From NCBI GenBank assembly GCA_947453145.1, contig CANGFA010000010.1:1-64000 (forward strand): 64,000 nt of DNA, read 5' to 3'. Below, piece after piece: positions 1 to 64,000 of this stretch. This DNA is from Bacteroidota bacterium. Lineage in GTDB: Bacteria; Bacteroidota; Bacteroidia; Chitinophagales; Chitinophagaceae. The stretch's first letter is position 1, and every line of letters begins with the position of its first letter. Both the position numbers and the translations under genes were made by a program. Below the pieces are notes generated by a model. That model was not told the DNA's origin, searched no databases, and saw nothing but the letters and a program-made list of their open reading frames with translations.

Positions 1-1
1 T

Positions 2-61
2 CTGCTATATCACCCTATTAGAAATGATCTTGTTTTTCGCAACAAATCACTAGGTTTTTAA
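2..61 (+). CDS. possible 3' end of a truncated upstream gene
   Basis: The reading frame entering from the left edge stays open for 19 codons and stops at 59-61. The tail ends in ...Leu-Gly-Phe, and a terminal Phe is common in outer-membrane barrel proteins. The open stretch is far too short to assign a family or even to be sure it is coding. The tandem repeats and hairpins that follow could serve as its 3' region. Confidence 0.25.
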   Translation: MLYHPIRNDLVFRNKSLGF

Positions 62-70
62 GATTTAATT

Positions 71-250
71 TTGGCCCTTTATTTTTTTAAGGCCCGGATT
101 AGTTAATTTGAAGTTCCGTGAGGAACTTCAAAATCTTTAGCGTTTTTATTTTGGCCCTTTATTTTTTTAAGGCCCGGATTAGTTAATTTGAAGTTCCGTG
201 AGGAACTTCCAAATCTTTAGCGTTTTTATTTTGGCCCTTTATTTTTTTTA
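71..250. repeat. 80-bp tandem direct repeat, two full copies plus a partial third
   Basis: Units 71-150 and 151-230 are identical except for one base (position 130 A, 210 C). A third copy starts at 231 but departs after about 17 bases. Each full unit carries a perfect 8-bp hairpin, GAAGTTCC-GTGA-GGAACTTC (110-129 and 190-209), and an imperfect GGCCCTT/AAGGCCC stem (73-79 with 89-95 in the first unit). The block is non-coding and sits between converging transcripts. I do not recognise the family. Confidence 0.85.
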
Positions 251-270
251 AAAAAGGGCCAAAATAAAAA
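223..270. terminator. 18-bp perfect inverted repeat at the end of the repeat block
   Basis: The arms at 223-240 and 253-270 are perfectly complementary over 18 bases, with an A/T-only 12-base loop. The 5' arm is the start of the third repeat copy; the 3' arm is its reverse complement. The core GGCCC stem flanked by T-runs would work as a Rho-independent terminator on either strand. Confidence 0.6.
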
Positions 271-298
271 AAGCCCCCTCGTGGAAACGAGGCGGCTT
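261..298 (-). terminator. Rho-independent terminator of the small lipoprotein gene
   Basis: Read on the minus strand this is a 12-bp stem (298-287 with 282-271, one mismatch) with loop TTCC, followed by TTTTTATTTT. The T-run follows the stem only on the minus strand, so it belongs to the gene ending at 404. The roughly 100 bases between (301-403) contain only a 7-bp inverted repeat, GCTTGCC/GGCAAGC at about 306-312/358-364; I see no gene there. Confidence 0.65.
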
Positions 299-403
299 AA
301 CGATTGCTTGCCTTATGAAAATTTTTCATTTAACAACTGGTAGGCAAACTTTAACCAGGCAAGCCTGATTGATCCCAATTGTTATAGCTCGTGAAACTAG
401 AAA

Positions 404-601
404 CTATTTAGTTTTAGTTGCAGCAGCAGGAGTTGCAGTTGCAGCAGCAGGAGTTGCAGTTGTAGCAGCTGGAGTTGCAGTTGCAGCAGCAGGAGTTACA
501 GTTGTAGCTTCTGGAGTTGCAGTACCAGTAGCAGTTTCAGTTGCAGCACCACCACAAGCAGCTAATGCAGCGATAGCGAAAATTGCGAATACTTTTTTCA
601 T
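404..601 (-). CDS. small repetitive lipoprotein, 65 aa
   Basis: The product starts with a short positively charged and hydrophobic signal sequence ending in Leu-Ala-Ala-Cys-Gly-Gly. This is a good lipobox, so it is probably an acylated lipoprotein of about 50 mature residues. The rest is almost only Ala, Thr and Pro, built from a seven-residue unit of the type T-P-A-A-A-T-A repeated about five times, encoded by a 21-bp DNA repeat (about 410-510), and ending in Lys-Thr-Lys. No fold or enzymatic motif is visible. The start ATG at 601 is the only sensible one because it begins the signal peptide. A terminator follows at 298-261. The mature part may simply be an extended spacer in the envelope; the function is unknown. 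Confidence 0.75.
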   Translation of the reverse strand: MKKVFAIFAIAALAACGGAATETATGTATPEATTVTPAAATATPAATTATPAAATATPAAATKTK

Positions 602-714
602 TTGGAAAGGTTTTAATTGATTAATTATACCCTTAATACGCTAAAGAATAAAAAGTAACCCCCTATTAGACAAAAAAACTTAAAAAAATAAAAAATAGCC
701 ATTTTGGGTTACTT

Positions 715-1305
715 TTGAACTATCTAAGTATTAATACCTTGAAAGCTGAATATAACGAACATGGCCTTTTAAAAGGCTTAGCAAATAATGACTCCGCCTC
801 AGTGGAAGCATTGTACAAACGTCATTTTGGGATGATTCAGCATTTCGTTACTAATAATAACGGCTCTTTTGATGATGCAAGGGATATTTTTCAGGAAGCA
901 ATGATTGCTTTGTACGAGAAAGTGCAAAACGACTCATTCACATTAACCTGCCAAATCAAAACTTACCTTTTTTCTATTTGTAAAAATTTATGGTTAAAAC
1001 GTTTACAACAAATGGGTAAGTTTAGCAGCCCATTGAGTTCAGAGGAAGAAGCTATTTCGGTGGATACGGATTTGGAGGAATTGGCAAATAAAGATGCTGC
1101 TTTTGCAATAATGGATCGGGCTTTAAATAGTCTTGGTGAGCCTTGCAAAAGTTTGTTAGAAGGTTATTATTTGAATAAAAAAGGAATGCAGGAATTAGCA
1201 GCCGAATTTGGATACACCAATTCAGATAATGCTAAAACCCAAAAATATAAATGTTTATTGCGCTTAAAAAAGTTGTTTTTCGCGCAATACAATATTGGAG
1301 ATTAA
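715..1305 (+). CDS. ECF-type RNA polymerase sigma factor, 196 aa
   Basis: The length and layout fit an extracytoplasmic-function sigma factor. A region-2-like segment at about residues 34-76 includes D-A-R-D-I-F-Q-E-A, the usual core-RNAP binding helix. A region-4-like helix-turn-helix lies at about 136-189 (S-L-G-E-P-C-K-S-L-L followed by Q-E-L-A-A-E-F-G-Y). The frame has no ATG near its beginning: TTG at 715 is the first candidate, with TTG at 739 as an alternative. A perfect -7 box TACTTTTG overlaps 710-717, so if that box is used the true start must be downstream of 715. The next gene begins 7 bases after the stop and encodes a membrane protein with an anti-sigma-like N-terminus, which suggests a regulatory pair. 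Confidence 0.85.
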   Translation: MNYLSINTLKAEYNEHGLLKGLANNDSASVEALYKRHFGMIQHFVTNNNGSFDDARDIFQEAMIALYEKVQNDSFTLTCQIKTYLFSICKNLWLKRLQQMGKFSSPLSSEEEAISVDTDLEELANKDAAFAIMDRALNSLGEPCKSLLEGYYLNKKGMQELAAEFGYTNSDNAKTQKYKCLLRLKKLFFAQYNIGD

Positions 1306-1312
1306 AAAAGAA

Positions 1313-2440
1313 ATGAAAGACATGGAGAAAATGGATGATTTACAATTATTAGAGCAAATTGAAAAATACTTAACCGGTGAGTTGTCTTCGGATGAGCTTA
1401 TTCAATTCGAATCTATGCGTAAAACTACCCCCGAGTTGGATCAAATGGTGGTAGAACACAAACTGTTTTTGCACCAAATGAATCATTTTGCAGACAGGAG
1501 AAATTTTTCAAAATTAACGGAGACTACCTTTAATCATTTATTTGAAGCAGGAGAATGGGCACCTGTAAATGAGATGTCAACGCAATACAAAGTAATTCAA
1601 CTTTGGAATAAATATAAAAAAGTAGGTGCTATTGCTGCTACAGTTGGTGGCGTGATTGCGCTTATCACAACGGTCGTTACCATGTACTTTACACCTAGCT
1701 TAAACGGAAGCCAGGTACTACAGTTAAGCAAAGCGATAGAAACAATTAAGAATAATCAACTTGCGCAAGGACATCTTTTAAATGAAGTAAAAACTAAATT
1801 GCCAGACAATGCAGTTTTAATAAGTGGTGGTACTGGTTTTTTAATTGATACAAAGGGTTACATGATTACCAATGCCCACGTCCTAAAAGGAAACAAGGCA
1901 ATGGTTATTAGTAGCGATGGGAAAGAATTAAATGCAGACATTATTTATACCGATAAAGTAATCGACCTAGCATTGCTCAAAATTAATGATACGGATTTTG
2001 TAGCACCTAGAAATATCCCTTATGCAATTCGTAAAAAATCTTCAGAATTAGGAGAAGAAGTATATACACTAGGTTATCCAAGAAGCGACAATGATATTGT
2101 TTACGGAAAAGGATACTTAAGTGCTAAATCAGGTTTCGAGGGAGACAGCAATGCATATCAATTACAAATTGTAGCAAATCCTGGATATTCTGGAGCACCC
2201 GTATTTAATGAAAATGCAGAATTAATTGGCATTATCAATACCCGTCAAAAAAAATTAGAAGGCGTAACTTTTGCCATTAAATCCGCTAAAATCATTGACT
2301 TGATTGCTGCTTCTGAAAAAGCATCAGAGAAAGTTAAAAACATCCGGATTCAGAAGAATAATTATAATGCGGGTAATGATAGGAAACAACAAATTAATAA
2401 TTTAAGATCTTACATTTTTAATATCCGATCTTTTAATTAA
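1313..2440 (+). CDS. membrane-anchored trypsin-like serine protease with anti-sigma-like N-terminus
   Basis: From the ATG at 1313 the product has three parts. Residues 1 to about 80 are acidic and helical with L-x-x-I-E-K-Y-L-T-G-E-L-S-S-D-E, which resembles the N-terminal segment of Bacteroidota anti-sigma factors. A single membrane helix follows at about 104-126. The C-terminal part is an S1C/HtrA-like protease with His189 (T-N-A-H-V-L), Asp218 (D-L-A-L-L-K) and Ser293 (N-P-G-Y-S-G-A-P-V-F). The Ser motif is G-Y-S-G-A-P instead of the usual G-N-S-G-G-P. No PDZ domain follows. An upstream TTG (1295) would overlap the sigma gene; ATG 1313 is preferred. The likely topology is a cytoplasmic N-terminus and a periplasmic protease. 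The sigma-control role is inference from position and the N-terminal resemblance. Confidence 0.8.
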   Translation: MKDMEKMDDLQLLEQIEKYLTGELSSDELIQFESMRKTTPELDQMVVEHKLFLHQMNHFADRRNFSKLTETTFNHLFEAGEWAPVNEMSTQYKVIQLWNKYKKVGAIAATVGGVIALITTVVTMYFTPSLNGSQVLQLSKAIETIKNNQLAQGHLLNEVKTKLPDNAVLISGGTGFLIDTKGYMITNAHVLKGNKAMVISSDGKELNADIIYTDKVIDLALLKINDTDFVAPRNIPYAIRKKSSELGEEVYTLGYPRSDNDIVYGKGYLSAKSGFEGDSNAYQLQIVANPGYSGAPVFNENAELIGIINTRQKKLEGVTFAIKSAKIIDLIAASEKASEKVKNIRIQKNNYNAGNDRKQQINNLRSYIFNIRSFN

Positions 2441-2455
2441 TTCAAAAAAAATTAT

Positions 2456-2488
2456 AAAAAAAGGAAAGTTAATTACTGTCCTTTTTTT
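2456..2488 (+). terminator. terminator after the membrane protease gene
   Basis: Arms AAAAAAAGGA (2456-2465) and TCCTTTTTTT (2479-2488) form a 10-bp A/T-rich stem with a 13-base loop and a built-in T-run. Confidence 0.55.
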
Positions 2489-2539
2489 ATTCAACACTTT
2501 AATATTAGCGGTTAATCTTTATTTTCAAGCACAAATCGC

Positions 2540-3439
2540 CTACCACAATTTATTTGGATACGCGCCACTTGCAACCAAGGCATCAATATTTGCTTTTACC
2601 ATTGGTGCGTCTTCCTTGTAGGTAACACCAAACCATTTTGCATCGGTTGGAATGACCTTTACAACCCCTAAGCCTAATTTTGCAAATTGTCCAGCAACAA
2701 AAGGAATATAAAACTCCGATTTTAATGCTTGTCCTTGCTCCGCTAAAAATTTCTCAAATTCACTTTCACACAAATCAATAAAATTAGGCGCAAAGCACAT
2801 AAAATTCATGCTTACTCTGGTGTCTTCGGCCAAAGGCGTTTCTACACCCGCTTCCTCAAATACAATAACACCCTCTTTTCTATAAATAGACGTACGTTCA
2901 TTGATTTGCGTTAGTACATTATTTGAATCGATACTGCAAACTCCTCTACTCACCGTTCCATTCTCACTTAGGGTGTTTGATAATTCATAGCCTAGTATAC
3001 AATAAGTATGATCATTGCAGTCTGTAGATAAAAATTGATACGCTTGCACAAAGGCAGCTGCTCCATAATAGTCGTCTGCATTGATAACAGCAAAAGGTTC
3101 ATTCACAACACCTTTAGTGCACAATACAGCATGTGCTGTTCCCCAGGGTTTGGTTCGCTCTGGATTTACATTTTTCCCTTGGGTATTTCTATCTATGGAC
3201 TGGTAAACATATTCAGTAGCAATTTTACCATTTAATTTAGGTTCAAAACTTGCTTTGAATGCTTCACTGAAATCTTCTCTTATGATAAATACCACTTTGC
3301 CAAATCCAGCCCTGATAGCATCATAAATGGAATAATCCATAATGGTTTCTCCATTAGGTCCAAAACCTTCGGTTTGTTTTTGACTACCGTATCTACTTGC
3401 CATTCCTGCTGCCAAAATCACTAATGTAGGTGCGCTCAT
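2540..3439 (-). CDS. sugar-phosphate nucleotidyltransferase family protein, 299 aa
   Basis: The N-terminus L-A-A-G-M-A-S-R-Y-G matches the nucleotide-binding G-x-G/A-x-R-x-G loop of NTP-transferase enzymes such as glucose-1-phosphate thymidylyl- and uridylyltransferases. F-G-P-N-G-E-T-I-M-D-Y-S and the V-I-N-A-D-D-Y-Y-G segment supply the typical substrate and metal positions. The expected activity is NTP + sugar-1-phosphate to NDP-sugar + pyrophosphate in the cytoplasm, but the sugar cannot be read from sequence. It stands alone between convergent and divergent neighbours, so no pathway context helps. A choline-phosphate or other cytidylyltransferase role is also possible. Confidence 0.75.
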   Translation of the reverse strand: MSAPTLVILAAGMASRYGSQKQTEGFGPNGETIMDYSIYDAIRAGFGKVVFIIREDFSEAFKASFEPKLNGKIATEYVYQSIDRNTQGKNVNPERTKPWGTAHAVLCTKGVVNEPFAVINADDYYGAAAFVQAYQFLSTDCNDHTYCILGYELSNTLSENGTVSRGVCSIDSNNVLTQINERTSIYRKEGVIVFEEAGVETPLAEDTRVSMNFMCFAPNFIDLCESEFEKFLAEQGQALKSEFYIPFVAGQFAKLGLGVVKVIPTDAKWFGVTYKEDAPMVKANIDALVASGAYPNKLW

Positions 3440-3523
3440 TGTTCAAGATTTTAATTTTGTACTTTTACATATTATAAAAATACAGTGAACAAAAATAGCT
3501 GATTTTAATTAAAAATAAAAAGT

Positions 3524-4465
3524 TTGGAACCAAAACCAGTCATTGAAGCCATCCCCTATCTTAGCACTCACTCCATTGCTATTGACGTTTTGCGTTTGGA
3601 TCAAATTCACCCCGTTGTGAGTGGCAATAAATGGTATAAACTCAGGTATTATATTCAAGCTGCATTGGAAAGCAACACAAATACCATTGCTAGTTTTGGA
3701 GGCCCCTATTCCAATCATTTAGTGGCACTTGCTTATGCAGCAAAAGAGCATGGTTTAAAAAGCAAGGGCTATGTAAGAAGCAATGCAGGCGAAGCTGTCA
3801 CTCCCACTTTGCAAGAAGCCATCACCTATGGTATGGAACTTATTTTTTTAGGTAGAACATCATTTCTAGAAAAGAAAACCACATTACTTAGCCATCATAT
3901 TATTGAAGCCTCCAAAACATATTATGTGGATGAAGGTGGTTATGGAGAATTAGGTGCTAAAGGTGCTTGTACTATCATAAGCGATTGGGACCCATTAAAT
4001 AATAGAAACATTTTAAGTGCTTACACGAATGACCTTTCTAAAAACCCGATCCATGCATACGATTATATTATTTGTGCAGTGGGAACAGGTACGATGATTG
4101 CTGGCATTTTAAATGCAGCATTAAAACATCAATGCATTATTGGAATTCCTGTATTAAAAAACGAGGGCACTATTAAAGATGAAATTTTAAATTTATTGAA
4201 AGATAAGCAAATTCGTTTTGAACTATTACATACTTTTCATCAAGGCGGTTATGCAAAAACAACACCAGCACAAATTGAATTCATAAATCGCTTTTGGGTC
4301 AATACAAAAATCCCAACCGATATTGTTTATACTGGCAAAGTGTTTTATGCTGTGGAGCAACTAATGCAACAAAATTATTTTAAACCTAATACAAAGGTAT
4401 TAATTATACATAGTGGAGGTCTGCAAGGAAATAGATCCTTGGCGGAAGACGTTTTACTTTTCTAA
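3524..4465 (+). CDS. PLP-dependent ACC deaminase / D-cysteine desulfhydrase family protein, 313 aa
   Basis: The fold-type II PLP signature is present: V-S-G-N-K-W-Y-K-L-R-Y near residue 32 carries the Schiff-base Lys region, followed by S-F-G-G-P-Y-S-N-H (substrate-binding Ser/Asn) and a glycine-rich V-G-T-G-T-M-I-A-G phosphate loop. A C-terminal I-H-S-G-G-L-Q-G completes the site. Family members open 1-aminocyclopropane-1-carboxylate or desulfhydrate D-cysteine; the substrate here is undetermined. The first in-frame start candidate is TTG at 3524. No ATG exists before conserved sequence, so the TTG is kept. Confidence 0.75.
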   Translation: MEPKPVIEAIPYLSTHSIAIDVLRLDQIHPVVSGNKWYKLRYYIQAALESNTNTIASFGGPYSNHLVALAYAAKEHGLKSKGYVRSNAGEAVTPTLQEAITYGMELIFLGRTSFLEKKTTLLSHHIIEASKTYYVDEGGYGELGAKGACTIISDWDPLNNRNILSAYTNDLSKNPIHAYDYIICAVGTGTMIAGILNAALKHQCIIGIPVLKNEGTIKDEILNLLKDKQIRFELLHTFHQGGYAKTTPAQIEFINRFWVNTKIPTDIVYTGKVFYAVEQLMQQNYFKPNTKVLIIHSGGLQGNRSLAEDVLLF

Positions 4466-4521
4466 ATATCGAGTGAATTTTGAAATAGAAAATGTATGAT
4501 TTTTATAGTAGTCCTTTAAAA

Positions 4522-5235
4522 TTAAGCTACTATTAAATCGCATTCAAAAATGCGTTGAAAATGTTTTTTGATCTTTTCTTTCACTTCCTCATAATTCACT
4601 TTGTATCCTAATTCCATTTCCAAGGAGGTAACCGTTTTCCCTTGAATGCCACAAGGAACAATGTATTCAAAATGAGAAAGGTCCGGGTTTACGTTTAAAG
4701 CAAAGCCATGCATGGTTACCCATCGGCTGCACTTAATACCCATGGCGCAAATTTTTCTTGCCATGAATGGATCATTGGGTTGTAACCAAACACCCGTTTC
4801 ACCTGCACTTCGCTCTCCTATTAAGCCATATTCAGCAATCGTATCAATAATGACTTGCTCTAAACTTCTTAAATACCAACCCAAATCCGTTTTAAACTTA
4901 TCTAAATCTAAAATGGGATATCCTACCAATTGTTGAGGGCCATGATACGTAATATCTCCGCCTCTGTTAATATGAAAAAACTCAATACCTAATTTTTGTA
5001 AATGTTCTTCAGAAACCAATACATGCTCTCTTTTCCCATTTTTACCTAAAGTAAATACGGGTGGATGTTCTACAAACAACAATCTATGTTCAGTGGCTGT
5101 TTGCCTTACATCTTCCTCTTTTTCCCTTGCTTTTGACTTGATTTGCGTATTATTGGCCAACAACAACTCCTGATAATCCCAGGTAGGTTGATAGGATTTA
5201 AGCCCTAAATCCTCGAAATATACTTTTTGGCGCAT
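4522..5235 (-). CDS. lipB: lipoyl(octanoyl) transferase LipB
   Basis: LipB transfers octanoate from acyl carrier protein to lipoyl domains of 2-oxoacid dehydrogenases and the glycine cleavage H protein. The family core is intact: H-P-P-V-F-T-L-G-K, the R-G-G-D-I-T-Y-H-G-P-Q-Q motif, the catalytic Lys segment K-I-C-A-M-G-I-K, and the acyl-accepting Cys195 in I-V-P-C-G-I. Length (237 aa) is normal apart from a charged insertion near residues 34-48. It is divergent from the pseudouridine synthase gene; the two start codons are 44 bases apart. A -7 box TAACTTTG ends four bases before the ATG. Confidence 0.95.
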   Translation of the reverse strand: MRQKVYFEDLGLKSYQPTWDYQELLLANNTQIKSKAREKEEDVRQTATEHRLLFVEHPPVFTLGKNGKREHVLVSEEHLQKLGIEFFHINRGGDITYHGPQQLVGYPILDLDKFKTDLGWYLRSLEQVIIDTIAEYGLIGERSAGETGVWLQPNDPFMARKICAMGIKCSRWVTMHGFALNVNPDLSHFEYIVPCGIQGKTVTSLEMELGYKVNYEEVKEKIKKHFQRIFECDLIVA

Positions 5236-5239
5236 GCCA

Positions 5240-5247
5240 CAAAGTTA
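5240..5247 (-). promoter_or_regulatory. -7 promoter box of lipB
   Basis: TAACTTTG on the minus strand is an exact match to the Bacteroidota TAnnTTTG box. Its G lies four bases from the A of the ATG at 5235, so the transcript would start at or next to the start codon. I do not see a well-spaced -33 TTG. Confidence 0.5.
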
Positions 5248-5267
5248 CAAACTAAGCTGCAATAACT

Positions 5268-5275
5268 TACTTTTG
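5268..5275 (+). promoter_or_regulatory. -7 promoter box of the rluD-type gene
   Basis: TACTTTTG matches TAnnTTTG exactly and ends four bases before the ATG at 5280, the mirror image of the lipB arrangement. No clear -33 element at the usual spacing. Confidence 0.5.
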
Positions 5276-5279
5276 CAAC

Positions 5280-6335
5280 ATGTCAACTGAACAAGATTTA
5301 ATACAAGACGAAAATAACGAGGAAGTATACGAGAAACTGACTTTTATGGTAGATAAGGGCCAGGAACCCATGCGTATTGACAAATGGGTTCAGATGCGTA
5401 TTGAAGGCATGACCCGGAGCAAATTACAAAACGGCATTGAAGGTGGTTTTTTAACCGTGAATGGGAAAGTGGTAAAAAGTAATTACAAGACGCGACCAGG
5501 TGACGAGGTTACTTATATGAGTTATGTAAATCCAGAATATACCGAACTAAAACCGGAGCAAATGGATTTGGATATTGTATATGAAGATGATGCCGTAATG
5601 TTAATTAATAAGCCATCCAATATGGTGGTGCATCCTGGCATTGGAAATTATACCGGTACTTTATTAAATGGAGTTGCTTATCATTTGCTATCTCAAAATC
5701 CTAATTTAAGCGAAGAAGTGTTACCGCGATTTGGGTTAGTACACAGAATTGATAAAAATACCACTGGTTTAATTGTACTAGCCAAAACTGCCGAAGCAGC
5801 GAGTCATTTAGCCAAACAATTTTTTAACCATACAGTAGAAAGAAAATACGTGGCCTTGGTATGGGGCGATATGGAACAGGATGAAGGGACTGTAAACGCA
5901 CATATTGCGCGTCACAAAACATTTAGAAAAATGTTTGATGCATACCCAGAGGGAGAGGTAGGCAAACATGCCATTACACATTATAAAGTAATTGAAAGAT
6001 ACAACTACACAACCCTTGTTTCTTGCATATTGGAAACTGGCCGTACACACCAAATTCGTGTGCACATGAAACATATTGGACACACTTTGTTTAATGATAA
6101 TGAATATGGTGGAGATCGAATTTTAAAAGGAACCATTTATACCAAGTACAGACAATTTGTAGATAATTGTTTTGAAGCTTGTCCAAGATGTGCTTTACAC
6201 GCAGCCACTTTAGGATTTGTGCATCCGACAACCGAAAAATTAATGCGCTTTGAAAGTGAATTGCCTTCGGATATACAAGCTGCCATTACCAAATGGAAGA
6301 ACTATAAATCAGCTGCACACAGCCTTGAAAAATAA
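5280..6335 (+). CDS. RluD-family 23S rRNA pseudouridine synthase, 351 aa
   Basis: An N-terminal S4 RNA-binding domain (about residues 28-90, R-I-D-K-W-V...S-K-L-Q) is followed by the RluA/RluD catalytic domain. The catalytic aspartate is D158 in H-R-I-D-K-N-T-T-G-L. The later K-Y-V-A-L-V-W-G and G-R-T-H-Q-I-R-V-H-M-K motifs are intact. RluD isomerises uridines in helix 69 of 23S rRNA; exact target positions are inferred from family membership. It is monocistronic, with a strong terminator downstream and a promoter box directly before the ATG. Confidence 0.88.
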   Translation: MSTEQDLIQDENNEEVYEKLTFMVDKGQEPMRIDKWVQMRIEGMTRSKLQNGIEGGFLTVNGKVVKSNYKTRPGDEVTYMSYVNPEYTELKPEQMDLDIVYEDDAVMLINKPSNMVVHPGIGNYTGTLLNGVAYHLLSQNPNLSEEVLPRFGLVHRIDKNTTGLIVLAKTAEAASHLAKQFFNHTVERKYVALVWGDMEQDEGTVNAHIARHKTFRKMFDAYPEGEVGKHAITHYKVIERYNYTTLVSCILETGRTHQIRVHMKHIGHTLFNDNEYGGDRILKGTIYTKYRQFVDNCFEACPRCALHAATLGFVHPTTEKLMRFESELPSDIQAAITKWKNYKSAAHSLEK

Positions 6336-6416
6336 AATTAAAAGAATTTATTTTTTTTAATCACCCATTTTTTAAGCCCCCCCACATTAGATGCTTAAAT
6401 TTATTTTCGCACCAAA

Positions 6417-6449
6417 AAAAAAGCCCTTAAAAAAATTAAGGGCTTTTTT
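6417..6449. terminator. bidirectional terminator between convergent genes
   Basis: Perfect 14-bp arms AAAAAAGCCCTTAA (6417-6430) and TTAAGGGCTTTTTT (6436-6449) with an A5 loop. It has T-runs on both strands and serves the pseudouridine synthase (+) and the M1 peptidase operon (-). Confidence 0.85.
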
Positions 6450-6464
6450 GATTATCCTAGCATG

Positions 6465-8504
6465 TTAGGAAGGTTTCTTCCAAACGTTATTCGTTGGATT
6501 GAAATCCGGCAACACTTTATCCGGATCATAAGTAACAGATTCAATGGCTTCAGTACTTGGATATTTAAATGTCCAATTGGTATTTCTTTCCCAAATTTCT
6601 ACTGGCAATTTAATACGACTAGTTTTCCCAGTTACTGTTTTAATTTCCAATACAACTGGCATAGCCATTTTTTCTAAATTATCCAAAGTGATAAAAGACC
6701 CCTTTGAATAATCTGTACTATCCACGTATCTTACATTTCTAACACTTACGTCTAATCTCCAATTGTTTACAAACCATCCTCTCCAAAACCATTGCAGGGT
6801 TTCACCAGAAACATTTTCAATAGTTCTGAAAAAATCATCGGGTGTTGGATGTTTAAATGCCCAACGATTAATATAGGTTTGAAAAGCATAATCAAATCTT
6901 TCCTTACCTAAAATTTGTTCTCTTAATAAAGTTAAACCTGCACCAGGCTTACTATAAGACAAAGTTCCATTGTTTCTTTCTTTATAATTGTCTACATAAC
7001 TTAACACTGGCTCTAAACCAGGTGCCGTAAATGCATTACCCATCATGTGCATGTCAGGCTCCCATTTAGATTTATATTCTCCATTGTTAAAATCGGCAGT
7101 TGATAAAGAATTAATAAAAGTATTAAAACCTTCATCCATCCAACCATATAAACGCTCATTGGACCCTACTATCATTGGGAACCAAGTATGTCCAAACTCG
7201 TGATCATTCACACCCATTAAGCCTGCATTTTTAGCATTCATGCCACAAAATACAATACCAGGATATTCCATCCCACCCGGGCCGCCGGCTACTGCGGTAG
7301 CTGCAGGATAAGGAAACTCATACCATTTTTTAGAATTGTATTCAATAGATTTTTTCACGTATTCTGTGGAACGACCCCAGGCATTTTTACCGTCGCTTTC
7401 AATAGGGTAAGCAGATATAGCAATAGATGATTTCCCTGAAGGCAAATTCATTTTAGCAGCGTCAATAATAAATGCAGCAGATGCACCCCATGATGCGTCT
7501 CTAGCATTATTAATTTTAAATTTCCATGTCAACATTGTTTTAGCAGGTCTGGATGTGGGATTGGTAACTTCCTCAGCAGATCTGATGATTACAGTTTGTT
7601 CTGATTTTTTGGCTAACTCCCATCTTTTTAATTGTTCAGGTGTATATACTTCTGCTGGATTTTGTAATTCGCCAGAAGCAACTACTATTATTTTGGAATG
7701 CGCGGTAATATTCAGATTAAAGTCACCGTACTCTAAATAAAACTCACCCGGCCCAGTGTATGGAACGGTATTCCATCCCATCACATCATCAAACACACAC
7801 ATTCTTGGATACCATTGAGCAATGGTAAATACTTTACCGTTTTTAGTCTCCACATAGCCCGTTCTATCCGATCCATATTGCGGTGAAATAAATGAGTATT
7901 CAATGTTAAGTTTTAATTTTCCTCCCTTTGCTTGTAATTCAGCAGGTAAAAAAACCTGCATTCTAGTATCTTCAATTAAATATTTAGCATCAACCGCTTT
8001 ATCCCCATTCATTACTTTTACAGATTTAATTTTATAACCTGCATCAAAGTCTTGACTGGCTCCACCATTTCTACTTCCTGTAATTGGAACAATGGCAGAC
8101 CCTCTTGAATCTTTTTTAAATAAATTTTGATCCAACTGCATCCATATAAAATTCATTTTAAGTGGACTATTATTGGTATAGGTTAAAATTTCAGACCCAC
8201 TAATTTCATTGGTCTCATCATTTAGTTTTACATCCAAAGTATAATCCGCTCTATTTTGCCAATAACCAGGACCTGGTTCTCCAGTTGCAGCTCTTTGATC
8301 ATTCCCATTTTTGGTATAAAAAAACGGAGCAAACAAATCATGGTAATCATACTTTGTTGCGGGTGCATTAGGATCCTGAATTTCAACTGGTCTTCTTCTT
8401 GCCGGTGCTGTAGGAGCTGCTGGTGCAGTAGGTGCTTGTTGAGCTATTGCAAATTCTGCAAAGAACATACCTAACAACACAAAAGCAATTTGTACTTTTT
8501 TCAT
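6465..8504 (-). CDS. M1 family zinc metallopeptidase, 679 aa
   Basis: A signal peptide (residues 1-21, ending A-I-A-Q) precedes a Pro/Ala-rich linker and a gluzincin peptidase. The zinc site is H435-E-F-G-H439 with the third ligand E458 in W-M-D-E-G-F-N, spaced as in aminopeptidase N/LTA4 hydrolase. A G-G-M-E-Y-P motif (the exopeptidase G-x-M-E-N equivalent, here with Tyr-Pro) precedes it. The product is probably periplasmic or outer-membrane associated. It is the last gene of a three-gene operon, seven bases after a paralogue; the pair share the R[16 protein letters not shown] C-terminal region and look like a tandem duplication. Substrate unknown. Confidence 0.88.
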
Positions 8505-8511
8505 ATGTTAT

Positions 8512-10917
8512 CTATTTTTTACTAGCTGCTTGCATTGGAGACAATCCAAAAGATTGTCCACGACCCATTGTTCTTGCTTTGAACAAAGCAAATTTACTAG
8601 GTTCAGCTATATTAGGCCAGCTATTGTTTGTTTCATCAATGTCGGCTGTTTCGCGCATTGGATCCAATTTAATCCCAACTGCTTTTTTATTGGTATAGAA
8701 AAGTTTGGTTACTTTGTTTTCATTTTTTCTCCATATTTGAGCAGGAATTCGTTTTGTTTCTTTAGTGCCGTCTGCAAAAGTAAACTCAACAATAATTGGC
8801 ATAACTAAACCCCCTTTATTTACAAAAGTAATCTCATATAAATTCGCATCTGCATATTTTGCTTTTTCTGCCTCCGTTAATGTAGAAGGCGCACCAAAAT
8901 TAGGTGCAGGTTGTTTTGTTATTGAATCATAAGGCTCTATGCCTCTGTCATATCTCCAATAAAAATCGCGTAAGGCAGTATCTGCATCGGTTAAGAAAAC
9001 GATGGACTTATCTTGTCTGTTTCTAATTTTAGAAATATCCTCAAATGAATTCACAGCTGGTTTATCTAAGCCACGGCCACCTGCATTCATTCCACCACCG
9101 CCACCGCGTGGTCCCATTCCCATTCCACCTGCTGGAGCTGCAGCGGTTGCATCGTATACAGCATGCTTAACCGTATCAATGGCAATATCACAAGGATCAA
9201 TGCTATAGAACCAACCTCTCCAGAACCAATCTAAATCTTCGGCACTTGCATCCTCTATGGTTCTAAATAAATCGGCAGGTGTTGGATGTTTAAATGCCCA
9301 ACGTCTCGCATATTCTTTAAAAGAATAATCAAATAATTCACGGCCCATAATGGTTTCACGTAAAATATTTAACCCAGTTGCAGGCTTCGCATATGCATTT
9401 GGTCCAAAACCAATAATGTTTTCGCTATTGGTCATGATAGGCTCTAACTGATCCTTTGGTAATTTCATATAATCGGTAATGGTCCAGGCTGGCCCACGAC
9501 GTGTAGGAAATTTGTTGTCATACATTTCTTCCGTTAAATATTCAACAAAGGTATTTAACCCTTCATCCATCCAAGACCATTGACGCTCATCAGAGTTTAC
9601 AATCATTGGGAAAAAGTTATGTCCAACTTCGTGTATAACCACACCTAGCATACCATTCTTAGTGGCTTCGGTATAGGTTCCGTCTTTTTCGGTACGACCA
9701 TAGTTAAAACAAATCATAGGGTATTCCATACCATTAGAAGCTTCAATACTTTGTGCTACTGGGTAAGGATAAGGAATAGAAAATTTAGAATAGGTTTTAA
9801 TAGTATGTGCAACAGCTTTAGAAGAGAACTTGCGATATAAACCATAAGCCTCTTTTCCATAAGCACTCATGCTCATTACTTTTTTACCTTCTACATTAGT
9901 TGCGAGTGCATCCCAAACAAATTTACGGCTGCTTCCAAAAGCAAAGTCACGCACATTTTCGGCATTAAACACCCAAGTTTTTGTAGTGCTCACTGGATTT
10001 TTTTCTGCATTTTTTGCTTCGTCCAAAGTAACCACTTCTACTGGCTCCGTAAAGGATGTTTGTGCTTTATTCCATCTAGCCAATTGAGCAGCACTTAGTA
10101 CAGCAGGATAATTTTGACATTGTCCAGTTGCCATTACAACATGGTCACCTGGAACCGTTATAGCTACTTTAAAGTTGCCAAAGGTTAAGGCAAACTCTCC
10201 TCTGTCTGTAAACTGATGATTTTGCCATCCTTGGAAATCAGAGTACACACATAAACGAGGATACCATTGTGTCATGGTAAATAAATAGTTGCCGTCTTCT
10301 GGGAAGAATTCGTAACCACCACGACCTGCGTAAACTAAACGATCTGTGATTTTATAATTCCAATCTATTTTAAATACAAATTTTTGTCCTGGCTTTAATG
10401 CAGTTGGTAATTCCAAACGCATCATGGTTTTATTTACAGTGTATTTTAATTTGCCACCCACTGCGTCCGTTACTGCAATAATATTGTCACCCAATCCATT
10501 GTCTACACTTTCTGATGCTAATTTGTCAAGCGCAGCAGGCGTCATTCCACGGCCAATATTACTACCCTCTTCGTATCCTGCATTTTTAAGTGTGTTGTGT
10601 TGATTCTCGTCCAACTGCAACCATAGGTAGGTTAACACATCGGGAGAATTATTAAAATAGGTTACTGTTTCTGAACCAGTTAATAATAATTTTTTTTCAT
10701 CCAAGCTTGCTTTAATATCATAGTCCGCACGTTGTTGCCAATATTTAGGACCAGGTGCTCCACTTGCTGTACGATACTCATTTGGCGTTGGTAAAATTGT
10801 GCCCAATTGTTCAAACTTGTTTCCATGATTAGATCCTGGATTGTTATGAATGTCTTGCGCAAAATTTACTGAGCAAATGCTCAATAAAAGAAAACATAAT
10901 GTAAATAGTTTCTTCAT
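8512..10917 (-). CDS. M1 family zinc metallopeptidase, 801 aa, paralogue of the downstream gene
   Basis: A signal peptide (residues 1-20, ...V-N-F-A-Q) is followed by the same architecture as the next gene: H429-E-V-G-H433, E452 in W-M-D-E-G-L-N, and S-N-G-M-E-Y-P before the zinc site. It is about 120 residues longer. The extra length includes a glycine/methionine-rich insert (about residues 580-605, P-A-G-G-M-G-M-G-P-R-G-G-G-G-G) after the W-F-W-R-G-W-F motif and a longer tail. It lies 13 bases after the HupE-like gene and 7 before its paralogue, so the three are almost certainly one transcript. It is likely a secreted aminopeptidase; the specificity is unknown. Confidence 0.88.
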   Translation of the reverse strand: MKKLFTLCFLLLSICSVNFAQDIHNNPGSNHGNKFEQLGTILPTPNEYRTASGAPGPKYWQQRADYDIKASLDEKKLLLTGSETVTYFNNSPDVLTYLWLQLDENQHNTLKNAGYEEGSNIGRGMTPAALDKLASESVDNGLGDNIIAVTDAVGGKLKYTVNKTMMRLELPTALKPGQKFVFKIDWNYKITDRLVYAGRGGYEFFPEDGNYLFTMTQWYPRLCVYSDFQGWQNHQFTDRGEFALTFGNFKVAITVPGDHVVMATGQCQNYPAVLSAAQLARWNKAQTSFTEPVEVVTLDEAKNAEKNPVSTTKTWVFNAENVRDFAFGSSRKFVWDALATNVEGKKVMSMSAYGKEAYGLYRKFSSKAVAHTIKTYSKFSIPYPYPVAQSIEASNGMEYPMICFNYGRTEKDGTYTEATKNGMLGVVIHEVGHNFFPMIVNSDERQWSWMDEGLNTFVEYLTEEMYDNKFPTRRGPAWTITDYMKLPKDQLEPIMTNSENIIGFGPNAYAKPATGLNILRETIMGRELFDYSFKEYARRWAFKHPTPADLFRTIEDASAEDLDWFWRGWFYSIDPCDIAIDTVKHAVYDATAAAPAGGMGMGPRGGGGGMNAGGRGLDKPAVNSFEDISKIRNRQDKSIVFLTDADTALRDFYWRYDRGIEPYDSITKQPAPNFGAPSTLTEAEKAKYADANLYEITFVNKGGLVMPIIVEFTFADGTKETKRIPAQIWRKNENKVTKLFYTNKKAVGIKLDPMRETADIDETNNSWPNIAEPSKFALFKARTMGRGQSFGLSPMQAASKK

Positions 10918-10930
10918 TTGTACTTTTTTT

Positions 10931-11521
10931 CTATTTAATAATCGGTAATATACTCTTCAAAACCATACTTAAAGCAATTGCAATAGTCAAGCCAGATCCT
11001 ATCTGTAAATACACTATTCTTTTCACCTTAATTAGGGATACGAATATAAACGAAATAATTAGAATTAAGCCTACTATAAGCAGCTGTCCTAGCTCTAAAC
11101 CTAGGTTAAATGTGAAGAGCGGTCCAAGTATAGATGCTTCCATTCCAAGCAGGCTTTTTAGATAAGTGCTAAAGCCAAGGCCGTGTATAAGCCCGAAAAA
11201 CAGGGCAAGGAAGTAAATAAGAGGATATTTTGATTTGAATTCGAAGCTTTTGACCCCAAAATTAGCTAACGCAGTAAGTAAAATGGTAATGGGTATAAGG
11301 AACTCAATAATATCTGATGGGAAATCAATCCAATTGAGGGTACTCAAGGCTAAGGTTAAAGAATGTCCAAAGGTAAAAGCGGTAATAAGTACCAATAGTT
11401 TTTTCCAATCCGTCCATTGGTATCTTAAGGTTAAAGCCAACACAAAAAGGATATGATCCCAGGCGCCCCAACTTATGATATGTTTAAAACCTAAATGCAG
11501 ATAGATACCCAGGTCGCTCAT
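10931..11521 (-). CDS. HupE/UreJ-like membrane protein, 196 aa
   Basis: A small polytopic membrane protein with about six hydrophobic segments. His residues lie in or near the membrane (H-L-G-F-K-H-I, W-D-H-I-L-F-V, F-G-H-S-L-T-L, I-H-G-L-G-F-S), the pattern of the HupE/UreJ_2 family. HupE/UreJ relatives have been linked to metal (nickel) uptake in other bacteria, but there is no hydrogenase or urease here. It is the first gene of the operon with two M1 zinc peptidases, so a metal-supply role for them is an attractive but unproven inference. Confidence 0.75.
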   Translation of the reverse strand: MSDLGIYLHLGFKHIISWGAWDHILFVLALTLRYQWTDWKKLLVLITAFTFGHSLTLALSTLNWIDFPSDIIEFLIPITILLTALANFGVKSFEFKSKYPLIYFLALFFGLIHGLGFSTYLKSLLGMEASILGPLFTFNLGLELGQLLIVGLILIISFIFVSLIKVKRIVYLQIGSGLTIAIALSMVLKSILPIIK

Positions 11522-11581
11522 AAATGAAATTTTATGCTAATCAATTTTTTAGGACATTTGTACAAGACAAATATAAACAAT

Positions 11582-12070
11582 ATGACTTGGATTGGATACA
11601 AACCACTTGCGACCCTTTTAATTTCGATATTGCATCCTTTTTATGTTTCAGTGATAGACATGAATCATAATAATAAGGAAGCTAGTTTAGAAATTAGTGT
11701 TCGAACTTTTACGACAGATTTGGAAGCGAGAATAGAAAAAGAGTACAATGTAAAACTAGATTTATCCAACCCCAAGCAAAAAGCTAAAGCAGAGCAATAC
11801 ATTAATTTATATGTTCAAAAAAGACTAGCCTTAACCACAAATGGCGTGAGGGGTAAAATGGAATTTGTTGGATTTGAGATTCAGAAAGAAAGCACTTGGA
11901 GCTATTTTGAAATAAAAAATTTAAGCCAACTTAAACAGTTAGATGTTTTTTGCGAGATACTTTTTGGCATAGACGATTCTCAAATAAATATTTTGCATGC
12001 AAAAGTAAATGGACAAACCAAAAGTTATGAACTACCAGCACCTAAGAATAAGACTAGCTTTACTTTTTAA
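11582..12070 (+). CDS. DUF6702-type protein, 162 aa
   Basis: Starting at the ATG at 11582, a short hydrophobic N-terminus leads into H-P-F-Y-V-S-V-I-D-M-N-H, the opening of DUF6702 proteins of Bacteroidota. Conserved phrases follow (L-E-I-S-V-R-T-F-T-T-D-L-E, and a terminal segment with N-G-x-x-K-S-Y-E-L). Family members are small exported proteins of unknown function. An upstream in-frame ATG (11534) would add a polar stretch before the signal-like segment and is less likely. It is divergent from the HupE-like gene and its last 11 bases overlap the end of the convergent glycosyltransferase gene. Confidence 0.65.
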   Translation: MTWIGYKPLATLLISILHPFYVSVIDMNHNNKEASLEISVRTFTTDLEARIEKEYNVKLDLSNPKQKAKAEQYINLYVQKRLALTTNGVRGKMEFVGFEIQKESTWSYFEIKNLSQLKQLDVFCEILFGIDDSQINILHAKVNGQTKSYELPAPKNKTSFTF

Positions 12071-13739
12071 GCATTACTACTTCAAAAGGAGTTAGCTCGT
12101 TTTTCCTGGTTGCAGGGTTTAAAAAAGGCAGACTTAACATGGTTACGTGAAAACGATTGGACTTGTACTTTTGAATGCAATTGGGGAACTGAAGTTTTAA
12201 ACTACTATCGTTTGCCCAATCGGTTACCACCCAGTCCCCTTCCTTTAATTGAAGACTATCTTTTACATTAGGAAACACATGTTGACCATAAAAATGCAAC
12301 GCATTACTGTTAGGTATTTTATACAACACTATTTTATTTTGATCCCACCCTTTTTGTTTGATCATCTCTGCCAATTGATTACCCCATTGATATTTTAACA
12401 AGTTGGGATAAAAATGCGTATTCATAAATGTATTTAAGCCTAGCATAAGTACTACGGAAACATAAAACCATTTTTTACCCAAGGATTGTTTGGATAATAG
12501 TATACATATAATGAGGATCAATGCAACGACGCCTACTATTAAAGCTATAGCTTGTATTCTTCCAAAAGGAACAAAAGCAATGAGTGCCGCAGCAATAATT
12601 AGAATGGTAAAAATGAATAAATGAAAGCCAAACAAGCCCTTGATAAACTTACTAATTGTTTTATTATCCCATAAATAATGGCCCCAATGTTGCGCAGTTA
12701 AGATAGCTGCCAAAGGGAAAACTACAAAAATATAATGCGGTAATTGAGCCTGACTTCGCGACAAAACCAAGTAGGTTAAAACAAAACCAAAAAAGCTTAT
12801 GCTTTCAGTCCTTGTTTTAAATACCCCTTCAGTAATAAAAGAATATCCTTTTGCAAAAAGTGCCCACAAGAATACAAAAATCCATGGCAGGAAACTCCAA
12901 AACATGTTCTCTAATAAAAAAGTGAAATACCCCATTTCCTTGTAGAAATTTTGACCTGTATACCTGCCAAAACTTTGGGTCCAATAAAAAAATTCTAACC
13001 CAGACTTAATGGGTCTATCATTTATTAATTTACCAGGATGTAAGTCGTATTGTTGATATAAGCCCCAGCTCATTGGGAATAATAAAATAGCCAATAAAAT
13101 AATACCAGGAATGTATATAGGCTTATAAAAAAAGCTCCATTGTTTATTAATAACCCAATGAGGAGCCATTGCCAAAATTGGCACCACTAGTGCAATGGGA
13201 CCTTTGGTCATCATACCACCTGCAATCGCAAAAATGGCGTAAAAGAAAAACACCGTAATCCCTTTTTTTTGTTGAACAACACCTTGCGACCATTTTGACA
13301 ATAAATAAATACTTAGCATAACCCATCCCACCAACATCGTGTCTGTTCTTACATCATGAGCTATTAAGAAAAAGGCTTGAGAACAAGCTAAAATGATGGT
13401 TGCTAAACGCGCAATTTGAGCACTATAAAATAGTTGAGTAAATTTATAAGTTGCGTATAAAGCAGCTCCTAAAAATAATAAGGAAGGAATGCGGTAAGCC
13501 CAGTCATGTACGCCAAATATTTTCATAGAAAGTGCCGACAACCAAAATAACATGGGTGGCTTATCTAAATAATCCTTACCTAAATCAAATACTTGTAAAA
13601 AACTTTTCCTTTCCAACATTTCCCTGCTAATGGAAGCATATTGAGAAGCGTCTATGTCCATTAAAGGAATCATAAAACTGCCCACTAAATAAACACCTAC
13701 ACAGGCAAATAACAAAAGGGCGAAAGTATTTTTACTCAT
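12060..13739 (-). CDS. GT39/ArnT-like membrane glycosyltransferase, 559 aa
   Basis: A GT-C-type enzyme: a first membrane helix, then a loop with the catalytic acidic motif D-I-D-A-S-Q-Y-A-S-I-S-R-E-M and D-K-P-P-M-L-F-W, followed by about ten further membrane segments and a C-terminal soluble domain. This is the pattern of ArnT and related polyprenyl-phosphate-sugar transferases (PMT_2). It should move a sugar from a lipid carrier to lipid A, a glycan or a protein on the periplasmic side; donor and acceptor are not readable. The PAP2 phosphatase gene lies 24 bases upstream on the same strand, fitting recycling of polyprenyl carrier or lipid A modification. Confidence 0.8.
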   Translation of the reverse strand: MSKNTFALLLFACVGVYLVGSFMIPLMDIDASQYASISREMLERKSFLQVFDLGKDYLDKPPMLFWLSALSMKIFGVHDWAYRIPSLLFLGAALYATYKFTQLFYSAQIARLATIILACSQAFFLIAHDVRTDTMLVGWVMLSIYLLSKWSQGVVQQKKGITVFFFYAIFAIAGGMMTKGPIALVVPILAMAPHWVINKQWSFFYKPIYIPGIILLAILLFPMSWGLYQQYDLHPGKLINDRPIKSGLEFFYWTQSFGRYTGQNFYKEMGYFTFLLENMFWSFLPWIFVFLWALFAKGYSFITEGVFKTRTESISFFGFVLTYLVLSRSQAQLPHYIFVVFPLAAILTAQHWGHYLWDNKTISKFIKGLFGFHLFIFTILIIAAALIAFVPFGRIQAIALIVGVVALILIICILLSKQSLGKKWFYVSVVLMLGLNTFMNTHFYPNLLKYQWGNQLAEMIKQKGWDQNKIVLYKIPNSNALHFYGQHVFPNVKDSLQLKEGDWVVTDWANDSSLKLQFPNCIQKYKSNRFHVTMLSLPFLNPATRKNELTPFEVVMLKK

Positions 13740-13763
13740 TTTAATATATTAAATACAAAGTAA

Positions 13764-14357
13764 TTATTGTAAGATAGGTGTTGATTGTAGTTGCCAATGC
13801 TTAAATAATTTACCATTGAAATAACCAACCAATACGCCAATGATCGCACCGCCCAGAATATCCAATGGATAATGTACTCCAACATATACCTGCGCATAAG
13901 CGATAATTGTAGCCCAAATTAAAAATATAAATCGATAATTTTTAAGAAGGGGTTGTAATGTGAGCACCATAAAAACAGCCAGCCCAAAATGATTTGCTGC
14001 ATGAGAGGAAGTAAAACTAAACCCGCCCGAGCAATGTTCTAATAAAAGGCGCGATTGATTCATTAAAGTAGGATCCGCGCAAGGTCTTAATCTATGAAAT
14101 AAGGGTTTGAAAATACTGCTACTTATTTGATCTGTTAAAACAACATTTACGATCACTAAAACAATCCATCTCCAAACATTTTGCTTCCACTTAAAAATGA
14201 TAAAACCCAATAACACAATATACAAAGGCACCCAATTATTGGATGTCCTCATCCAAGGCATAATAGCATCCAAAATGGGACTGGTCCATTTCCCATTGAT
14301 CATAGAAAATAAAGCCCTGTCCTTTGCCAATAAACTCGCCCAAAAAGCTTGCATCAT
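13764..14357 (-). CDS. PAP2-type membrane phosphatase, 197 aa
   Basis: The three phosphatase motifs are visible: K-P-L-F-H-R-L-R-P (motif 1), F-T-S-S-H-A-A-N (motif 2, catalytic His) and G-V-H-Y-P-L-D-I-L-G-G (motif 3), between about five membrane segments. Such proteins dephosphorylate undecaprenyl pyrophosphate, phosphatidylglycerophosphate or lipid A; the C-terminal position of motif 3 fits an undecaprenyl-pyrophosphatase-like (BcrC/LpxE) role. It begins with two ATG codons (14357, 14354) and is probably cotranscribed with the downstream glycosyltransferase. A near-consensus box TATCTTTA ends four bases before the first ATG. Confidence 0.82.
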   Translation of the reverse strand: MMQAFWASLLAKDRALFSMINGKWTSPILDAIMPWMRTSNNWVPLYIVLLGFIIFKWKQNVWRWIVLVIVNVVLTDQISSSIFKPLFHRLRPCADPTLMNQSRLLLEHCSGGFSFTSSHAANHFGLAVFMVLTLQPLLKNYRFIFLIWATIIAYAQVYVGVHYPLDILGGAIIGVLVGYFNGKLFKHWQLQSTPILQ

Positions 14358-14392
14358 GTTATAAAGATACCAAGAAGTGTAAAAAATTAAAG

Positions 14393-14400
14393 TAAATTTG
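14393..14400 (+). promoter_or_regulatory. -7 promoter box of glmM
   Basis: TAAATTTG is an exact TAnnTTTG match 32 bases before the ATG at 14433, predicting a leader of about 25 bases. No clear -33 element is seen. Confidence 0.45.
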
Positions 14401-14432
14401 TAAATCCTTTTAAAAAAGAAAAAACAAGCAGT

Positions 14433-15815
14433 ATGTCTCTTATAAAAAGCATCTCCGGATTTAGAGGAACTATTGGCGGCAAACCCAATGATAACCTAAC
14501 CCCTATTGATATTGTGAAATTTGCTTCGGCTTATGGAACCTGGTTAAAGAATAAAGCCCCAGGCGCTAAAAAAGTAGTGGTTGGCCGAGATGGCAGAATG
14601 AGTGGCGAGATGGTGGAAGCATTGGTAGAACAATGCCTATTGGCATTGGGCATTGACGTAATACACCTAGGATTAAGCACCACACCTACAGTTGAAATGG
14701 CGGTGGTTTTTGAAAAGGCGGACGGTGGTATTATTTTAACAGCGAGCCATAATCCTAAACAATGGAATGCTTTAAAATTATTAAATGAAAAAGGAGAGTT
14801 TGTAAGTGCCGAGGAAGGAAAGACGATTCTAACACTTGCATCCAATGAAGATTTTAATTACGCAGACGTGGACGAAATGGGTAAAATAATTACAAACAAT
14901 AATAGCCTAGCAAAACATATCGAAGCAATTGTTCAATATCCATTAGTGGATATTGAAGCCATAAAATCTGCTAATTTTTCGGTGGTGGTGGACGCAATCA
15001 ATAGCAGCGGTGCCTTTTCGGTACCCGCTTTATTAAATGCGATAGGTGTTACCCAAATTAAAGTGTTAAACGAAGAGATGACAGGCAACTTTGCGCATAA
15101 TCCGGAACCTTTAAAAGAACATTTATCTGATTTATGTGAAACCGTTGTGAAAGAAAAAGCGCATTTGGGTATTGCAGTGGACCCGGATGTGGACCGCTTA
15201 TGTTTTGTAAGTGAAGATGGAGAATTATTTGGAGAAGAGTATACTTTAGTAGCAGTAGCTGATTATATTTTACAACATAAAAAAGGAGCAACCGTTAGTA
15301 ATCTATCTTCCACAAGAGCTTTAAGAGATATCACTGAAAAACAAGGTGGCAATTATTTTGCAAGTGCAGTGGGTGAGGTGAATGTAGTTACTATGATGAA
15401 AAATGAAAATGCTGTGATTGGTGGCGAAGGAAATGGGGGTATTATTGTTCCGGACTTGCATTATGGAAGAGACGCCTTAATTGGCATTGCTTTATTTTTA
15501 TCACATTTAGCAAAAACAAAAATGACCACATCGGCATTAAGAGCAAGTTACCCCGCCTATTTTATGAGCAAGAAAAAAATGGACTTGGATAGCAATATTT
15601 CATTGGATAAAATATTTTCAACCTTGGAAGCGAAGTTTAGTCAATTCCCTATTAATAAAGTAGATGGCTTTAAAATTGATTTTGACACTACATGGGTACA
15701 TTTAAGATCTAGTAATACCGAGCCCATCATTCGTATTTATACCGAAGCACCTTCTCAGCTGGAAGCCGACAAACTTGCCGACGAGATCATTGCCATTATT
15801 GGCACAATTCAGTAA
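14433..15815 (+). CDS. glmM: phosphoglucosamine mutase (phosphohexomutase family)
   Basis: All four alpha-phosphohexomutase domains are present. The phosphoserine loop is T-A-S-H-N-P with Ser105, the Mg site is D-P-D-V-D-R, the sugar-binding loop is G-G-E-G-N-G-G, and the phosphate-binding loop is R-S-S-N-T-E-P-I-I-R. GlmM converts glucosamine-6-P to glucosamine-1-P for UDP-GlcNAc, peptidoglycan and lipid A. The G-E-G-N-G-G loop and 460-aa length favour GlmM over phosphomannomutase. The partner enzyme GlmS is encoded separately at 55346. The cysteine desulfurase gene starts 11 bases after the stop, so they probably form one transcript. Confidence 0.85.
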   Translation: MSLIKSISGFRGTIGGKPNDNLTPIDIVKFASAYGTWLKNKAPGAKKVVVGRDGRMSGEMVEALVEQCLLALGIDVIHLGLSTTPTVEMAVVFEKADGGIILTASHNPKQWNALKLLNEKGEFVSAEEGKTILTLASNEDFNYADVDEMGKIITNNNSLAKHIEAIVQYPLVDIEAIKSANFSVVVDAINSSGAFSVPALLNAIGVTQIKVLNEEMTGNFAHNPEPLKEHLSDLCETVVKEKAHLGIAVDPDVDRLCFVSEDGELFGEEYTLVAVADYILQHKKGATVSNLSSTRALRDITEKQGGNYFASAVGEVNVVTMMKNENAVIGGEGNGGIIVPDLHYGRDALIGIALFLSHLAKTKMTTSALRASYPAYFMSKKKMDLDSNISLDKIFSTLEAKFSQFPINKVDGFKIDFDTTWVHLRSSNTEPIIRIYTEAPSQLEADKLADEIIAIIGTIQ

Positions 15816-15826
15816 TTTAGCAAAAT

Positions 15827-16954
15827 ATGGAAAGAATCTATTTTGATAATGCTGCAACCACTTCCTTAGATCCTCAGGTTTTAGAGGCCATGTTGCCGTA
15901 TTTGACAGAAAAATTTGGCAATCCCTCCTCTATTTATAGTTATGGAAGAGAGTCCAGAATGGCAATTGAGCAAGCGCGCAAGTCGGTAGCTAAAAACTTA
16001 GGCGCTAAACCTTCAGAAATATTTTTTACAAGTGGTGGAACTGAAAGTAGCAATACGGTTTTACATGCCGCTATTTATGATTTAGGTTGCCAACACATTA
16101 TTAGTTCACCCATAGAGCATCATGCTACATTACATACGGTAGAACATTTAGCAAAAACAGCTGGGGTTGCACTTAGTTATGTAAATATTCTTCCAAATGG
16201 ACATGTGGACCTATCTCATTTAGCTCAATTACTTGAAAGCAACCCAGCTAAAACTATTGTTAGCATCATGCATGCTAACAATGAAATAGGTAATATGATT
16301 GATTTACAAAAAGTAGGTACCTTATGTAAAAATCATACTGCTTACTTTCATAGCGATACCGTTCAAACAGTTGGACATTTTCCATTTAATTTAAAAGAGA
16401 TACCCGTTGACTTTATAACAGGGGCCGGACATAAATTTCACGGACCTAAAGGGGTGGGCATTTTATATATCAATGAAAATATAAAAATCAACCCCTTAGT
16501 GCATGGAGGTGCGCAAGAGCGTAATATGCGTGCAGGTACCGAAAACTTATATGGCATTGTAGGATTTGCAAAAGCATTAGAATTAGCTACCGAACATCAT
16601 GAAAATGATAGTAGCTATATTAATGAACTTCGTAAGTATATGCATGCTCAACTATTGGAGCAAATTCCAGGTGTAAGTTTTAATGGAGATACTTTTGGAG
16701 ATAGTTTATATACTTTATTAAGTGTAAATTTTCCGAAAAATGAAAAGTCCGAGATGATGTTGTTTAATTTAGATATTCATCATATTTGCGCAAGTGGTGG
16801 AAGTGCCTGCTCCAGTGGTGCCCAACAAGGTTCACATGTTATTAATGCATTAAACAAGGATGAATCGATTGCGACCGTTCGTTTTTCGTTCTGCAAACAC
16901 AATACGAAAGCAGAAATTGATCAAGTGATTGCTACTTTGAAAACCTTATTATAA
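15827..16954 (+). CDS. cysteine desulfurase (NifS/IscS family), 375 aa
   Basis: A class-V aminotransferase fold. The PLP lysine is K203 in T-G-A-G-H-K-F-H-G-P-K-G. The persulfide cysteine is in the C-terminal loop S-G-G-S-A-C328-S-S-G, whose short flexible form is typical of group I (IscS/NifS). The N-terminus I-Y-F-D-N-A-A-T-T-S-L-D is canonical. It releases sulfur from cysteine for Fe-S clusters and tRNA thiolation. No isc or suf scaffold genes are adjacent; mtaB, a sulfur-dependent tRNA enzyme, lies about 3.3 kb away. Whether it is the housekeeping IscS cannot be decided here. Confidence 0.88.
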   Translation: MERIYFDNAATTSLDPQVLEAMLPYLTEKFGNPSSIYSYGRESRMAIEQARKSVAKNLGAKPSEIFFTSGGTESSNTVLHAAIYDLGCQHIISSPIEHHATLHTVEHLAKTAGVALSYVNILPNGHVDLSHLAQLLESNPAKTIVSIMHANNEIGNMIDLQKVGTLCKNHTAYFHSDTVQTVGHFPFNLKEIPVDFITGAGHKFHGPKGVGILYINENIKINPLVHGGAQERNMRAGTENLYGIVGFAKALELATEHHENDSSYINELRKYMHAQLLEQIPGVSFNGDTFGDSLYTLLSVNFPKNEKSEMMLFNLDIHHICASGGSACSSGAQQGSHVINALNKDESIATVRFSFCKHNTKAEIDQVIATLKTLL

Positions 16955-16998
16955 TCAATCCTTATTCTACCAGACTGATCCTTAAACGATACTTAAAT

Positions 16999-17032
16999 AA
17001 AAGAGGGCCTCGCAAGTGCGAGGCCCTCTTTT
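16999..17032. terminator. strong bidirectional terminator
   Basis: Perfect 15-bp stem (16999-17013 with 17018-17032), core GAGGGCCTCGC, tetraloop AAGT, and A-runs and T-runs on both sides. It ends both the glmM-desulfurase transcript and the DUF2723 gene. Confidence 0.9.
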
Positions 17033-17057
17033 ATGCTTCTATTGTACTTTTTAAAAC

Positions 17058-20000
17058 TTATTTTTTGCCGGCCTCTTGAGCAAGTCTTAATACTCTACTC
17101 TTAACATCAAAAGCCGAAGCCGCATCCTGAATTAAAGAAATTTGCTTATCGTATTTTTTATTATACTCTTCGGTAAAAATACTTGGCTTTTGCTGAATGG
17201 CAGCTTCTAAATTTTGTGAAAACTGCGCCTCACTCATTTGCTCGCCCAGAGATCTGTAATAATTAAGTTGTTGGTTCACATCTTTTAAAATAGAATTGGA
17301 AATTTTCTTTGCCAAATCATAATCCTCCGCTAAATAACAAGCTCTTAGCATTTCAGCGGCTATTCGATTATCCTGATTACCACCTCTATTGGAAGTCATA
17401 CCGTATGGCAAACTCCGCTCGTTTGTTTCACTGTCTAATTTTCTTAATAAATTCTTGGCTTTGTCTTTTTTGCCTTCCATGATTAAAGAAATTGCCACCT
17501 GCGTTATGGACATACGCAATGAATTTAAATGACGTCTATTTTCTTCGTCAAAATAAACATTCGGGTTCTTTGCATTACCAAAAGCAAACTTGGTCATGAT
17601 GGTGTTATACGCAACCTCGGTATTCACTGGATTTTCTACTTTAATAGGTACCAACTCATATGCTAAACCTCTTAAGCGAACATACTTATCTAATCCTAAA
17701 TCACCTAGCTCCTGAGGAGAAGTAAAGCAAATAGGACGCTTAAATTGAGAAGTTGCAATAATGGCATAAATCGCTAACTCATTTTTCACCAAATGTCTTC
17801 TTTTAGGATCCACGTCAATTAACATTTCATCCAAAATACTATCAGTAGGGCTAGCAATGCCAGCAGCAATAGCATTGGCTTTGTTCACAGGCACTTTAAG
17901 CTTGTGGGTAGGGAAAATATTCATTGGACCACCATCCGTTGGTGTTGTATATTTCCCAGTTGGGTTTGCAACTACATTTCTTAAAACGGAATCCAAATTG
18001 TGATAGCTTTTCTCTGCATCTGTATTTTGAGGTGCATACAAAACATAGTTTAATTTGTTTCCAGCAACCTGATCCTCTGTAAAAATGACATCAAACTTAT
18101 TACTTTCATTTACTTTATATCTAAGCTCTCTCATGTACCAATCAGACCCTAATAAACTATTTACCACAACGCGCACATCGGGACGAATTCCTTCCACCTC
18201 CTGCGCATACCATAATGGATAGGTATCATTATCACCAAAAGAAAATAAAATAGCGTTAGGAGGACAGCTTTCTAAATAATCACGAGCCATGTCCAATGGT
18301 AAAGTTTTTTTGCTTCTATCATGGTCATCCCATTCTTGTTGTGCCATTAAAGTAGGTACTGCTAAGAAACAAATTACCGTCGCTACAATCGCCGCAATTC
18401 TTTGGTTCATTATACTTTTTAACCACTCAATTATTTGTAAAACTCCTAAACCAATCCAAATAGCAAAGGCATAAAATGAACCCACATAAGCATAGTCACG
18501 TTCACGTGGTTGTAAACTTTGCTGATTCAAATAAATAACAATAGCAATTCCGGTGAAGAAGAAAAGTAAACCAGTTACTAAAAAATCCTTCTTTGTTTTT
18601 CTATATTGAAACACAAAACCAATAATACCTAAAATCAAAGGCAACATAAATAAGGTATTGTTGGCCTTATTCTTACTTTTTATGGTATTTGGCATTTTAG
18701 ATTGATCTCCAAAAAGTGCATTGTCAATAAATGAAATTCCTGTAATAAAATTTCCGTCTCTTGGATTGCCAAAACCTTGCACATCATTTTGTTTACCAGC
18801 AAAATTCCATAGGAAATAACGCATGTACATAAACCCAAACTGGTACCTCGTAAAATAAGTAATGTTATTGCCAAAGGTAACGTCTGAACCTTCTTCCACC
18901 CCACCAAATTCTTTATAGGTTTGAAGTTGGCCTCGGTCGTTATCACTATCCCACATTCTTGGGAATAAGTGAGAGGATGGTGCCGATGTCCAATCTCTTT
19001 TTGGCATCTTCCCATTGTATTCATAACTATTTGGCGTTTTAACATACTGATCTGCGCCATCTACGGTATTCACTTGGTCTACAAAATCAGGTCCGTATAA
19101 AATAGGCCAGTCGCCATATTGCTCTCTTCCTAAATATCCAACTAAGGTTACTGGATTGTCTACATTATACATATCCACAGATGGATCTGCATTGGAACGA
19201 ATCATAGTGGTTACATAACTCGTATAACCCAATAAGAAAAAGATGGTAGCCCAGATACCTAATTTTAAAAAATAGATTCCTTTTTTATTCGCATAGTAAA
19301 TCCCAAATGATAAAATTGCAGCAACTAAAACAAAGAAAGTGATAAAGCCACTAAAGAAAGGCAAATGAAAATCATTTACAAACTTTACGTCAAAAGCACC
19401 CGCCCATTTAATGGTATACTGAATTAAAAATACTTGAATGAATCCGGTGATCACCACGCCAATCATGAATGCTATGAAAGTGCCTAAAAAACTAGCCTTG
19501 TAATTGCGGAAATAATAGACCATTACAATCGCAGGAATAGTTAACAAGTTTAATAAGTGAACGCCAATGGAAATACCCATCATGTAAAAAATAAAAATGA
19601 TCCACTTGTCCGAACCTGGTTCGTCTGCTTTATGTTCCCATTTCAAAATGGCCCAAAATACCAAAGCCGTAAAAAATGAACTTAATGCATACACCTCACC
19701 TTCTACTGCACTGTACCAAAATGAATCTGAAAAAGTATACGCCAATGCACCTACGATTCCGGCACCCATAATAGAAATAATTTGTGCATTACTTAATGCC
19801 TCGGTTCCTTTTTGCACCATTCTCTTTGCAAAGTGTGTAATTGACCAAAACAAAAACATAATGGTAAATCCACTTGCCAGTGCACTCATAATATTTACAG
19901 CCTTTGCAGCAGTATGCGGATTGTCGCCAAATAAAACAATAAATAAACGTCCTAATAAAACAAACATAGGCGCTCCCGGCGGATGCGGAATTTGTAACTT

Positions 20001-20129
20001 ATATGCACTACTAATAAACTCGCCGCAGTCCCAAAAACTTCCGGTTGCTTCTGTAGTCATTACATATACGGCACAAGCAATTAGGGTAACTATCCACCCT
20101 GTCCAATTATTCACTTTTTTAAAGTCCAT
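17058..20129 (-). CDS. DUF2723 multi-pass membrane protein, probable GT-C glycosyltransferase, 1023 aa
   Basis: The N-terminal half has about a dozen membrane helices. The first loop reads F-W-D-C-G-E-F-I-S-S-A-Y-K-L followed by I-P-H-P-P-G-A-P, the hallmark of DUF2723 proteins and reminiscent of the catalytic loop of protein O-mannosyltransferase-type GT-C enzymes. The C-terminal about 450 residues are soluble, contain F-S-F-G-D-N-D-T-Y-P-L-W-Y-A-Q, and end in helical repeats. It is a common large protein in Bacteroidota; a role in envelope glycan or protein glycosylation is inferred from the fold only. Monocistronic, with a TAAGTTTG box 20 bases before the start. Confidence 0.82.
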   Translation of the reverse strand: MDFKKVNNWTGWIVTLIACAVYVMTTEATGSFWDCGEFISSAYKLQIPHPPGAPMFVLLGRLFIVLFGDNPHTAAKAVNIMSALASGFTIMFLFWSITHFAKRMVQKGTEALSNAQIISIMGAGIVGALAYTFSDSFWYSAVEGEVYALSSFFTALVFWAILKWEHKADEPGSDKWIIFIFYMMGISIGVHLLNLLTIPAIVMVYYFRNYKASFLGTFIAFMIGVVITGFIQVFLIQYTIKWAGAFDVKFVNDFHLPFFSGFITFFVLVAAILSFGIYYANKKGIYFLKLGIWATIFFLLGYTSYVTTMIRSNADPSVDMYNVDNPVTLVGYLGREQYGDWPILYGPDFVDQVNTVDGADQYVKTPNSYEYNGKMPKRDWTSAPSSHLFPRMWDSDNDRGQLQTYKEFGGVEEGSDVTFGNNITYFTRYQFGFMYMRYFLWNFAGKQNDVQGFGNPRDGNFITGISFIDNALFGDQSKMPNTIKSKNKANNTLFMLPLILGIIGFVFQYRKTKKDFLVTGLLFFFTGIAIVIYLNQQSLQPRERDYAYVGSFYAFAIWIGLGVLQIIEWLKSIMNQRIAAIVATVICFLAVPTLMAQQEWDDHDRSKKTLPLDMARDYLESCPPNAILFSFGDNDTYPLWYAQEVEGIRPDVRVVVNSLLGSDWYMRELRYKVNESNKFDVIFTEDQVAGNKLNYVLYAPQNTDAEKSYHNLDSVLRNVVANPTGKYTTPTDGGPMNIFPTHKLKVPVNKANAIAAGIASPTDSILDEMLIDVDPKRRHLVKNELAIYAIIATSQFKRPICFTSPQELGDLGLDKYVRLRGLAYELVPIKVENPVNTEVAYNTIMTKFAFGNAKNPNVYFDEENRRHLNSLRMSITQVAISLIMEGKKDKAKNLLRKLDSETNERSLPYGMTSNRGGNQDNRIAAEMLRACYLAEDYDLAKKISNSILKDVNQQLNYYRSLGEQMSEAQFSQNLEAAIQQKPSIFTEEYNKKYDKQISLIQDAASAFDVKSRVLRLAQEAGKK

Positions 20130-20149
20130 TTTGACAATTTTAGTAGTTG

Positions 20150-20157
20150 CAAACTTA
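20150..20157 (-). promoter_or_regulatory. -7 promoter box of the DUF2723 gene
   Basis: TAAGTTTG on the minus strand, an exact TAnnTTTG match, 20 bases before the ATG at 20129. Confidence 0.4.
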
Positions 20158-20234
20158 ACTTAAACTTGGCAAAAAGGGAAATTAAGGCCTTAATTAAGAA
20201 TATTTTAAGATTTCCGGGTTCCCTCTAGGTTTTT

Positions 20235-20242
20235 TATCTTTG
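20235..20242 (+). promoter_or_regulatory. -7 promoter box of mtaB
   Basis: TATCTTTG matches TAnnTTTG exactly and ends six bases before the ATG at 20249, predicting a nearly leaderless transcript. It also argues against the upstream TTG at 20240, which lies inside the box. Confidence 0.45.
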
Positions 20243-20248
20243 CAGCTC

Positions 20249-21541
20249 ATGAATAAACAACGTTCCGTCGCATTCCACACCTTAGGCTGTAAGCTTAACT
20301 TTTCAGAGACTTCCACCCTGTCCAGACAATTGGAACAAGAAGGCTTTGAGAAAAAAGCATTTACAGATAAAGCGGACGTGTATGTAATAAATACTTGTTC
20401 CGTTACCGAAAATGCTGACAAGGAATGTAGGCAATTGGTAAGAAGAATTCAGCGTCAAGCCCCAGAGAGTTTTGTAGTGATTACGGGTTGCTATGCGCAA
20501 TTAAAACCTACGGAAATTGCCACAATTCCGGGGGTAGATTTAGTTTTAGGTGCAGCTGAAAAATTTAACCTAGTGCAGCATTTGTCCTCGTTAACTAAAG
20601 GACAGGATGCAAAAATTTGCAGTTGCGATATTGAAGATGTTTCCGGATTTAATGCTTCCTATTCGGTGAGCGATCGTACAAGAACATTCTTAAAAGTTCA
20701 GGATGGTTGTGATTATAGTTGCACATTTTGTACTATCCCCATGGCAAGAGGAAAAAGCAGGAGTGACAGTATCGCAAATGTGGTGATGCAAGCAAAAGAA
20801 CTAGCTAAAAAAGGAGTTAAAGAAATTGTCTTAACTGGAATTAATTTGGGTGATTTTGGGAAAGGGGGTGAGGGTGGTAAAAAACACAATGAAGATTTTT
20901 TTGAATTGATAAAAGTATTGGACCAGGAAACGACCATCCCACGTTATCGCATTTCCTCTATTGAACCTAATTTACTAACCAATGAAATTATAGATTGGGT
21001 TGCAAAAAGCCGAAGCTTTATGCCGCATTTTCATATTCCATTACAAAGTGGTTCAGATGCGGTTCTTAAATTAATGCAAAGAAGGTATAGCACTAGTTTA
21101 TATACAGAGCGCATAAAAGCCATTAAAGCAGTGATGCCACATGCTTGTATTGGAGTTGATGTTATAGTTGGATCACCTGGTGAAACCGAAGCTTATTTTA
21201 AAGAAAGTTTTGATTTTATTCATTCCTTAGACATTTCCTATTTACATGTGTTTACGTATTCGGAACGTGCAATGACAAAAGCGTTGGAAATAAAACCCGT
21301 TGTCCCCATTTCGGTTCGTAATGAAAGGAATAAAATATTAAGGAATTTGTCTTACCAGAAACAGCAATATTTTAATGCGCAACATATAGGCAATACCAGA
21401 CCCGTGTTATTTGAATCTATCAAACAAAAGGACCCTTCAGATATTCCCATGTTAGAGGGATACAGCGATAATTACATTAGAATAACTACACCTTTTAGAG
21501 CAGAGTGGAGTAACCAAATTGTAGATTGGAAAATAAATTAA
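20249..21541 (+). CDS. mtaB: tRNA t6A37 methylthiotransferase MtaB
   Basis: A methylthiotransferase with an N-terminal UPF0004 domain (cysteines in T-L-G-C-K-L-N, N-T-C-S-V-T-E-N and I-T-G-C-Y-A-Q), a radical-SAM domain with C-D-Y-S-C-T-F-C-T-I-P, and a C-terminal TRAM-like segment. The opening V-A-F-H-T-L-G-C-K-L-N-F-S-E-T is typical of MtaB rather than MiaB or RimO. MtaB converts t6A to ms2t6A at position 37 of ANN-decoding tRNAs using two 4Fe-4S clusters. ATG 20249 is chosen because it begins the conserved sequence and follows a promoter box. It is convergent with the NusG-like gene. Confidence 0.9.
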   Translation: MNKQRSVAFHTLGCKLNFSETSTLSRQLEQEGFEKKAFTDKADVYVINTCSVTENADKECRQLVRRIQRQAPESFVVITGCYAQLKPTEIATIPGVDLVLGAAEKFNLVQHLSSLTKGQDAKICSCDIEDVSGFNASYSVSDRTRTFLKVQDGCDYSCTFCTIPMARGKSRSDSIANVVMQAKELAKKGVKEIVLTGINLGDFGKGGEGGKKHNEDFFELIKVLDQETTIPRYRISSIEPNLLTNEIIDWVAKSRSFMPHFHIPLQSGSDAVLKLMQRRYSTSLYTERIKAIKAVMPHACIGVDVIVGSPGETEAYFKESFDFIHSLDISYLHVFTYSERAMTKALEIKPVVPISVRNERNKILRNLSYQKQQYFNAQHIGNTRPVLFESIKQKDPSDIPMLEGYSDNYIRITTPFRAEWSNQIVDWKIN

Positions 21542-21553
21542 GCTTATACTAAC

Positions 21554-22081
21554 CTAGATTGGTGTTACCTCGTGTGGTTTGAATTCTACAATCATTACCA
21601 TATTAATACTTTCAAGTCTTACAAATATATTGTGTTTGCTGGCTTTAATGACCTCTCCCTTTCGTTTCATAAATAAGCCTTGATTAATAGCCACTTTAGT
21701 TTGTGGTGGCAGATTAGTCAAATCAATTATTTCAATAGAAGTACTCTTGGTAGCTAAACCTAGGTATTTTCTTATTTCCTCAATTTCTACGTCTCGAATA
21801 ATTGCAGGTTTTTTCTCGAAATATAAAAAATTAACTACTCCAATGGTGGATAGCACTTTAGCGTAATCTTCTTTGGATATTTTTACAAAAACATAAGATC
21901 TAAATAATGGGACATCAATAATTTTTTTTCGATCGGTCCAAAAGCGTTCTTTCTTTTCCACAGGACACCAGCTGTCAAACCCTTGCTGCATGAGCAAGTC
22001 CTCGACCTTTTTTTCCCATTTAGACTTTGTATATATTACATGCCATTGTTTAACTTCTGGCTTCACTTGTTTTGATTCCAT
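21554..22081 (-). CDS. UpxY/NusG-family transcription antitermination protein, 175 aa
   Basis: An N-terminal NGN domain (W-H-V-I-Y-T-K-S-K-W-E-K-K-V-E-D-L-L...Y-V-F-V-K-I) and a C-terminal KOW-like part (about residues 125-175) make a full-length NusG paralogue. The W-H-V-I-Y-T-K-S-K-x-E-K-K opening is typical of UpxY proteins, which in Bacteroides prevent premature termination in capsule operons. No capsule locus is in this window; it sits five bases after a C-terminal processing protease gene and is probably cotranscribed with it. A specialised operon target elsewhere is likely, but which one cannot be said. Not the housekeeping nusG, which normally neighbours secE and rplK. Confidence 0.8.
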   Translation of the reverse strand: MESKQVKPEVKQWHVIYTKSKWEKKVEDLLMQQGFDSWCPVEKKERFWTDRKKIIDVPLFRSYVFVKISKEDYAKVLSTIGVVNFLYFEKKPAIIRDVEIEEIRKYLGLATKSTSIEIIDLTNLPPQTKVAINQGLFMKRKGEVIKASKHNIFVRLESINMVMIVEFKPHEVTPI

Positions 22082-22086
22082 TTGTA

Positions 22087-24270
22087 TTACTTTACCGCCA
22101 CTTTTGTTGGATTAAAATAACCAAGCAATTTACAAGATTCGGAAATTTGCTTATCCTTTGCCACCATTTTTAACCAAGCCTGATATCTTTCCTGTTTAGG
22201 CTTATCTGGATTATTATAAAATTTATCGTAATCTACTTTTGCAGGCACTACTTGCATAGAATCTTTTAATTTTAAAATTTGCTCATTCTCTTTCATCACC
22301 GCCTGCAATTTTTTCTTGTAAGCAAGATACTTATCCAATTTTAAATACACGGGGGCGTATATTTGAGTAGAAACAAATTGTAAATTATTTTTAAACTTTA
22401 GGGTATTGCTATCAACTTCCTTTTGTTGTTGCGTGTTTATAGTTTGTTTAATATTATCCAGATTATAACTGCCTACCCAAGGCTGGTATTTTGAACTTTG
22501 AATTTGATCCCAAGGCAATGCCGAAGGATTGTCTTTTTCTCTGTATTTTAAAAGCTCATACTCGTCTGGGAAAACAACATCTGAAGCCACCCCTTTACGT
22601 TGTGTAGAACTACCGTTAATACGATAAAACTTTTGGAAAGTTAATTTAACCGCACCATACTCGGTTTGGATGCCTAAAGAGTCTAATGGTTTGCCAAAAG
22701 CTACATTACGTTGAACCGTACCCTTTCCGTAGGTTGAAGTACTTCCTACAATAAGTCCTCTTTTATAATCCTGTATTGCTGCAGCAAAAATTTCACTTGC
22801 CGAAGCGCTAAATTCATTTACCATCACTACTAATGGTCCATCATAAATGGCACCGGCTGTTTCATCGGCCAATACTTGTGAGCGTCCATCTTTGTCTCTA
22901 ATTTGCACTACCGGACCTTTATTTATAAACAATCCTACCATTTGAACAACCTCGTACAAGGAACCTCCTCCGTTGTATCTAATATCTATAATTATACTCT
23001 TTACTTTTTCTGCTTTTAATTTTTCAACTTCTGCAGCGATGTCTTTAGAACATCTAGCACCTTCCTCTCTATCAAAGTCGGCATAAAAATCGGGCAATAA
23101 AATATATCCAATTTTATCATTGCCTTTGGTGATAACTGCACTTCTTGCATAACCTTCATCCAACACAATTTTTTCCCTTCTTAAGGAAATTACTTTCACC
23201 GTACCGTCTAACTTTTTAACTGTCAATCTTACTTCTGTTCCTAAATCACCTCTAATTAATTTAACTGCATCTGTCACTTCATAACCAGCAATATCTACTG
23301 GCTCCTCGGCCCCTTGTGCAATTTTAGTAATCACATCATTCACCACAAATTGACCCGATTTCCAAGCAGGTCCACCAGGTGTGATACTTGCAATTTTTAC
23401 TCCGTTATCATCCGCCCCTAATTGCGCACCAATGCCATAAATGACACCGCTCATTTGCTCGGTAAAGGAACGTTTTTCAACTGGTGCAAAATAATCGGTG
23501 TGTGGATCCATAAGCCCTGTAATGGCATTTAAGAATGCATCAAACTTTTTTTCTTCGTTAAAAGTTTTATCTAAGGACTCAAACTTCTTATGGTATGATT
23601 TTGCAACGGAAGCGCGCGCGTCCACTTCTAATTCCGATTCAGATTTATATACAAATTTATTGTTCGCAGTTCCTTTTGCAGAGTCTGCCGTATTTTTTTT
23701 CTTGCTTTGTGCGTCTCTATCATCCATTAAAGAAACGTATTTTTCAAGTGTTCTATATTTTATTAATTTATACCACCTGTCATAACGTTCCTTATTGTTT
23801 TTTGGATAACTAATACTATCAGCTTCTAAATAAACCGAATCGTCTACATTAAAATTAAAAGGTTGTTTTAAAATAGAATCTGCTATTAATTTTGCTTCCT
23901 TGTACCTAATATCATATAACTTACTAACCGCCGGTTCAAATTCTATATTGTCACCGTGAATTTCATTGTCAATAGTTGTTTGATATTTTTTTAAAGCAGA
24001 AATATCCTCTTGGGTGAAATAACTTTTTTCTGGATCCAACGATTTTAAATAGGCTTCAAAAACATCTTTAGAAAAATCGTCATCCACTTTCCTAGGACTA
24101 TAATGTTCCGACTCTAATAACCGACCTACTGCAGAAAGCAATTTTCGATGTCTTAATTCTGTCGTTTCTAATGGATTGCTCTTAAAAGCAAAAATCAAAC
24201 TTCCAATTACTAGCAAAGTGGCAAAAAATTTCCACTTATTTTGTTTTACATATGTCATAAATGTGCGCAT
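22087..24270 (-). CDS. C-terminal processing (tail-specific) protease, S41 family
   Basis: An N-terminal signal anchor (about residues 10-28) is followed by a long helical region, a PDZ domain (G-V-I-Y-G-I-G-A-Q-L-G...G-P-A-W-K-S-G) and the S41 catalytic core. The nucleophile Ser is in N-E-F-S-A-S-A-S-E-I-F-A and the general-base Lys in S-T-Y-G-K-G-T-V-Q. A DUF3340-like C-terminal extension makes it a Prc/Tsp-type enzyme of about 727 residues. It degrades or trims periplasmic proteins by their C-termini. The ATG at 24270 is preferred over a TTG at 24282; another ATG follows at 24258. A TATTTTTG box lies 9 bases before the ATG. Confidence 0.88.
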   Translation of the reverse strand: MRTFMTYVKQNKWKFFATLLVIGSLIFAFKSNPLETTELRHRKLLSAVGRLLESEHYSPRKVDDDFSKDVFEAYLKSLDPEKSYFTQEDISALKKYQTTIDNEIHGDNIEFEPAVSKLYDIRYKEAKLIADSILKQPFNFNVDDSVYLEADSISYPKNNKERYDRWYKLIKYRTLEKYVSLMDDRDAQSKKKNTADSAKGTANNKFVYKSESELEVDARASVAKSYHKKFESLDKTFNEEKKFDAFLNAITGLMDPHTDYFAPVEKRSFTEQMSGVIYGIGAQLGADDNGVKIASITPGGPAWKSGQFVVNDVITKIAQGAEEPVDIAGYEVTDAVKLIRGDLGTEVRLTVKKLDGTVKVISLRREKIVLDEGYARSAVITKGNDKIGYILLPDFYADFDREEGARCSKDIAAEVEKLKAEKVKSIIIDIRYNGGGSLYEVVQMVGLFINKGPVVQIRDKDGRSQVLADETAGAIYDGPLVVMVNEFSASASEIFAAAIQDYKRGLIVGSTSTYGKGTVQRNVAFGKPLDSLGIQTEYGAVKLTFQKFYRINGSSTQRKGVASDVVFPDEYELLKYREKDNPSALPWDQIQSSKYQPWVGSYNLDNIKQTINTQQQKEVDSNTLKFKNNLQFVSTQIYAPVYLKLDKYLAYKKKLQAVMKENEQILKLKDSMQVVPAKVDYDKFYNNPDKPKQERYQAWLKMVAKDKQISESCKLLGYFNPTKVAVK

Positions 24271-24279
24271 GAAGTATTT

Positions 24280-24287
24280 CAAAAATA
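24280..24287 (-). promoter_or_regulatory. -7 promoter box of the S41 protease gene
   Basis: TATTTTTG on the minus strand, an exact TAnnTTTG match, nine bases before the ATG at 24270. A TTTG lies 24 bases upstream of it, slightly longer than the usual -33 spacing. This box overlaps the alternative TTG start at 24282, which supports the later ATG. Confidence 0.4.
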
Positions 24288-24391
24288 GCGCAAAAACCCT
24301 ATTCTTGCTCCCAAACTGGAATAAACTGCTTTATTTTACCATAATTTTATAAAAAGATGTAAAACAAGTTTTATACATTACCGAATTAGTG

Positions 24392-24399
24392 TATTTTTG
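24392..24399 (+). promoter_or_regulatory. -7 promoter box of tRNA-His
   Basis: TATTTTTG, an exact TAnnTTTG match, ends 11 bases before the first base of the mature tRNA. Confidence 0.5.
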
Positions 24400-24410
24400 C
24401 GACCCTAAAT

Positions 24411-24485
24411 GGAGGGCGTAGCTCAGTAGGTTAGAGCGACAGTTTGTGGCACTGTAGGTCGTGGGTTCGAGACCCATCGTTCTCC
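24411..24485 (+). tRNA. tRNA-His(GTG)
   Basis: A complete cloverleaf: acceptor GAGGGCG/CGTTCTC (24412-24418 with 24478-24484), D-arm GCTC/GAGC, anticodon stem ACAGT/ACTGT (24439-24443, 24451-24455) with loop TTGTGGC and anticodon GTG at 24446-24448. The T-arm is GTGGG-TTCGAGA-CCCAT. The extra G at position -1 (24411) opposite discriminator C73 (24485) is the identity mark of tRNA-His. The 3' CCA is not encoded (CCC follows), so it must be added by nucleotidyltransferase. Confidence 0.97.
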
Positions 24486-24489
24486 CCCG

Positions 24490-24522
24490 AAAAAACCTAT
24501 CCCAACTGGGATGGGTTTTTTT
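24490..24522 (+). terminator. terminator after tRNA-His
   Basis: Stem AAAAACCTATCCCA / TGGGATGGGTTTTT (one G-T wobble) starts five bases after the tRNA and ends in a run of seven T. Confidence 0.8.
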
Positions 24523-24538
24523 ATAAAATTAGTTTTAA

Positions 24539-25036
24539 ATGAATTTGTATTTAATCCCTGTACTTACTGGAATACTTACTTGGTTTATTGCTTGGTTATT
24601 TATTCAAATGTTGGTTAATTCAAAACAATTTGGGATCTACCATTTTATACAACAATTGGATATGACCATTTTAGTGAATGAGGAAACCGGCAATAAACAA
24701 TTTGAATCCATATTGCCAACAATTGACGCTCAATTAGATACCTTTTTTACACATAAACTTGGTGAAAAAATGCCCGTTGTATCCATGTTTATTGGAGATA
24801 AAACTATTGGGCAATTAAAGACTGTTTTTGTTGAGGAATTAAAGGATATTTTTCCCGTTTTAATTCAACAAATGGCAGATAAAACAAAACAAGATGTATT
24901 AGAAAACTGGGAAGCAAAATGGCTTAAAACTTTAGCAGCTAGTCTATTTAAAGCAACTAGGTCATTTAGAATCTTTTCTTTCCTAATAGGCTTGATTTAT
25001 GGTTTGCTTTTAGCACTGCTCAAGAACCACTTTTAA
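24539..25036 (+). CDS. small membrane protein of unknown function, 165 aa
   Basis: Two hydrophobic segments bracket the protein: residues about 5-28 (I-P-V-L-T-G-I-L-T-W-F-I-A-W-L-F) and about 143-160 (F-S-F-L-I-G-L-I-Y-G-L-L-L-A-L-L). The soluble middle is helical and acidic. The opening and the paired terminal helices recall DUF445 (YheB-like) proteins, but the protein is much shorter than that family and I would not assign it. It stands between tRNA-His with its terminator and an outer-membrane protein gene, with no operon partner. Confidence 0.6.
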   Translation: MNLYLIPVLTGILTWFIAWLFIQMLVNSKQFGIYHFIQQLDMTILVNEETGNKQFESILPTIDAQLDTFFTHKLGEKMPVVSMFIGDKTIGQLKTVFVEELKDIFPVLIQQMADKTKQDVLENWEAKWLKTLAASLFKATRSFRIFSFLIGLIYGLLLALLKNHF

Positions 25037-25132
25037 TTACCGTTTATATAAAGCTATTGCCTTAGCTAGATTATATGACGGATATTTGCAAATCAAATTA
25101 AACTCGTTTTCTAAATAAATATCTAACTTAAT

Positions 25133-27730
25133 ATGAAATATATATACATACTCGTTTTCGCTATTTTAACTCAGTTAAATAGCTATGCCCAATACCCCGG
25201 GGCTGCTGGTGCAAGAGGCGCTGGTGCAGGTACTAATATGGGTCGTTTTTACGGCAAAGTTGTTGACGCCAATAAAAAAGGACTAGAGGGCGTAACCATA
25301 CAGTTAAAAGGTAACAAATTTGACGTGGCTACTAAAAAAAGTACCGAAGTAATTTTGGGTACCATGTTAACTGCATCTAATGGTGATTTTAGTTTTGAGA
25401 ACTTATCTGTGATTGGCAATTTTAAATTAATTGTAACAGGTGTGGGTATTAAAAGATTAGAAAAGCAAATTGGATTTAATATCAAAATGGGAGCAGGTCA
25501 AAACATGCAGGATATGATGGCCATGGTGGATAAGGATTTAGGGAATATAAAAGTTGAAGAAGATGTAAATGAACTTAAATCAGTTACAGTAAGCAGTACA
25601 GCTAAGCCGCAATTTGAAATGGGCATTGATCGTAAAATTTTTAATGTAGAAAAAAACTTAACTAGCCAAGGTCAAACAGCGGTAGAGGTGATGAAAAGTA
25701 TCCCCAACTTAAATGTGGATATTGACGGAAATGTAACCTTAAGAAATGCAACACCTACTTTGTTAATTGACAACCGTCCTACTACTTTAACCATGGATCA
25801 AATTCCAGCAGACATTATTGAAAGAGTAGAAATTATTACCAACCCATCTGCAAAATATGATGCAACAGGCGGTAATGCAGGTATATTAAACATTGTATTA
25901 AAAAAGAACAAGAAAAATGGATACAATGGTGGAATACGTGCTGGTGTTGATATGCGGGGCAAATTTAATGGCGGTGGCGATATGAATGTAAGAGACAATA
26001 AATTCAACTTCTCTTTAAATGCCAATGTGAATGGACGTAAATCTATTAGTTCCTCTACAAATGATCGTCAAATTTTAGGAGCTAAATTACCAACCACTAT
26101 TGGAACTTTAAATAATAGCACGAGTAATGGGTCCTTTGATTTTTATAGAGCGGGTGTTGACTATATTGCGGACAACAGAAATACTTTTTCATTGTATGGA
26201 AATATAATGCAGGGGGGCATGGAATCTGCAGGAACGCAAGTAATAGATTCTATCATAAATAGTAATTCTAAAAGCTATAGTTTAACCAATAGTTCTAAAT
26301 TTAATTTCTTAAATAAAGGAGCTCAATTAAGTTATAAGCATTTGTTCGAAGAAAAAGGACATGATTTGTCGGCCGATTTTAATTATAACCAAGCCGATAA
26401 TGACAACTGGTCATTAGTTAGCTCATCTATTTTAAACCAAAGAAGCGCGGGCAAGGGAAATAATAAAAACTACTCTTTAAATGTAGATTATGCGCGTGAA
26501 TTTAAAAACGAAGCAAAATTTGAAGCAGGTTTAAAATACAATGATCGCTCTGAATATAATAAGAGAGATCAATACAGAAATGACATTTTAATTGACGCTA
26601 TTAGTAGTCAATACCAATATGGTGAAAAAGTGTTCGCAGCTTATTCTAATGTAAATATGAAAAAGGATAAATGGAGTTTTCAATTGGGCTTGAGAGCAGA
26701 AAGCCGATCCTATGCTGGAAATATTTTAAATAAACGTGGATTAGATTCACTTCCTTTTAGCACTAGCTACCCTATTTCCTTATTCCCAAGTGCATTTATT
26801 AACTACAAAGTGGACGATAAGCAGGACTTCCAGATCAACTATTCAAAACGTATTAGTCCTCCTAACTTCTTCCAATTATTGCCTTTCCCTGACTATAGCG
26901 ATCCTCAAAATATTTCGGTGGGTAACCCAGGCTTAAAACCTCAGTTCACGCATTCATTTGAAGTTGCCTACAATAACGCGTATTCTAAAGGATCCAACTT
27001 TTTGGCTACTGCCTATTATAAATACAATACCGACTTAATTACGAGTTATGTTTATCGTGATATTAATAGAGCAAGTACCAATTTAGACAGCGCTTACTTT
27101 ACTTCTTCTATCAATGCGAATACCGCAACGGTATACGGATTAGAATTGAGTAATAAAACTGCCTTAACTAAGTGGTGGGATTTAAACTTGAGCTTTAACT
27201 TGTTTAAATCTGCTATCAATGCAACTATCCCTGGTCAAAACGTAAATAATGATTTAACCAGTTGGTTTAGTAAAATGAACAACACCTTTAAATTACCAAA
27301 TGGATTCTCCTATCAATTTAGTGGTCAATACCAAGCTAAAACAATTTTGCCTCCTGGAGGAAATAGTGCTGGCGGCGGCGGTAGAGGAATGGGTGGTGGA
27401 CCAGGCGGCTGGGGCGGACCTCAGTCCACTGCGCAGGGATATAACTTCCCTAGTTATGACTTTGATATGGCCATTAAAAAAGACTGGAGCTTGAGTGGTG
27501 GAAGAACCGCTAGTTTATCTTTTAGTGTTAGTGACGTTTTCAAAACTAGAGTGAATAAGACTTATTCTGAAAGCGCCTATTTTACACAAACAGTAAGTCG
27601 TGTAAGAGATCAGCAAATGTATAGAATTAACTTCTCTTACCGATTCGGAAAATTTGATGTAAACTTATTAAGAAGAAAAAGTAACAAAGGAGACGAAGGT
27701 GGTGGTGGAATGGATCAAATGCCTCAATAA
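25133..27730 (+). CDS. outer-membrane beta-barrel (TonB-receptor-like) protein, 865 aa
   Basis: A signal peptide (residues 1-19, ...N-S-Y-A-Q) is followed by a glycine/alanine-rich spacer and a carboxypeptidase-regulatory-like domain (about 33-135: G-K-V-V-D-A-N-K-K-G-L-E-G-V-T-I-Q-L). Then come a plug-like domain (about 150-265, V-E-V-M-K-S-I-P-N-L-N-V-D-I-D-G-N-V, and I-E-R-V-E-I-I-T-N-P-S-A-K-Y-D-A) and a long beta-barrel rich in alternating aromatic strands. A glycine-rich insert (about 745-765) lies near the C-terminus. This matches the OMP_b-brl_3 family of Bacteroidota. The ligand is unknown; no SusD-like partner or regulator is adjacent. Confidence 0.85.
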   Translation: MKYIYILVFAILTQLNSYAQYPGAAGARGAGAGTNMGRFYGKVVDANKKGLEGVTIQLKGNKFDVATKKSTEVILGTMLTASNGDFSFENLSVIGNFKLIVTGVGIKRLEKQIGFNIKMGAGQNMQDMMAMVDKDLGNIKVEEDVNELKSVTVSSTAKPQFEMGIDRKIFNVEKNLTSQGQTAVEVMKSIPNLNVDIDGNVTLRNATPTLLIDNRPTTLTMDQIPADIIERVEIITNPSAKYDATGGNAGILNIVLKKNKKNGYNGGIRAGVDMRGKFNGGGDMNVRDNKFNFSLNANVNGRKSISSSTNDRQILGAKLPTTIGTLNNSTSNGSFDFYRAGVDYIADNRNTFSLYGNIMQGGMESAGTQVIDSIINSNSKSYSLTNSSKFNFLNKGAQLSYKHLFEEKGHDLSADFNYNQADNDNWSLVSSSILNQRSAGKGNNKNYSLNVDYAREFKNEAKFEAGLKYNDRSEYNKRDQYRNDILIDAISSQYQYGEKVFAAYSNVNMKKDKWSFQLGLRAESRSYAGNILNKRGLDSLPFSTSYPISLFPSAFINYKVDDKQDFQINYSKRISPPNFFQLLPFPDYSDPQNISVGNPGLKPQFTHSFEVAYNNAYSKGSNFLATAYYKYNTDLITSYVYRDINRASTNLDSAYFTSSINANTATVYGLELSNKTALTKWWDLNLSFNLFKSAINATIPGQNVNNDLTSWFSKMNNTFKLPNGFSYQFSGQYQAKTILPPGGNSAGGGGRGMGGGPGGWGGPQSTAQGYNFPSYDFDMAIKKDWSLSGGRTASLSFSVSDVFKTRVNKTYSESAYFTQTVSRVRDQQMYRINFSYRFGKFDVNLLRRKSNKGDEGGGGMDQMPQ

Positions 27731-27751
27731 GCTAATTGAATAAAATAAATT

Positions 27752-27790
27752 AAAAAAGCCAAAGCTGTTAATTACGTCTTTGGCTTTTTT
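27752..27790. terminator. terminator between convergent genes
   Basis: Arms AAAAAAGCCAAAG (27752-27764) and CTTTGGCTTTTTT (27778-27790) are perfectly complementary over 13 bp. T-runs on both strands suit the outer-membrane gene and pcm. Confidence 0.85.
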
Positions 27791-27819
27791 GTACTTTCTA
27801 CTTTTAGGAAACTAATTTG

Positions 27820-28488
27820 CTAATTTTGACTTTTCCCTTGCAACATGGGTACAAAAGAAAACTCCTCAAAGGATTCTTTTTTTGCTAAGCCATCTTTTTT
27901 CTTGGTGAGTCTCAGCATTCTCTGAACCGACTCGCTTTCATCTAAAGGTATTACCATCATTCCTCTTACTTTTAGTTGCTCCCAAAGTTTTTCTGGTACT
28001 TTAGGCGCAGCCGCAGTAATAATGATTTTATCAAAGGGTCCAAATTCCGGTAATCCTTCAAAGCCATCCCCATAATAAAAAAATACATCTGGAAATTGAT
28101 CTCCAAAAACTTTATTAAATTCTTTAGTCTTATCAAAAAGTGCTTTCTGTCTTTCAATCGTATATACTTTTGCGCCCAATGCAGCTAAAATAGCGGTTTG
28201 ATACATACTCCCTGTGCCAATCTCCAATACCCTATCCCCTTTTTTGATTTTCAATAATTGAGATTGAAATGCAACCGTATAAGGCTGCGAAATGGTTTGT
28301 TCCGCATCTATGGGGAAAGCGCGATCCTCATAGGCAATTTTTGCAAAAGCATTGTCTAAAAAATAATGCCTTGGGATTTGATTAATCGCATTTAAAACGC
28401 TTTCGTCTGTAATTCCCTTTTCCTTTAGTTGAGCAACCAATTGCTTTCTTAATCCTTTATGTAAATACCCATCCTCTGTTTTGCGCAT
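27820..28488 (-). CDS. pcm: protein-L-isoaspartate O-methyltransferase
   Basis: The family layout is clear: I-P-R-H-Y-F-L-D near residue 40, Y-E-D-R-A-F-P-I and the T-I-S-Q-P-Y-T-V substrate motif. The SAM-binding V-L-E-I-G-T-G-S-M-Y-Q-T-A has Met where G-T-G-S-G-Y-Q-T is usual; the neighbouring residues are intact. The enzyme methylates isoaspartyl residues to start their repair, in the cytoplasm. Length (222 aa) is normal. The start lies 8 bases after the phosphosugar mutase stop, so the two are cotranscribed. Confidence 0.9.
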   Translation of the reverse strand: MRKTEDGYLHKGLRKQLVAQLKEKGITDESVLNAINQIPRHYFLDNAFAKIAYEDRAFPIDAEQTISQPYTVAFQSQLLKIKKGDRVLEIGTGSMYQTAILAALGAKVYTIERQKALFDKTKEFNKVFGDQFPDVFFYYGDGFEGLPEFGPFDKIIITAAAPKVPEKLWEQLKVRGMMVIPLDESESVQRMLRLTKKKDGLAKKESFEEFSFVPMLQGKSQN

Positions 28489-28496
28489 CTATTTAA

Positions 28497-30224
28497 TTAG
28501 TTTAATTGCATATCAGAGATAATGCCATTTATTTTATTTTGTAATGCTGCGTACTTTTCGTCAAACTCATCAGCATGATTCAATTTTGTATTCACGCTAA
28601 AATAAAATTTAATTTTAGGTTCAGTTCCACTTGGTCTAGCAGAAATTTTACTGCCATCCTCAGTTACAAATTGCAACACATTACTTTTTGGTAAATTTAT
28701 TTTCCAGGTTTCTCCATTTATTAAATTGGTTCCTTTTTGTAATTCATAATCCAATAGGGTCGCTACTTTAACACCATTAATCATGGACGGAGGTGCTTGT
28801 CTATACCCTTCCATCATAGCTGCAATTTCTTGTTGCCCATTCATTCCTTTTTTGGTGATGCTTATTAAGGTTTCATAGTAAAAGCCATATTGCACATACA
28901 ACTCAATCATTTTGTCAAATAAACTTTTGCCCTTGCTTTTCTCATAAGCTGCCATTTCACACAATAAGGCAACGGCACTAACTGCATCCTTATCCCTAAT
29001 TTGATCGCCAATCATTAATCCAAAACTTTCCTCGCCGCCTATTACATAATTTTCCTGACCTTCTTTTTCTTTAATCAACTCCGCGATCCATTTAAATCCA
29101 GTTAATACATTATAACAAGCAACTTTATTTTGTTTTGCTACTTCGTTAATCATTTCGGTAGTCACAATGGTGGTTATAACCATATCATTTGCATTAGCAA
29201 CTCCTTTAGCACGGCGGGCTTCCATCATATAAGCAAAAGCCAATACTGCTGTTTGATTGCCATTCATTAAAACCCACTCTCCTTTATGATTTTTCACACC
29301 TACCCCTACTCTGTCGGCGTCCGGATCGGTTCCCAATAAAATATCTGCATCCAATACTTTTGCTTTGGCTAGTCCAATACTCATAGTTTCACTTTCTTCC
29401 GGATTTGGATACGCTACTGTAGGGAAATTGCCATCGGGTATTGATTGTTCTTCCACCACATGTACATTGTTGAAACCAAATGCTGCTAATACTTTTGGGA
29501 CCATCGTAATTCCGGTACCATGTATTGGGGTATAAACAATTTTTAAATCTTTTTGGGCTTCGATGATTTCTGGATAGACACTTAAAGACTTCACCATTTT
29601 AATATAGGCCTCATCCATTTCATTACCCAATAACTCAATATTGTTTTCACCACCCGTCCATTTAACTTCATCTACAGATTGAATCGCTTCTACTTCGGTG
29701 ATCACATTTTTATCATGTGGCGGAACCAACTGCCCTCCGTCATTCCAATAGGCTTTATATCCATTATACTCTTTAGGATTGTGAGAAGCAGTACAAACCA
29801 CACCCGCTTTGCAACCTAAATACCTAATGGCAAAACTCAATTCCGGTGTGGGTCTTAAGGTTTCAAATAAATATACTTTAAAGCCATTGGCTGCAAAAAC
29901 GGCGGCCGTGGTTTCGGCAAAAAATCTGGAATTATTTCTGCTATCATGTGCAATAGCAACATGTACTTTTTCTCCAGGATAGGTTTTAGTTAAGTAGTTA
30001 GCAAATCCTTGGGTTGCCATGCCAATGGTATATTTATTAATTCGGTTGGTTCCAACACCCATAATTCCCCTTAAGCCACCGGTACCAAATTCTAAATTTT
30101 TATAAAAAGACTCTTCTAATTCTGATACATTGTTGATTTGTAAATCCTGGATTGCTTTTTTGGTTGCCTCATCATAATTTCCTGCTAACCAAGTAGCTAC
30201 TTTTTGTTCAAAATTTGTACTCAT
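28497..30224 (-). CDS. phospho-sugar mutase (phosphoglucomutase/phosphomannomutase type), 575 aa
   Basis: An alpha-D-phosphohexomutase of the long PgcA/YhxB-like class. It shows G-T-G-G-L-R-G-I-M-G at the N-terminus, the phosphoserine loop C-T-A-S-H-N-P-K-E-Y-N-G-Y-K, the Mg loop G-T-D-P-D-A-D-R-V-G, G-G-E-E-S-F-G-L and the C-terminal R-P-S-G-T-E-P-K-I-K-F. The E-E-S-F-G loop and length favour interconversion of glucose-1-P and glucose-6-P. ATG 30224 is preferred to the TTG two codons upstream. First gene of a two-gene unit with pcm; a metabolic connection between them is not obvious. Confidence 0.9.
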   Translation of the reverse strand: MSTNFEQKVATWLAGNYDEATKKAIQDLQINNVSELEESFYKNLEFGTGGLRGIMGVGTNRINKYTIGMATQGFANYLTKTYPGEKVHVAIAHDSRNNSRFFAETTAAVFAANGFKVYLFETLRPTPELSFAIRYLGCKAGVVCTASHNPKEYNGYKAYWNDGGQLVPPHDKNVITEVEAIQSVDEVKWTGGENNIELLGNEMDEAYIKMVKSLSVYPEIIEAQKDLKIVYTPIHGTGITMVPKVLAAFGFNNVHVVEEQSIPDGNFPTVAYPNPEESETMSIGLAKAKVLDADILLGTDPDADRVGVGVKNHKGEWVLMNGNQTAVLAFAYMMEARRAKGVANANDMVITTIVTTEMINEVAKQNKVACYNVLTGFKWIAELIKEKEGQENYVIGGEESFGLMIGDQIRDKDAVSAVALLCEMAAYEKSKGKSLFDKMIELYVQYGFYYETLISITKKGMNGQQEIAAMMEGYRQAPPSMINGVKVATLLDYELQKGTNLINGETWKINLPKSNVLQFVTEDGSKISARPSGTEPKIKFYFSVNTKLNHADEFDEKYAALQNKINGIISDMQLN

Positions 30225-30345
30225 AATCAATCAATTTTGGAATTCAATTTAGCTTTGTTTTCAAGCAAAAAGGGGCTTTTTTATTAAATACCATCCCTAG
30301 GCAGCAAATTAAATAATTCCAAGTAAAAAAGAGCCGAAAACAAGC

Positions 30346-30353
30346 TAAATTTG
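30346..30353 (+). promoter_or_regulatory. -7 promoter box of the Fe-S protein operon
   Basis: TAAATTTG, an exact TAnnTTTG match, 32 bases before the ATG at 30386; the same spacing as at glmM. No clear -33 element. Confidence 0.45.
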
Positions 30354-30385
30354 TGGGTAACCTACAAATACTTTAAAACATTGAT

Positions 30386-31660
30386 ATGCCAACTGTAGCA
30401 GGAATATGCTTTACCCTATTAACGATCATTTCCTTTGTTCTTTTTTTTAAAAAGTTAGGCAAGATTGCAAGAAATATTCATTTAGGCAAAGCATTCCAAA
30501 TAAATGATCAAAAAACGAAGCGCATACAAAATGTATTCTTATTGGCTTTTGGTCAAAAGAAAATGTTTCGCAATCCATTGGTTGCCATTTTGCATTTGTT
30601 TGTTTATGTAGGATTTGTGATTATTAATATTGAATTATTAGAAATTATAGTAGATGGTATTGCAGGTACCCATCGCATATTTAAACCTTATTTGAGCGAA
30701 GGCTACGATTTTTTAATTAACAGCTTTGAAATTTTAGCTTTGTTGGTTTTGATTGCTTGTGTTGTTTTTTTTATAAGAAGAAATCTTGTAAACATACAAC
30801 GTTTAAGAAGCAAGGATTTAGATGGCTGGCCAAAATCGGATGCAAATGCTATTTTAATAATCGAAGTTGTTTTAATGGGTTTGTTTTTAACAATGAATGC
30901 AACCGATGAAGAAGCAAACTATTTAATTTCAAATTTGCTGAAACCATTTTTTAGTGGCTTTGATGCAAGCACCCTTTCGGCGATAGAGCATACCGCATGG
31001 TGGTTGCATATTTTAGGAATTTATGCCTTTATGAACTACCTGCCTTATTCAAAACATTTACATATTATATTGGCCTTCCCGAATGCGTATTATGCACCAT
31101 TAACCCCTAAAGGAAAAATGCACAATATGCCTTCAGTACAAAACGAGGTATTATATGCAATGCAACCAGAATTGGCTCCAACAGATGCAGCAGCTCCCGA
31201 GAAATTTGGTGCTAAGGATGTGATGGATTTAAGTTGGAAAAATTTAATGGATGCATATAGCTGCACCGAATGTGGAAGATGTAGTGCGGCATGTCCTGCT
31301 AATACAACAGGTAAATTATTAAGCCCCCGCAAAATAATGATGGCGACAAGAGACAGATTAGAGGAAGTTGGCAAAAATATAGATGCCAATAAGCAATTTG
31401 TGGAGGATGGAAAATCCTTACTACATAATTACATTAGTATAGAAGAACTAAGAGCTTGTACCACTTGTAATGCATGTGTGGAAGAATGCCCAGTGAGTAT
31501 TTCTCCTTTAGATATTATTGTTGAATTGAGGAGGTCTTTGGTAATGGAAGAAAGCAATGCACCGGCTGAATGGAATGGAATGTTTAGTAATATTGAAAAC
31601 AATTTTGCCCCTTGGAAATTTGCTCCAGACGACAGAGACGCATGGACTAAACAAGATTAA
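30386..31660 (+). CDS. membrane-bound HdrC/DsrM-like 4Fe-4S protein, 424 aa
   Basis: About five membrane helices in the first 230 residues form a NarI/DsrM-like membrane domain with histidines such as L-H-L-F-V-Y-V-G, A-W-W-L-H-I-L and K-H-L-H-I that could bind haem b. The C-terminal cytoplasmic part has two 4Fe-4S motifs, C-T-E-C-G-R-C-S-A-A-C-P and C-T-T-C-N-A-C-V-E-E-C-P, as in HdrC. With the HdrB-like gene 38 bases downstream it makes a two-subunit electron-transfer unit that probably exchanges electrons between a cytoplasmic donor and menaquinone. The donor (for example an electron-transfer flavoprotein) is not in this window, so that part is inference. Confidence 0.82.
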   Translation: MPTVAGICFTLLTIISFVLFFKKLGKIARNIHLGKAFQINDQKTKRIQNVFLLAFGQKKMFRNPLVAILHLFVYVGFVIINIELLEIIVDGIAGTHRIFKPYLSEGYDFLINSFEILALLVLIACVVFFIRRNLVNIQRLRSKDLDGWPKSDANAILIIEVVLMGLFLTMNATDEEANYLISNLLKPFFSGFDASTLSAIEHTAWWLHILGIYAFMNYLPYSKHLHIILAFPNAYYAPLTPKGKMHNMPSVQNEVLYAMQPELAPTDAAAPEKFGAKDVMDLSWKNLMDAYSCTECGRCSAACPANTTGKLLSPRKIMMATRDRLEEVGKNIDANKQFVEDGKSLLHNYISIEELRACTTCNACVEECPVSISPLDIIVELRRSLVMEESNAPAEWNGMFSNIENNFAPWKFAPDDRDAWTKQD

Positions 31661-31698
31661 TTAACAAATAACAGCAGGGAGAAATAAAATACAATGGT

Positions 31699-32478
31699 AT
31701 GAAAGTAAACACGATGGCCGAATTTATGGCAAAAGGCGAAAAACCAGAAGTTTTGTTTTGGGTGGGTTGTGCAGGTAGTTTTGATCAAAGAGCTCAAAAG
31801 ATAACGAAAGCATTTGCGACCATTTTAGACAAAGCAGGTGTAAATTATGCCATCCTAGGAAAGGAAGAAGCTTGTACTGGCGATCCTGCTCGAAGAGCCG
31901 GGAATGAATTTATGTTTCAAATGATGGCTTATCAAAATATTCAAATCCTTAATGGATATGAAATAAAGAAAATTGTTACCACCTGCCCCCATTGTTTTAA
32001 TACCTTAAAAAATGAATACCCAGTTTTAGGAGGTGTTTATGATGTGATTCACCACACTACATTTTTGCAAGAATTAATTGAGCAAGGTAAAATAAAATTC
32101 ACAGACAGCAATGAGTGGAAAGGTAAATCCATTACGTATCATGATAGCTGTTATTTAGGAAGAGCAAACGAAATATATGAAGCGCCAAGAAAAGTTTTAG
32201 AAAGCTTGGATATGGAATTGCGTGAAATGAAGCGTTGCAAATCTAAGGGCTTATGTTGTGGTGCTGGTGGTGCTCAAATGTTTAAAGAAGAAGAAAAAGG
32301 CGACAAGCGTATTAATATGGAACGCGCCGATGAAGCCATTGAAACCAAATCTGATTTTGTAGCAAGTGCTTGTCCATTTTGCAACACTATGATGACAGAT
32401 GGAATTAAAAATAGAGCCGAAGAAGTGAAAACTGAAGTTTTAGATATTGCCGAAATTATTGCGCAGGCAATACAATAG
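31699..32478 (+). CDS. HdrB-like Fe-S oxidoreductase with two CCG domains, 259 aa
   Basis: Two cysteine-rich CCG domains are visible. The first has F-W-V-G-C-A-G-S-F, A-C-T-G-D-P-A-R-R and T-C-P-H-C-F-N-T. The second has D-S-C-Y-L-G-R-A-N, C-K-S-K-G-L-C-C-G-A-G-G-A and S-A-C-P-F-C-N-T-M-M. Such domains bind non-cubane 4Fe-4S clusters in HdrB, GlpC and LutA-type enzymes. The G-L-C-C-G-A-G-G-A-Q-M-F sequence is typical of the Bacteroidota subgroup paired with a membrane HdrC-like protein, here the preceding gene. It acts as the soluble or peripheral redox subunit. Substrate unknown. Confidence 0.82.
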   Translation: MKVNTMAEFMAKGEKPEVLFWVGCAGSFDQRAQKITKAFATILDKAGVNYAILGKEEACTGDPARRAGNEFMFQMMAYQNIQILNGYEIKKIVTTCPHCFNTLKNEYPVLGGVYDVIHHTTFLQELIEQGKIKFTDSNEWKGKSITYHDSCYLGRANEIYEAPRKVLESLDMELREMKRCKSKGLCCGAGGAQMFKEEEKGDKRINMERADEAIETKSDFVASACPFCNTMMTDGIKNRAEEVKTEVLDIAEIIAQAIQ

Positions 32479-32557
32479 ACATCTACTTTTGATAATGGGC
32501 TTTTGGATATTTATTATCATAATAATTATGAATTGAATCATAAAAAAAATTAACAAA

Positions 32558-33061
32558 ATGACAGTAGCATTAGAAAACATATTGCCTTCTAATTTTCATC
32601 CTCAATCTAAATTGTGGATTTATCAAGCAAACCGAACCTTCACGATGGGTGAAATTTTTCAAATTGAAGAATTGCTTGAAAATTTTACTGCTATTTGGAA
32701 AAGCCATGGTGAGCCCGTTAAAGGTTTTGGAACTGCTTTATATGGCCAGTTTATCATTTTAATGGCAGACGAATCCTATACTACGGTAGGCGGATGTAGC
32801 ACTGATAGTTCGGTGCATGTGATTAAAGAAATTGAGAAAATAACGGGCGTCCAAATGTTTAATAGAGAACTTTTGGCTTTCTGGGTAAAGGACAAAGTGC
32901 AAACTATCCCAATGGCGCAGGTAGCATATGCTTTAGAAAACGGCATATTGCAAAAAGATACCCTGTATTTCAACAACTTGGTTGCAAATAAAGCAGAGAT
33001 GTTATCAAAATGGATGCAACCTATTGAAGAAAGTTGGTTAGGTAAGAAATATTTGAAATAA
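32558..33061 (+). CDS. conserved protein of unknown function, 167 aa
   Basis: A soluble protein without signal or membrane segment. Recognisable conserved stretches are L-W-I-Y-Q-A-N-R-T-F-T near residue 20, then Y-G-Q-F-I-I-L-M-A-D-E-S-Y and G-G-C-S-T-D-S-S-V-H-V-I. I recognise this as a family kept in Bacteroidota and often labelled ABC transporter ATPase in databases. No Walker A, signature or Walker B motif is present, so that label is unsupported. The invariant-looking G-C-S-x-D-S-S-V-H could be an active or binding site. It follows the HdrC/HdrB-like pair with an 80-base gap on the same strand. Confidence 0.7.
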   Translation: MTVALENILPSNFHPQSKLWIYQANRTFTMGEIFQIEELLENFTAIWKSHGEPVKGFGTALYGQFIILMADESYTTVGGCSTDSSVHVIKEIEKITGVQMFNRELLAFWVKDKVQTIPMAQVAYALENGILQKDTLYFNNLVANKAEMLSKWMQPIEESWLGKKYLK

Positions 33062-33111
33062 CAAAAAGGATTCATTTTAAACTTCCTAAATCATTCAAAA
33101 AAAATCTGCAA

Positions 33112-33462
33112 ATGAAAACAGTTTATGCAATTCCCAATTGCAACACCGTAAAAAAGGCACTAGACTGGTTAAAAGCCAATAAGGTTGCTTATGAATTTCA
33201 TGATTATAAAAAATTAGGTATTAGCAACGCACAATTAACTATTTGGAGTAAGCAAATGGGTTGGGAAGCTTTAATAAACAAGAAAGGAGCCACATGGAGA
33301 CAATTACCCAAGGAAACACAGGAATCAATAACCACTCAAAAAGCAGCAATTGCTTTAATGATAGAAAAAACTTCAATCATACGTCGTCCATTAATTGAAG
33401 AAAATGGGAAAATACTAGTCCTTGGATTTGACGAGACTGAATATAAAAAAGCCCTAAAATAA
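33112..33462 (+). CDS. ArsC/Spx/YffB-family thioredoxin-fold protein, 116 aa
   Basis: The N-terminus Y-A-I-P-N-C-N-T-V-K-K-A-L-D-W-L has a single cysteine in the place of the ArsC catalytic Cys. D-Y-K-K-L-G-I, W-R-Q-L-P-K and R-R-P-L-I-E-E-N-G-K-I-L-V-L-G-F complete the fold. The P-N-C-N-T-V-K-K form is closer to YffB and Spx relatives than to arsenate reductase, so an arsenate role should not be assumed. Likely a thiol-dependent reductase or regulator. It is the last gene before a terminator and may belong to the Fe-S operon. Confidence 0.8.
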   Translation: MKTVYAIPNCNTVKKALDWLKANKVAYEFHDYKKLGISNAQLTIWSKQMGWEALINKKGATWRQLPKETQESITTQKAAIALMIEKTSIIRRPLIEENGKILVLGFDETEYKKALK

Positions 33463-33476
33463 TTTAGGGCTTTTTT
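33445..33476. terminator. terminator overlapping the end of the ArsC-like gene
   Basis: Arms AAAAAAGCCCTAAA (33445-33458) and TTTAGGGCTTTTTT (33463-33476), 14 bp perfect. The upstream arm lies inside the last codons and the stop codon TAA is in the loop. Confidence 0.85.
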
Positions 33477-33518
33477 AATGAAAACTTATTTTGAATTAAT
33501 CAAGTCTGTTTTATTTTC

Positions 33519-34601
33519 TTACTTCACATTTTCGGCCAAGACTCTTTCTAAATCTGCACCTCTTAAATCTCTGCCAATAATTACGCCTTTAGGATTAATT
33601 AAGAAATTGGCAGGAATGCTTTGAATGCCAAATTGCTGAGCCACAGCATTGTTCCAATATTTTAAATCGCTTACATGGGTCCAAGCTAGACCATCTTTTT
33701 TTATAGCTTCCAACCATTTAGCTTTATCCTGATCCAACGACACTCCTAATACAGTAAAGCCTTTTGCCTTATAGGTATTAAATGCTTTTACGACATTTGG
33801 ATTTTCAGCGCGACAAGGTCCACACCAACTAGCCCAAAAATCAATTAAAACATATTTACCTCTTAAAGAACTTAAGCTTATTGATTTGCCATTTGCATCA
33901 TTTTGTTTGAATTCAGGAAGCACTGTTCCAATTTTACCCAATTCGGCAGATGCCACTGTTTTATCTAACATATCAGCAAAAGCACCCTTTTTAGCAACCC
34001 CCGTAAAAGAGCCATAAATACTTGGCAATGATTCCTTAATTACCGGAAACATATTTGCAAATTGCAACAAAAATAAAGTGGATACCGGAGACTGATTGTA
34101 TTTAGTAGTTAATTTTAAAAAGGCATTGGTCACGTTTGTACTTAACTCATTAGATTCTTTTGTTAAAGCGGCCTTATTTTTTTCATCCTTCTCGGTTTGA
34201 ATGGCATTCATTTTTTGAATAAATGGCTCAATAAGTGGATTCAAAACAGACATATAGTCCTTATAAACATCATGAGTAACAGAACCATTAATAGACAATG
34301 CATTCACATTTTGCAAATCACCTTCGACTGTTACACTTTCATTCCCTATAAATAATGGAACTTTTTGATTCATCCCTTTGAAACCTAAAACAAATATGGT
34401 AGCTGTTTCCGTCTTACCTTCTAACGTAAAATTTCCATTTTTGGAAACACCTTTACCAACTTCTTGGCTTGTTACCCCATCTAATAAAGTTACTTCTGTA
34501 TTATCTGGTAAATTTTTAAGTAATCCTGTCACTTTTAACCCCTGTGCATTTAATGAAATAAAAGAGATCATTAAAAATGCCAACCCTGTTATTTTTTTCA
34601 T
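33519..34601 (-). CDS. TlpA-like thioredoxin-family lipid/periplasmic disulfide protein with DUF4369-type N-terminus, 360 aa
   Basis: A signal peptide (residues 1-19, ...S-L-N-A-Q) is followed by a beta-rich DUF4369-like domain (about 20-115) and a helical linker. The C-terminal AhpC/TSA-Redoxin domain has W-A-S-W-C-G-P-C-R-A-E-N-P at about 265. Such proteins are exported thiol-disulfide oxidoreductases, often reducing cytochrome c apoproteins or other envelope proteins. It is monocistronic with its own promoter, downstream of hisIE on the same strand. A palindrome sits between its -33 and -7 elements. Confidence 0.82.
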   Translation of the reverse strand: MKKITGLAFLMISFISLNAQGLKVTGLLKNLPDNTEVTLLDGVTSQEVGKGVSKNGNFTLEGKTETATIFVLGFKGMNQKVPLFIGNESVTVEGDLQNVNALSINGSVTHDVYKDYMSVLNPLIEPFIQKMNAIQTEKDEKNKAALTKESNELSTNVTNAFLKLTTKYNQSPVSTLFLLQFANMFPVIKESLPSIYGSFTGVAKKGAFADMLDKTVASAELGKIGTVLPEFKQNDANGKSISLSSLRGKYVLIDFWASWCGPCRAENPNVVKAFNTYKAKGFTVLGVSLDQDKAKWLEAIKKDGLAWTHVSDLKYWNNAVAQQFGIQSIPANFLINPKGVIIGRDLRGADLERVLAENVK

Positions 34602-34605
34602 AGTA

Positions 34606-34638
34606 TAAATTTACATGTGCAATAATTGCATTTTCAAA
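34606..34638 (-). promoter_or_regulatory. promoter of the TlpA-like gene with a palindrome in the spacer
   Basis: On the minus strand TTTG (34638-34635), 21 bases, then TAAATTTA (34613-34606, one mismatch to TAnnTTTG), four bases, and the ATG at 34601. The spacer holds TGCAAT-A-ATTGCA (34618-34630), 6-bp arms around one base, placed where a repressor could block RNA polymerase. The promoter elements are seen; operator function is inference. Confidence 0.5.
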
Positions 34639-34663
34639 TATATGATTATTTTCTACAGTACAT

Positions 34664-35266
34664 TTAAGGCTTATGCCTCTTTTCCAAAATATTAACAACA
34701 TCTCCTAATGTATAGCCTTTAGATTGCAATAAAATCATATAATGGAAAAGCAAATCAGCAGATTCATCTAAGAAAAGAGTTTCATTGTTGTCTTTTGCTT
34801 CAATCACCATTTCTACTGCTTCCTCTCCTACTTTTTGAGCTATTTTATTAATTCCTTTTGCAAATAAACTGGCAACATAGGAAGTATCGGGTGCAGCATT
34901 TTTTCTTTCTGCAATCACTTTTTCCAATGTAGCTAAAAAGGCAGTATTGGAACTTGCATTTTCCTGACCCCAACAAGTTCCTGTTCCATTATGACAAACT
35001 GGACCCGACGGATTAGCTTGTACTAATAAAGTATCGTTATCGCAGTCTACGGTCATGCTAACATAATGCAAGAAGTTACCACTCTCCTCTCCCTTGGTCC
35101 ACAATCTTGACTTAGACCTACTAAAAAAAGTTACTTTTTGTTGAGACAAGGTAGCGTCAATTGCTTCCTGATTCATAAATCCCATCATAAGTACATTTTT
35201 TGTATTGACATCCTGTACAATGGCGGGTACTAAACCATCTGCGTATTTTGAAAAATTGATATTCAT
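34664..35266 (-). CDS. hisI: bifunctional phosphoribosyl-AMP cyclohydrolase / phosphoribosyl-ATP pyrophosphatase
   Basis: The fused HisIE carries out steps 2 and 3 of histidine synthesis. The N-terminal HisI part (about 1-105) has M-G-F-M-N-Q-E-A, S-R-S-K-S-R-L-W-T-K-G-E-x-S-G and the metal site V-D-C-D-N-D-T-L with C-H-N-G-T-G-T-C. The C-terminal HisE part (about 110-200) has the G-E-E-A-V-E-M-V-I-E-A and D-E-S-A-D-L-L-F-H motifs. Last gene of the his-trp series, 73 bases after hisF; the TlpA-like gene that follows has its own promoter. Confidence 0.95.
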   Translation of the reverse strand: MNINFSKYADGLVPAIVQDVNTKNVLMMGFMNQEAIDATLSQQKVTFFSRSKSRLWTKGEESGNFLHYVSMTVDCDNDTLLVQANPSGPVCHNGTGTCWGQENASSNTAFLATLEKVIAERKNAAPDTSYVASLFAKGINKIAQKVGEEAVEMVIEAKDNNETLFLDESADLLFHYMILLQSKGYTLGDVVNILEKRHKP

Positions 35267-35339
35267 AATTAAAATTAAATAATGTTTGGGATCTGCAATT
35301 TATTTTTTGAATCGCTTTTAATCGGTATGAAATTTAAAA

Positions 35340-36098
35340 TTACAACCGTATAGAAACTCCTTTATCGTGTAAATACTTTTTTAAATCGGGTATGGCTAAT
35401 TCCTTATAATGAAAAATACTTGCTGCCAAAGCTGCATCTGCTTTACCTTGTGTAAATACATCATAAAAATGCTGTTCATTGCCCCCTCCCCCCGAAGCAA
35501 TAATGGGCACTGGTAATGTTTCGGCCAATTGTGCAGTAATATCTAATGCAAACCCTTGTTTAGTGCCATCGTGATTCATTGAAGTTAATAAAATTTCTCC
35601 CACGCCTAAGTCCACAGCTTCCCTAGCCCAGTCCATAACCAACTTATTCGTTTTAGTTCTGCCACCATTTAAGTATACATACCAATTGTTATCTTCCTCG
35701 CATTTTATATCAATGGCTAACACCACACATTGGCTACCAAAGTTTCTAGCGAATCTGTTAATAATAGTGGGGTCTAAAACAGCGGCGGTGTTTACGGAGA
35801 TTTTATCTGCTCCATTTTGTAGCAATACGGTTACATCTTCCTCTGTTTTAATGCCCCCTCCAACCGTGAAGGGAATATTAATTTTATGTGCAATTTTATT
35901 GACTAACTCACTTAAGGTTTTTCTTTTTTCCACGGTAGCCGTGATATCCAAAAAAACCAATTCATCAGCTCCTTGTTCTGCATAAAATGCACCTAGTTCT
36001 ATAGGATCACCTACATCCCTAATTTGCTCAAAGTTAATCCCCTTCACCGTGCGACCGTCTTTGATGTCTAAACAGGGTATAATTCTTTTGGTTAACAT
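35340..36098 (-). CDS. hisF: imidazole glycerol phosphate synthase cyclase subunit
   Basis: HisF is a TIM barrel that, with HisH, turns PRFAR and ammonia into IGP and AICAR. The start [16 protein letters not shown] has the first catalytic Asp. The second is in L-A-I-D-I-K-C, and I-A-S-G-G-G-G binds phosphate. Length (252 aa) is standard. It lies 50 bases after hisA. Confidence 0.95.
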
Positions 36099-36148
36099 TT
36101 TTTATTTATTAAAAAGCTTTGTTATTTACTAATGATAGTTGTCATTAA

Positions 36149-36874
36149 TTATTTTGTTTCTTGAAATTTGCTCAGCTCTTGCAAGGTAATTCTGTTTTCA
36201 TAAATCGCTTTCCCCACAATGGCTGCCGAACATCCTATTTCACGCAATGTTTTTAAATCCTGCAAATTACTTACACCCCCACTGGCAATTAATTGAAGTA
36301 CAGGAAACTTTGCAATTATTTTTTTATACAAATCAATAGAGGGACCTTGCAACTTTCCGTCCTTTTGAATATCGGTACAAAACATTTGCATCAACCCTTT
36401 ATCCAAATATGACTGCATAAAAGTATACACGTCAATATCTGTTTTTTCTAACCAGCCACCAATGGCAATTTTTTCTTCAAATACATCGGCACCTAGCATA
36501 AAAACGGCAGCTCCAAAACGTTCAATCCACTGTTCAAATACATTTCTATTTTTTACTGCTAAACTTCCAATAGTTGCATAAGCTGCCCCCAAATCCAATA
36601 CTGTTTTTAAAGTGCTTTCCGTTTTTATACCTCCGCCAAAATCTATTTGTAAATTAGTTTGATTTGCTATTTTATCCAGCACTTTCCAATTCACCACTTC
36701 CCCTGCCTTGGCGCCATCCAAGTCTACTAAATGCAAACGCATGAGTCCAATACCTTCAAATGCCTTAGCTACTTCCAATGGATCCTCGTTGTAAATTTTC
36801 TTTTGCGCATAGTCCCCTTCCGTTAAACGGACACATTTGCCTTCAATTAAATCTATCGCAGGTATAATTTGCAT
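36149..36874 (-). CDS. hisA: phosphoribosylformimino-5-aminoimidazole carboxamide ribotide isomerase
   Basis: HisA is a (beta/alpha)8 isomerase of the histidine pathway. I-I-P-A-I-D-L-I-E-G-K-C-V-R-L contains the catalytic Asp and the G-K-C-V-R-L-T signature. F-C-T-D-I-Q-K-D-G carries the second acidic residue, and I-A-S-G-G-V-S-N closes the phosphate site. A separate trpF exists, so there is no need for a dual HisA/TrpF (PriA) role. Two bases separate it from hisH. Confidence 0.95.
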   Translation of the reverse strand: MQIIPAIDLIEGKCVRLTEGDYAQKKIYNEDPLEVAKAFEGIGLMRLHLVDLDGAKAGEVVNWKVLDKIANQTNLQIDFGGGIKTESTLKTVLDLGAAYATIGSLAVKNRNVFEQWIERFGAAVFMLGADVFEEKIAIGGWLEKTDIDVYTFMQSYLDKGLMQMFCTDIQKDGKLQGPSIDLYKKIIAKFPVLQLIASGGVSNLQDLKTLREIGCSAAIVGKAIYENRITLQELSKFQETK

Positions 36875-36876
36875 TT

Positions 36877-37467
36877 TTATAAACTTAAAAAGTTTTGAAT
36901 AATCTGCTCACCCACTTTTGCAGACTTCTCTGGGTGAAACTGAACGCCATAAAAATTATCCTTATGTAAAGCACAACTATAAGGCTGTATATATTGGGCG
37001 GTACCAATCGTGTGGTCCCCTAATGCAGCATAGTAACCATGTACAAAATAAGCATAGCTTTCCTCAGGCACTCCTTTGAATAAATTAGACTTTAAATTTG
37101 AAATGGTATTCCATCCAATTTGAGGCACTTTTATAGTAGCATCGGTTGGCTTAAATAATTTCACTTGTTCTTCAAAAATATCCAAACATGTAGTATTGTT
37201 TTCTTCGGAATAGGCACACATCAATTGCATACCTAAACAAATACCAAACACAGGCTGTTTTAAATTTTTTACTACTTTATCCAATGCTCTTTCTTGTAAA
37301 TATTGCATAGCTGTACTCGCTTCACCCACACCCGGGAATATCACTTTGTCCGCTGCTTGAATGGTCTCTACATTGTCGGTCACCGTTGCTTCAACGCCTA
37401 ATCGAGCTAGCGCATATAGTACAGATTGAATATTACCAGCATTGTATTGTATGATTACGATATTCAT
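36877..37467 (-). CDS. hisH: imidazole glycerol phosphate synthase glutamine amidotransferase subunit
   Basis: A class-I glutaminase with the nucleophile Cys in F-G-I-C-L-G-M-Q and the His-Glu pair in V-Q-F-H-P-E-K-S. It supplies ammonia to HisF. First of the four his genes placed after trpA, 56 bases downstream of it. The 56-base gap shows no TAnnTTTG box and no hairpin terminator, so expression probably depends on the trp transcript. Confidence 0.94.
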   Translation of the reverse strand: MNIVIIQYNAGNIQSVLYALARLGVEATVTDNVETIQAADKVIFPGVGEASTAMQYLQERALDKVVKNLKQPVFGICLGMQLMCAYSEENNTTCLDIFEEQVKLFKPTDATIKVPQIGWNTISNLKSNLFKGVPEESYAYFVHGYYAALGDHTIGTAQYIQPYSCALHKDNFYGVQFHPEKSAKVGEQIIQNFLSL

Positions 37468-37523
37468 TATTTAAAGTTCATGATTTAATCTTATTAATTA
37501 GCGTCCTATTGTAATTAAAACAA

Positions 37524-38294
37524 TTAACTTAAAACGGCTTTTAAAAATTGAGTGGTCGTTTCATTTACATCCACCCCTTTTGAAAGTGCATTGATGTAGG
37601 CCGATCCAATAATGGCTCCATTGGCATAAGCACAAACCGCATTAAAGGTTTCCTTATCCTTTATACCAAATCCTACCAAAACTGAATTTTTTAATTGCAT
37701 AGCTTGTAATTTTTGCAGATACAAAGCTACTTTGGAAAAATCTTTATCTTTTCCGGTGGTCGCAGAAGAACTTACTGCATATAAGAACCCAGTACTTAAG
37801 CTATCTAATTTTCTTAATCTATCTTCTGGCGTTTCGGGAGTTACTAAAAACACAAAGTCCAATTCATTTTCTTGAACTGTCTTGCCGTATATATTTTCAT
37901 ATTCAAATAAAGGCAAATCGGGTAAAATTAATCCATCTACACCAACTGCTTTTGCTTTTTTACAAAATGCTTCAAAGCCATATTGCAAAATGGGATTCAT
38001 ATAGCCCATTAATATAACCGGAATATGAATAGTATTGCGCATAACAGCTAACTGCTCAAATAAGGTGTCAATGGTCATGCCATTAGCCAAAGCAACATTA
38101 CCACTGGATTGTATTACTTCCCCATCCGCTAAAGGATCGCTGTAGGGCATCCCTAATTCTATGATATTAGCCCGATTCGCTTGCAAACTTTCCATTACTT
38201 GTAATGTACTATTCAGCTGCGGAAAACCTGCAGTACAATAAACGTTTAACACCCGATTATTTTGTTTTTTAAATAATTCCGATAACCTTGACAT
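37524..38294 (-). CDS. trpA: tryptophan synthase alpha chain
   Basis: TrpA cleaves indole-3-glycerol phosphate and passes indole to TrpB. Catalytic Glu is in I-I-E-L-G-M-P-Y-S-D-P-L-A-D-G, with the second acid in G-L-I-L-P-D-L-P. S-S-x-x-T-T-G and G-F-G-I-K form the phosphate site. Length (256 aa) is normal. Last trp gene, followed by hisH. Confidence 0.95.
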   Translation of the reverse strand: MSRLSELFKKQNNRVLNVYCTAGFPQLNSTLQVMESLQANRANIIELGMPYSDPLADGEVIQSSGNVALANGMTIDTLFEQLAVMRNTIHIPVILMGYMNPILQYGFEAFCKKAKAVGVDGLILPDLPLFEYENIYGKTVQENELDFVFLVTPETPEDRLRKLDSLSTGFLYAVSSSATTGKDKDFSKVALYLQKLQAMQLKNSVLVGFGIKDKETFNAVCAYANGAIIGSAYINALSKGVDVNETTTQFLKAVLS

Positions 38295-38342
38295 AACTTT
38301 TTATTTAAATGATCCCTTTAATGATATTGATTGATGTAAACT

Positions 38343-39554
38343 TTATTTTTTCATATCCATCACTTGCATATAGGTAGCCAAATCCTTATCCCCTCTTCCG
38401 CTTAAACAAACCACCACTACATCCGTTGGTTTAAAATTCATTTTTGGCAAAATGGCAAAAGCATGTGCCGTTTCTAATGCTGGAATAATACCTTCTATTT
38501 CAGATAAATGAAAAGCCCATTCCAACGCTTCTTTATCGGTTGCACTAGTAAAAGTACCACGCTTACTTTCATATAAAAATGCATGTAATGGGCCAATGCC
38601 AGGATAATCCAAGCCAGCACTAATACTGTGTGGCTCTACCACTTGTCCATCGGCGGTTTGCATTAAGATACTTTTACTTCCATGTAATATACCAGGCTTC
38701 CCAAGTTGCGTAGTAGCTGCACTCATTCCTGAATGAACACCATAACCTGCAGCTTCTACTGCAACTAAATCTACGGTCTCCTCATTTAAGAAATGATAAA
38801 ATGCACCTGCCGCATTGGAACCACCTCCCACACAGGCAACTACATGCGTTGGCAATTCATTACCTGTTTTTTCTTTTAACTGCTTACGAATTTCATCACT
38901 AATCACACTTTGAAAACGCGCTACCATATCCGGATATGGGTGTGGACCTACCACACTTCCAATAATATAATGTGTTTCATTGGGCTCATTTATCCAAGCT
39001 CTAATGGCTTCATTGGTTGCGTCTTTTAAAGTTTTACTTCCACTAGTTGCAGGTACCACTGTTGCTCCTAACATTTTCATTCTAGCCACATTGGGCGCTT
39101 GACGCTCAATATCCTTTTCACCCATATATACCACACATTCCATCCCCTTTAAAGCACATACTGTTGCAGTGGCTACACCATGTTGGCCTGCACCCGTTTC
39201 GGCAATTATTTTTTTCTTACCCAAACGTTGTGCTAATAATATTTGACCAATGGTATTGTTAATTTTATGCGCACCCGTATGACATAAGTCCTCACGTTTT
39301 AAATAAATTTGTGTCCCAATTTCCTTACTTAATCTTTCGGCATAAAACAAGGGAGTAGGCCTGCCTACATAATCTTTTAATAAGGCATGAAACTCCTTTT
39401 GAAACTCAGGATCCTGCATGATTTGAATGTACTGCGCTTTTAATGTTTCTACATTGCTGTACAACATTTCTGGAATGTACGCCCCTCCAAAATCTCCATA
39501 GTAGCCTTCGGCACTTGGGTCTTGATAATTAATCGTTTTGTTAAATGAGTGCAT
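38343..39554 (-). CDS. trpB: tryptophan synthase beta chain
   Basis: The PLP enzyme joins indole and serine. The PLP lysine is in G-A-H-K-I-N-N, preceded by [26 protein letters not shown] and the C-terminal L-S-G-R-G-D-K-D are intact. It is the usual TrpB1 class (403 aa). Its first 14 bases overlap the end of trpF, which suggests coupled translation. Confidence 0.96.
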
Positions 39555-40200
39555 CTATAAAGGATTTAATTTTTTCTATATTTTTATTACCTGGTTCAAT
39601 CTCAAATTGACTATTAATATCCAAAGCAAACAAGTCACTACCTGCTTTAGTTTTCTTCATCACTTCTATACCGCCTATATCATTGGAACCAATGCCGCCA
39701 CTTAAAAAATAGGGCTTGCCAATGATATTTCCTTTTAATAATTCCCAATTAAAATGAGCCCCTGTTCCTCCATATAATTTACTATCCGTATCAAATAAAT
39801 AATAGTCGGCTACATTTTCAAATGGCACAATGTCAGGCATCTTATCTCCCACCCTAAATACTTTTATCAATTGTACATTATGTAAAGATGCATGCGATAA
39901 TTGTGATCTTAATTGTTCGTAATATTCCAAATCCTCATCCCCATGTAATTGAACCATGTCCAATCCAGCCTCTTTTACAATGTGTATTACATTTTCAACA
40001 GGCTCATTTACAAGCACTCCTACTTTTTTAGCATGAGAAGGGGTAAATGTTCTTATATCCTCTAATGACAAGGTATTTAAAACATATCTTTTAGAGGGTG
40101 CATAAAAAATAAAGCCAATACAATCCACCCCCATTGCTTCCAAAGCAATAGCTTGGTTTATAGTTGTCAACCCGCAAACTTTAATCTTTAATGTTCCCAT
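39541..40200 (-). CDS. trpF: phosphoribosylanthranilate isomerase
   Basis: TrpF starts K-V-C-G-L-T with the catalytic Cys. The general acid Asp lies in the later Y-Y-L-F-D-T-D-S region, with G-G-T-G-x-x-F-N-W and F-L-S-G-G-I following. Length (219 aa) is normal. It sits between trpC and trpB. Confidence 0.94.
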
Positions 40201-40243
40201 ACTTTAAATTTTATCACTCCTTATGAATGCTTCTTTATTGACA

Positions 40244-41029
40244 TTATTTAATTTGTTTACTAAACTCCTCAAACGCTTTAGCAGGATTTTCTTGTTTCAT
40301 AAAATACTCTCCCATTAAAAAACCATCAAAGCCCTCTTTTTTTAATAAGTTAAAAGTAGCTAAGTCATAAATTCCACTCTCTGCAATGCTTAATTTCCCT
40401 TTTGGTAACTGTTCTTTTAATTTTAAAGAATGTTCAATATTTACTTCAAAGGATTTTAAGCTTCTATTATTAATTCCGACAAAATCAACAGCATCACATA
40501 TATGACCTAATTCCGATTCATCATGTAATTCCAATAATACTTCCATCCCTAATTTTTGAGCAACACCGGATAATACTTTTGTTTGATCCGGTGTTAAACA
40601 AGAAGCAATTAATAAAATAACAGAAGCGCCATACGCTTTTGCTTCTATGATTTGAAATTCATCTATAATAAATTCCTTGCGCAATACTGGAATTGGATTT
40701 TGAATCGCTATGCTTAAGTCTTCCAAGCTTCCTCCAAAAAACGGACCGTCTGTTAAAACCGATATCCCAGCTGCACCAAATAATGAATAGGCTTGTGTCA
40801 CCTCCGCTACCTTAGCCACTCCATTGATGATCCCTTTAGAGGGTGATTGTCTTTTAAACTCAGCGATAATACCTGTTTTAGAAGTATCCAATAAATTTGC
40901 CTTTAAGGAATGACATTTTGTTTCAAATAAAGGCATAGCTTCTAATTGAGCGACGGATATTTGCCCTTTCCTATCAGCTACTTCGCCAAACTTAGTTGCT
41001 ATAATGGTTGCTAAAATATTGGTGCTCAT
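40244..41029 (-). CDS. trpC: indole-3-glycerol phosphate synthase
   Basis: A TIM barrel with the catalytic Lys in I-A-E-F-K-R-Q-S-P-S-K-G, a second Lys in V-L-R-K-E-F-I-I-D, and V-G-I-N-N-R and I-A-E-S-G-I near the end. The ATG at 41029 is chosen: it overlaps the trpD stop by one base (TAATG), the classic coupled arrangement, while the longer frame would begin at a TTG inside trpD. Confidence 0.95.
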   Translation of the reverse strand: MSTNILATIIATKFGEVADRKGQISVAQLEAMPLFETKCHSLKANLLDTSKTGIIAEFKRQSPSKGIINGVAKVAEVTQAYSLFGAAGISVLTDGPFFGGSLEDLSIAIQNPIPVLRKEFIIDEFQIIEAKAYGASVILLIASCLTPDQTKVLSGVAQKLGMEVLLELHDESELGHICDAVDFVGINNRSLKSFEVNIEHSLKLKEQLPKGKLSIAESGIYDLATFNLLKKEGFDGFLMGEYFMKQENPAKAFEEFSKQIK

Positions 41030-42021
41030 TATTGCAGACTTATTAATTTTTGTAAACAATTATTGGCCGCACCCGATTCCAAAGAGGTCACCGCTGCTTG
41101 ATAAGCAGCTTCGTAATTTTCATATTTCCCGGTAAGGTTTAAAGCCATTGCTGCATTGGCTAATACCACTGCATTTTGTGACCAAGTGCCTTTTCCTTGA
41201 ATTATATTTTTAAATATATTTGTCGCTTCTTCCACGGTAGCACCACCACTTAATTCCTCGGCAAATACGCGTCTCTTTCCAAGTTCATATGGCGATTTAG
41301 TAAACTCTCCTTTATTGGTAACAATTTTAGTATCCGTAGTTAAAGAAATTTCATCATAGCCGTCTAAACTATTTATTAAAGTAAACTCTTTGTCTAAACT
41401 TTGTAAAACATAATTATAAATACGCGCCATTTCTAAATTATATACCCCAATTAATTGATACTTAGGTTGCGCTGGATTCACAATAGGTCCTAGCATATTA
41501 AAAAAGGTGCGTACTCCCATATTTCGGCGGATAGGTCCCACTGTTTTTAATGCTGGATGAAATAAAGGGGCATGTAAAAAACAAATGCCCGCTTCCTTTA
41601 CTTCCTTAGCTAATTGTGACTGGTCATTTTTAAAAGTATACCCCAATTGCTCCATTACATTGGAGGATCCACTCACACTGGAAGCGCCATAATTACCATG
41701 CTTCACCACGGGTTGTCCAGCTCCAGCTACAATAAAACAGGCCAGGGTTGATATATTAAAAGTGTCTTTACCGTCTCCGCCTGTTCCTACTATATCCATG
41801 GCATTATCCAAGCCTAGATCTACTTTCACAGCAAGTGATAAAAGGGCATCTCTAAAACCCATTAATTCTTCAATGGTTATGCTGCGCATTAAATAAACGG
41901 TCACGAAAGAAGTAACCTCGTGCTCATTGTATGCGCCCTGTGAAATTTGAACCAACACTTCCTTAGCCTGTTCTCTTGACAAGGTTTTATGTTCAAATAA
42001 ATATTGTAATAATTTTTTCAT
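41029..42021 (-). CDS. trpD: anthranilate phosphoribosyltransferase
   Basis: It joins PRPP and anthranilate. The PRPP loop is D-I-V-G-T-G-G-D-G-K-D-T-F-N-I-S-T, followed by K-H-G-N-Y-G-A-S-S-V-S-G-S-S and R-R-N-M-G-V-R-T-F-F-N-M-L-G-P, all typical. Length (330 aa) is normal. PRPP is also the substrate of HisG in the same gene cluster. Confidence 0.95.
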   Translation of the reverse strand: MKKLLQYLFEHKTLSREQAKEVLVQISQGAYNEHEVTSFVTVYLMRSITIEELMGFRDALLSLAVKVDLGLDNAMDIVGTGGDGKDTFNISTLACFIVAGAGQPVVKHGNYGASSVSGSSNVMEQLGYTFKNDQSQLAKEVKEAGICFLHAPLFHPALKTVGPIRRNMGVRTFFNMLGPIVNPAQPKYQLIGVYNLEMARIYNYVLQSLDKEFTLINSLDGYDEISLTTDTKIVTNKGEFTKSPYELGKRRVFAEELSGGATVEEATNIFKNIIQGKGTWSQNAVVLANAAMALNLTGKYENYEAAYQAAVTSLESGAANNCLQKLISLQ

Positions 42022-42071
42022 CTTTTCATTTAAATTTAATTTTCAATTTCATTTTTTAAGCGCTTCGAAAA

Positions 42072-42641
42072 TTATTTTTTCAACCAATTCGCAATAATTT
42101 TAGCCCCTTCAGGCGTTAACACACTTTCCGGATGATACTGCACTCCCTTTACATCAAAGGTTTTATGCTCTAATGACATAATATAGCCTTCTTCGTCTTT
42201 TGATGTAATGGTTAGTTCAGCTGGCAAATCCTTTTCATTCACCACCCAGCTGTGATAACGTCCAACCTGAAAGGTATTTGGCAAGCCTTCAAATAAAGTA
42301 GAAGACGAAGTTAAATGAACTGGCGTTGCTATACCATGGTACACTTTGCTCAAATTACTTAAGCTACCTCCAAAAGATTCCGCAATGGCTTGCTGTCCTA
42401 AGCAAACTCCAAAAATAGATTTACTTGCAGCGTATTCTTGAATTAAAGGCAATAACAATCCAGATTCTGAAGGAATACCTGGCCCTGGTGATAATAATAT
42501 TTTATCATAGCCTTTAACAGCTTCTAAAGGAATTTCATCGTTACGAAATACTTCCACCTTGGCATCAGTTGCAATTTCTCTTATTAACTGTACCAAGTTG
42601 TAGGTGAAAGAATCGTAATTATCAAAAACTAATATTTTCAT
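42072..42641 (-). CDS. trpG: anthranilate synthase component II (glutamine amidotransferase)
   Basis: A class-I glutaminase with F-D-N-Y-D-S-F-T-Y-N-L at the start, the nucleophile Cys in F-G-V-C-L-G-Q-Q, and V-Q-Y-H-P-E-S-V-L-T at the end. It feeds ammonia to TrpE. In many bacteria one TrpG also serves PabB in folate synthesis; no separate pabA is in the window, so a dual role is possible. Confidence 0.93.
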   Translation of the reverse strand: MKILVFDNYDSFTYNLVQLIREIATDAKVEVFRNDEIPLEAVKGYDKILLSPGPGIPSESGLLLPLIQEYAASKSIFGVCLGQQAIAESFGGSLSNLSKVYHGIATPVHLTSSSTLFEGLPNTFQVGRYHSWVVNEKDLPAELTITSKDEEGYIMSLEHKTFDVKGVQYHPESVLTPEGAKIIANWLKK

Positions 42642-42712
42642 TGTCGCTTATTTATCGCTTTTATCTTTTCTTAATATTTTATTAAAAGAATTCAGTTTAG
42701 TTTACTATTTAT

Positions 42713-44125
42713 TTAATCGTGAATTTTTTCAGCTAACACCATTGCTGTTTTTAAAGCATTTAATTTATTATTCACCTCCTGTAATTCATTTTCTGGAACA
42801 CTCGCTGCCACCACACCTGCGCCTGCTTGATAGGTAAGCGTGTTTTGTTGACTTAAAAAAGTACGAATCATTATAGCCTGATTACAAGTGCCATTAAATC
42901 CAACGAATCCAATACAGCCACCATAATAAGATCGTTTGGTGGGTTCAATCGCATCTATTAATTGCATAGCTTTAAATTTAGGTGCACCACTTAAAGTGCC
43001 CGCAGGGAAAGTTTTTGCAATTAAATGAAAAGGATTGTCTCCTACTGCCACCTTACCTTCTACTTCACTTACCAAATGAATTACATGACTATAATAATGT
43101 ACTTGTCTGTATTGTTTAACACGAACTTCGGTGCATACCCTACTTAGATCGTTTCTTGCTAAGTCCACTAGCATCACATGCTCGGCATTTTCTTTAGGAT
43201 CGTCTAATAATTTTTGAGTCATATTGGCATCTACTTCCGCATCCCCTGTTCTTTTAAAAGTTCCTGCTATAGGATGAACCACCGCTTTGCCATTATTGAT
43301 GATAATTTGTGCTTCCGGAGAAGATCCCATTAATTTATAATCTCCATAATCAAAAAAGAATAAATAAGGCGAAGGGTTAATGTTTCTTAAAGTACGATAC
43401 ACATTAAACTCGTCCCCTTGGAATGATTGTTGAAAGCGTCTGCTTAATACAATTTGGAATACATCTCCACGCATACAATGCTTAATTCCTTTTTGTACCG
43501 TTTCTCGATATTGCTCATCCGTTAAATTAGAAGATTCCCCACCTAATAGAGTAAATGGATATTGAGGTACATCTTTGCTTTTTATAAAAGAAAGTAAGGC
43601 TTCGTATTCAGAAGGAATACCCGCTAACTTATTTTCACAAATAAATATTTCATCCTTAAAATGATTGAATGCAATTACGTATTGATATAAACGATAGCGC
43701 ATTAATGGAATAATTGGTGCACCTTCTTTAAATTGAATGGTATCAAAAAATGGAATGGCATCATACGCAGTATAACCATACAATCCTTGTGCAAAAGCTG
43801 CTTCTTTTACTTCCTGTCCCTTCATTTCATATTGTTGCATATAAGCCCAAATACGATCTGGCGCGGCATGTACATTTTGAATGGTTTCTTTCTCTGGATC
43901 CTCATTGGGATATTTAAATTCAATTTCGTTTAAGGAAGAAATTTCAATCCCTCCAATGGCGTTAACGCCAATAAAAGAATAACTGTTTTCAGAAGCATGG
44001 GAATCGGTACTTTCTAATAAAATAGTATCGCGGAATCTATCTCTTAATCTAAGATAAATACCTACCGGTGTAAAAGTGTCTGCCAGCATCCGGGTGACTG
44101 TAGTTGTAATTTGCTTCTTTTGCAT
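42713..44125 (-). CDS. trpE: anthranilate synthase component I
   Basis: A chorismate-utilising enzyme: G-D-V-F-Q-I-V-L-S-R-R, P-S-P-Y-L-F-F, H-P-I-A-G-T-F-K-R, D-L-A-R-N-D-L-S and the C-terminal F-P-A-G-T-L-S-G-A-P-K motifs are present. P-S-P-Y with an N-terminal L-L-E-S feedback motif (I-L-L-E-S-T-D) indicates a tryptophan-inhibited TrpE. First structural gene of the trp block, behind a leader-peptide attenuator. Confidence 0.95.
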   Translation of the reverse strand: MQKKQITTTVTRMLADTFTPVGIYLRLRDRFRDTILLESTDSHASENSYSFIGVNAIGGIEISSLNEIEFKYPNEDPEKETIQNVHAAPDRIWAYMQQYEMKGQEVKEAAFAQGLYGYTAYDAIPFFDTIQFKEGAPIIPLMRYRLYQYVIAFNHFKDEIFICENKLAGIPSEYEALLSFIKSKDVPQYPFTLLGGESSNLTDEQYRETVQKGIKHCMRGDVFQIVLSRRFQQSFQGDEFNVYRTLRNINPSPYLFFFDYGDYKLMGSSPEAQIIINNGKAVVHPIAGTFKRTGDAEVDANMTQKLLDDPKENAEHVMLVDLARNDLSRVCTEVRVKQYRQVHYYSHVIHLVSEVEGKVAVGDNPFHLIAKTFPAGTLSGAPKFKAMQLIDAIEPTKRSYYGGCIGFVGFNGTCNQAIMIRTFLSQQNTLTYQAGAGVVAASVPENELQEVNNKLNALKTAMVLAEKIHD

Positions 44126-44172
44126 ATGTTATTCTAACTTCTTTTCTTGTTTTAAAAATTGCTTGGTCTTTG

Positions 44173-44210
44173 CTAAAAAAAATAAACCCCGACAATGTAT
44201 GTCGGGGTTT
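44173..44210 (-). terminator. trp attenuator terminator hairpin
   Basis: On the minus strand AAACCCCGAC (44210-44201), a seven-base loop, then GTCGGGGTTT (44193-44184) form a 10-bp stem. TATTTTTTTT follows, ending about 48 bases before the trpE ATG. It lies between the trpL stop and trpE. Confidence 0.88.
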
Positions 44211-44240
44211 ATGTATATTTTGACAATAATAGTTATGTCA

Positions 44241-44297
44241 TTACAATACCCCAACGGAGTTTGTATGCCACCACCACATATTGTTTAATTTAGTCAT
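44241..44297 (-). CDS. trpL: trp operon leader peptide, 18 aa, three consecutive Trp codons
   Basis: The short frame reads M-T-K-L-N-N-M-W-W-W-H-T-N-S-V-G-V-L and stops at TAA (44243-44241). The TGG-TGG-TGG run is at 44276-44268. An in-frame ATG at 44306 would add M-Y-K. Just before the Trp codons, ACAATA (44284-44279) can pair with TATTGT (44248-44243), which overlaps the stop codon. The adjoining GTTGGGG (44255-44249) can pair with CCCCGAC of the terminator. A ribosome stalled at Trp would cover the first segment and free the second to form the antiterminator; one that finishes would cover the second segment and allow termination. Confidence 0.9.
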   Translation of the reverse strand: MTKLNNMWWWHTNSVGVL

Positions 44298-44320
44298 TTT
44301 ATACATTTTCTTATCAGATG

Positions 44321-44352
44321 CAAATTTAGCGAATTGGTCATTCTGTGCCAAA
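44321..44352 (-). promoter_or_regulatory. trp promoter
   Basis: On the minus strand TTTG (44352-44349), 20 bases, TAAATTTG (44328-44321): an exact match to the Bacteroidota -33/-7 consensus. Transcription should begin about 5-10 bases before the first possible trpL ATG (44306). Confidence 0.75.
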
Positions 44353-44384
44353 AAAATCTCACAAATCCCATAAAGTTCCCTCAA

Positions 44385-44408
44385 GTACCTTATCCTACAT
44401 TAAGGTAC
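44385..44408 (-). repeat. 8-bp inverted repeat directly after hisB
   Basis: GTACCTTA (44385-44392) and TAAGGTAC (44401-44408) are perfectly complementary around an 8-base loop, one base after the hisB stop codon. No T-run follows, so it is not a clear intrinsic terminator; it may stabilise the 3' end of the hisB message or slow RNA polymerase before the trp promoter. Confidence 0.5.
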
Positions 44409-44409
44409 C

Positions 44410-45540
44410 CTATAAAACCCCCTTGGTACTGGGCAAAGCGTCACTATTGGGATTGCGTTTTACTGCCATTTTAATGGATTTGGCAAAGGCCTTAAATATG
44501 GCTTCTATTTTATGATGCTCATTGTCCCCTTTACAGCTAATATTTAAATTAGCTTTAGCAGCATCACTGAAGGATTTAAAAAAGTGAAAAAACATTTCGG
44601 TGGGCATTTCGCCAATTTTTTCACGTTTAAATTCCGCATCCCAAACAATCCAGTTTCTACCTCCAAAATCAATTAATACTTTGGCTTCGGCCTCGTCCAT
44701 AGGAAGCGCAAAGCCATAACGTTCCATGCCTCTTTTATCCGATAAGCCTAAAGCAAAAGCTTCTCCTAAAGCAATTCCAACATCCTCAATGGTATGGTGT
44801 TCATCAATATGTAAATCCCCATCGCATTTTATATTTAAATCTAATGCACCGTGACGCGCAATTTGTTCCAACATATGATCAAAAAATCCTAAGCCCGTTT
44901 CTATTTTCGCATCTCCTTTCCCATCTAAATTTAATTCAACACTAATCTTAGTTTCCTTGGTGTTTCGCACATGTGAAACCTTTCTTAACCCCAATTTTAA
45001 GAAGCTATAAATTTCGGACCAAGTATGCGTTTCTAAAGCAATATAAGGTCTTAGTTCCAACTCCTGTTCTGCAGTTAAATTATGCAAAGGCGATTTTAAA
45101 TAGATGGCTTTACAACCTATGTTTTTTGCTAAAGCAATATCACTCCATCTGTCTCCAATGACAAAGGAACTTGCAATGTCAAATTGATCCTTATTTAATA
45201 AATGGGTAAGCATCCCCGTACCCGGCTTACGCGTTGGTTTATTGTCGGCAGCAAAAGTATCGTCAATAAAAATTTCATCAAACACAAAACCCTCGCCAGC
45301 AAGCGTTCGTAGCATTAAATCCTGATAGGGCTCAAATTGCTCCATTGGATAACTTGACGTACCCAATCCGTCCTGATTGGTTACCATTACTTTATGAAAA
45401 CCAAAATCATTAGCTATTTTTCCCAAATAACTAATGGCGCCTGGTATAAAATTGGTTTTTGCAATATTGTCAATTTGAAAATCCGTTTTAGGTTCTTCTA
45501 AAATAACACCATCCCTGTCTATAAATAAAATAGGTTTCAT
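44410..45540 (-). CDS. hisB: bifunctional histidinol-phosphatase / imidazoleglycerol-phosphate dehydratase
   Basis: The N-terminal HAD phosphatase (about 1-165) starts F-I-D-R-D-G-V-I and has V-T-N-Q-D-G-L-G and G-D-R-W-S-D-I motifs. The C-terminal dehydratase (about 185-376) has G-L-G-F-F-D-H-M-L-E-Q-I, D-x-H-I-D-E-H-H-T-I-E-D and E-H-H-K-I-E-A-I-F-K-A metal-binding His clusters. It catalyses steps 6 and 8. ATG 45540 begins three bases after the cytochrome c stop, so translation is likely coupled to that unrelated gene. Followed by the trp promoter region. Confidence 0.95.
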   Translation of the reverse strand: MKPILFIDRDGVILEEPKTDFQIDNIAKTNFIPGAISYLGKIANDFGFHKVMVTNQDGLGTSSYPMEQFEPYQDLMLRTLAGEGFVFDEIFIDDTFAADNKPTRKPGTGMLTHLLNKDQFDIASSFVIGDRWSDIALAKNIGCKAIYLKSPLHNLTAEQELELRPYIALETHTWSEIYSFLKLGLRKVSHVRNTKETKISVELNLDGKGDAKIETGLGFFDHMLEQIARHGALDLNIKCDGDLHIDEHHTIEDVGIALGEAFALGLSDKRGMERYGFALPMDEAEAKVLIDFGGRNWIVWDAEFKREKIGEMPTEMFFHFFKSFSDAAKANLNISCKGDNEHHKIEAIFKAFAKSIKMAVKRNPNSDALPSTKGVL

Positions 45541-45543
45541 CAA

Positions 45544-45942
45544 TTATTTTTTATTTTTTGCTGCAATCACTTGAGCTTCAGTTACAACAGTTGCTTTATT
45601 ACTCCAACTAGTTCTTATGTAACTTAAAACATTTGCAATATCGGCATCTTTAAAATCGGGATTAGCAGTCATGGCATTGCTATAGTACATGCCATCTAAT
45701 GCAATTTTTTCACTGTACCCTCCTTTGATAATGCGCACTAATCTAGCCAGGTCATTGCCCACCACATTGCTGGAGCCATCCAAAGGGGCATTCATATTGG
45801 GCACCCCGCCGCCATCGGCCTGATGGCAAACCAAGCATCGGGTTTCATATATCTTTTTCCCTTTTGCTAAATCCTGGGCAGTAACATTTACGGCAAAACC
45901 CAAGATTAAAAAAGATCCTATTAAAATTTTTATGTAATTCAT
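45544..45942 (-). CDS. exported c-type cytochrome, 132 aa
   Basis: A signal peptide (residues 1-22, ...V-N-V-T-A-Q) precedes one class-I cytochrome c domain. The haem motif is C-L-V-C-H, the following G-G-G-V-P-N-M-N-A-P-L is typical of the cytochrome c family found with sugar dehydrogenases, and a Met ligand is probably in M-Y-Y-S-N-A-M-T-A. It lies 38 bases after the dehydrogenase gene and directly before hisB. It likely accepts electrons from the dehydrogenase in the periplasm. Its place inside the his series has no obvious metabolic reason. Confidence 0.85.
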   Translation of the reverse strand: MNYIKILIGSFLILGFAVNVTAQDLAKGKKIYETRCLVCHQADGGGVPNMNAPLDGSSNVVGNDLARLVRIIKGGYSEKIALDGMYYSNAMTANPDFKDADIANVLSYIRTSWSNKATVVTEAQVIAAKNKK

Positions 45943-45980
45943 GCCTATTCTTTTATTTTTTACGGTACCTATTTTAAAAT

Positions 45981-47237
45981 TTATTTTGAATAACTGATTT
46001 TGAAAATAGATCCTTTGTTGTCATCACTCACATACAATGATCCATCAGGACCTTGTGCTAAACCACAGGGTCTTGCTTTTGCATTACGAGGATTTTTTAC
46101 CTTTTCATCCCCTGTTAAACCAGAAAATCCATTCGCGAAAATTTCCCATTCACCATTGGGTTTTCCATCTTTAAATGGTACAAAAGCAACAAAGTAACCT
46201 TCCTGAGGAAGTGGCGCTCTGTTCCATGAACCATGAAAAGCAATAAAAGCTCCATTCTTATATTTTTCAGGAAATTGATTACCCGTATAAAATAGCAAAG
46301 CATTAGGCGCCATATGCGCTGGGAAAAACACAGTAGGATTGATTGCGTTTTCACCACCTTCTTTTTTGCCATCTCCGCCATATTCAGGAGACAACATTTT
46401 TTTCTTTTGATACGGATCAAAATAAACATAAGGCCATCCTGCATTATCCCCCTCATGTAATTCATACATAGTTTCAGCAGGCAATTCTGCATTTTGCGCA
46501 TCGGTATATAAGGTTGGATAAAAACTATTTAACTGGTCACGACCATGTTGCATTACAAATAAGGAGTTGGTTTGTTTATTCCAATCCAATCCCACCACAT
46601 TTCGTAGTCCTGTTGCATATCTTTTACCATCACCATAAACTTGATTTTCTTTTATGCCATCAAATTTCCAAATGCCACCCGCTGAATCTAAAATCGGGCA
46701 AGGCATCATTCCTTTGGAACCCGGCATTCTATCTTTTTCTTGACAGGCGTTGGAATAAGCACCAATATTTACGTAAATATTCCCTTGGCCATCTAATGTT
46801 ATAGACTTTGAAGCATGTTGATTTTTAGCTAGCAACCCTTTTACAATGGTCTTTGGTTTTGCGGTATCAATCACTTCGTCCTTTTCATTTAATTGATATA
46901 AGTAAATATCATTATCGGAAGTTGCATACAAGGACTTTCCCTTTACAAAAATACCCGTACCACCATATTTTCCCCATCCTGTAATGTTATCGGCTACGCC
47001 ATCCTTATTTTTATCTTCCAAACGAATAATGCTTTTACCTGCTTTATTTGGGTACATTAATTTGGCAAATAAAACGCCATTGGGGGTAATGGCAATATGT
47101 CTTGCACTTCCAATGGTATCGGCAAATAAAGTAGCTTTAAAACCTGCTGGCAATTTTAAGCCGGCATTGTTTTGTGCATTGGACGCAAGTGTTATTGCAG
47201 CAAATACAAATACTAAAAAGATTTTTACATTTTTCAT
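45981..47237 (-). CDS. exported PQQ-type sugar/sorbosone dehydrogenase-like beta-propeller, 418 aa
   Basis: A signal peptide (residues 1-21, ...A-S-N-A-Q) precedes a beta-propeller of the glucose/sorbosone dehydrogenase (GSDH) family, with L-P-A-G-F-K-A-T-L-F-A, A-R-H-I-A-I-T-P-N-G, G-L-R-N-V-V-G-L and W-N-R-A-P-L-P-Q-E-G-Y. Its partner cytochrome c is the next gene. True enzymes use PQQ to oxidise aldoses; PQQ synthesis genes are not in this window, so activity is not assured. It follows hisC by 95 bases and interrupts the usual hisC-hisB neighbourhood. Confidence 0.8.
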   Translation of the reverse strand: MKNVKIFLVFVFAAITLASNAQNNAGLKLPAGFKATLFADTIGSARHIAITPNGVLFAKLMYPNKAGKSIIRLEDKNKDGVADNITGWGKYGGTGIFVKGKSLYATSDNDIYLYQLNEKDEVIDTAKPKTIVKGLLAKNQHASKSITLDGQGNIYVNIGAYSNACQEKDRMPGSKGMMPCPILDSAGGIWKFDGIKENQVYGDGKRYATGLRNVVGLDWNKQTNSLFVMQHGRDQLNSFYPTLYTDAQNAELPAETMYELHEGDNAGWPYVYFDPYQKKKMLSPEYGGDGKKEGGENAINPTVFFPAHMAPNALLFYTGNQFPEKYKNGAFIAFHGSWNRAPLPQEGYFVAFVPFKDGKPNGEWEIFANGFSGLTGDEKVKNPRNAKARPCGLAQGPDGSLYVSDDNKGSIFKISYSK

Positions 47238-47304
47238 ACGACTATTTGTGTTTTTATTTTTTGTGAAACTATTTTATTTTCGGGTTTTTACATATTTATT
47301 TTTA

Positions 47305-47332
47305 TGGGCGGTTTTGTTTTTATTGACGCCCA
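47305..47332. repeat. weak hairpin after hisC
   Basis: TGGGCG (47305-47310) and CGCCCA (47327-47332) can pair over 6 bp around a 16-base A/T-rich loop, immediately after the hisC stop. There is no T-run directly behind it on the minus strand, so it may not stop transcription into the dehydrogenase gene. Confidence 0.35.
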
Positions 47333-48400
47333 CTAGGATTGAAATGTTTTCTCAATCCACTCCACCATTGCGTCAACTAGCTCCGTATTTTCTTGCTCAT
47401 TGCCAACTGTTATACGCACGGTATCCTCGCAATTAGGTAGGCTTGAACGGTCTCTAACAATAATGCCCTTTGCGCACAAGAAACGATACAATTCAGTTGC
47501 CTTAGGAATTTTCACTAATATGAAATTTGTATCTGAAGGGTATACATTTTGAACATGTGGCATAGACGCAATTACTTCGGAAAGTGCTATGCGCATTTCT
47601 ACCAAATGTTGTATCATATCATTTACCTGACCCACTTCCTCTAAAGCTTTTAATACTAATTCCTGCGCTACCATACTTATATTATAGGGCGCTTTTACTT
47701 TATTCAAATAACCCACAATGGACTCACTCGCAAAACACATGCCAACTCTTAAACCCGCGAGCCCCCAAGCTTTACTCAATGTTTGTAACACCACCAGGTT
47801 GGGATAATCCTCCAAGGATTGTACAAATGATTTTTGCTTAGAAAAATTAATATACGCTTCGTCTACAACAACCAATCCATTAAAATGGTTTAGTATAGTT
47901 TCAATATCAATGCGGTCTAACGAATTACCTGTAGGATTATTGGGAGAACAAATCCAAATAATTTTAGTGTTTTCATTCACCAACTGCTCGATATGTGCCA
48001 CATTTAATTGAAAGTCGGGCAATAAAGGTGCAGATTGAATCCCAATATTATTGATGTTTGCATTTACCTCATACATAGGATAGGTTGGAGGGCAAATAAT
48101 AATATTGTCTTTCCCTGGTTCACAAAATGCGCGAAATAACAAGTCAATAATTTCATCGCTACCGTTACCTAAAAATATTTGAGTGGCAGTTACTTTTTTG
48201 ATAAAAGCCAATTTTTCTTTTATCTCCATTTGATAAGGATCCGGATATCGGTTGTACCATTTTGTTAACGGTGATCCTAAACTGTTTTCATTTGCATCTA
48301 ATAAAATACGCGCTTCCCCACTATATTCATCTTTTGCAGAAGAATAGGGTTTTAATTTTTCAATATTTGGCCTAACTACTTTTTTAATATCAAATTGCAT
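47333..48400 (-). CDS. hisC: histidinol-phosphate aminotransferase
   Basis: A fold-type I PLP aminotransferase with the PLP Lys in T-L-S-K-A-W-G-L-A-G-L-R. C-S-P-N-N-P-T-G-N, V-V-D-E-A-Y-I-N-F and L-G-N-G-S-D-E-I-I-D are typical of HisC. Length (355 aa) is normal. Three bases separate it from hisD, so it belongs firmly to the hisGDC unit. Confidence 0.94.
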   Translation of the reverse strand: MQFDIKKVVRPNIEKLKPYSSAKDEYSGEARILLDANENSLGSPLTKWYNRYPDPYQMEIKEKLAFIKKVTATQIFLGNGSDEIIDLLFRAFCEPGKDNIIICPPTYPMYEVNANINNIGIQSAPLLPDFQLNVAHIEQLVNENTKIIWICSPNNPTGNSLDRIDIETILNHFNGLVVVDEAYINFSKQKSFVQSLEDYPNLVVLQTLSKAWGLAGLRVGMCFASESIVGYLNKVKAPYNISMVAQELVLKALEEVGQVNDMIQHLVEMRIALSEVIASMPHVQNVYPSDTNFILVKIPKATELYRFLCAKGIIVRDRSSLPNCEDTVRITVGNEQENTELVDAMVEWIEKTFQS

Positions 48401-48403
48401 ATT

Positions 48404-49702
48404 CTACATTTTTGATTCTATGTCATTTAATCTTACTGCTACCGCATAACCATGCGCATCCAAACTTTCGGCACTAGCCATTTCCATTACCGCATTCCCA
48501 ATATTCACTAGTCCACGCTCCGTTAAATGCTGAAAGGTAATTTTTTTTACAAAACTATCAACGCTCACACCACTGTAAGCATTGGCATACCCATTGGTTG
48601 GTAAAGTATGATTGGTTCCGCTTGCATAATCCCCCACCGATTCAGGTGAATAATTGCCAATAAATACCGAACCTGCATTGATTACTTTTTCGGCAATGAT
48701 TTCGGCATTTTCAACTGAAATAATTAAATGCTCAGGAGCATACTCGTTTATTAATTCTAATGCTTCCAAACTATTTTCAATCACAATGGCTTTTGAGTTT
48801 TCCAATGCTTTAGCCGCAATTTCTTTTCTTGACAATTTTGCTAACTGTATTTCTAATTCGGTTTGTACATTGGCCAGCACACTTTCATTACTAGCTACTA
48901 ATAATACTTGGCTATCTACACCATGCTCGGCTTGAGATAATAAATCAGCAGCAACAAAGGATGGAATAGCCGCATCGTCGGCCCATACACATACCTCACT
49001 AGGACCAGCTGGCATGTCAATGGCTACGCCAGTTTGCTGCACTAACTGTTTAGCAGCAGTTACATATTGATTACCTGGTCCAAAAATTTTGTTGACTTTA
49101 GGAATTGTTGCTGTACCATAAGCCATGGCTGCAATGGCTTGAACGCCTCCTACGGTAAAAATATGCGTTACACCCACCAAAGAGGCAGCATAAATTATAG
49201 CTGGATGAATTTCGCCCTTATCATTACTAGGAGGTGTACACAAAATAATATTTTTACAACCTGCAATTTTTGCGGGAATACCCAACATAAGAACGGTTGA
49301 AAATAAAGGAGCGGTTCCACCTGGAATATAAATACCAACCGTTTCAATACCAATTGATTTTCTCCAACACCAAACTCCGGGCATGGTTTCGATACGGTCC
49401 ATTTTATGTAACTGAGGAAGATGAAACTTTTCAATATTACCCTTGGCTAATTGTATTGCCGATTTAAGGGAACTAGATAAAGCTGCTTCCGCATTGGCTT
49501 TACTACTTTCATTTAAAGCAATACTTTTTAATTGTACTTGATCAAATTCCTTTGTGTATTGCAATAAAGCCTCGTCCCCATTTTCACGCACTTCATTAAT
49601 AATTGCTTGAACCTTAGGCAAAAGGGTACTTGCATCAAAACTAGGCCTGGCTAGTAATGCGCTCCAATCTTTTTTGTTAGGGTTAATAAATACCTGAATC
49701 AT
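48404..49702 (-). CDS. hisD: histidinol dehydrogenase
   Basis: The zinc enzyme performs the final two oxidations of histidine synthesis. I-Y-I-P-G-G-T-A-P-L-F-S, G-P-G-N-Q-Y-V-T-A-A-K, D-M-P-A-G-P-S-E-V and S-Q-A-E-H-G-V-D-S-Q are canonical, and the catalytic E-H pair is in N-E-Y-A-P-E-H-L. Its ATG overlaps the hisG stop by one base (TAATG), so the genes are translationally coupled. Confidence 0.95.
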   Translation of the reverse strand: MIQVFINPNKKDWSALLARPSFDASTLLPKVQAIINEVRENGDEALLQYTKEFDQVQLKSIALNESSKANAEAALSSSLKSAIQLAKGNIEKFHLPQLHKMDRIETMPGVWCWRKSIGIETVGIYIPGGTAPLFSTVLMLGIPAKIAGCKNIILCTPPSNDKGEIHPAIIYAASLVGVTHIFTVGGVQAIAAMAYGTATIPKVNKIFGPGNQYVTAAKQLVQQTGVAIDMPAGPSEVCVWADDAAIPSFVAADLLSQAEHGVDSQVLLVASNESVLANVQTELEIQLAKLSRKEIAAKALENSKAIVIENSLEALELINEYAPEHLIISVENAEIIAEKVINAGSVFIGNYSPESVGDYASGTNHTLPTNGYANAYSGVSVDSFVKKITFQHLTERGLVNIGNAVMEMASAESLDAHGYAVAVRLNDIESKM

Positions 49703-50556
49703 TATAAAATCATTTTTTCAATTGGGATTACTAAAATACCTTCTGCACCTGCACTTTTTAATTGCTCTATGCTATCCCAAAAATCACTTTCAGCAATCAC
49801 ACTATGTACACTGCTCCATCCGGGTGATGCCAAAGGTAAAACCGTTGGACTTTTCATTCCAGGCAATAAAGCAATAATTTTTTCTAATTGATCATTAGGT
49901 GCATTTAATAAAACATATTTATTTTTCTTAGCTTTTTTTACCGATTCCATTCGAAACAATAAACGATCTAAAATTTGCTGTTGCTCGCTTGAAAAGTTTT
50001 TGTGCTTAATTAAAACTGCTTGTGATTTTAAAATAGTTTCCGCTTCCACCAATCCATTCATAAATAAGGTAGACCCGCTGCTTACTAAATCACAAACCAC
50101 ATCCGCCAATCCAATGCCAGGGGCAATTTCAACACTACCGCTAATTTCATGAATTTCAGCAACCACCTTATTTTCGGTTAAATACTTTTGAACCAACACG
50201 GGGTAACTGGTTGCAATTTTTTTACCAGCTAAAAAAGCAGGTCCGGTAAAGGTTTCATTTTTTCGCACTGCAAAACTAAGTCGACATTTCCCAAAACCCA
50301 ATTCATAGGCCACCTCTACTTTTTTTGCTTTCTCATACACTACATTTTCTCCTACAAAACCAATATCTGCGACACCATCTTCTACATACTGAGGGATATC
50401 ATCATCTCTTAAAAAGAAAAGCTCAATAGGAAAATTGGTTGCCTCTGCCTTTAATTTGTTTACTCCATTACCTATATCAATACCACATTCCTTTAACAAA
50501 CGCATGGAATCCTCATTTAAACGGCCTGATTTTTGAATGGCTAATTTTAATCGCAT
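49702..50556 (-). CDS. hisG: ATP phosphoribosyltransferase, long form
   Basis: First enzyme of histidine synthesis, joining ATP and PRPP. K-S-G-R-L at the start, R-D-D-D-I-P-Q-Y-V, A-D-I-G-F-V-G and the PRPP site V-C-D-L-V-S-S-G-S-T-L are present. At 284 residues it includes the C-terminal regulatory domain (E-G-I-L-V-I-P-I-E-K-M) of the long HisG form, so no HisZ is needed and feedback inhibition by histidine is expected. It is preceded by the hisL attenuator. Confidence 0.95.
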   Translation of the reverse strand: MRLKLAIQKSGRLNEDSMRLLKECGIDIGNGVNKLKAEATNFPIELFFLRDDDIPQYVEDGVADIGFVGENVVYEKAKKVEVAYELGFGKCRLSFAVRKNETFTGPAFLAGKKIATSYPVLVQKYLTENKVVAEIHEISGSVEIAPGIGLADVVCDLVSSGSTLFMNGLVEAETILKSQAVLIKHKNFSSEQQQILDRLLFRMESVKKAKKNKYVLLNAPNDQLEKIIALLPGMKSPTVLPLASPGWSSVHSVIAESDFWDSIEQLKSAGAEGILVIPIEKMIL

Positions 50557-50575
50557 ACTTGTTTATTATAAATTA

Positions 50576-50603
50576 AAAGGGCTTACTGCGAAGTAAGCCC
50601 TTT
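50576..50603 (-). terminator. his attenuator terminator hairpin
   Basis: On the minus strand AAAGGGCTTACT (50603-50592), tetraloop TCGC, AGTAAGCCCTTT (50587-50576): a perfect 12-bp stem followed by TAATTTATAATAAAC. It lies 19 bases before the hisG ATG. The T-run is short, so termination may be partial. Confidence 0.8.
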
Positions 50604-50638
50604 GGTTAAATATAGTTATACACCTACACACCCATAGC

Positions 50639-50686
50639 TTACCCTTTGGATAGCAAATGATGATGTATGTGGTTGTTTAATTTCAT
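50639..50686 (-). CDS. hisL: his operon leader peptide, 15 aa, with His-Ile-His-His-His
   Basis: The frame reads M-K-L-N-N-H-I-H-H-H-L-L-S-K-G and ends at TAA (50641-50639). Four of fifteen residues are His, coded by CAC and CAT-CAT-CAT (50671-50657). GTAAGC (50642-50637), overlapping the stop codon, can pair with GCTTAC in the first arm of the downstream terminator, giving an antiterminator. I did not find a convincing upstream segment to sequester it. A ribosome stalled on His codons would leave the pairing free; one at the stop would hide it. Confidence 0.88.
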   Translation of the reverse strand: MKLNNHIHHHLLSKG

Positions 50687-50690
50687 GGTT

Positions 50691-50725
50691 CAAATTTACG
50701 TTCCTTTTATAAAATACCCAACAAA
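50691..50725 (-). promoter_or_regulatory. his promoter
   Basis: On the minus strand TTG (50721-50719, part of a TTTTTTGTTG stretch), 20 bases, TAAATTTG (50698-50691): exact consensus. The -7 box ends four bases before the hisL ATG, so the leader peptide would be translated from a leaderless transcript. Confidence 0.72.
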
Positions 50726-50788
50726 AAAGGAATATTTTGCCTAAATTGCTCAAATAAAGTGTCTCTTATTCATTAAATAATAGTTTTT

Positions 50789-51646
50789 ATGCGTTTGCTT
50801 CCCCTTTTTACTTTATTAACTATCATGTCTTTGTCCTTTTGTGCTCAAAAAGAAGCACCTAGTCCGGCGCCTACCCCAACGCCAACGCCAACGACGCCAA
50901 CTACACCAACCAACCCAGTAACAGATACTACTAAAAAATTAGTGTGGTCTGATGAATTTGATAAAGGCACCAGACCCGATACCACAAAATGGGCTTATAA
51001 TATAGGGACAGGTAGTAATGGCTGGGGAAACAATGAAGCACAATATTATACATCCGATTCCACCAATGCCCGAATTGAAAATGGTAGTTTAATTATAGAA
51101 GCTAGAAAAGAAAGTAAAGGCGGAAAAAATTATACCTCTGCAAGACTACTAACGCAGGGCAAAGCTTCATGGACTTATGGCCGAATTGAAATTCGCGCAA
51201 AGCTTCCTAAAGGCGTGGGCACTTGGCCTGCTATTTGGATGTTGGGTGACAATATTAACACTGTAAATTGGCCAGCATGTGGCGAAATTGATATTATGGA
51301 ACATGTAGGTAAAGAGCAAGATATGGTGTTATGGTCTACGCACTCAAAATTAAACAACTGGTCTTTAGGTACACAGAAAACATACAAGTCAACAATTGAC
51401 GGTGTCTCAACTGCATTCCACGTATATAAAATAGAATGGTCCAAAGATTATATACAATTTTTTGTAGACGATAAATTATACTATACTTCACCCAACGAAG
51501 GGAAAGGAACGGATTATTACCCTTTTACTGCCCCTCAATTTTTATTGTTAAATCTTGCTATTGGAGGAAATTTAGGAGGACCCACTATTGATGATAGTAT
51601 TTTCCCTTGCCGAATGGAAGTGGATTATGTTAGAATTTATCAATAA
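50789..51646 (+). CDS. glycoside hydrolase family 16 lipoprotein, 285 aa
   Basis: A lipoprotein signal (L-S-F-C, residues 15-18) is followed by a proline/threonine linker (about 22-47) and a GH16 jelly-roll domain. The catalytic motif is E166-I-D168-I-M-E171, and W-P-A-I-W-M-L-G and the C-terminal M-E-V-D-Y-V-R-I-Y are typical of laminarinase-like members. It should cleave beta-1,3- or beta-1,3-1,4-glucans at the cell surface; the exact glycan is not determined. It is divergent from the his promoter, with 102 bases between hisL and its start. Confidence 0.9.
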   Translation: MRLLPLFTLLTIMSLSFCAQKEAPSPAPTPTPTPTTPTTPTNPVTDTTKKLVWSDEFDKGTRPDTTKWAYNIGTGSNGWGNNEAQYYTSDSTNARIENGSLIIEARKESKGGKNYTSARLLTQGKASWTYGRIEIRAKLPKGVGTWPAIWMLGDNINTVNWPACGEIDIMEHVGKEQDMVLWSTHSKLNNWSLGTQKTYKSTIDGVSTAFHVYKIEWSKDYIQFFVDDKLYYTSPNEGKGTDYYPFTAPQFLLLNLAIGGNLGGPTIDDSIFPCRMEVDYVRIYQ

Positions 51647-51683
51647 AAAAATGTTTTAATTTATTTAATCCTCTTTCATATTT

Positions 51684-52823
51684 ATGAAATTAAATTTCTT
51701 TGTTTTAATAATTGTTTTGTTGTCGATTCAAGCAAACGCACAAGTCAAAACTCAAACACAAACGCAGGTTCAAAAACCAATTGCAAATTTATTAGTGGGC
51801 ACTTACACCCAAAAAGGAAGTAAGGGAATTTATGTTTTTAATTTTGATACAGTTACAGGAAAGGCTATTGAATTAAGCCATACAGACAGCAGCGCCAATC
51901 CTGAATTTTTAGCTATCACAAAAGATAAGCGATTTGTATATGCAGTAAATGAAACGAAAGATGGTATGGTTTCTGCATTTTCATTTAAGGATAATAAACT
52001 TAATTTATTAATTCAAAAAACAACAAAAGGGGAAGACCCCTGCTATCTAAGTATAAGTCCCGACGAGCATACAATTTTTGTAGCCAATTATAATGGTGGT
52101 AGTATAACACAGTATCACAGATTCGCAGATGGGTTACTATCCAATCCGCAACAATTTATACAACATGTTGGAAAAAGTGTAAATGAAAAAAGACAAGACA
52201 AACCGCATGTTCACGGTGCCTTTCTATCTCCCAAAGGGGATTATTTATTGACCCCGGATTTAGGAATGGACCAGGTCACCATTTATCCATTTTCCAATAG
52301 CACTAGCTTACCATTAGATGTAAATAAAGCAACTGTAATCAATTCAAAACCTGGTTCTGGCCCAAGACATTTGGCTTTTACGCCCAATGGAAAATATATT
52401 TACGTTGCCGAGGAACTAAGCGGTAGCATAAGTGTTTATAAATTTAACAAAGGACAGGCTACATTTTTGCAAACGGTTTTTACACATGTAGCAAATTATA
52501 AAGGAGTTCCTGGCACCGGAGATATTCATGTTTCACCCGACGGGAAATTTGTTTATGTAAGTAATAGAGGTGATGAAAATAATATTGCTAAGTTTCCAAT
52601 TTTATCAACCGGAAAATTAAATGATAAGCAAATGCAATTGTTTTCGACCATAGGAAAAAGACCAAGAAATTTTACCATTAGCCAGGATGGAAATTGGTTA
52701 TTGGTTGCCAATCAGGATACGGACAATATTATTGTTTTTAAAGTAAATAAAGAGACAGGTGACTTAACCAATACAGGCAATACGATTAAAGTATCAATGC
52801 CAGTTTGTTTGGTGATGTTTTAA
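51684..52823 (+). CDS. exported lactonase-family (6-phosphogluconolactonase-like) beta-propeller, 379 aa
   Basis: A signal peptide (residues 1-19) is followed by a seven-bladed propeller typical of the YbhE/lactonase family: L-V-G-T-Y-T-Q-K-G-S-K-G-I-Y, V-Y-A-V-N-E, Y-N-G-G-S-I-T, H-V-H-G-A-F-L-S and G-P-R-H-L-A-F. Cytoplasmic relatives hydrolyse 6-phosphogluconolactone, but a signal peptide argues for a different, extracytoplasmic lactone or sugar role here. It follows the GH16 gene by 37 bases and may share its transcript. Confidence 0.8.
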   Translation: MKLNFFVLIIVLLSIQANAQVKTQTQTQVQKPIANLLVGTYTQKGSKGIYVFNFDTVTGKAIELSHTDSSANPEFLAITKDKRFVYAVNETKDGMVSAFSFKDNKLNLLIQKTTKGEDPCYLSISPDEHTIFVANYNGGSITQYHRFADGLLSNPQQFIQHVGKSVNEKRQDKPHVHGAFLSPKGDYLLTPDLGMDQVTIYPFSNSTSLPLDVNKATVINSKPGSGPRHLAFTPNGKYIYVAEELSGSISVYKFNKGQATFLQTVFTHVANYKGVPGTGDIHVSPDGKFVYVSNRGDENNIAKFPILSTGKLNDKQMQLFSTIGKRPRNFTISQDGNWLLVANQDTDNIIVFKVNKETGDLTNTGNTIKVSMPVCLVMF

Positions 52824-52844
52824 TGGTCCAAAAATATTACTCAA

Positions 52845-53231
52845 CTAGTATTTTTCAAACCAAACAGGATCTTCTGAAGGTCCTTCAGGACACATATAGT
52901 TAATTAATAGCTCTGTGCCTACTGGGATATCTTTTAATGTAATAATTGAAATGGTTTGGTGCTCAAAGTCCATATCATATGCACAATTGGGCTCGTTGGA
53001 ATGATTATAAATAGATATATACCCCAATGCTACTGCCGCCTTTTTGCTATCCGGCCCCCATTCAAAAATATAATCATATAATAAGGTTTGCTCTAATTTT
53101 TCACGACCATTTGCATCCACTACAATCACAGGTGCAATTTCGATGGTCGTATTTGCTGTAATGGGTTCTGTTGTAAATACGCCCCTGCCTTTATTGGTAG
53201 ATGAAGCAATTGTTAAGAAAGGAAGAATCAT
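52845..53231 (-). CDS. SET-domain protein, 128 aa
   Basis: A compact SET domain: G-R-G-V-F-T-T-E-P-I (N-SET), Y-D-Y-I-F-E-W-G, the S-I-Y-N-H-S-N-E-P-N-C motif that shapes the SAM and lysine channel, and the terminal E-L-L-I-N-Y catalytic Tyr. Eukaryotic relatives methylate histone lysines; in bacteria the targets are largely unknown. No pre-SET or post-SET zinc region is present. It is convergent with the lactonase gene and divergent from mgtE. A near-consensus box TATATTTA ends four bases before the ATG. Confidence 0.85.
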   Translation of the reverse strand: MILPFLTIASSTNKGRGVFTTEPITANTTIEIAPVIVVDANGREKLEQTLLYDYIFEWGPDSKKAAVALGYISIYNHSNEPNCAYDMDFEHQTISIITLKDIPVGTELLINYMCPEGPSEDPVWFEKY

Positions 53232-53277
53232 GACCTAAATATAGGGCATCCTTAGGATTTTTCTTAACTTGCACCCG

Positions 53278-54675
53278 ATGTCAGAGGAATTAAAAATAGA
53301 GAATGTTGAATTATCGGAAATTTTCTTAGAAATTTTGTCCAAAGAGGATCAAGATCTACTAAGAACTTTTTTAGATGAACAAAATATTAGCGACGTTGTC
53401 GAACTGGTAAATGAATTTCCAGAACAGGAGGCGAATATCATTGATCATATGACCGTGCATCGTGCTGTGAGTGTATTTAAGATCCTGGATATTAATCAAC
53501 AAAAAGATATTATTAAGGAATTACCAGCGCGTAAAACAGCTAAAATTCTGAATGAATTGCCTCCGGATGACCGTACCGACTTTTTAGAAGAATTGCCAAA
53601 GGCAGCCATTCGAGATTTAATTAAATTGTTGGACCCCGAGGAACGCAAAATTACTTTATCATTACTAGGATATCCAGAAGATAGTGTGGGTCGTTTGATG
53701 ACCCCGGACTATGTATATGTTTACGAGCATTATACGGTAGAACAGGTATTGAATAATATTCGCAAATACGGGAAAAAGTACGAGACCATTGACGTCATCT
53801 ATATCATTGACGAGCATGGATGTTTGATAGATGACATTCGAATTAGAGATGTGCTCATTGAGCAACCAGAAGCCATCATAAAAGATATTATTGACGGAAG
53901 ATATGTTGCCTTAAATGTGTACGATGACCAGGAACATGCAAGTCAGGTATTTAAAATGAATAACCGAACGGCGATTCCGGTTGTGGATGACAACAATGTA
54001 TTGTTAGGAATTGTTACCATTGACGATATATTATGGGTAACCAATGAAGAGTTTTCCGAGGATATGCAAAAAATGGGAGGTACCGAGGCATTGAATGAAC
54101 CTTACTTGGATATTTCTATATTCAAACTTTTCAAGAAACGCATTACTTGGTTGGTAGTTTTATTTTTTGGAGAAATGCTTACTGCAACTGCGATGGCCTA
54201 TTTTGAAGGAGAACTCGCAAAAGTATTGGTATTGGCAACCTTTATACCATTAATATTATCAAGTGGGGGTAATACAGGATCTCAAGCATCCACACTTATC
54301 ATACAAGCCATGTCTGTTGGCGAAATTACCATTGCAGATTGGTGGAAAATTTTAAGAAGAGAAATAATTAGTGGGCTGTTACTTGGTATTGTACTTGGCG
54401 TGATTGGATTTTTTAGAGTAAGTGTTTGGCATATGATTTCTCCAGGTTTTTATGGAACACATTGGATGTTGATTGCTACTACGATTGGTTTCACATTAGT
54501 GGGCGTGGTGGTATGGGGAACAATCACTGGATCTATGTTGCCCATATTTTTAAAACGATTAGGCGCTGACCCTGCAGTATCATCTGCACCCTTTGTTGCC
54601 ACTTTAGTAGACGTTACTGCAATCCTTATTTATTTTGGATTAGCTTTCTTTTTCCTACAAGGCACATTGTTATAA
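53278..54675 (+). CDS. mgtE: magnesium transporter MgtE
   Basis: The MgtE layout is complete: an acidic N domain with superhelical repeats (about 20-135), two CBS domains (about 140-260), a connecting helix and five membrane helices (about 285-465) with G-G-N-T-G-S-Q-A-S-T in the pore region. The cytoplasmic domains close the channel when Mg2+ is abundant. ATG 53278 is used; the upstream TTG at 53269 adds only three residues. It ends one base from the convergent acetyltransferase gene. Confidence 0.93.
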   Translation: MSEELKIENVELSEIFLEILSKEDQDLLRTFLDEQNISDVVELVNEFPEQEANIIDHMTVHRAVSVFKILDINQQKDIIKELPARKTAKILNELPPDDRTDFLEELPKAAIRDLIKLLDPEERKITLSLLGYPEDSVGRLMTPDYVYVYEHYTVEQVLNNIRKYGKKYETIDVIYIIDEHGCLIDDIRIRDVLIEQPEAIIKDIIDGRYVALNVYDDQEHASQVFKMNNRTAIPVVDDNNVLLGIVTIDDILWVTNEEFSEDMQKMGGTEALNEPYLDISIFKLFKKRITWLVVLFFGEMLTATAMAYFEGELAKVLVLATFIPLILSSGGNTGSQASTLIIQAMSVGEITIADWWKILRREIISGLLLGIVLGVIGFFRVSVWHMISPGFYGTHWMLIATTIGFTLVGVVVWGTITGSMLPIFLKRLGADPAVSSAPFVATLVDVTAILIYFGLAFFFLQGTLL

Positions 54676-55284
54676 TTAAACCAGCTGCTTTTTTAATAAG
54701 TCCTTTACTTTTTGCTCCCATTCTTCTTTGGTAATACTTAATACAATGGAATCTCTTCTGCTGCCATCTGGCTTTGGCAAATGACTTCTTAAAACGCCTT
54801 CTACTGTACAACCCATTTTTTGCATGGCTGCAATACTTCTTTTATTTTCATTATCGGCACGAAACTCTATTCTCTTAAATCCCATTTGCTCGAAAGCAAA
54901 TTGCAATAACAAATATTTGCAATGTTGATTGAGTCCAGTACCCCAAACTTGTTTACTATACCATGTATACCCTAATTGAGTGGTTTCAAAATTCAATTGT
55001 ACATCATAAAATCGAGTGCTACCCACATACTTGTTTAATTGTTTATCAAATACAATAAAAGGGTAAGCTGTTTTGTCATTGCGCGATTGTATCGCCGCAT
55101 CAATATATCCTTGCAGGTCCTCAACTTTGTGAATGGCAACTAAAGAATATTTCCAAATTTCAGGTTCTGTGAGAACGTATACAGCTAATTCAGCAGCGTC
55201 TAAACAATTGAGTGGCATAAGTTTTACGCGCTCATCTTCCAATATATAATCAAGGTCAAAATCAAAATTGTCTTTAACTAACAT
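54676..55284 (-). CDS. GNAT-family N-acetyltransferase, 202 aa
   Basis: A RimJ/RimL-type GNAT fold: L-M-P-L at the N-terminus, Y-V-G-S-T-R-F-Y-D-V-Q, L-G-Y-T-W-Y-S-K-Q-V-W-G-T-G-L-N as the acetyl-CoA loop (usually Q/R-x-x-G-x-G/A), and R-I-E-F-R-A-D-N-E-N-K-R-S-I-A-A-M-Q-K-M-G. It probably acetylates a protein N-terminus or a small molecule; the substrate is unknown. Monocistronic. Confidence 0.85.
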   Translation of the reverse strand: MLVKDNFDFDLDYILEDERVKLMPLNCLDAAELAVYVLTEPEIWKYSLVAIHKVEDLQGYIDAAIQSRNDKTAYPFIVFDKQLNKYVGSTRFYDVQLNFETTQLGYTWYSKQVWGTGLNQHCKYLLLQFAFEQMGFKRIEFRADNENKRSIAAMQKMGCTVEGVLRSHLPKPDGSRRDSIVLSITKEEWEQKVKDLLKKQLV

Positions 55285-55303
55285 ATATTAAGTTATTAAT
55301 GTT

Positions 55304-55311
55304 TAATTTTG
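55304..55311 (+). promoter_or_regulatory. -7 promoter box of glmS
   Basis: TAATTTTG, an exact TAnnTTTG match, 34 bases before the ATG at 55346. No clear -33 element. No glmS ribozyme is present; the leader is far too short. Confidence 0.42.
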
Positions 55312-55345
55312 CTCAAATTATTGAATAATAAGCAAATCATAAAGT

Positions 55346-57184
55346 ATGTGTGGAATTGTAGGTTATATAGGACATAGAGAGGCGTATCCTATTGTCTTAA
55401 AAGGCTTAAAGCGTTTGGAATATCGTGGTTATGATAGTACAGGCGTGGCTATCATTCAAGACGGTGATTTGCAAGTACATAAAAAGAAAGGAAAGGTTGC
55501 GGAGCTGGAGGAAGCAGTGGTTGGAAAAAACATGCACTCCCATATTTGTATTGGACATACCCGTTGGGCAACCCATGGTGAGCCATCGGACAGAAATGCA
55601 CATCCTCATTTATCCAATAATGGACGCTTGGCCATGCTTCATAATGGAATCATTGAGAACTACGCACAAATTAAACAAGAACTTACCAGCAAGGGCTACA
55701 CTTTTAAAAGTGATACCGACACGGAAGTATTATTAAACTTCATTCAGGATATACAAGACAATAATAAAAGCACATTAGAAGAAGCATTGCGAATTGCATT
55801 AAAAAGAATTGTGGGTGCTTATTGTATTTTATTAATTGACCAGAACGATCCGGAAACCATTATTGCAGCACGTAAAGGAAGTCCATTGGTGATTGGTATT
55901 GGTAAAGGAGAACATTTTTTAGCAAGTGACGCATCTCCTATTATTGAATACACCAAGGAAGTCGTTTATGTAAATGATTACGAGATTGCAATTGTAAAAG
56001 CAGACGAATTAATTTTAAAGAATTTAGGTAACGAAAAGCAAACGCCATTTATACAAAAATTAGATATGGAATTAGCTGCCATTGAAAAAGGTGGCTATGA
56101 ACATTTCATGTTGAAAGAAATTTTTGAACAACCCGATACTATTTTTGACTGCTTAAGAGGCCGCTTATTACATGAGCAACAACAAATAGTCATGGCGGGC
56201 GTGGATAATCATATAGAAGCTTTAACAAAAGCATCCCGCATTATGATTGTGGCTTGTGGCACCAGTTGGCACGCAGGATTGGTTGCAGAATACATGATTG
56301 AGGAGTTATGTCGTATACCAGTGGAAGTAGAATATGCTTCTGAATTCAGATACCGTAATCCGGTGATTCATCCGGGTGATGTAATTATTGCTATATCACA
56401 AAGTGGAGAAACGGCCGATACCTTAGTTGCCTTAGAAAGTGCGAAGGAAAAAGGTGCCTTTATTTTTGGAGTCGTAAACGCGGTGGGAAGTAGCATTGCA
56501 CGTTTATCAGATGCAGGTGCTTATACCCATGCAGGTCCAGAAATTGGCGTAGCGAGCACCAAAGCATTTACGGGCCAATTGGCAGTATTAACTATGATGG
56601 CTTTGAAAATGGCCAAAGCAAAAGGCAGCATTAATGATGAACGATACGAGCACTTAGTAAATGAACTGGCTTCGGTTCCGGAAAAAGTAAAAGCAATTTT
56701 AGCAGACACTTCTAAAATAGAAAGTATCGCAAAACAATACAAAGGAGCTAGTGACTTTTTATATTTAGGACGCGGTTACAACTTCCCCATTGCTTTAGAA
56801 GGCGCCTTAAAATTAAAAGAAATAACTTACATACATGCCGAGGGATACCCTGCTGCCGAAATGAAACACGGTCCTATTGCCTTGGTTGACGAAAACTTAC
56901 CTGTAGTATTTGTAGCTACCAAGGACATGTATTACGAAAAAGTAGTTTCTAATATTCAAGAAATTAAGGCAAGAAAAGGCCAAGTAATTGCGGTTGCTAC
57001 CCATGGAGATAGCGTCCTTCCAACCATGTCCGACAATATTATGTTTGTACCGGATATTGACGAAGTAATTGCACCACTTTTAAGTGTTATCCCTTTACAA
57101 TTATTAAGTTACTATGTGGGAATTTATAAAGGCATTGATGTAGACAAGCCTAGAAACTTAGCCAAGTCGGTTACCGTGGAATAA
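55346..57184 (+). CDS. glmS: glutamine--fructose-6-phosphate aminotransferase (isomerizing)
   Basis: The N-terminal glutaminase begins M-C-G-I-V-G-Y-I-G with the nucleophile Cys next to the initiator Met, and H-T-R-W-A-T-H-G-x-P follows. Two SIS isomerase domains follow (I-S-Q-S-G-E-T-A-D-T near 351; L-G-R-G-Y-N-F-P-I-A-L-E-G-A-L-K-L-K-E), ending in the conserved D-K-P-R-N-L-A-K-S-V-T-V-E. It makes glucosamine-6-P, the substrate of GlmM encoded at 14433. Length (612 aa) is normal. Confidence 0.96.
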   Translation: MCGIVGYIGHREAYPIVLKGLKRLEYRGYDSTGVAIIQDGDLQVHKKKGKVAELEEAVVGKNMHSHICIGHTRWATHGEPSDRNAHPHLSNNGRLAMLHNGIIENYAQIKQELTSKGYTFKSDTDTEVLLNFIQDIQDNNKSTLEEALRIALKRIVGAYCILLIDQNDPETIIAARKGSPLVIGIGKGEHFLASDASPIIEYTKEVVYVNDYEIAIVKADELILKNLGNEKQTPFIQKLDMELAAIEKGGYEHFMLKEIFEQPDTIFDCLRGRLLHEQQQIVMAGVDNHIEALTKASRIMIVACGTSWHAGLVAEYMIEELCRIPVEVEYASEFRYRNPVIHPGDVIIAISQSGETADTLVALESAKEKGAFIFGVVNAVGSSIARLSDAGAYTHAGPEIGVASTKAFTGQLAVLTMMALKMAKAKGSINDERYEHLVNELASVPEKVKAILADTSKIESIAKQYKGASDFLYLGRGYNFPIALEGALKLKEITYIHAEGYPAAEMKHGPIALVDENLPVVFVATKDMYYEKVVSNIQEIKARKGQVIAVATHGDSVLPTMSDNIMFVPDIDEVIAPLLSVIPLQLLSYYVGIYKGIDVDKPRNLAKSVTVE

Positions 57185-57244
57185 TCATATCCGGAATTTG
57201 GCTTGCGCTTTTGTGGATGTAATGTAAAAATCATACATTTAAGT

Positions 57245-58291
57245 ATGAATACATTTATAAAATCCTTCAAATACACAACCCCCTTTGTGATGTATTTGTT
57301 AAGCTACCTCGCTTTTAACAATACTGGTATTTTATGTTGGGTACCTTTACTATATGTGTTCTTTTTTATTCCCATTTTAGAATTATTCATTTCCCCAGAT
57401 CCAAAAAACTTAAATGCAATTGAAGAGCAATTGGCAAAGGATAATAAAATTTATGATATTATTATTTGGATGACAGTGCCATTGCAATATTTATTATTAT
57501 TTATTTTCTTATTCAGTTTTAAAAAAGAATTAGGCGGGGTGGATATCGCTGGACGTATTGTTTCCATGGGTTTATTATGTGGCGCTTTTGGAATCAATGC
57601 TGCTCATGAATTAGGTCATAGGACCAATGCTTTTGAACAATTTTTGGCAAAGTTACTATTGCTTACTAGTTTATATATGCACTTTTTTATTGAGCATAAT
57701 AAAGGACACCATAAACATGTGGCCACACCGCATGACCCAAGCACTGCTAAATTTAAGCAAACTGTGTATGCATTTTGGGCGCAAACCTTTATAGGTACTT
57801 ATTTAAGTGCTTGGCATATTGCCATTGAGGAATCAAAAAAGAAAAACAGGGCTTTGCCTATTTTAAATAATGAAATGTTTTTATTTCAACTCATTCAAAT
57901 TGCTTTAGTACTGGTTATATTTTACTTCTTTGGGCTTTCCATCATGTTGTATTTTATAGGGGCTGCCTTAATGGGTGCTACTCTTTTGGAGACAGTCAAC
58001 TATATTGAGCATTACGGACTTTCCAGAGAAAAAGGCGAAGGAGAATTATATGAAAGAGTAAAACCACATCATAGTTGGAATAGCAATCATGTAATTGGCA
58101 GGCTCATGTTATTTGAACTAAGCCGTCATAGTGATCATCACTATTTAGCATCTCGCAAATACCAGATATTAAGAAATATGGAAGAGGCTCCTCAAATGCC
58201 AACGGGCTATCCAGGTATGATTGTATTATCCCTATTTCCGCCAGTATGGTTTTCTATTATGCATAAGCAAATGAAAAAGTATTCCTTATAG
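57245..58291 (+). CDS. AlkB-type membrane alkane hydroxylase / non-haem di-iron fatty acid desaturase-like enzyme, 348 aa
   Basis: About six membrane helices carry the eight-histidine di-iron motifs of alkane 1-monooxygenase: H-E-L-G-H, E-H-N-K-G-H-H-K-H followed by V-A-T-P-H-D-P, N-Y-I-E-H-Y-G-L (a family hallmark) and R-H-S-D-H-H-Y. AlkB hydroxylates the terminal carbon of alkanes with electrons from rubredoxin; no rubredoxin or rubredoxin reductase gene lies nearby, so partner and substrate are open. ATG 57245 is preferred: the frame upstream to a TTG at 57203 encodes a non-conserved Cys-containing stretch. Confidence 0.85.
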   Translation: MNTFIKSFKYTTPFVMYLLSYLAFNNTGILCWVPLLYVFFFIPILELFISPDPKNLNAIEEQLAKDNKIYDIIIWMTVPLQYLLLFIFLFSFKKELGGVDIAGRIVSMGLLCGAFGINAAHELGHRTNAFEQFLAKLLLLTSLYMHFFIEHNKGHHKHVATPHDPSTAKFKQTVYAFWAQTFIGTYLSAWHIAIEESKKKNRALPILNNEMFLFQLIQIALVLVIFYFFGLSIMLYFIGAALMGATLLETVNYIEHYGLSREKGEGELYERVKPHHSWNSNHVIGRLMLFELSRHSDHHYLASRKYQILRNMEEAPQMPTGYPGMIVLSLFPPVWFSIMHKQMKKYSL

Positions 58292-58318
58292 CTTTTAACG
58301 AACGTTGCAATTTATTTT

Positions 58319-58639
58319 ATGGAAATTGATGAAATATTAAATTATGCACTCACCTTACCCGAGACGGAGGAGTGCTTCCCTTTTGGAGAGGACAATTTAG
58401 TGCTTAAAACAAAAGGGAAGATATTTCTCATTATTGATTTAAAGGCATTCCCAAATACCATGAACTATAAAGCAACCCCCGATGACATTATTGATCAAAG
58501 GGACCAATATCCCGATGCTATTTTTCCCGGCTTTCACATGAATAAGAAACATTGGAACACTTTGCACCTTAATAAAATAGCCCCGTCTAAAGTGATCAAG
58601 GAAATCATACATGTATCCTATAATTTAGTAAGGAAGTAG
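58319..58639 (+). CDS. MmcQ/YjbR family protein, 106 aa
   Basis: A small CyaY-like-fold protein: L-P-E-T-E-E-C-F-P-F-G near residue 15, V-L-K-T-K-G-K-I-F-L-I, K-A-T-P-D-D and the C-terminal H-W-N-T-L-H-L and S-Y-N-L-V-R-K are typical. Members are often called DNA-binding on the basis of fold; the role is not established. It follows the AlkB gene by 27 bases and may be cotranscribed. Confidence 0.82.
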   Translation: MEIDEILNYALTLPETEECFPFGEDNLVLKTKGKIFLIIDLKAFPNTMNYKATPDDIIDQRDQYPDAIFPGFHMNKKHWNTLHLNKIAPSKVIKEIIHVSYNLVRK

Positions 58640-58705
58640 CCTCATACCTCTCACAAAGAGACCTAAAAGGTCCTCAAATATTAAAGTCGTACCTTGCAGT
58701 TCATT

Positions 58706-59989
58706 ATGAGTACGAATTTTAAAGAACTAGGGTTAATAGAACCCATTTTATTGGCTTTATTTGAAGAAGGTTACACTACCCCAACACCTATACAAGCGCA
58801 GTCCATCCCCATTTTATTGGAAGGAAAGGACTTATTAGGTTGTGCACAAACCGGAACTGGAAAAACAGCTGCATTTACCTTACCTATTATACAATTGCTA
58901 TCTGCTAAAGCAGTAGAAAAAAGAAAAAAAATTAAGAGCTTAATTGTTACGCCAACGCGTGAACTAGCTATTCAAATTGCTGAAAGTTTTAATGCTTATG
59001 GACGTCATACCCAATTAAACTGTACCGTTATTTTTGGTGGCGTTGGACAAGGACCACAGGTAACTGCTTTGAAAAATGGCGTAGATGTAGTAATTGCAAC
59101 TCCTGGTCGTTTATTGGATTTGATGAATCAAGGATTTATTAGTTTAAGAGACGTTGAATTTTTTGTATTAGACGAAGCAGACAGAATGTTGGATATGGGT
59201 TTTATACATGACGTGAAAAAATTATTAGCCGTTCTTCCTAAAAAAAGACAGTCTTTATTTTTCTCTGCAACCATGCCTCCCGAAATTGTGAGCTTAGCGA
59301 ATTCTATTTTACACAATCCTGAGAAAGTGAGTGTGACACCGGTTTCAAGTACTGTTGAAATCATTGATCAGGCCGTATACTTTGTAGACAAAGTAAACAA
59401 GAACGCGTTATTAGTAGAAGTGCTAAAAAATCCAGCCATTAAAACGGCCTTGGTTTTTACAAGGACCAAACATGGAGCTGATAAAGTAGTTCAGTTGTTA
59501 ACCAAAAACAATATTATTGCCGAGGCCATCCATGGAAATAAATCACAAAATGCGCGTCAACGTGCCTTAAGTAATTTTAAAGAACAAACCACTAGGGTTT
59601 TGGTAGCAACCGATATTGCAGCAAGAGGAATTGATGTAGATGAACTAGCACACGTTATTAATTTTGATATCCCAAATATCCCTGAGACCTATGTGCATCG
59701 TATTGGCCGAACAGGTCGTGCAGGAGCAGCCGGAACTGCATTATCCTTTTGCGATTTTGAAGAAAAAGCTTTTTTAGCAGACATTGAAAAATTGATTGGG
59801 AAAAAAGTGCCCGTGATTGTGGAGCACCTCTTTCCTATGCAACAATTTCATGCCAATAAAACTTCTCAGGATGCAGGTTGGGGTAAACCTAGGAATACCC
59901 GAGGCCGTGCTCCTCAACATGAGGGCGGTTTTGGTGCCAAAGGCGGACAAAAAAGACGCTTTTCAAGCAACAAAACAAAGCGTGGGTAG
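58706..59989 (+). CDS. DEAD-box ATP-dependent RNA helicase, 427 aa
   Basis: All helicase motifs are intact: the Q motif [49 protein letters not shown] and [10 protein letters not shown]. The C-terminal about 50 residues are basic and rich in Gly and Arg, probably binding RNA. The pattern is closest to RhlE. It acts in ribosome assembly or RNA decay. ATG 58706 is chosen over an upstream TTG (58694). Confidence 0.9.
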
Positions 59990-59997
59990 TATCTTTG
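59990..59997 (+). promoter_or_regulatory. -7 promoter box of the amidase gene
   Basis: TATCTTTG starts at the first base after the helicase stop codon and ends four bases before the ATG at 60002, again the leaderless spacing. Cotranscription with the helicase is also possible. Confidence 0.42.
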
Positions 59998-60001
59998 GGG
60001 C

Positions 60002-61666
60002 ATGAAAAATAAAATCTTAAAAACTATTTTACTGTCCCTTTGCATGGGCGCATTTGCAACCCTTCAAGCGCAGGATACAAGCATTTCCAAAAATGATTTA
60101 AAGAGTGCTGCAAAACTTTTTGATATCCAATTTACCCAAAAAGAAATTGATACACTTTATAGTGATGTATTAGACAATATTGCCAATTATAAAGCAATGC
60201 ACAAATTGTCCTTGCCTAATAGTGTAGCATTAAGTACCTGGCAATTAGCAGTTCCTTTACCAACCAAAAAAGTTTCAAAAGGTGCACTATTGGAATTAAC
60301 CCAAGTTGCCATACCGACAAATAAAGAAGAGTTGGCATTTTATAGTATTAGTGAATTAGCCTACCTAATAAAAAATAAAAAAATTAGTTCTTTGGAGCTA
60401 ACTAAATTTTTTATAGATAGAATAAAAAAATATGGCGACACTTTAGAATGTGTGATTAGCCTTCAAGAAGAAATGGCATATGCCCAAGCTAAGCAAGCCG
60501 ACGAAGAAATAGCTAAAGGAAAATACCGAGGATTACTTCATGGTATTCCTTATGGCTTAAAAGATTTATTCGCTGTAAAAGGAACTAAAACTACTTGGGG
60601 AGCTGCTCCCTATAAGAATCAGACGATAGAAGAAGATGCATTTGTATATACACAATTAAAAAATGCGGGTGCAGTGTTTGTGGCAAAGTTTACTTTAGGT
60701 GCATTAGCCATGGGTGATTATTGGTATGGTGGTAGAACCAGAAATCCTTGGAATTTAAAATACGGATCTTCGGGATCTTCTGCAGGTTCAACTGCAGCAA
60801 CGGTTGCAGGACTTGTTCCTTTTGCTATTGGCACAGAAACTTACGGAAGTATTATTTCTCCTTCAACACAATGTGGTGCAACAGGATTAAGACCCACATT
60901 TGGAAGTATCAGCCGATCGGGCGCAATGGCATTAAGTTATAGTTTAGATAAAGTAGGTCCTATTTGCCGAAGTGCAAATGATGCTGCTATTGTGTTTAAT
61001 TATATACACGGCACAGACGGCAAGGATTTATCTGCTTTTGATGCACCCTTTAATTACCAACCAATAAAGGATATCAAAAAAATGCGCATTGCTTATGCAA
61101 AAAATTATTTTGATCAAATAAAAGATACTAGTAAAAACGAATGGAAAGTGTTAGCCACCTTTAAAAAAATGGGTGTTGAATTAATCCCCGTAAACTTCCC
61201 TGACAGTGGCGTGTATAATTTCAATATTATGGATGTAGTGATTGGCGTTGAATGTGCAGCACAATTTGATGAGATGACTAGACAGAATATTGACGATGAG
61301 TTAACAAGACAAACGAAATACGATTGGCCTAACCAATTTAGAACTGCCCGCTTTGTGCCCGCTGTTGAATATATCAATGCACAAAGACACCGTAGTGTTT
61401 TAATGCAAAAAGTAAATGAAGTCATTAGCCAATATGATGCAATAATTTGTCCATCCCGTGGCGGAGAAGGAAACCAAGCGGCTATCACCAATTTAACAGG
61501 ACACCCTGTTGTTTGCGTGCCTACTGGATTTGATGGCAAATATAATTTGCCTACTGGTATTAGTTTTGTAGGAAACTTGTATGACGAAGGCACCATTTTA
61601 AAAATTGCAGATGCCTATCAACAGAAAACCAATTGGAACAAGCAACATCCAAATTTATTTAAATAG
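60002..61666 (+). CDS. exported amidase-signature enzyme, 554 aa
   Basis: A signal peptide (residues 1-23, ...A-T-L-Q-A-Q) and a helical N-terminal extension of about 100 residues precede the amidase-signature domain. The catalytic triad is visible as Lys in Y-G-L-K-D-L-F-A-V-K-G and two serines in the glycine/serine loop G-S-S-G-S-S-A-G-S, with G-T-E-T-Y-G-S-I-I-S-P preceding the nucleophile region. The sequence is related to GatA, but a signal peptide and lack of gatB/gatC exclude a tRNA amidotransferase role. It hydrolyses an unknown amide outside the cytoplasm. The DUF4954 gene follows after 5 bases. Confidence 0.85.
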   Translation: MKNKILKTILLSLCMGAFATLQAQDTSISKNDLKSAAKLFDIQFTQKEIDTLYSDVLDNIANYKAMHKLSLPNSVALSTWQLAVPLPTKKVSKGALLELTQVAIPTNKEELAFYSISELAYLIKNKKISSLELTKFFIDRIKKYGDTLECVISLQEEMAYAQAKQADEEIAKGKYRGLLHGIPYGLKDLFAVKGTKTTWGAAPYKNQTIEEDAFVYTQLKNAGAVFVAKFTLGALAMGDYWYGGRTRNPWNLKYGSSGSSAGSTAATVAGLVPFAIGTETYGSIISPSTQCGATGLRPTFGSISRSGAMALSYSLDKVGPICRSANDAAIVFNYIHGTDGKDLSAFDAPFNYQPIKDIKKMRIAYAKNYFDQIKDTSKNEWKVLATFKKMGVELIPVNFPDSGVYNFNIMDVVIGVECAAQFDEMTRQNIDDELTRQTKYDWPNQFRTARFVPAVEYINAQRHRSVLMQKVNEVISQYDAIICPSRGGEGNQAAITNLTGHPVVCVPTGFDGKYNLPTGISFVGNLYDEGTILKIADAYQQKTNWNKQHPNLFK

Positions 61667-61671
61667 GAAGC

Positions 61672-63885
61672 ATGAATCACATTAAGAAAATTTCGGTAGG
61701 ACAATTGGGTTATGGTTTTATTAAAGACTTGCCTAAAGGAAAAGACGAATACTACTTAAGAAATAAACAAAACAGAAGTGGCATTGACTACCGAAAGCTA
61801 ACTGCTTTGGAAATTGAAATATTAGTTCGTAATAGAAACACCAGCGACGACTGGTCTAATATTTTAGTATCTGATGAATTTAATCCAGAGTTGGTAAAAA
61901 ACTGTTCCTTTTTTGGTTTAAACCGAATAGGCAATTTAGAAACCAGTTGTTTAAGCTTTAGTGACTTAATTGTTCCCATTGGTATTTATAATTCTACCAT
62001 TATAAGTTGTGATTTTGGAAACAATGTATCGGTACATAATGTGAATTATATGTCTCATTATATTTTGGGAAACGAGGTAATCATAAATAATGTAAATGAA
62101 TTAGTAACAACCAATCATGCCAAATTTGGGAATGGTATTATAAAAAAAGGGGAGTCTGAAGCAGTAAGAATTTGGTTAGAAATATGTAATGAAAATACAG
62201 GCCGAAAAGTATTGCCTTTTAATGGCATGACCGCTGGGGATGCCTATTTATGGACAAGACATAGAGCCGATACCGGATTGCAACAAAAATTTATTGAATT
62301 AACAGACAAGCAATTTGATAATAAATTGGGTTACTATGGAAAGATTGGGGACAGAACGGTAATTAAGAACTGTAAAATTATCAAAGACGTTTGGATTGGC
62401 GAGGATGCCTATTTAAAAGGGGCAAATAAAATTAAGAATGTAACTATTAATTCACATCCCGAAGCCACTACACAAATTGGTGAGGGTTGTGAATTGGTAA
62501 ATGGGATTATTGGCTATGGTTGTAGAATATTTTATGGTATTAAAGCGGTTCGTTTTGTCTTATCCGATTATTCTCAATTAAAGTATGGCGCAAGACTTAT
62601 TAATTCCTTTTTAGGACCCAATGCAACTATTTCTTGTTGCGAGGTATTAAACTCTTTGATATTTCCCGCGCACGAACAGCACCATAATAATAGTTTCTTA
62701 TGCGCGGCAACCGTAATGGGTCAATCTAATATTGCAGCAGGTGCTACCCTAGGCTCTAATCATAATAGTCGTGGGGCTGATGGTGAAGTGGTTATGGGCA
62801 GGGGATTTTGGCCAGGCCTATGTGTAAGCATTAAACACAATTCTGTTTTTGCTAGCTTTTCTTTATTAAATAAAGGAGATTATAATTATGAATTAAATAT
62901 ACCTATCCCCTTTTCCTTAATAAGCAATGACCCTTTAAAAGATGAATTAATTATCATGCCAGGATATTGGTTCTTGTATAATTTTTATGCCTTAGCTAGA
63001 AACGCTTGGAAATATGTGGACCGAGATAAGCGCAAATACAAGACGCCGATATTTGAATACGGATACCTTGCACCTGATTCAGTAAATGAATTGGTTACTG
63101 CGCGCGCGTTAATTGCTAAAGCAGTTGCCACCGCGCAGTTAAGCAAAGAAAAGAAAGCGATAATAACAGAGGATGCAAAATTGCTGGATTTGGGTGAAAG
63201 ATTATTATCAACCAAGACTAAAAAAGAAATAGATGCTTTAGAAGTAGTTGTGGTAGGATTTGAGAATAGCAAACGTACAACTAAACTTATTAAATGCTAT
63301 GACGCCTACCATATGTTTAAAAAAATTATTTTCTTATACGGTATGGAAGCTGCATTAAGGATAACCGAAAATAAGAAAGGGAAAAACATTATCAATACCT
63401 TACAACAAGCAAAGTTATCTGCTACCAATTTAACTTGGACCAATATTGGTGGGCAACTCATACCTAGTAAAAATGTAGAAGGCCTTTTAAATAAAATTAA
63501 ATCCGGCGTTATCGAAAGCTGGGATCAGGTACATGCTTTTTACGAAACAGAGTCTGAGAAGTACAATACCAGAAAGGATTTACATGCCTTATCCACTTTA
63601 GAAAAACATACTAAAAAGTCATTGAGTAAAGTTTCAACTACTCAATTTACAAACTGGTTAGATGCCTACTTGGAAATTAAAAAAGACATCACAACACGCA
63701 TTCAAAAAACCCGAGCAAAGGATTATGCAAATCCATTTAGGAAAATGGTGTATGAAAGTGAAGCCGAAATGAATGCCGTTGTTGGTAGCTTGGAGGACAA
63801 TGGTTTTATTAAGGAACAAAACAATGCACTCATCCAATTGGAATTAAAAATAGCAGCCTTAAAAAAGGAAATAAAAGCGAAATGA
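61672..63885 (+). CDS. DUF4954 family protein with left-handed beta-helix repeats, 737 aa
   Basis: The first about 440 residues contain hexapeptide-type turns (for example I-S-C-D-F-G-N-N-V-S-V-H-N-V, V-I-K-N-C-K-I-I-K-D-V-W-I-G-E-D-A-Y) as in left-handed beta-helix acyl- and nucleotidyltransferases. They also contain C-A-A-T-V-M-G-Q-S-N and a N-H-N-S-R-G-A-D-G loop. The C-terminal about 250 residues are helical and charged. I recognise this as the DUF4954 family of Bacteroidota. No signal peptide is present. The function is unknown; coupling to the amidase gene 5 bases upstream suggests joint expression. Confidence 0.82.
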   Translation: MNHIKKISVGQLGYGFIKDLPKGKDEYYLRNKQNRSGIDYRKLTALEIEILVRNRNTSDDWSNILVSDEFNPELVKNCSFFGLNRIGNLETSCLSFSDLIVPIGIYNSTIISCDFGNNVSVHNVNYMSHYILGNEVIINNVNELVTTNHAKFGNGIIKKGESEAVRIWLEICNENTGRKVLPFNGMTAGDAYLWTRHRADTGLQQKFIELTDKQFDNKLGYYGKIGDRTVIKNCKIIKDVWIGEDAYLKGANKIKNVTINSHPEATTQIGEGCELVNGIIGYGCRIFYGIKAVRFVLSDYSQLKYGARLINSFLGPNATISCCEVLNSLIFPAHEQHHNNSFLCAATVMGQSNIAAGATLGSNHNSRGADGEVVMGRGFWPGLCVSIKHNSVFASFSLLNKGDYNYELNIPIPFSLISNDPLKDELIIMPGYWFLYNFYALARNAWKYVDRDKRKYKTPIFEYGYLAPDSVNELVTARALIAKAVATAQLSKEKKAIITEDAKLLDLGERLLSTKTKKEIDALEVVVVGFENSKRTTKLIKCYDAYHMFKKIIFLYGMEAALRITENKKGKNIINTLQQAKLSATNLTWTNIGGQLIPSKNVEGLLNKIKSGVIESWDQVHAFYETESEKYNTRKDLHALSTLEKHTKKSLSKVSTTQFTNWLDAYLEIKKDITTRIQKTRAKDYANPFRKMVYESEAEMNAVVGSLEDNGFIKEQNNALIQLELKIAALKKEIKAK

Positions 63886-63895
63886 AAATAGCTGC

Positions 63896-64000
63896 TTAAA
63901 AATTAAACAAGGACATACCTATACCCAATTGCCATTGTGTGGTTTTCCATTTTGTTTGGTCCTGCAATTCATTAATTGCTTGAAGGCCCACAACATATCT
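63896..64000 (-). CDS. 3' end of an outer-membrane beta-barrel protein gene (truncated by the window)
   Basis: The minus-strand frame is open from the right edge to a TAA at 63898-63896. The visible 34 residues end T-Q-W-Q-L-G-I-G-M-S-L-F-N-F, an amphipathic last beta-strand with terminal Phe as recognised by the BAM machinery. It is convergent with the DUF4954 gene. The family cannot be named from this piece. Confidence 0.65.
   Translation of the reverse strand, partial: RYVVGLQAINELQDQTKWKTTQWQLGIGMSLFNF

Follow-up and report, generated by a model that had tools for sequence, protein, structure and literature searches.

The window, the whole 64,000-nucleotide stretch of DNA that was analysed, carries on one strand (minus) a gene cluster in the order hisG-D-C-[two unrelated genes]-hisB-trpE-G-D-C-F-B-A-hisH-A-F-IE. 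All eight his and all seven trp genes give clear NCBIfam matches at the expected positions (Table 1), which bears out the sequence-only reading that a complete trp operon lies within the his operon, and at E 1e-3 the genome has no TIGR00564 match other than the trpE locus. The trp genes lie between hisB and hisH on the same strand, the arrangement by which an interrupted his operon is recognized (Del Duca 2021). Their own promoter and leader, also proposed by that reading, correspond to a spaced motif (a predicted promoter), a leader ORF and an attenuator upstream of trpE. Beyond that reading, the his operon has a leader and attenuator of its own, and two extra genes separate hisC from hisB. 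Among the 27 family loci that show the hisB-trp-hisH order, 12 have the first of these, the glucose/sorbosone-dehydrogenase-like gene. An Rfam scan of the window returned one tRNA and no leader family.

Table 1. Coordinates of the genes and regulatory features of the his-trp-his cluster
Feature	Position	Strand	Basis or remark
his promoter motif TTG-N20-TAAATTTG (predicted)	50691..50721	-	motif search
his leader ORF MKLNNHIHHHLLSKG	50639..50686	-	sequence
his attenuator terminator, 12-pair stem	50576..50603	-	terminator scan, leader fold
hisG	49702..50556	-	TIGR00070, 2.8e-55
hisD	48404..49702	-	TIGR00069
hisC	47333..48400	-	TIGR01141
glucose/sorbosone-dehydrogenase-like gene, between hisC and hisB	45981..47237	-	PF07995
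cytochrome c gene, between hisC and hisB	45544..45942	-	PF00034
hisB (bifunctional)	44410..45543	-	NF003937
trp promoter motif TTTG-N20-TAAATTTG (predicted)	44321..44352	-	motif search
trp leader ORF MTKLNNMWWWHTNSVGVL	44241..44297	-	sequence
control codons TGG TGG TGG CAT (Trp-Trp-Trp-His)	44265..44276	-	His codon = 44265-44267
antiterminator strand CGTTGGGGTATTGTAA, inside trp leader ORF	44241..44256	-	computed pairing
trp attenuator terminator, 13-pair stem + T run	44182..44212	-	terminator scan, leader fold z -5.8
trpE	42713..44125	-	TIGR00564, 1.1e-120
trpG	42072..42641	-	NCBIfam match
trpD	41029..42021	-	TIGR01245
trpC	40244..41059	-	NCBIfam match
trpF	39541..40200	-	NCBIfam match
trpB	38343..39554	-	TIGR00263
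trpA	37524..38294	-	TIGR00262
trpA-hisH gap, 56 bp	37468..37523	-	without terminator, without spaced TAnnTTTG promoter motif
hisH	36877..37467	-	TIGR01855
hisA	36149..36874	-	TIGR00007
hisF	35340..36098	-	TIGR00735
hisIE	34664..35266	-	NF002747

Leaders, attenuators and the trpA-hisH gap

The two top-ranked minus-strand terminators in a scan of positions 33400-51000 are those upstream of trpE and hisG. Matches to TTG-N17-22-TAnnTTTG, a TTG-spaced TAnnTTTG being the Bacteroidota promoter consensus, precede both leaders, and three others fall inside hisG, hisD and hisB. His-run leaders are found at 25 of the 26 hisG loci examined (three more loci have too little upstream sequence), and no Trp codon was seen in the His-run peptides proper of these 25 loci when each was read from its nearest start.

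The trp leader has the parts of a classical attenuator: a short ORF with tandem control codons between the predicted promoter and the first gene, and an intrinsic terminator upstream of the first structural gene. The antiterminator, an alternative pairing that excludes the terminator and would be left free by a stalled ribosome, is a computed element. Counted from the first base of the His codon, its strand starts 11 nt downstream and forms with the 5' side of the terminator a duplex of -16.6 kcal/mol. Across the family, 59 loci were scored: in 49 the corresponding strand begins 10-15 nt past the first base of the post-Trp codon, and in 46 its pairing is stronger than in 95% of shuffles. The 12-mer of the control codons, TGGTGGTGGCAY, is not rare per se, occurring at 4 places in the genome against 2 for its reversed control. 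The leader joins WWW to H, and behind it lie both trpEGDCFBA and hisHAF-IE, which would form one transcript from the trp promoter.

Such co-transcription fits because the arrangement is conserved among relatives and because neither the terminator scan nor the search for the spaced motif gives a match within the 56-bp gap. The earlier statement that this gap holds no promoter box or intrinsic terminator thus stands; its only candidate is a weak sigma-70-type match (9 of 12) at 37475-37446, from the gap end into hisH, of a type that occurs at chance frequency (62 observed vs 68.7 expected). On another reading, the trp block would be an ordinary operon complete in itself and a permanent neighbour of the his genes, and hisHAF-IE would be transcribed from a separate promoter located in trpA or in the gap. 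This reading could draw on the sigma-70-type match and on a TAnnTTTG match inside trpA (37722-37729); TAnnTTTG alone is likewise not above chance frequency. This reading could also draw on the 24 family loci without hisH downstream, in 16 of which trpA is directly followed by tlpA, so that the trp block persists without hisHAF-IE. The bare gap, the short distance between trpA and hisH (no more than 41 bp between tblastn ends in 39 of the 62 linked family loci) and the association of a leader His codon with the downstream his genes, which separate units leave unexplained, make this reading highly improbable.

Gene order and the leader His codon among relatives

Comparison within the family of the source genome, most likely Chitinophagaceae, shows a common arrangement, hisH lying behind trpA in 62 of the 86 trpA loci fetched, which rules out a peculiarity of this genome; the order hisB-trp-hisH is seen in 27 of the 86, counting only loci with hisB also inside the fetched stretch. 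Nor is it unreported, being in print for two species, Thermoflavifilum thermophilum and Filimonas lacunae, in which trp genes interrupt the his operon (Del Duca et al. 2021, PMC8305728). The his-trp-his order also occurs in other Bacteroidota families. Pontibacter pamirensis (L169) is one cultured relative that shares it. In a second family (f16), most likely Cyclobacteriaceae, the his genes mostly begin 1-3 kb after trpA, and co-transcription there is therefore unsure.

The residue directly after the Trp run was compared between linked and unlinked loci in three strata. Of 87 family loci, window included, 68 enter the counts (18 show no trpE in the sequence fetched, and the leader search gave none for L034); one leader, that of L024, was too distant for this search and was added manually. 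The f16 counts draw on 80 of 88 genomes, 76 with a leader, with linkage read by eye from coordinates; those with only 1-kb stretches fetched are in the counts and absent from the tree. The stratum of others is limited to loci in which his genes were seen or trpA is followed by at least 3 kb of visible sequence; it includes L132, L143 and L154, named Cyclobacteriaceae, and stands apart from the linked f36 genome L306, which reads WWWH. L132 and G320 (L283) are apparently one genome, counted in two strata. The named loci number 80, the best of 592 confirmed, and 28 of 207 loci are without trpE. Named loci L100-L113, mostly own family, truncated or duplicates, were excluded from the counts and from the 177-tip TrpE tree, and L095, which has a very long branch, from the tree.

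A His codon directly after the Trp run is found in 48/51 linked vs 7/17 unlinked loci of the family, 23/30 vs 23/46 in f16 and 5/5 vs 10/61 in the others (CMH p 2.6e-8, odds ratio 7.4). Among phylogenetically independent pairs (of 15), a mean of 8.2 are for the association and 0.9 against (median p 0.02); on supported branches only, the family alone yields just 2 independent pairs. A Pagel-type test on the 177-tip tree shows the His codon and linkage evolving together (p 1.4e-7, matched by 0 of 100 null simulations), with the codon lost about 20 times faster where no his genes lie downstream (rate 3.2 unlinked vs 0.16 linked). In subsets, p is 1e-4 in the family, 8e-3 in f16 and 7e-3 in loci of neither family, the last with only 4 linked loci. 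The second control codon of the leader, His, would be kept on account of the linked genes; the evidence for this is correlated evolution and no proof of cause.

The main rival holds that the leader is a Trp-only attenuator. The post-Trp His would be kept for RNA structure or by history, the linkage signal would be residual ancestry, and hisHAF-IE would follow Trp supply plus basal read-through. The His codon (CAU) does lie within the predicted 1:2 pause helix of the leader, so an RNA constraint is possible, and WWWH occurs in many trp operons without linked his genes. Half of the unlinked f16 leaders have H, which weakens WWWH as a simple mark of linkage and means that linkage explains retention of the codon better than its presence. 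Linkage is also tracked, more weakly, by other leader residues: K before the Trp run, and T, N and G further along the leader. Their lowest p in the tree test is 6.5e-4 (K at -2), so that this test is partly inflated by shared ancestry. Against this, H at +1 is by far the strongest of 60 residue-position combinations by Fisher test, is also the strongest among the 12 top combinations given the tree test, and holds in tree-based tests of separate subsets. Linked loci use both His codons (CAT 55, CAC 13), so the amino acid rather than a single base seems to be kept, whereas CAA/CAG stands at this position in 16/100 unlinked vs 3/77 linked loci. The Trp-only account is judged rather unlikely.

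H just before the Trp run is also confined to linked loci (13/77 vs 0/100 unlinked), and H elsewhere in the leader has no association with linkage (p 0.19). Linked loci without H number 3/51 in the family, all Q, and 7/30 in f16. One of the seven in f16, G306, reads WWWHWK and is scored as non-H under the strict rule.

A proposed bivalent inner attenuator and its relation to known systems

The features present a model, given a probability of roughly two in three, in which two ribosome-mediated attenuators act in series within the cluster. The outer one, before hisG, would sense charged His-tRNA, and the inner one, placed between hisB and trpE, would control trpEGDCFBA and hisHAF-IE and be bivalent for Trp and His. 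A ribosome stalled at any of the three Trp codons or at the adjoining His codon would leave the antiterminator strand, encoded by the final codons of the leader ORF, available for pairing with the 5' side of the terminator, and transcription would continue. The His codon would thereby let transcription reach the last four his genes in His starvation, when the nested trp terminator would otherwise block them.

The nested switch thus probably opens on a shortage of either Trp or His. The sequence-only reading had the last four his genes expressed from the trp promoter and responding to tryptophan: the anatomy fits the first part, and the second is probably incomplete, since a His codon that follows WWW and co-evolves with linkage suggests that the distal his genes respond to Trp or His. 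A somewhat favoured evolutionary account is that the His codon solved a wiring conflict. A buried attenuator would choke the distal genes, and the inner sensor would have been given the amino acid of the outer operon, leaving the proximal his genes to answer to His alone and the trp and distal his genes to Trp or His; the codon would have arisen or been kept in several Bacteroidota lineages and decay on unlinking. Attenuator sensor codons may then be rewritten as gene order changes, and linked and unlinked loci offer a natural series for following operon rearrangement and regulatory input together.

The Trp and His pathways are separate but share PRPP. The model predicts cross-regulation of these two PRPP-consuming syntheses in a large Bacteroidota group. 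Multivalent leaders, whose control codons stand for two or more amino acids produced by the operon, are known from the ilvGMEDA and thr operons, and the present leader would be of this kind; in ilvGMEDA and thr, however, the amino acids share a pathway.

In the clusters of PMC8305728, as in the present one, the trp genes stand within the his cluster and the gaps are short; the authors of that paper suggest a single transcript. Its account concerns two species and, in its treatment of the cluster, offers no leader or attenuator analysis, whereas the arrangement is here followed family-wide and into other Bacteroidota families, together with a Trp+His leader. As far as these sources go, the gene order is already reported and the regulatory point, a trp leader His codon tracking linked his genes, is new: among titles and abstract openings, a literature search found nothing on Trp/His leaders or Bacteroidota trp attenuators, a likely further source on attenuators of Bacteroidota being Lopatovskaya et al. 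2010.

Attenuation in the E. coli trp leader is also prevented when the ribosome stalls at the Arg codon behind the two Trp codons (PMC1183508). Both systems combine alternative RNA helices with a leader ORF that contains Trp codons; the post-Trp codon is Arg in E. coli and here His, whose retention tracks the downstream his genes. In the Bacillus subtilis aromatic supraoperon, the trp operon is inserted between aroH and hisHb (PMC1173090), so that it too lies inside another amino-acid operon with host-operon genes behind it. The hisHb of that cluster, however, is an aminotransferase gene, and control is by the protein TRAP instead of a leader peptide (PMC4027176). For Bacteroides thetaiotaomicron, PMC1173090 places a putative attenuator not before trp or his but before the pheA-hisHb-tyrA cluster.

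Cluster anatomy and its two leaders

The cluster opens with a his promoter motif and leader, followed by hisG, hisD, hisC, a glucose/sorbosone-dehydrogenase-like gene, a cytochrome c gene and a bifunctional hisB. A trp promoter motif and leader, trpE-G-D-C-F-B-A, hisH, hisA, hisF and hisIE complete the transcript order. This confirms the gene order of the sequence-only reading, which placed the trp genes inside the his operon. In the source assembly (2.13 Mb, 57 contigs, 95% complete), TrpE has one match at E 1e-3 and PF00977 (His_biosynth) has four, of which only hisA and hisF of the cluster are full-length. The inverted repeat near hisB (GTACCTTA...TAAGGTAC), found by eye, has no T run and lies upstream of the trp promoter motif.

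Features of the his-trp-his region in the window
Feature	Position	Strand	Location
his-trp-his cluster with promoter motifs	34664-50721	minus	
TlpA-like thioredoxin gene (DUF4369/TlpA-like)	33519-34601	minus	next after hisIE
Glucose/sorbosone-dehydrogenase-like gene and cytochrome c gene	45544-47237		between hisC and hisB
Inverted repeat	44375-44415		just past hisB stop codon
Sigma-70-type match, 9-of-12	37475-37446		begins in last bases of trpA-hisH gap

The his leader ORF MKLNNHIHHHLLSKG lies upstream of hisG and is followed by a 12-pair terminator, and the trp leader ORF MTKLNNMWWWHTNSVGVL, upstream of trpE, by a 13-pair terminator. Each ORF is preceded by TTG-N20-TAAATTTG, which we take to fit the Bacteroidota promoter consensus. 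The separate promoter and leader that had been ascribed to the trp genes are represented here by such a motif and ORF, and the trpA-hisH gap, described as free of terminator and promoter, also held up: a terminator scan and a search for a spaced TAnnTTTG motif found neither, and sigma-70-type matches of the quality seen there are no more frequent than chance. The trp leader RNA folds much better than shuffles (z −5.8), with the control codons inside a predicted pause helix (1:2 helix) and the terminator separate. In an alternative pairing, computed at −16.6 kcal/mol, the end of the leader ORF pairs with the 5' side of the terminator.

A His codon behind the Trp run

Leaders with a Trp run precede the trp genes at 67 of 69 loci with trpE in the window's own family, at 77 of 80 named Bacteroidota loci (the best 80 of 592 confirmed) and in 76/80 genomes of a second family, f16. 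A His codon directly behind this run, varying with the presence of his genes downstream of trpA (linkage), is a new observation. Linked loci carry it in 48/51 cases in the own family, 23/30 f16 genomes and 5/5 elsewhere; unlinked loci carry it in 7/17, 23/46 and 10/61, respectively, the residue otherwise being L, Q, R, N, F or P, among others. The stratified test gives p 2.6e-8 and an odds ratio of 7.4, with one genome apparently in two strata (L132 and G320 (L283)) and three named Cyclobacteriaceae (L132, L143, L154) in the remaining stratum. The linked exceptions have Q at three own-family loci (L064, L081, L090) and Y, R, L, N, I or Q in six f16 genomes; f16 genome G306, reading WWWHWK, is non-His under the strict rule. 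In the Carboxylicivirga trp leader (L130:9800-10000), which reads WHWHH, His codons are interspersed with Trp codons; this locus has hisH-A-F-IE behind trpA.

A 177-tip TrpE tree (FastTree) requires a minimum of 24 changes in linkage and 33 in the His codon. Its supported branches yield 15 independent pairs, of which an average of 8.2 have linkage and the His codon going together and 0.9 have them opposed (median p 0.02, range 0.001-0.5); the own family alone gave just two fully supported pairs. A Pagel-type likelihood preferred dependence of the His codon on linkage (−148.1 versus −163.8 for independence, p 1.4e-7), with a His-codon loss rate of 3.2 in the unlinked state against 0.16 in the linked one, and none of 100 null simulations without dependence came near the real value (largest 6.1 versus 31.5). 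Dependence recurred within the own family (p 1e-4), f16 (8e-3) and the rest (7e-3, four linked loci only). In a Fisher screen of 60 residue-position combinations, each with at least 12 rows, His at +1 was strongest by far (3e-18; next 8e-11), and it also led the tree test given to the 12 top combinations, where K at −2 came next (6.5e-4). These fainter associations elsewhere in the leader indicate that shared ancestry still inflates the test to some degree. Across 77 linked and 100 unlinked loci, His immediately ahead of the Trp run is found in 13 and 0, respectively; neither His elsewhere in the leader (Fisher p 0.19) nor presence of WWW (p 0.11) was significantly associated with linkage.

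Proposed bivalent control

Polymerases from either promoter would reach hisHAF-IE only by reading through the trp terminator. Were it to answer to Trp only, His starvation with ample Trp would shut the last four his genes and leave hisGDC-B open, a conflict that would disappear if the trp leader also carried a His codon. In the predicted logic, His controls the proximal his genes, and Trp or His controls the trp and distal his genes. The proposed tryptophan response of the last four his genes survives as one input, but probably not as the sole one, since the His codon tracks linkage. A Trp-free his leader would be expected because no trp gene depends on it alone, and of 26 hisG loci examined, the 25 with a His-run peptide show no Trp codon in it.

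The antiterminator strand starts 10-15 nt past the first base of the codon that follows the Trp run at 49 of 59 scorable own-family loci (median 13), and its pairing exceeds 95% of shuffles at 46 of the 59. A ribosome at a stop codon covers at most 12 nt downstream, according to PMC4833913; by that figure, a ribosome paused at the His codon would leave the strand mostly accessible, and one paused one or two codons further would cover its core. The E. coli trp leader offers a parallel: attenuation there is likewise prevented when the ribosome stalls at the Arg codon that follows its two Trp codons (PMC1183508); the stall position is like that proposed here, but the codon is Arg.

Several points count against bivalence: the His codon falls within the predicted 1:2 helix, some linked loci in the own family and f16 lack it, and f16 his genes mostly lie 1-3 kb away. 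WWWH is also frequent in unlinked operons, especially in f16, so the His codon either is lost slowly or exists for other reasons. Anatomy, pairing potential and correlated evolution are observed, and operation as a Trp/His attenuator is the likeliest reading; it would entail co-transcription of trp with hisHAF-IE, stalling at the His codon and a physiological effect. Our literature search, covering open-licence papers, found no such attenuator, which would be an apparently unreported variant of the ribosome-mediated form, in a gene order already known.

Gene order across relatives

The own-family search covered 117 genomes, including that of the window, with a trpA match at E 1e-3 in 101 and over the cut-off in 87; 86 trpA loci were fetched, the window not counted. 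hisH lies within 5 kb downstream of trpA on the same strand at 62/86, hisB additionally upstream of trpE at 27 (the remainder often limited by the fetched stretch), and 19 loci hold the full set of fifteen his and trp genes. Beyond the family, Pontibacter pamirensis (L169) and family f36 (L180, L181) share the order hisGDC-B-trp-hisHAF, and his genes lie within 5 kb behind trpA in Algoriphagus marincola (L143), Carboxylicivirga and 31/88 f16 genomes. According to Del Duca et al. 2021 (PMC8305728), trp genes interrupt the his operon of Thermoflavifilum thermophilum and Filimonas lacunae, and both gene sets may form one operon. The order given in the sequence-only reading is thus correct but, with this report and its frequency in the family, no novelty.

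The dehydrogenase-like gene recurs upstream of hisB at 12 of the 27 loci with hisB-trp-hisH, so the dehydrogenase-like/cytochrome c pair is an old insertion in the his operon. tlpA recurs behind hisIE at many own-family loci and directly follows trpA at 16 of the 24 that lack hisH downstream, which looks like an excision of hisHAF-IE; the TlpA-like gene of the window possibly belongs to the operon. In g19, a genus of the own family (L064, L090), the stretch fetched shows hisH still after trpA and no hisA or hisF behind it, and the leader codes for Gln (CAA) where others have His. In families f33 and f56 (L188, L198, L200, L207), the trp operon begins with trpB, and its WW(W) leader stands ahead of that gene, not of trpE.
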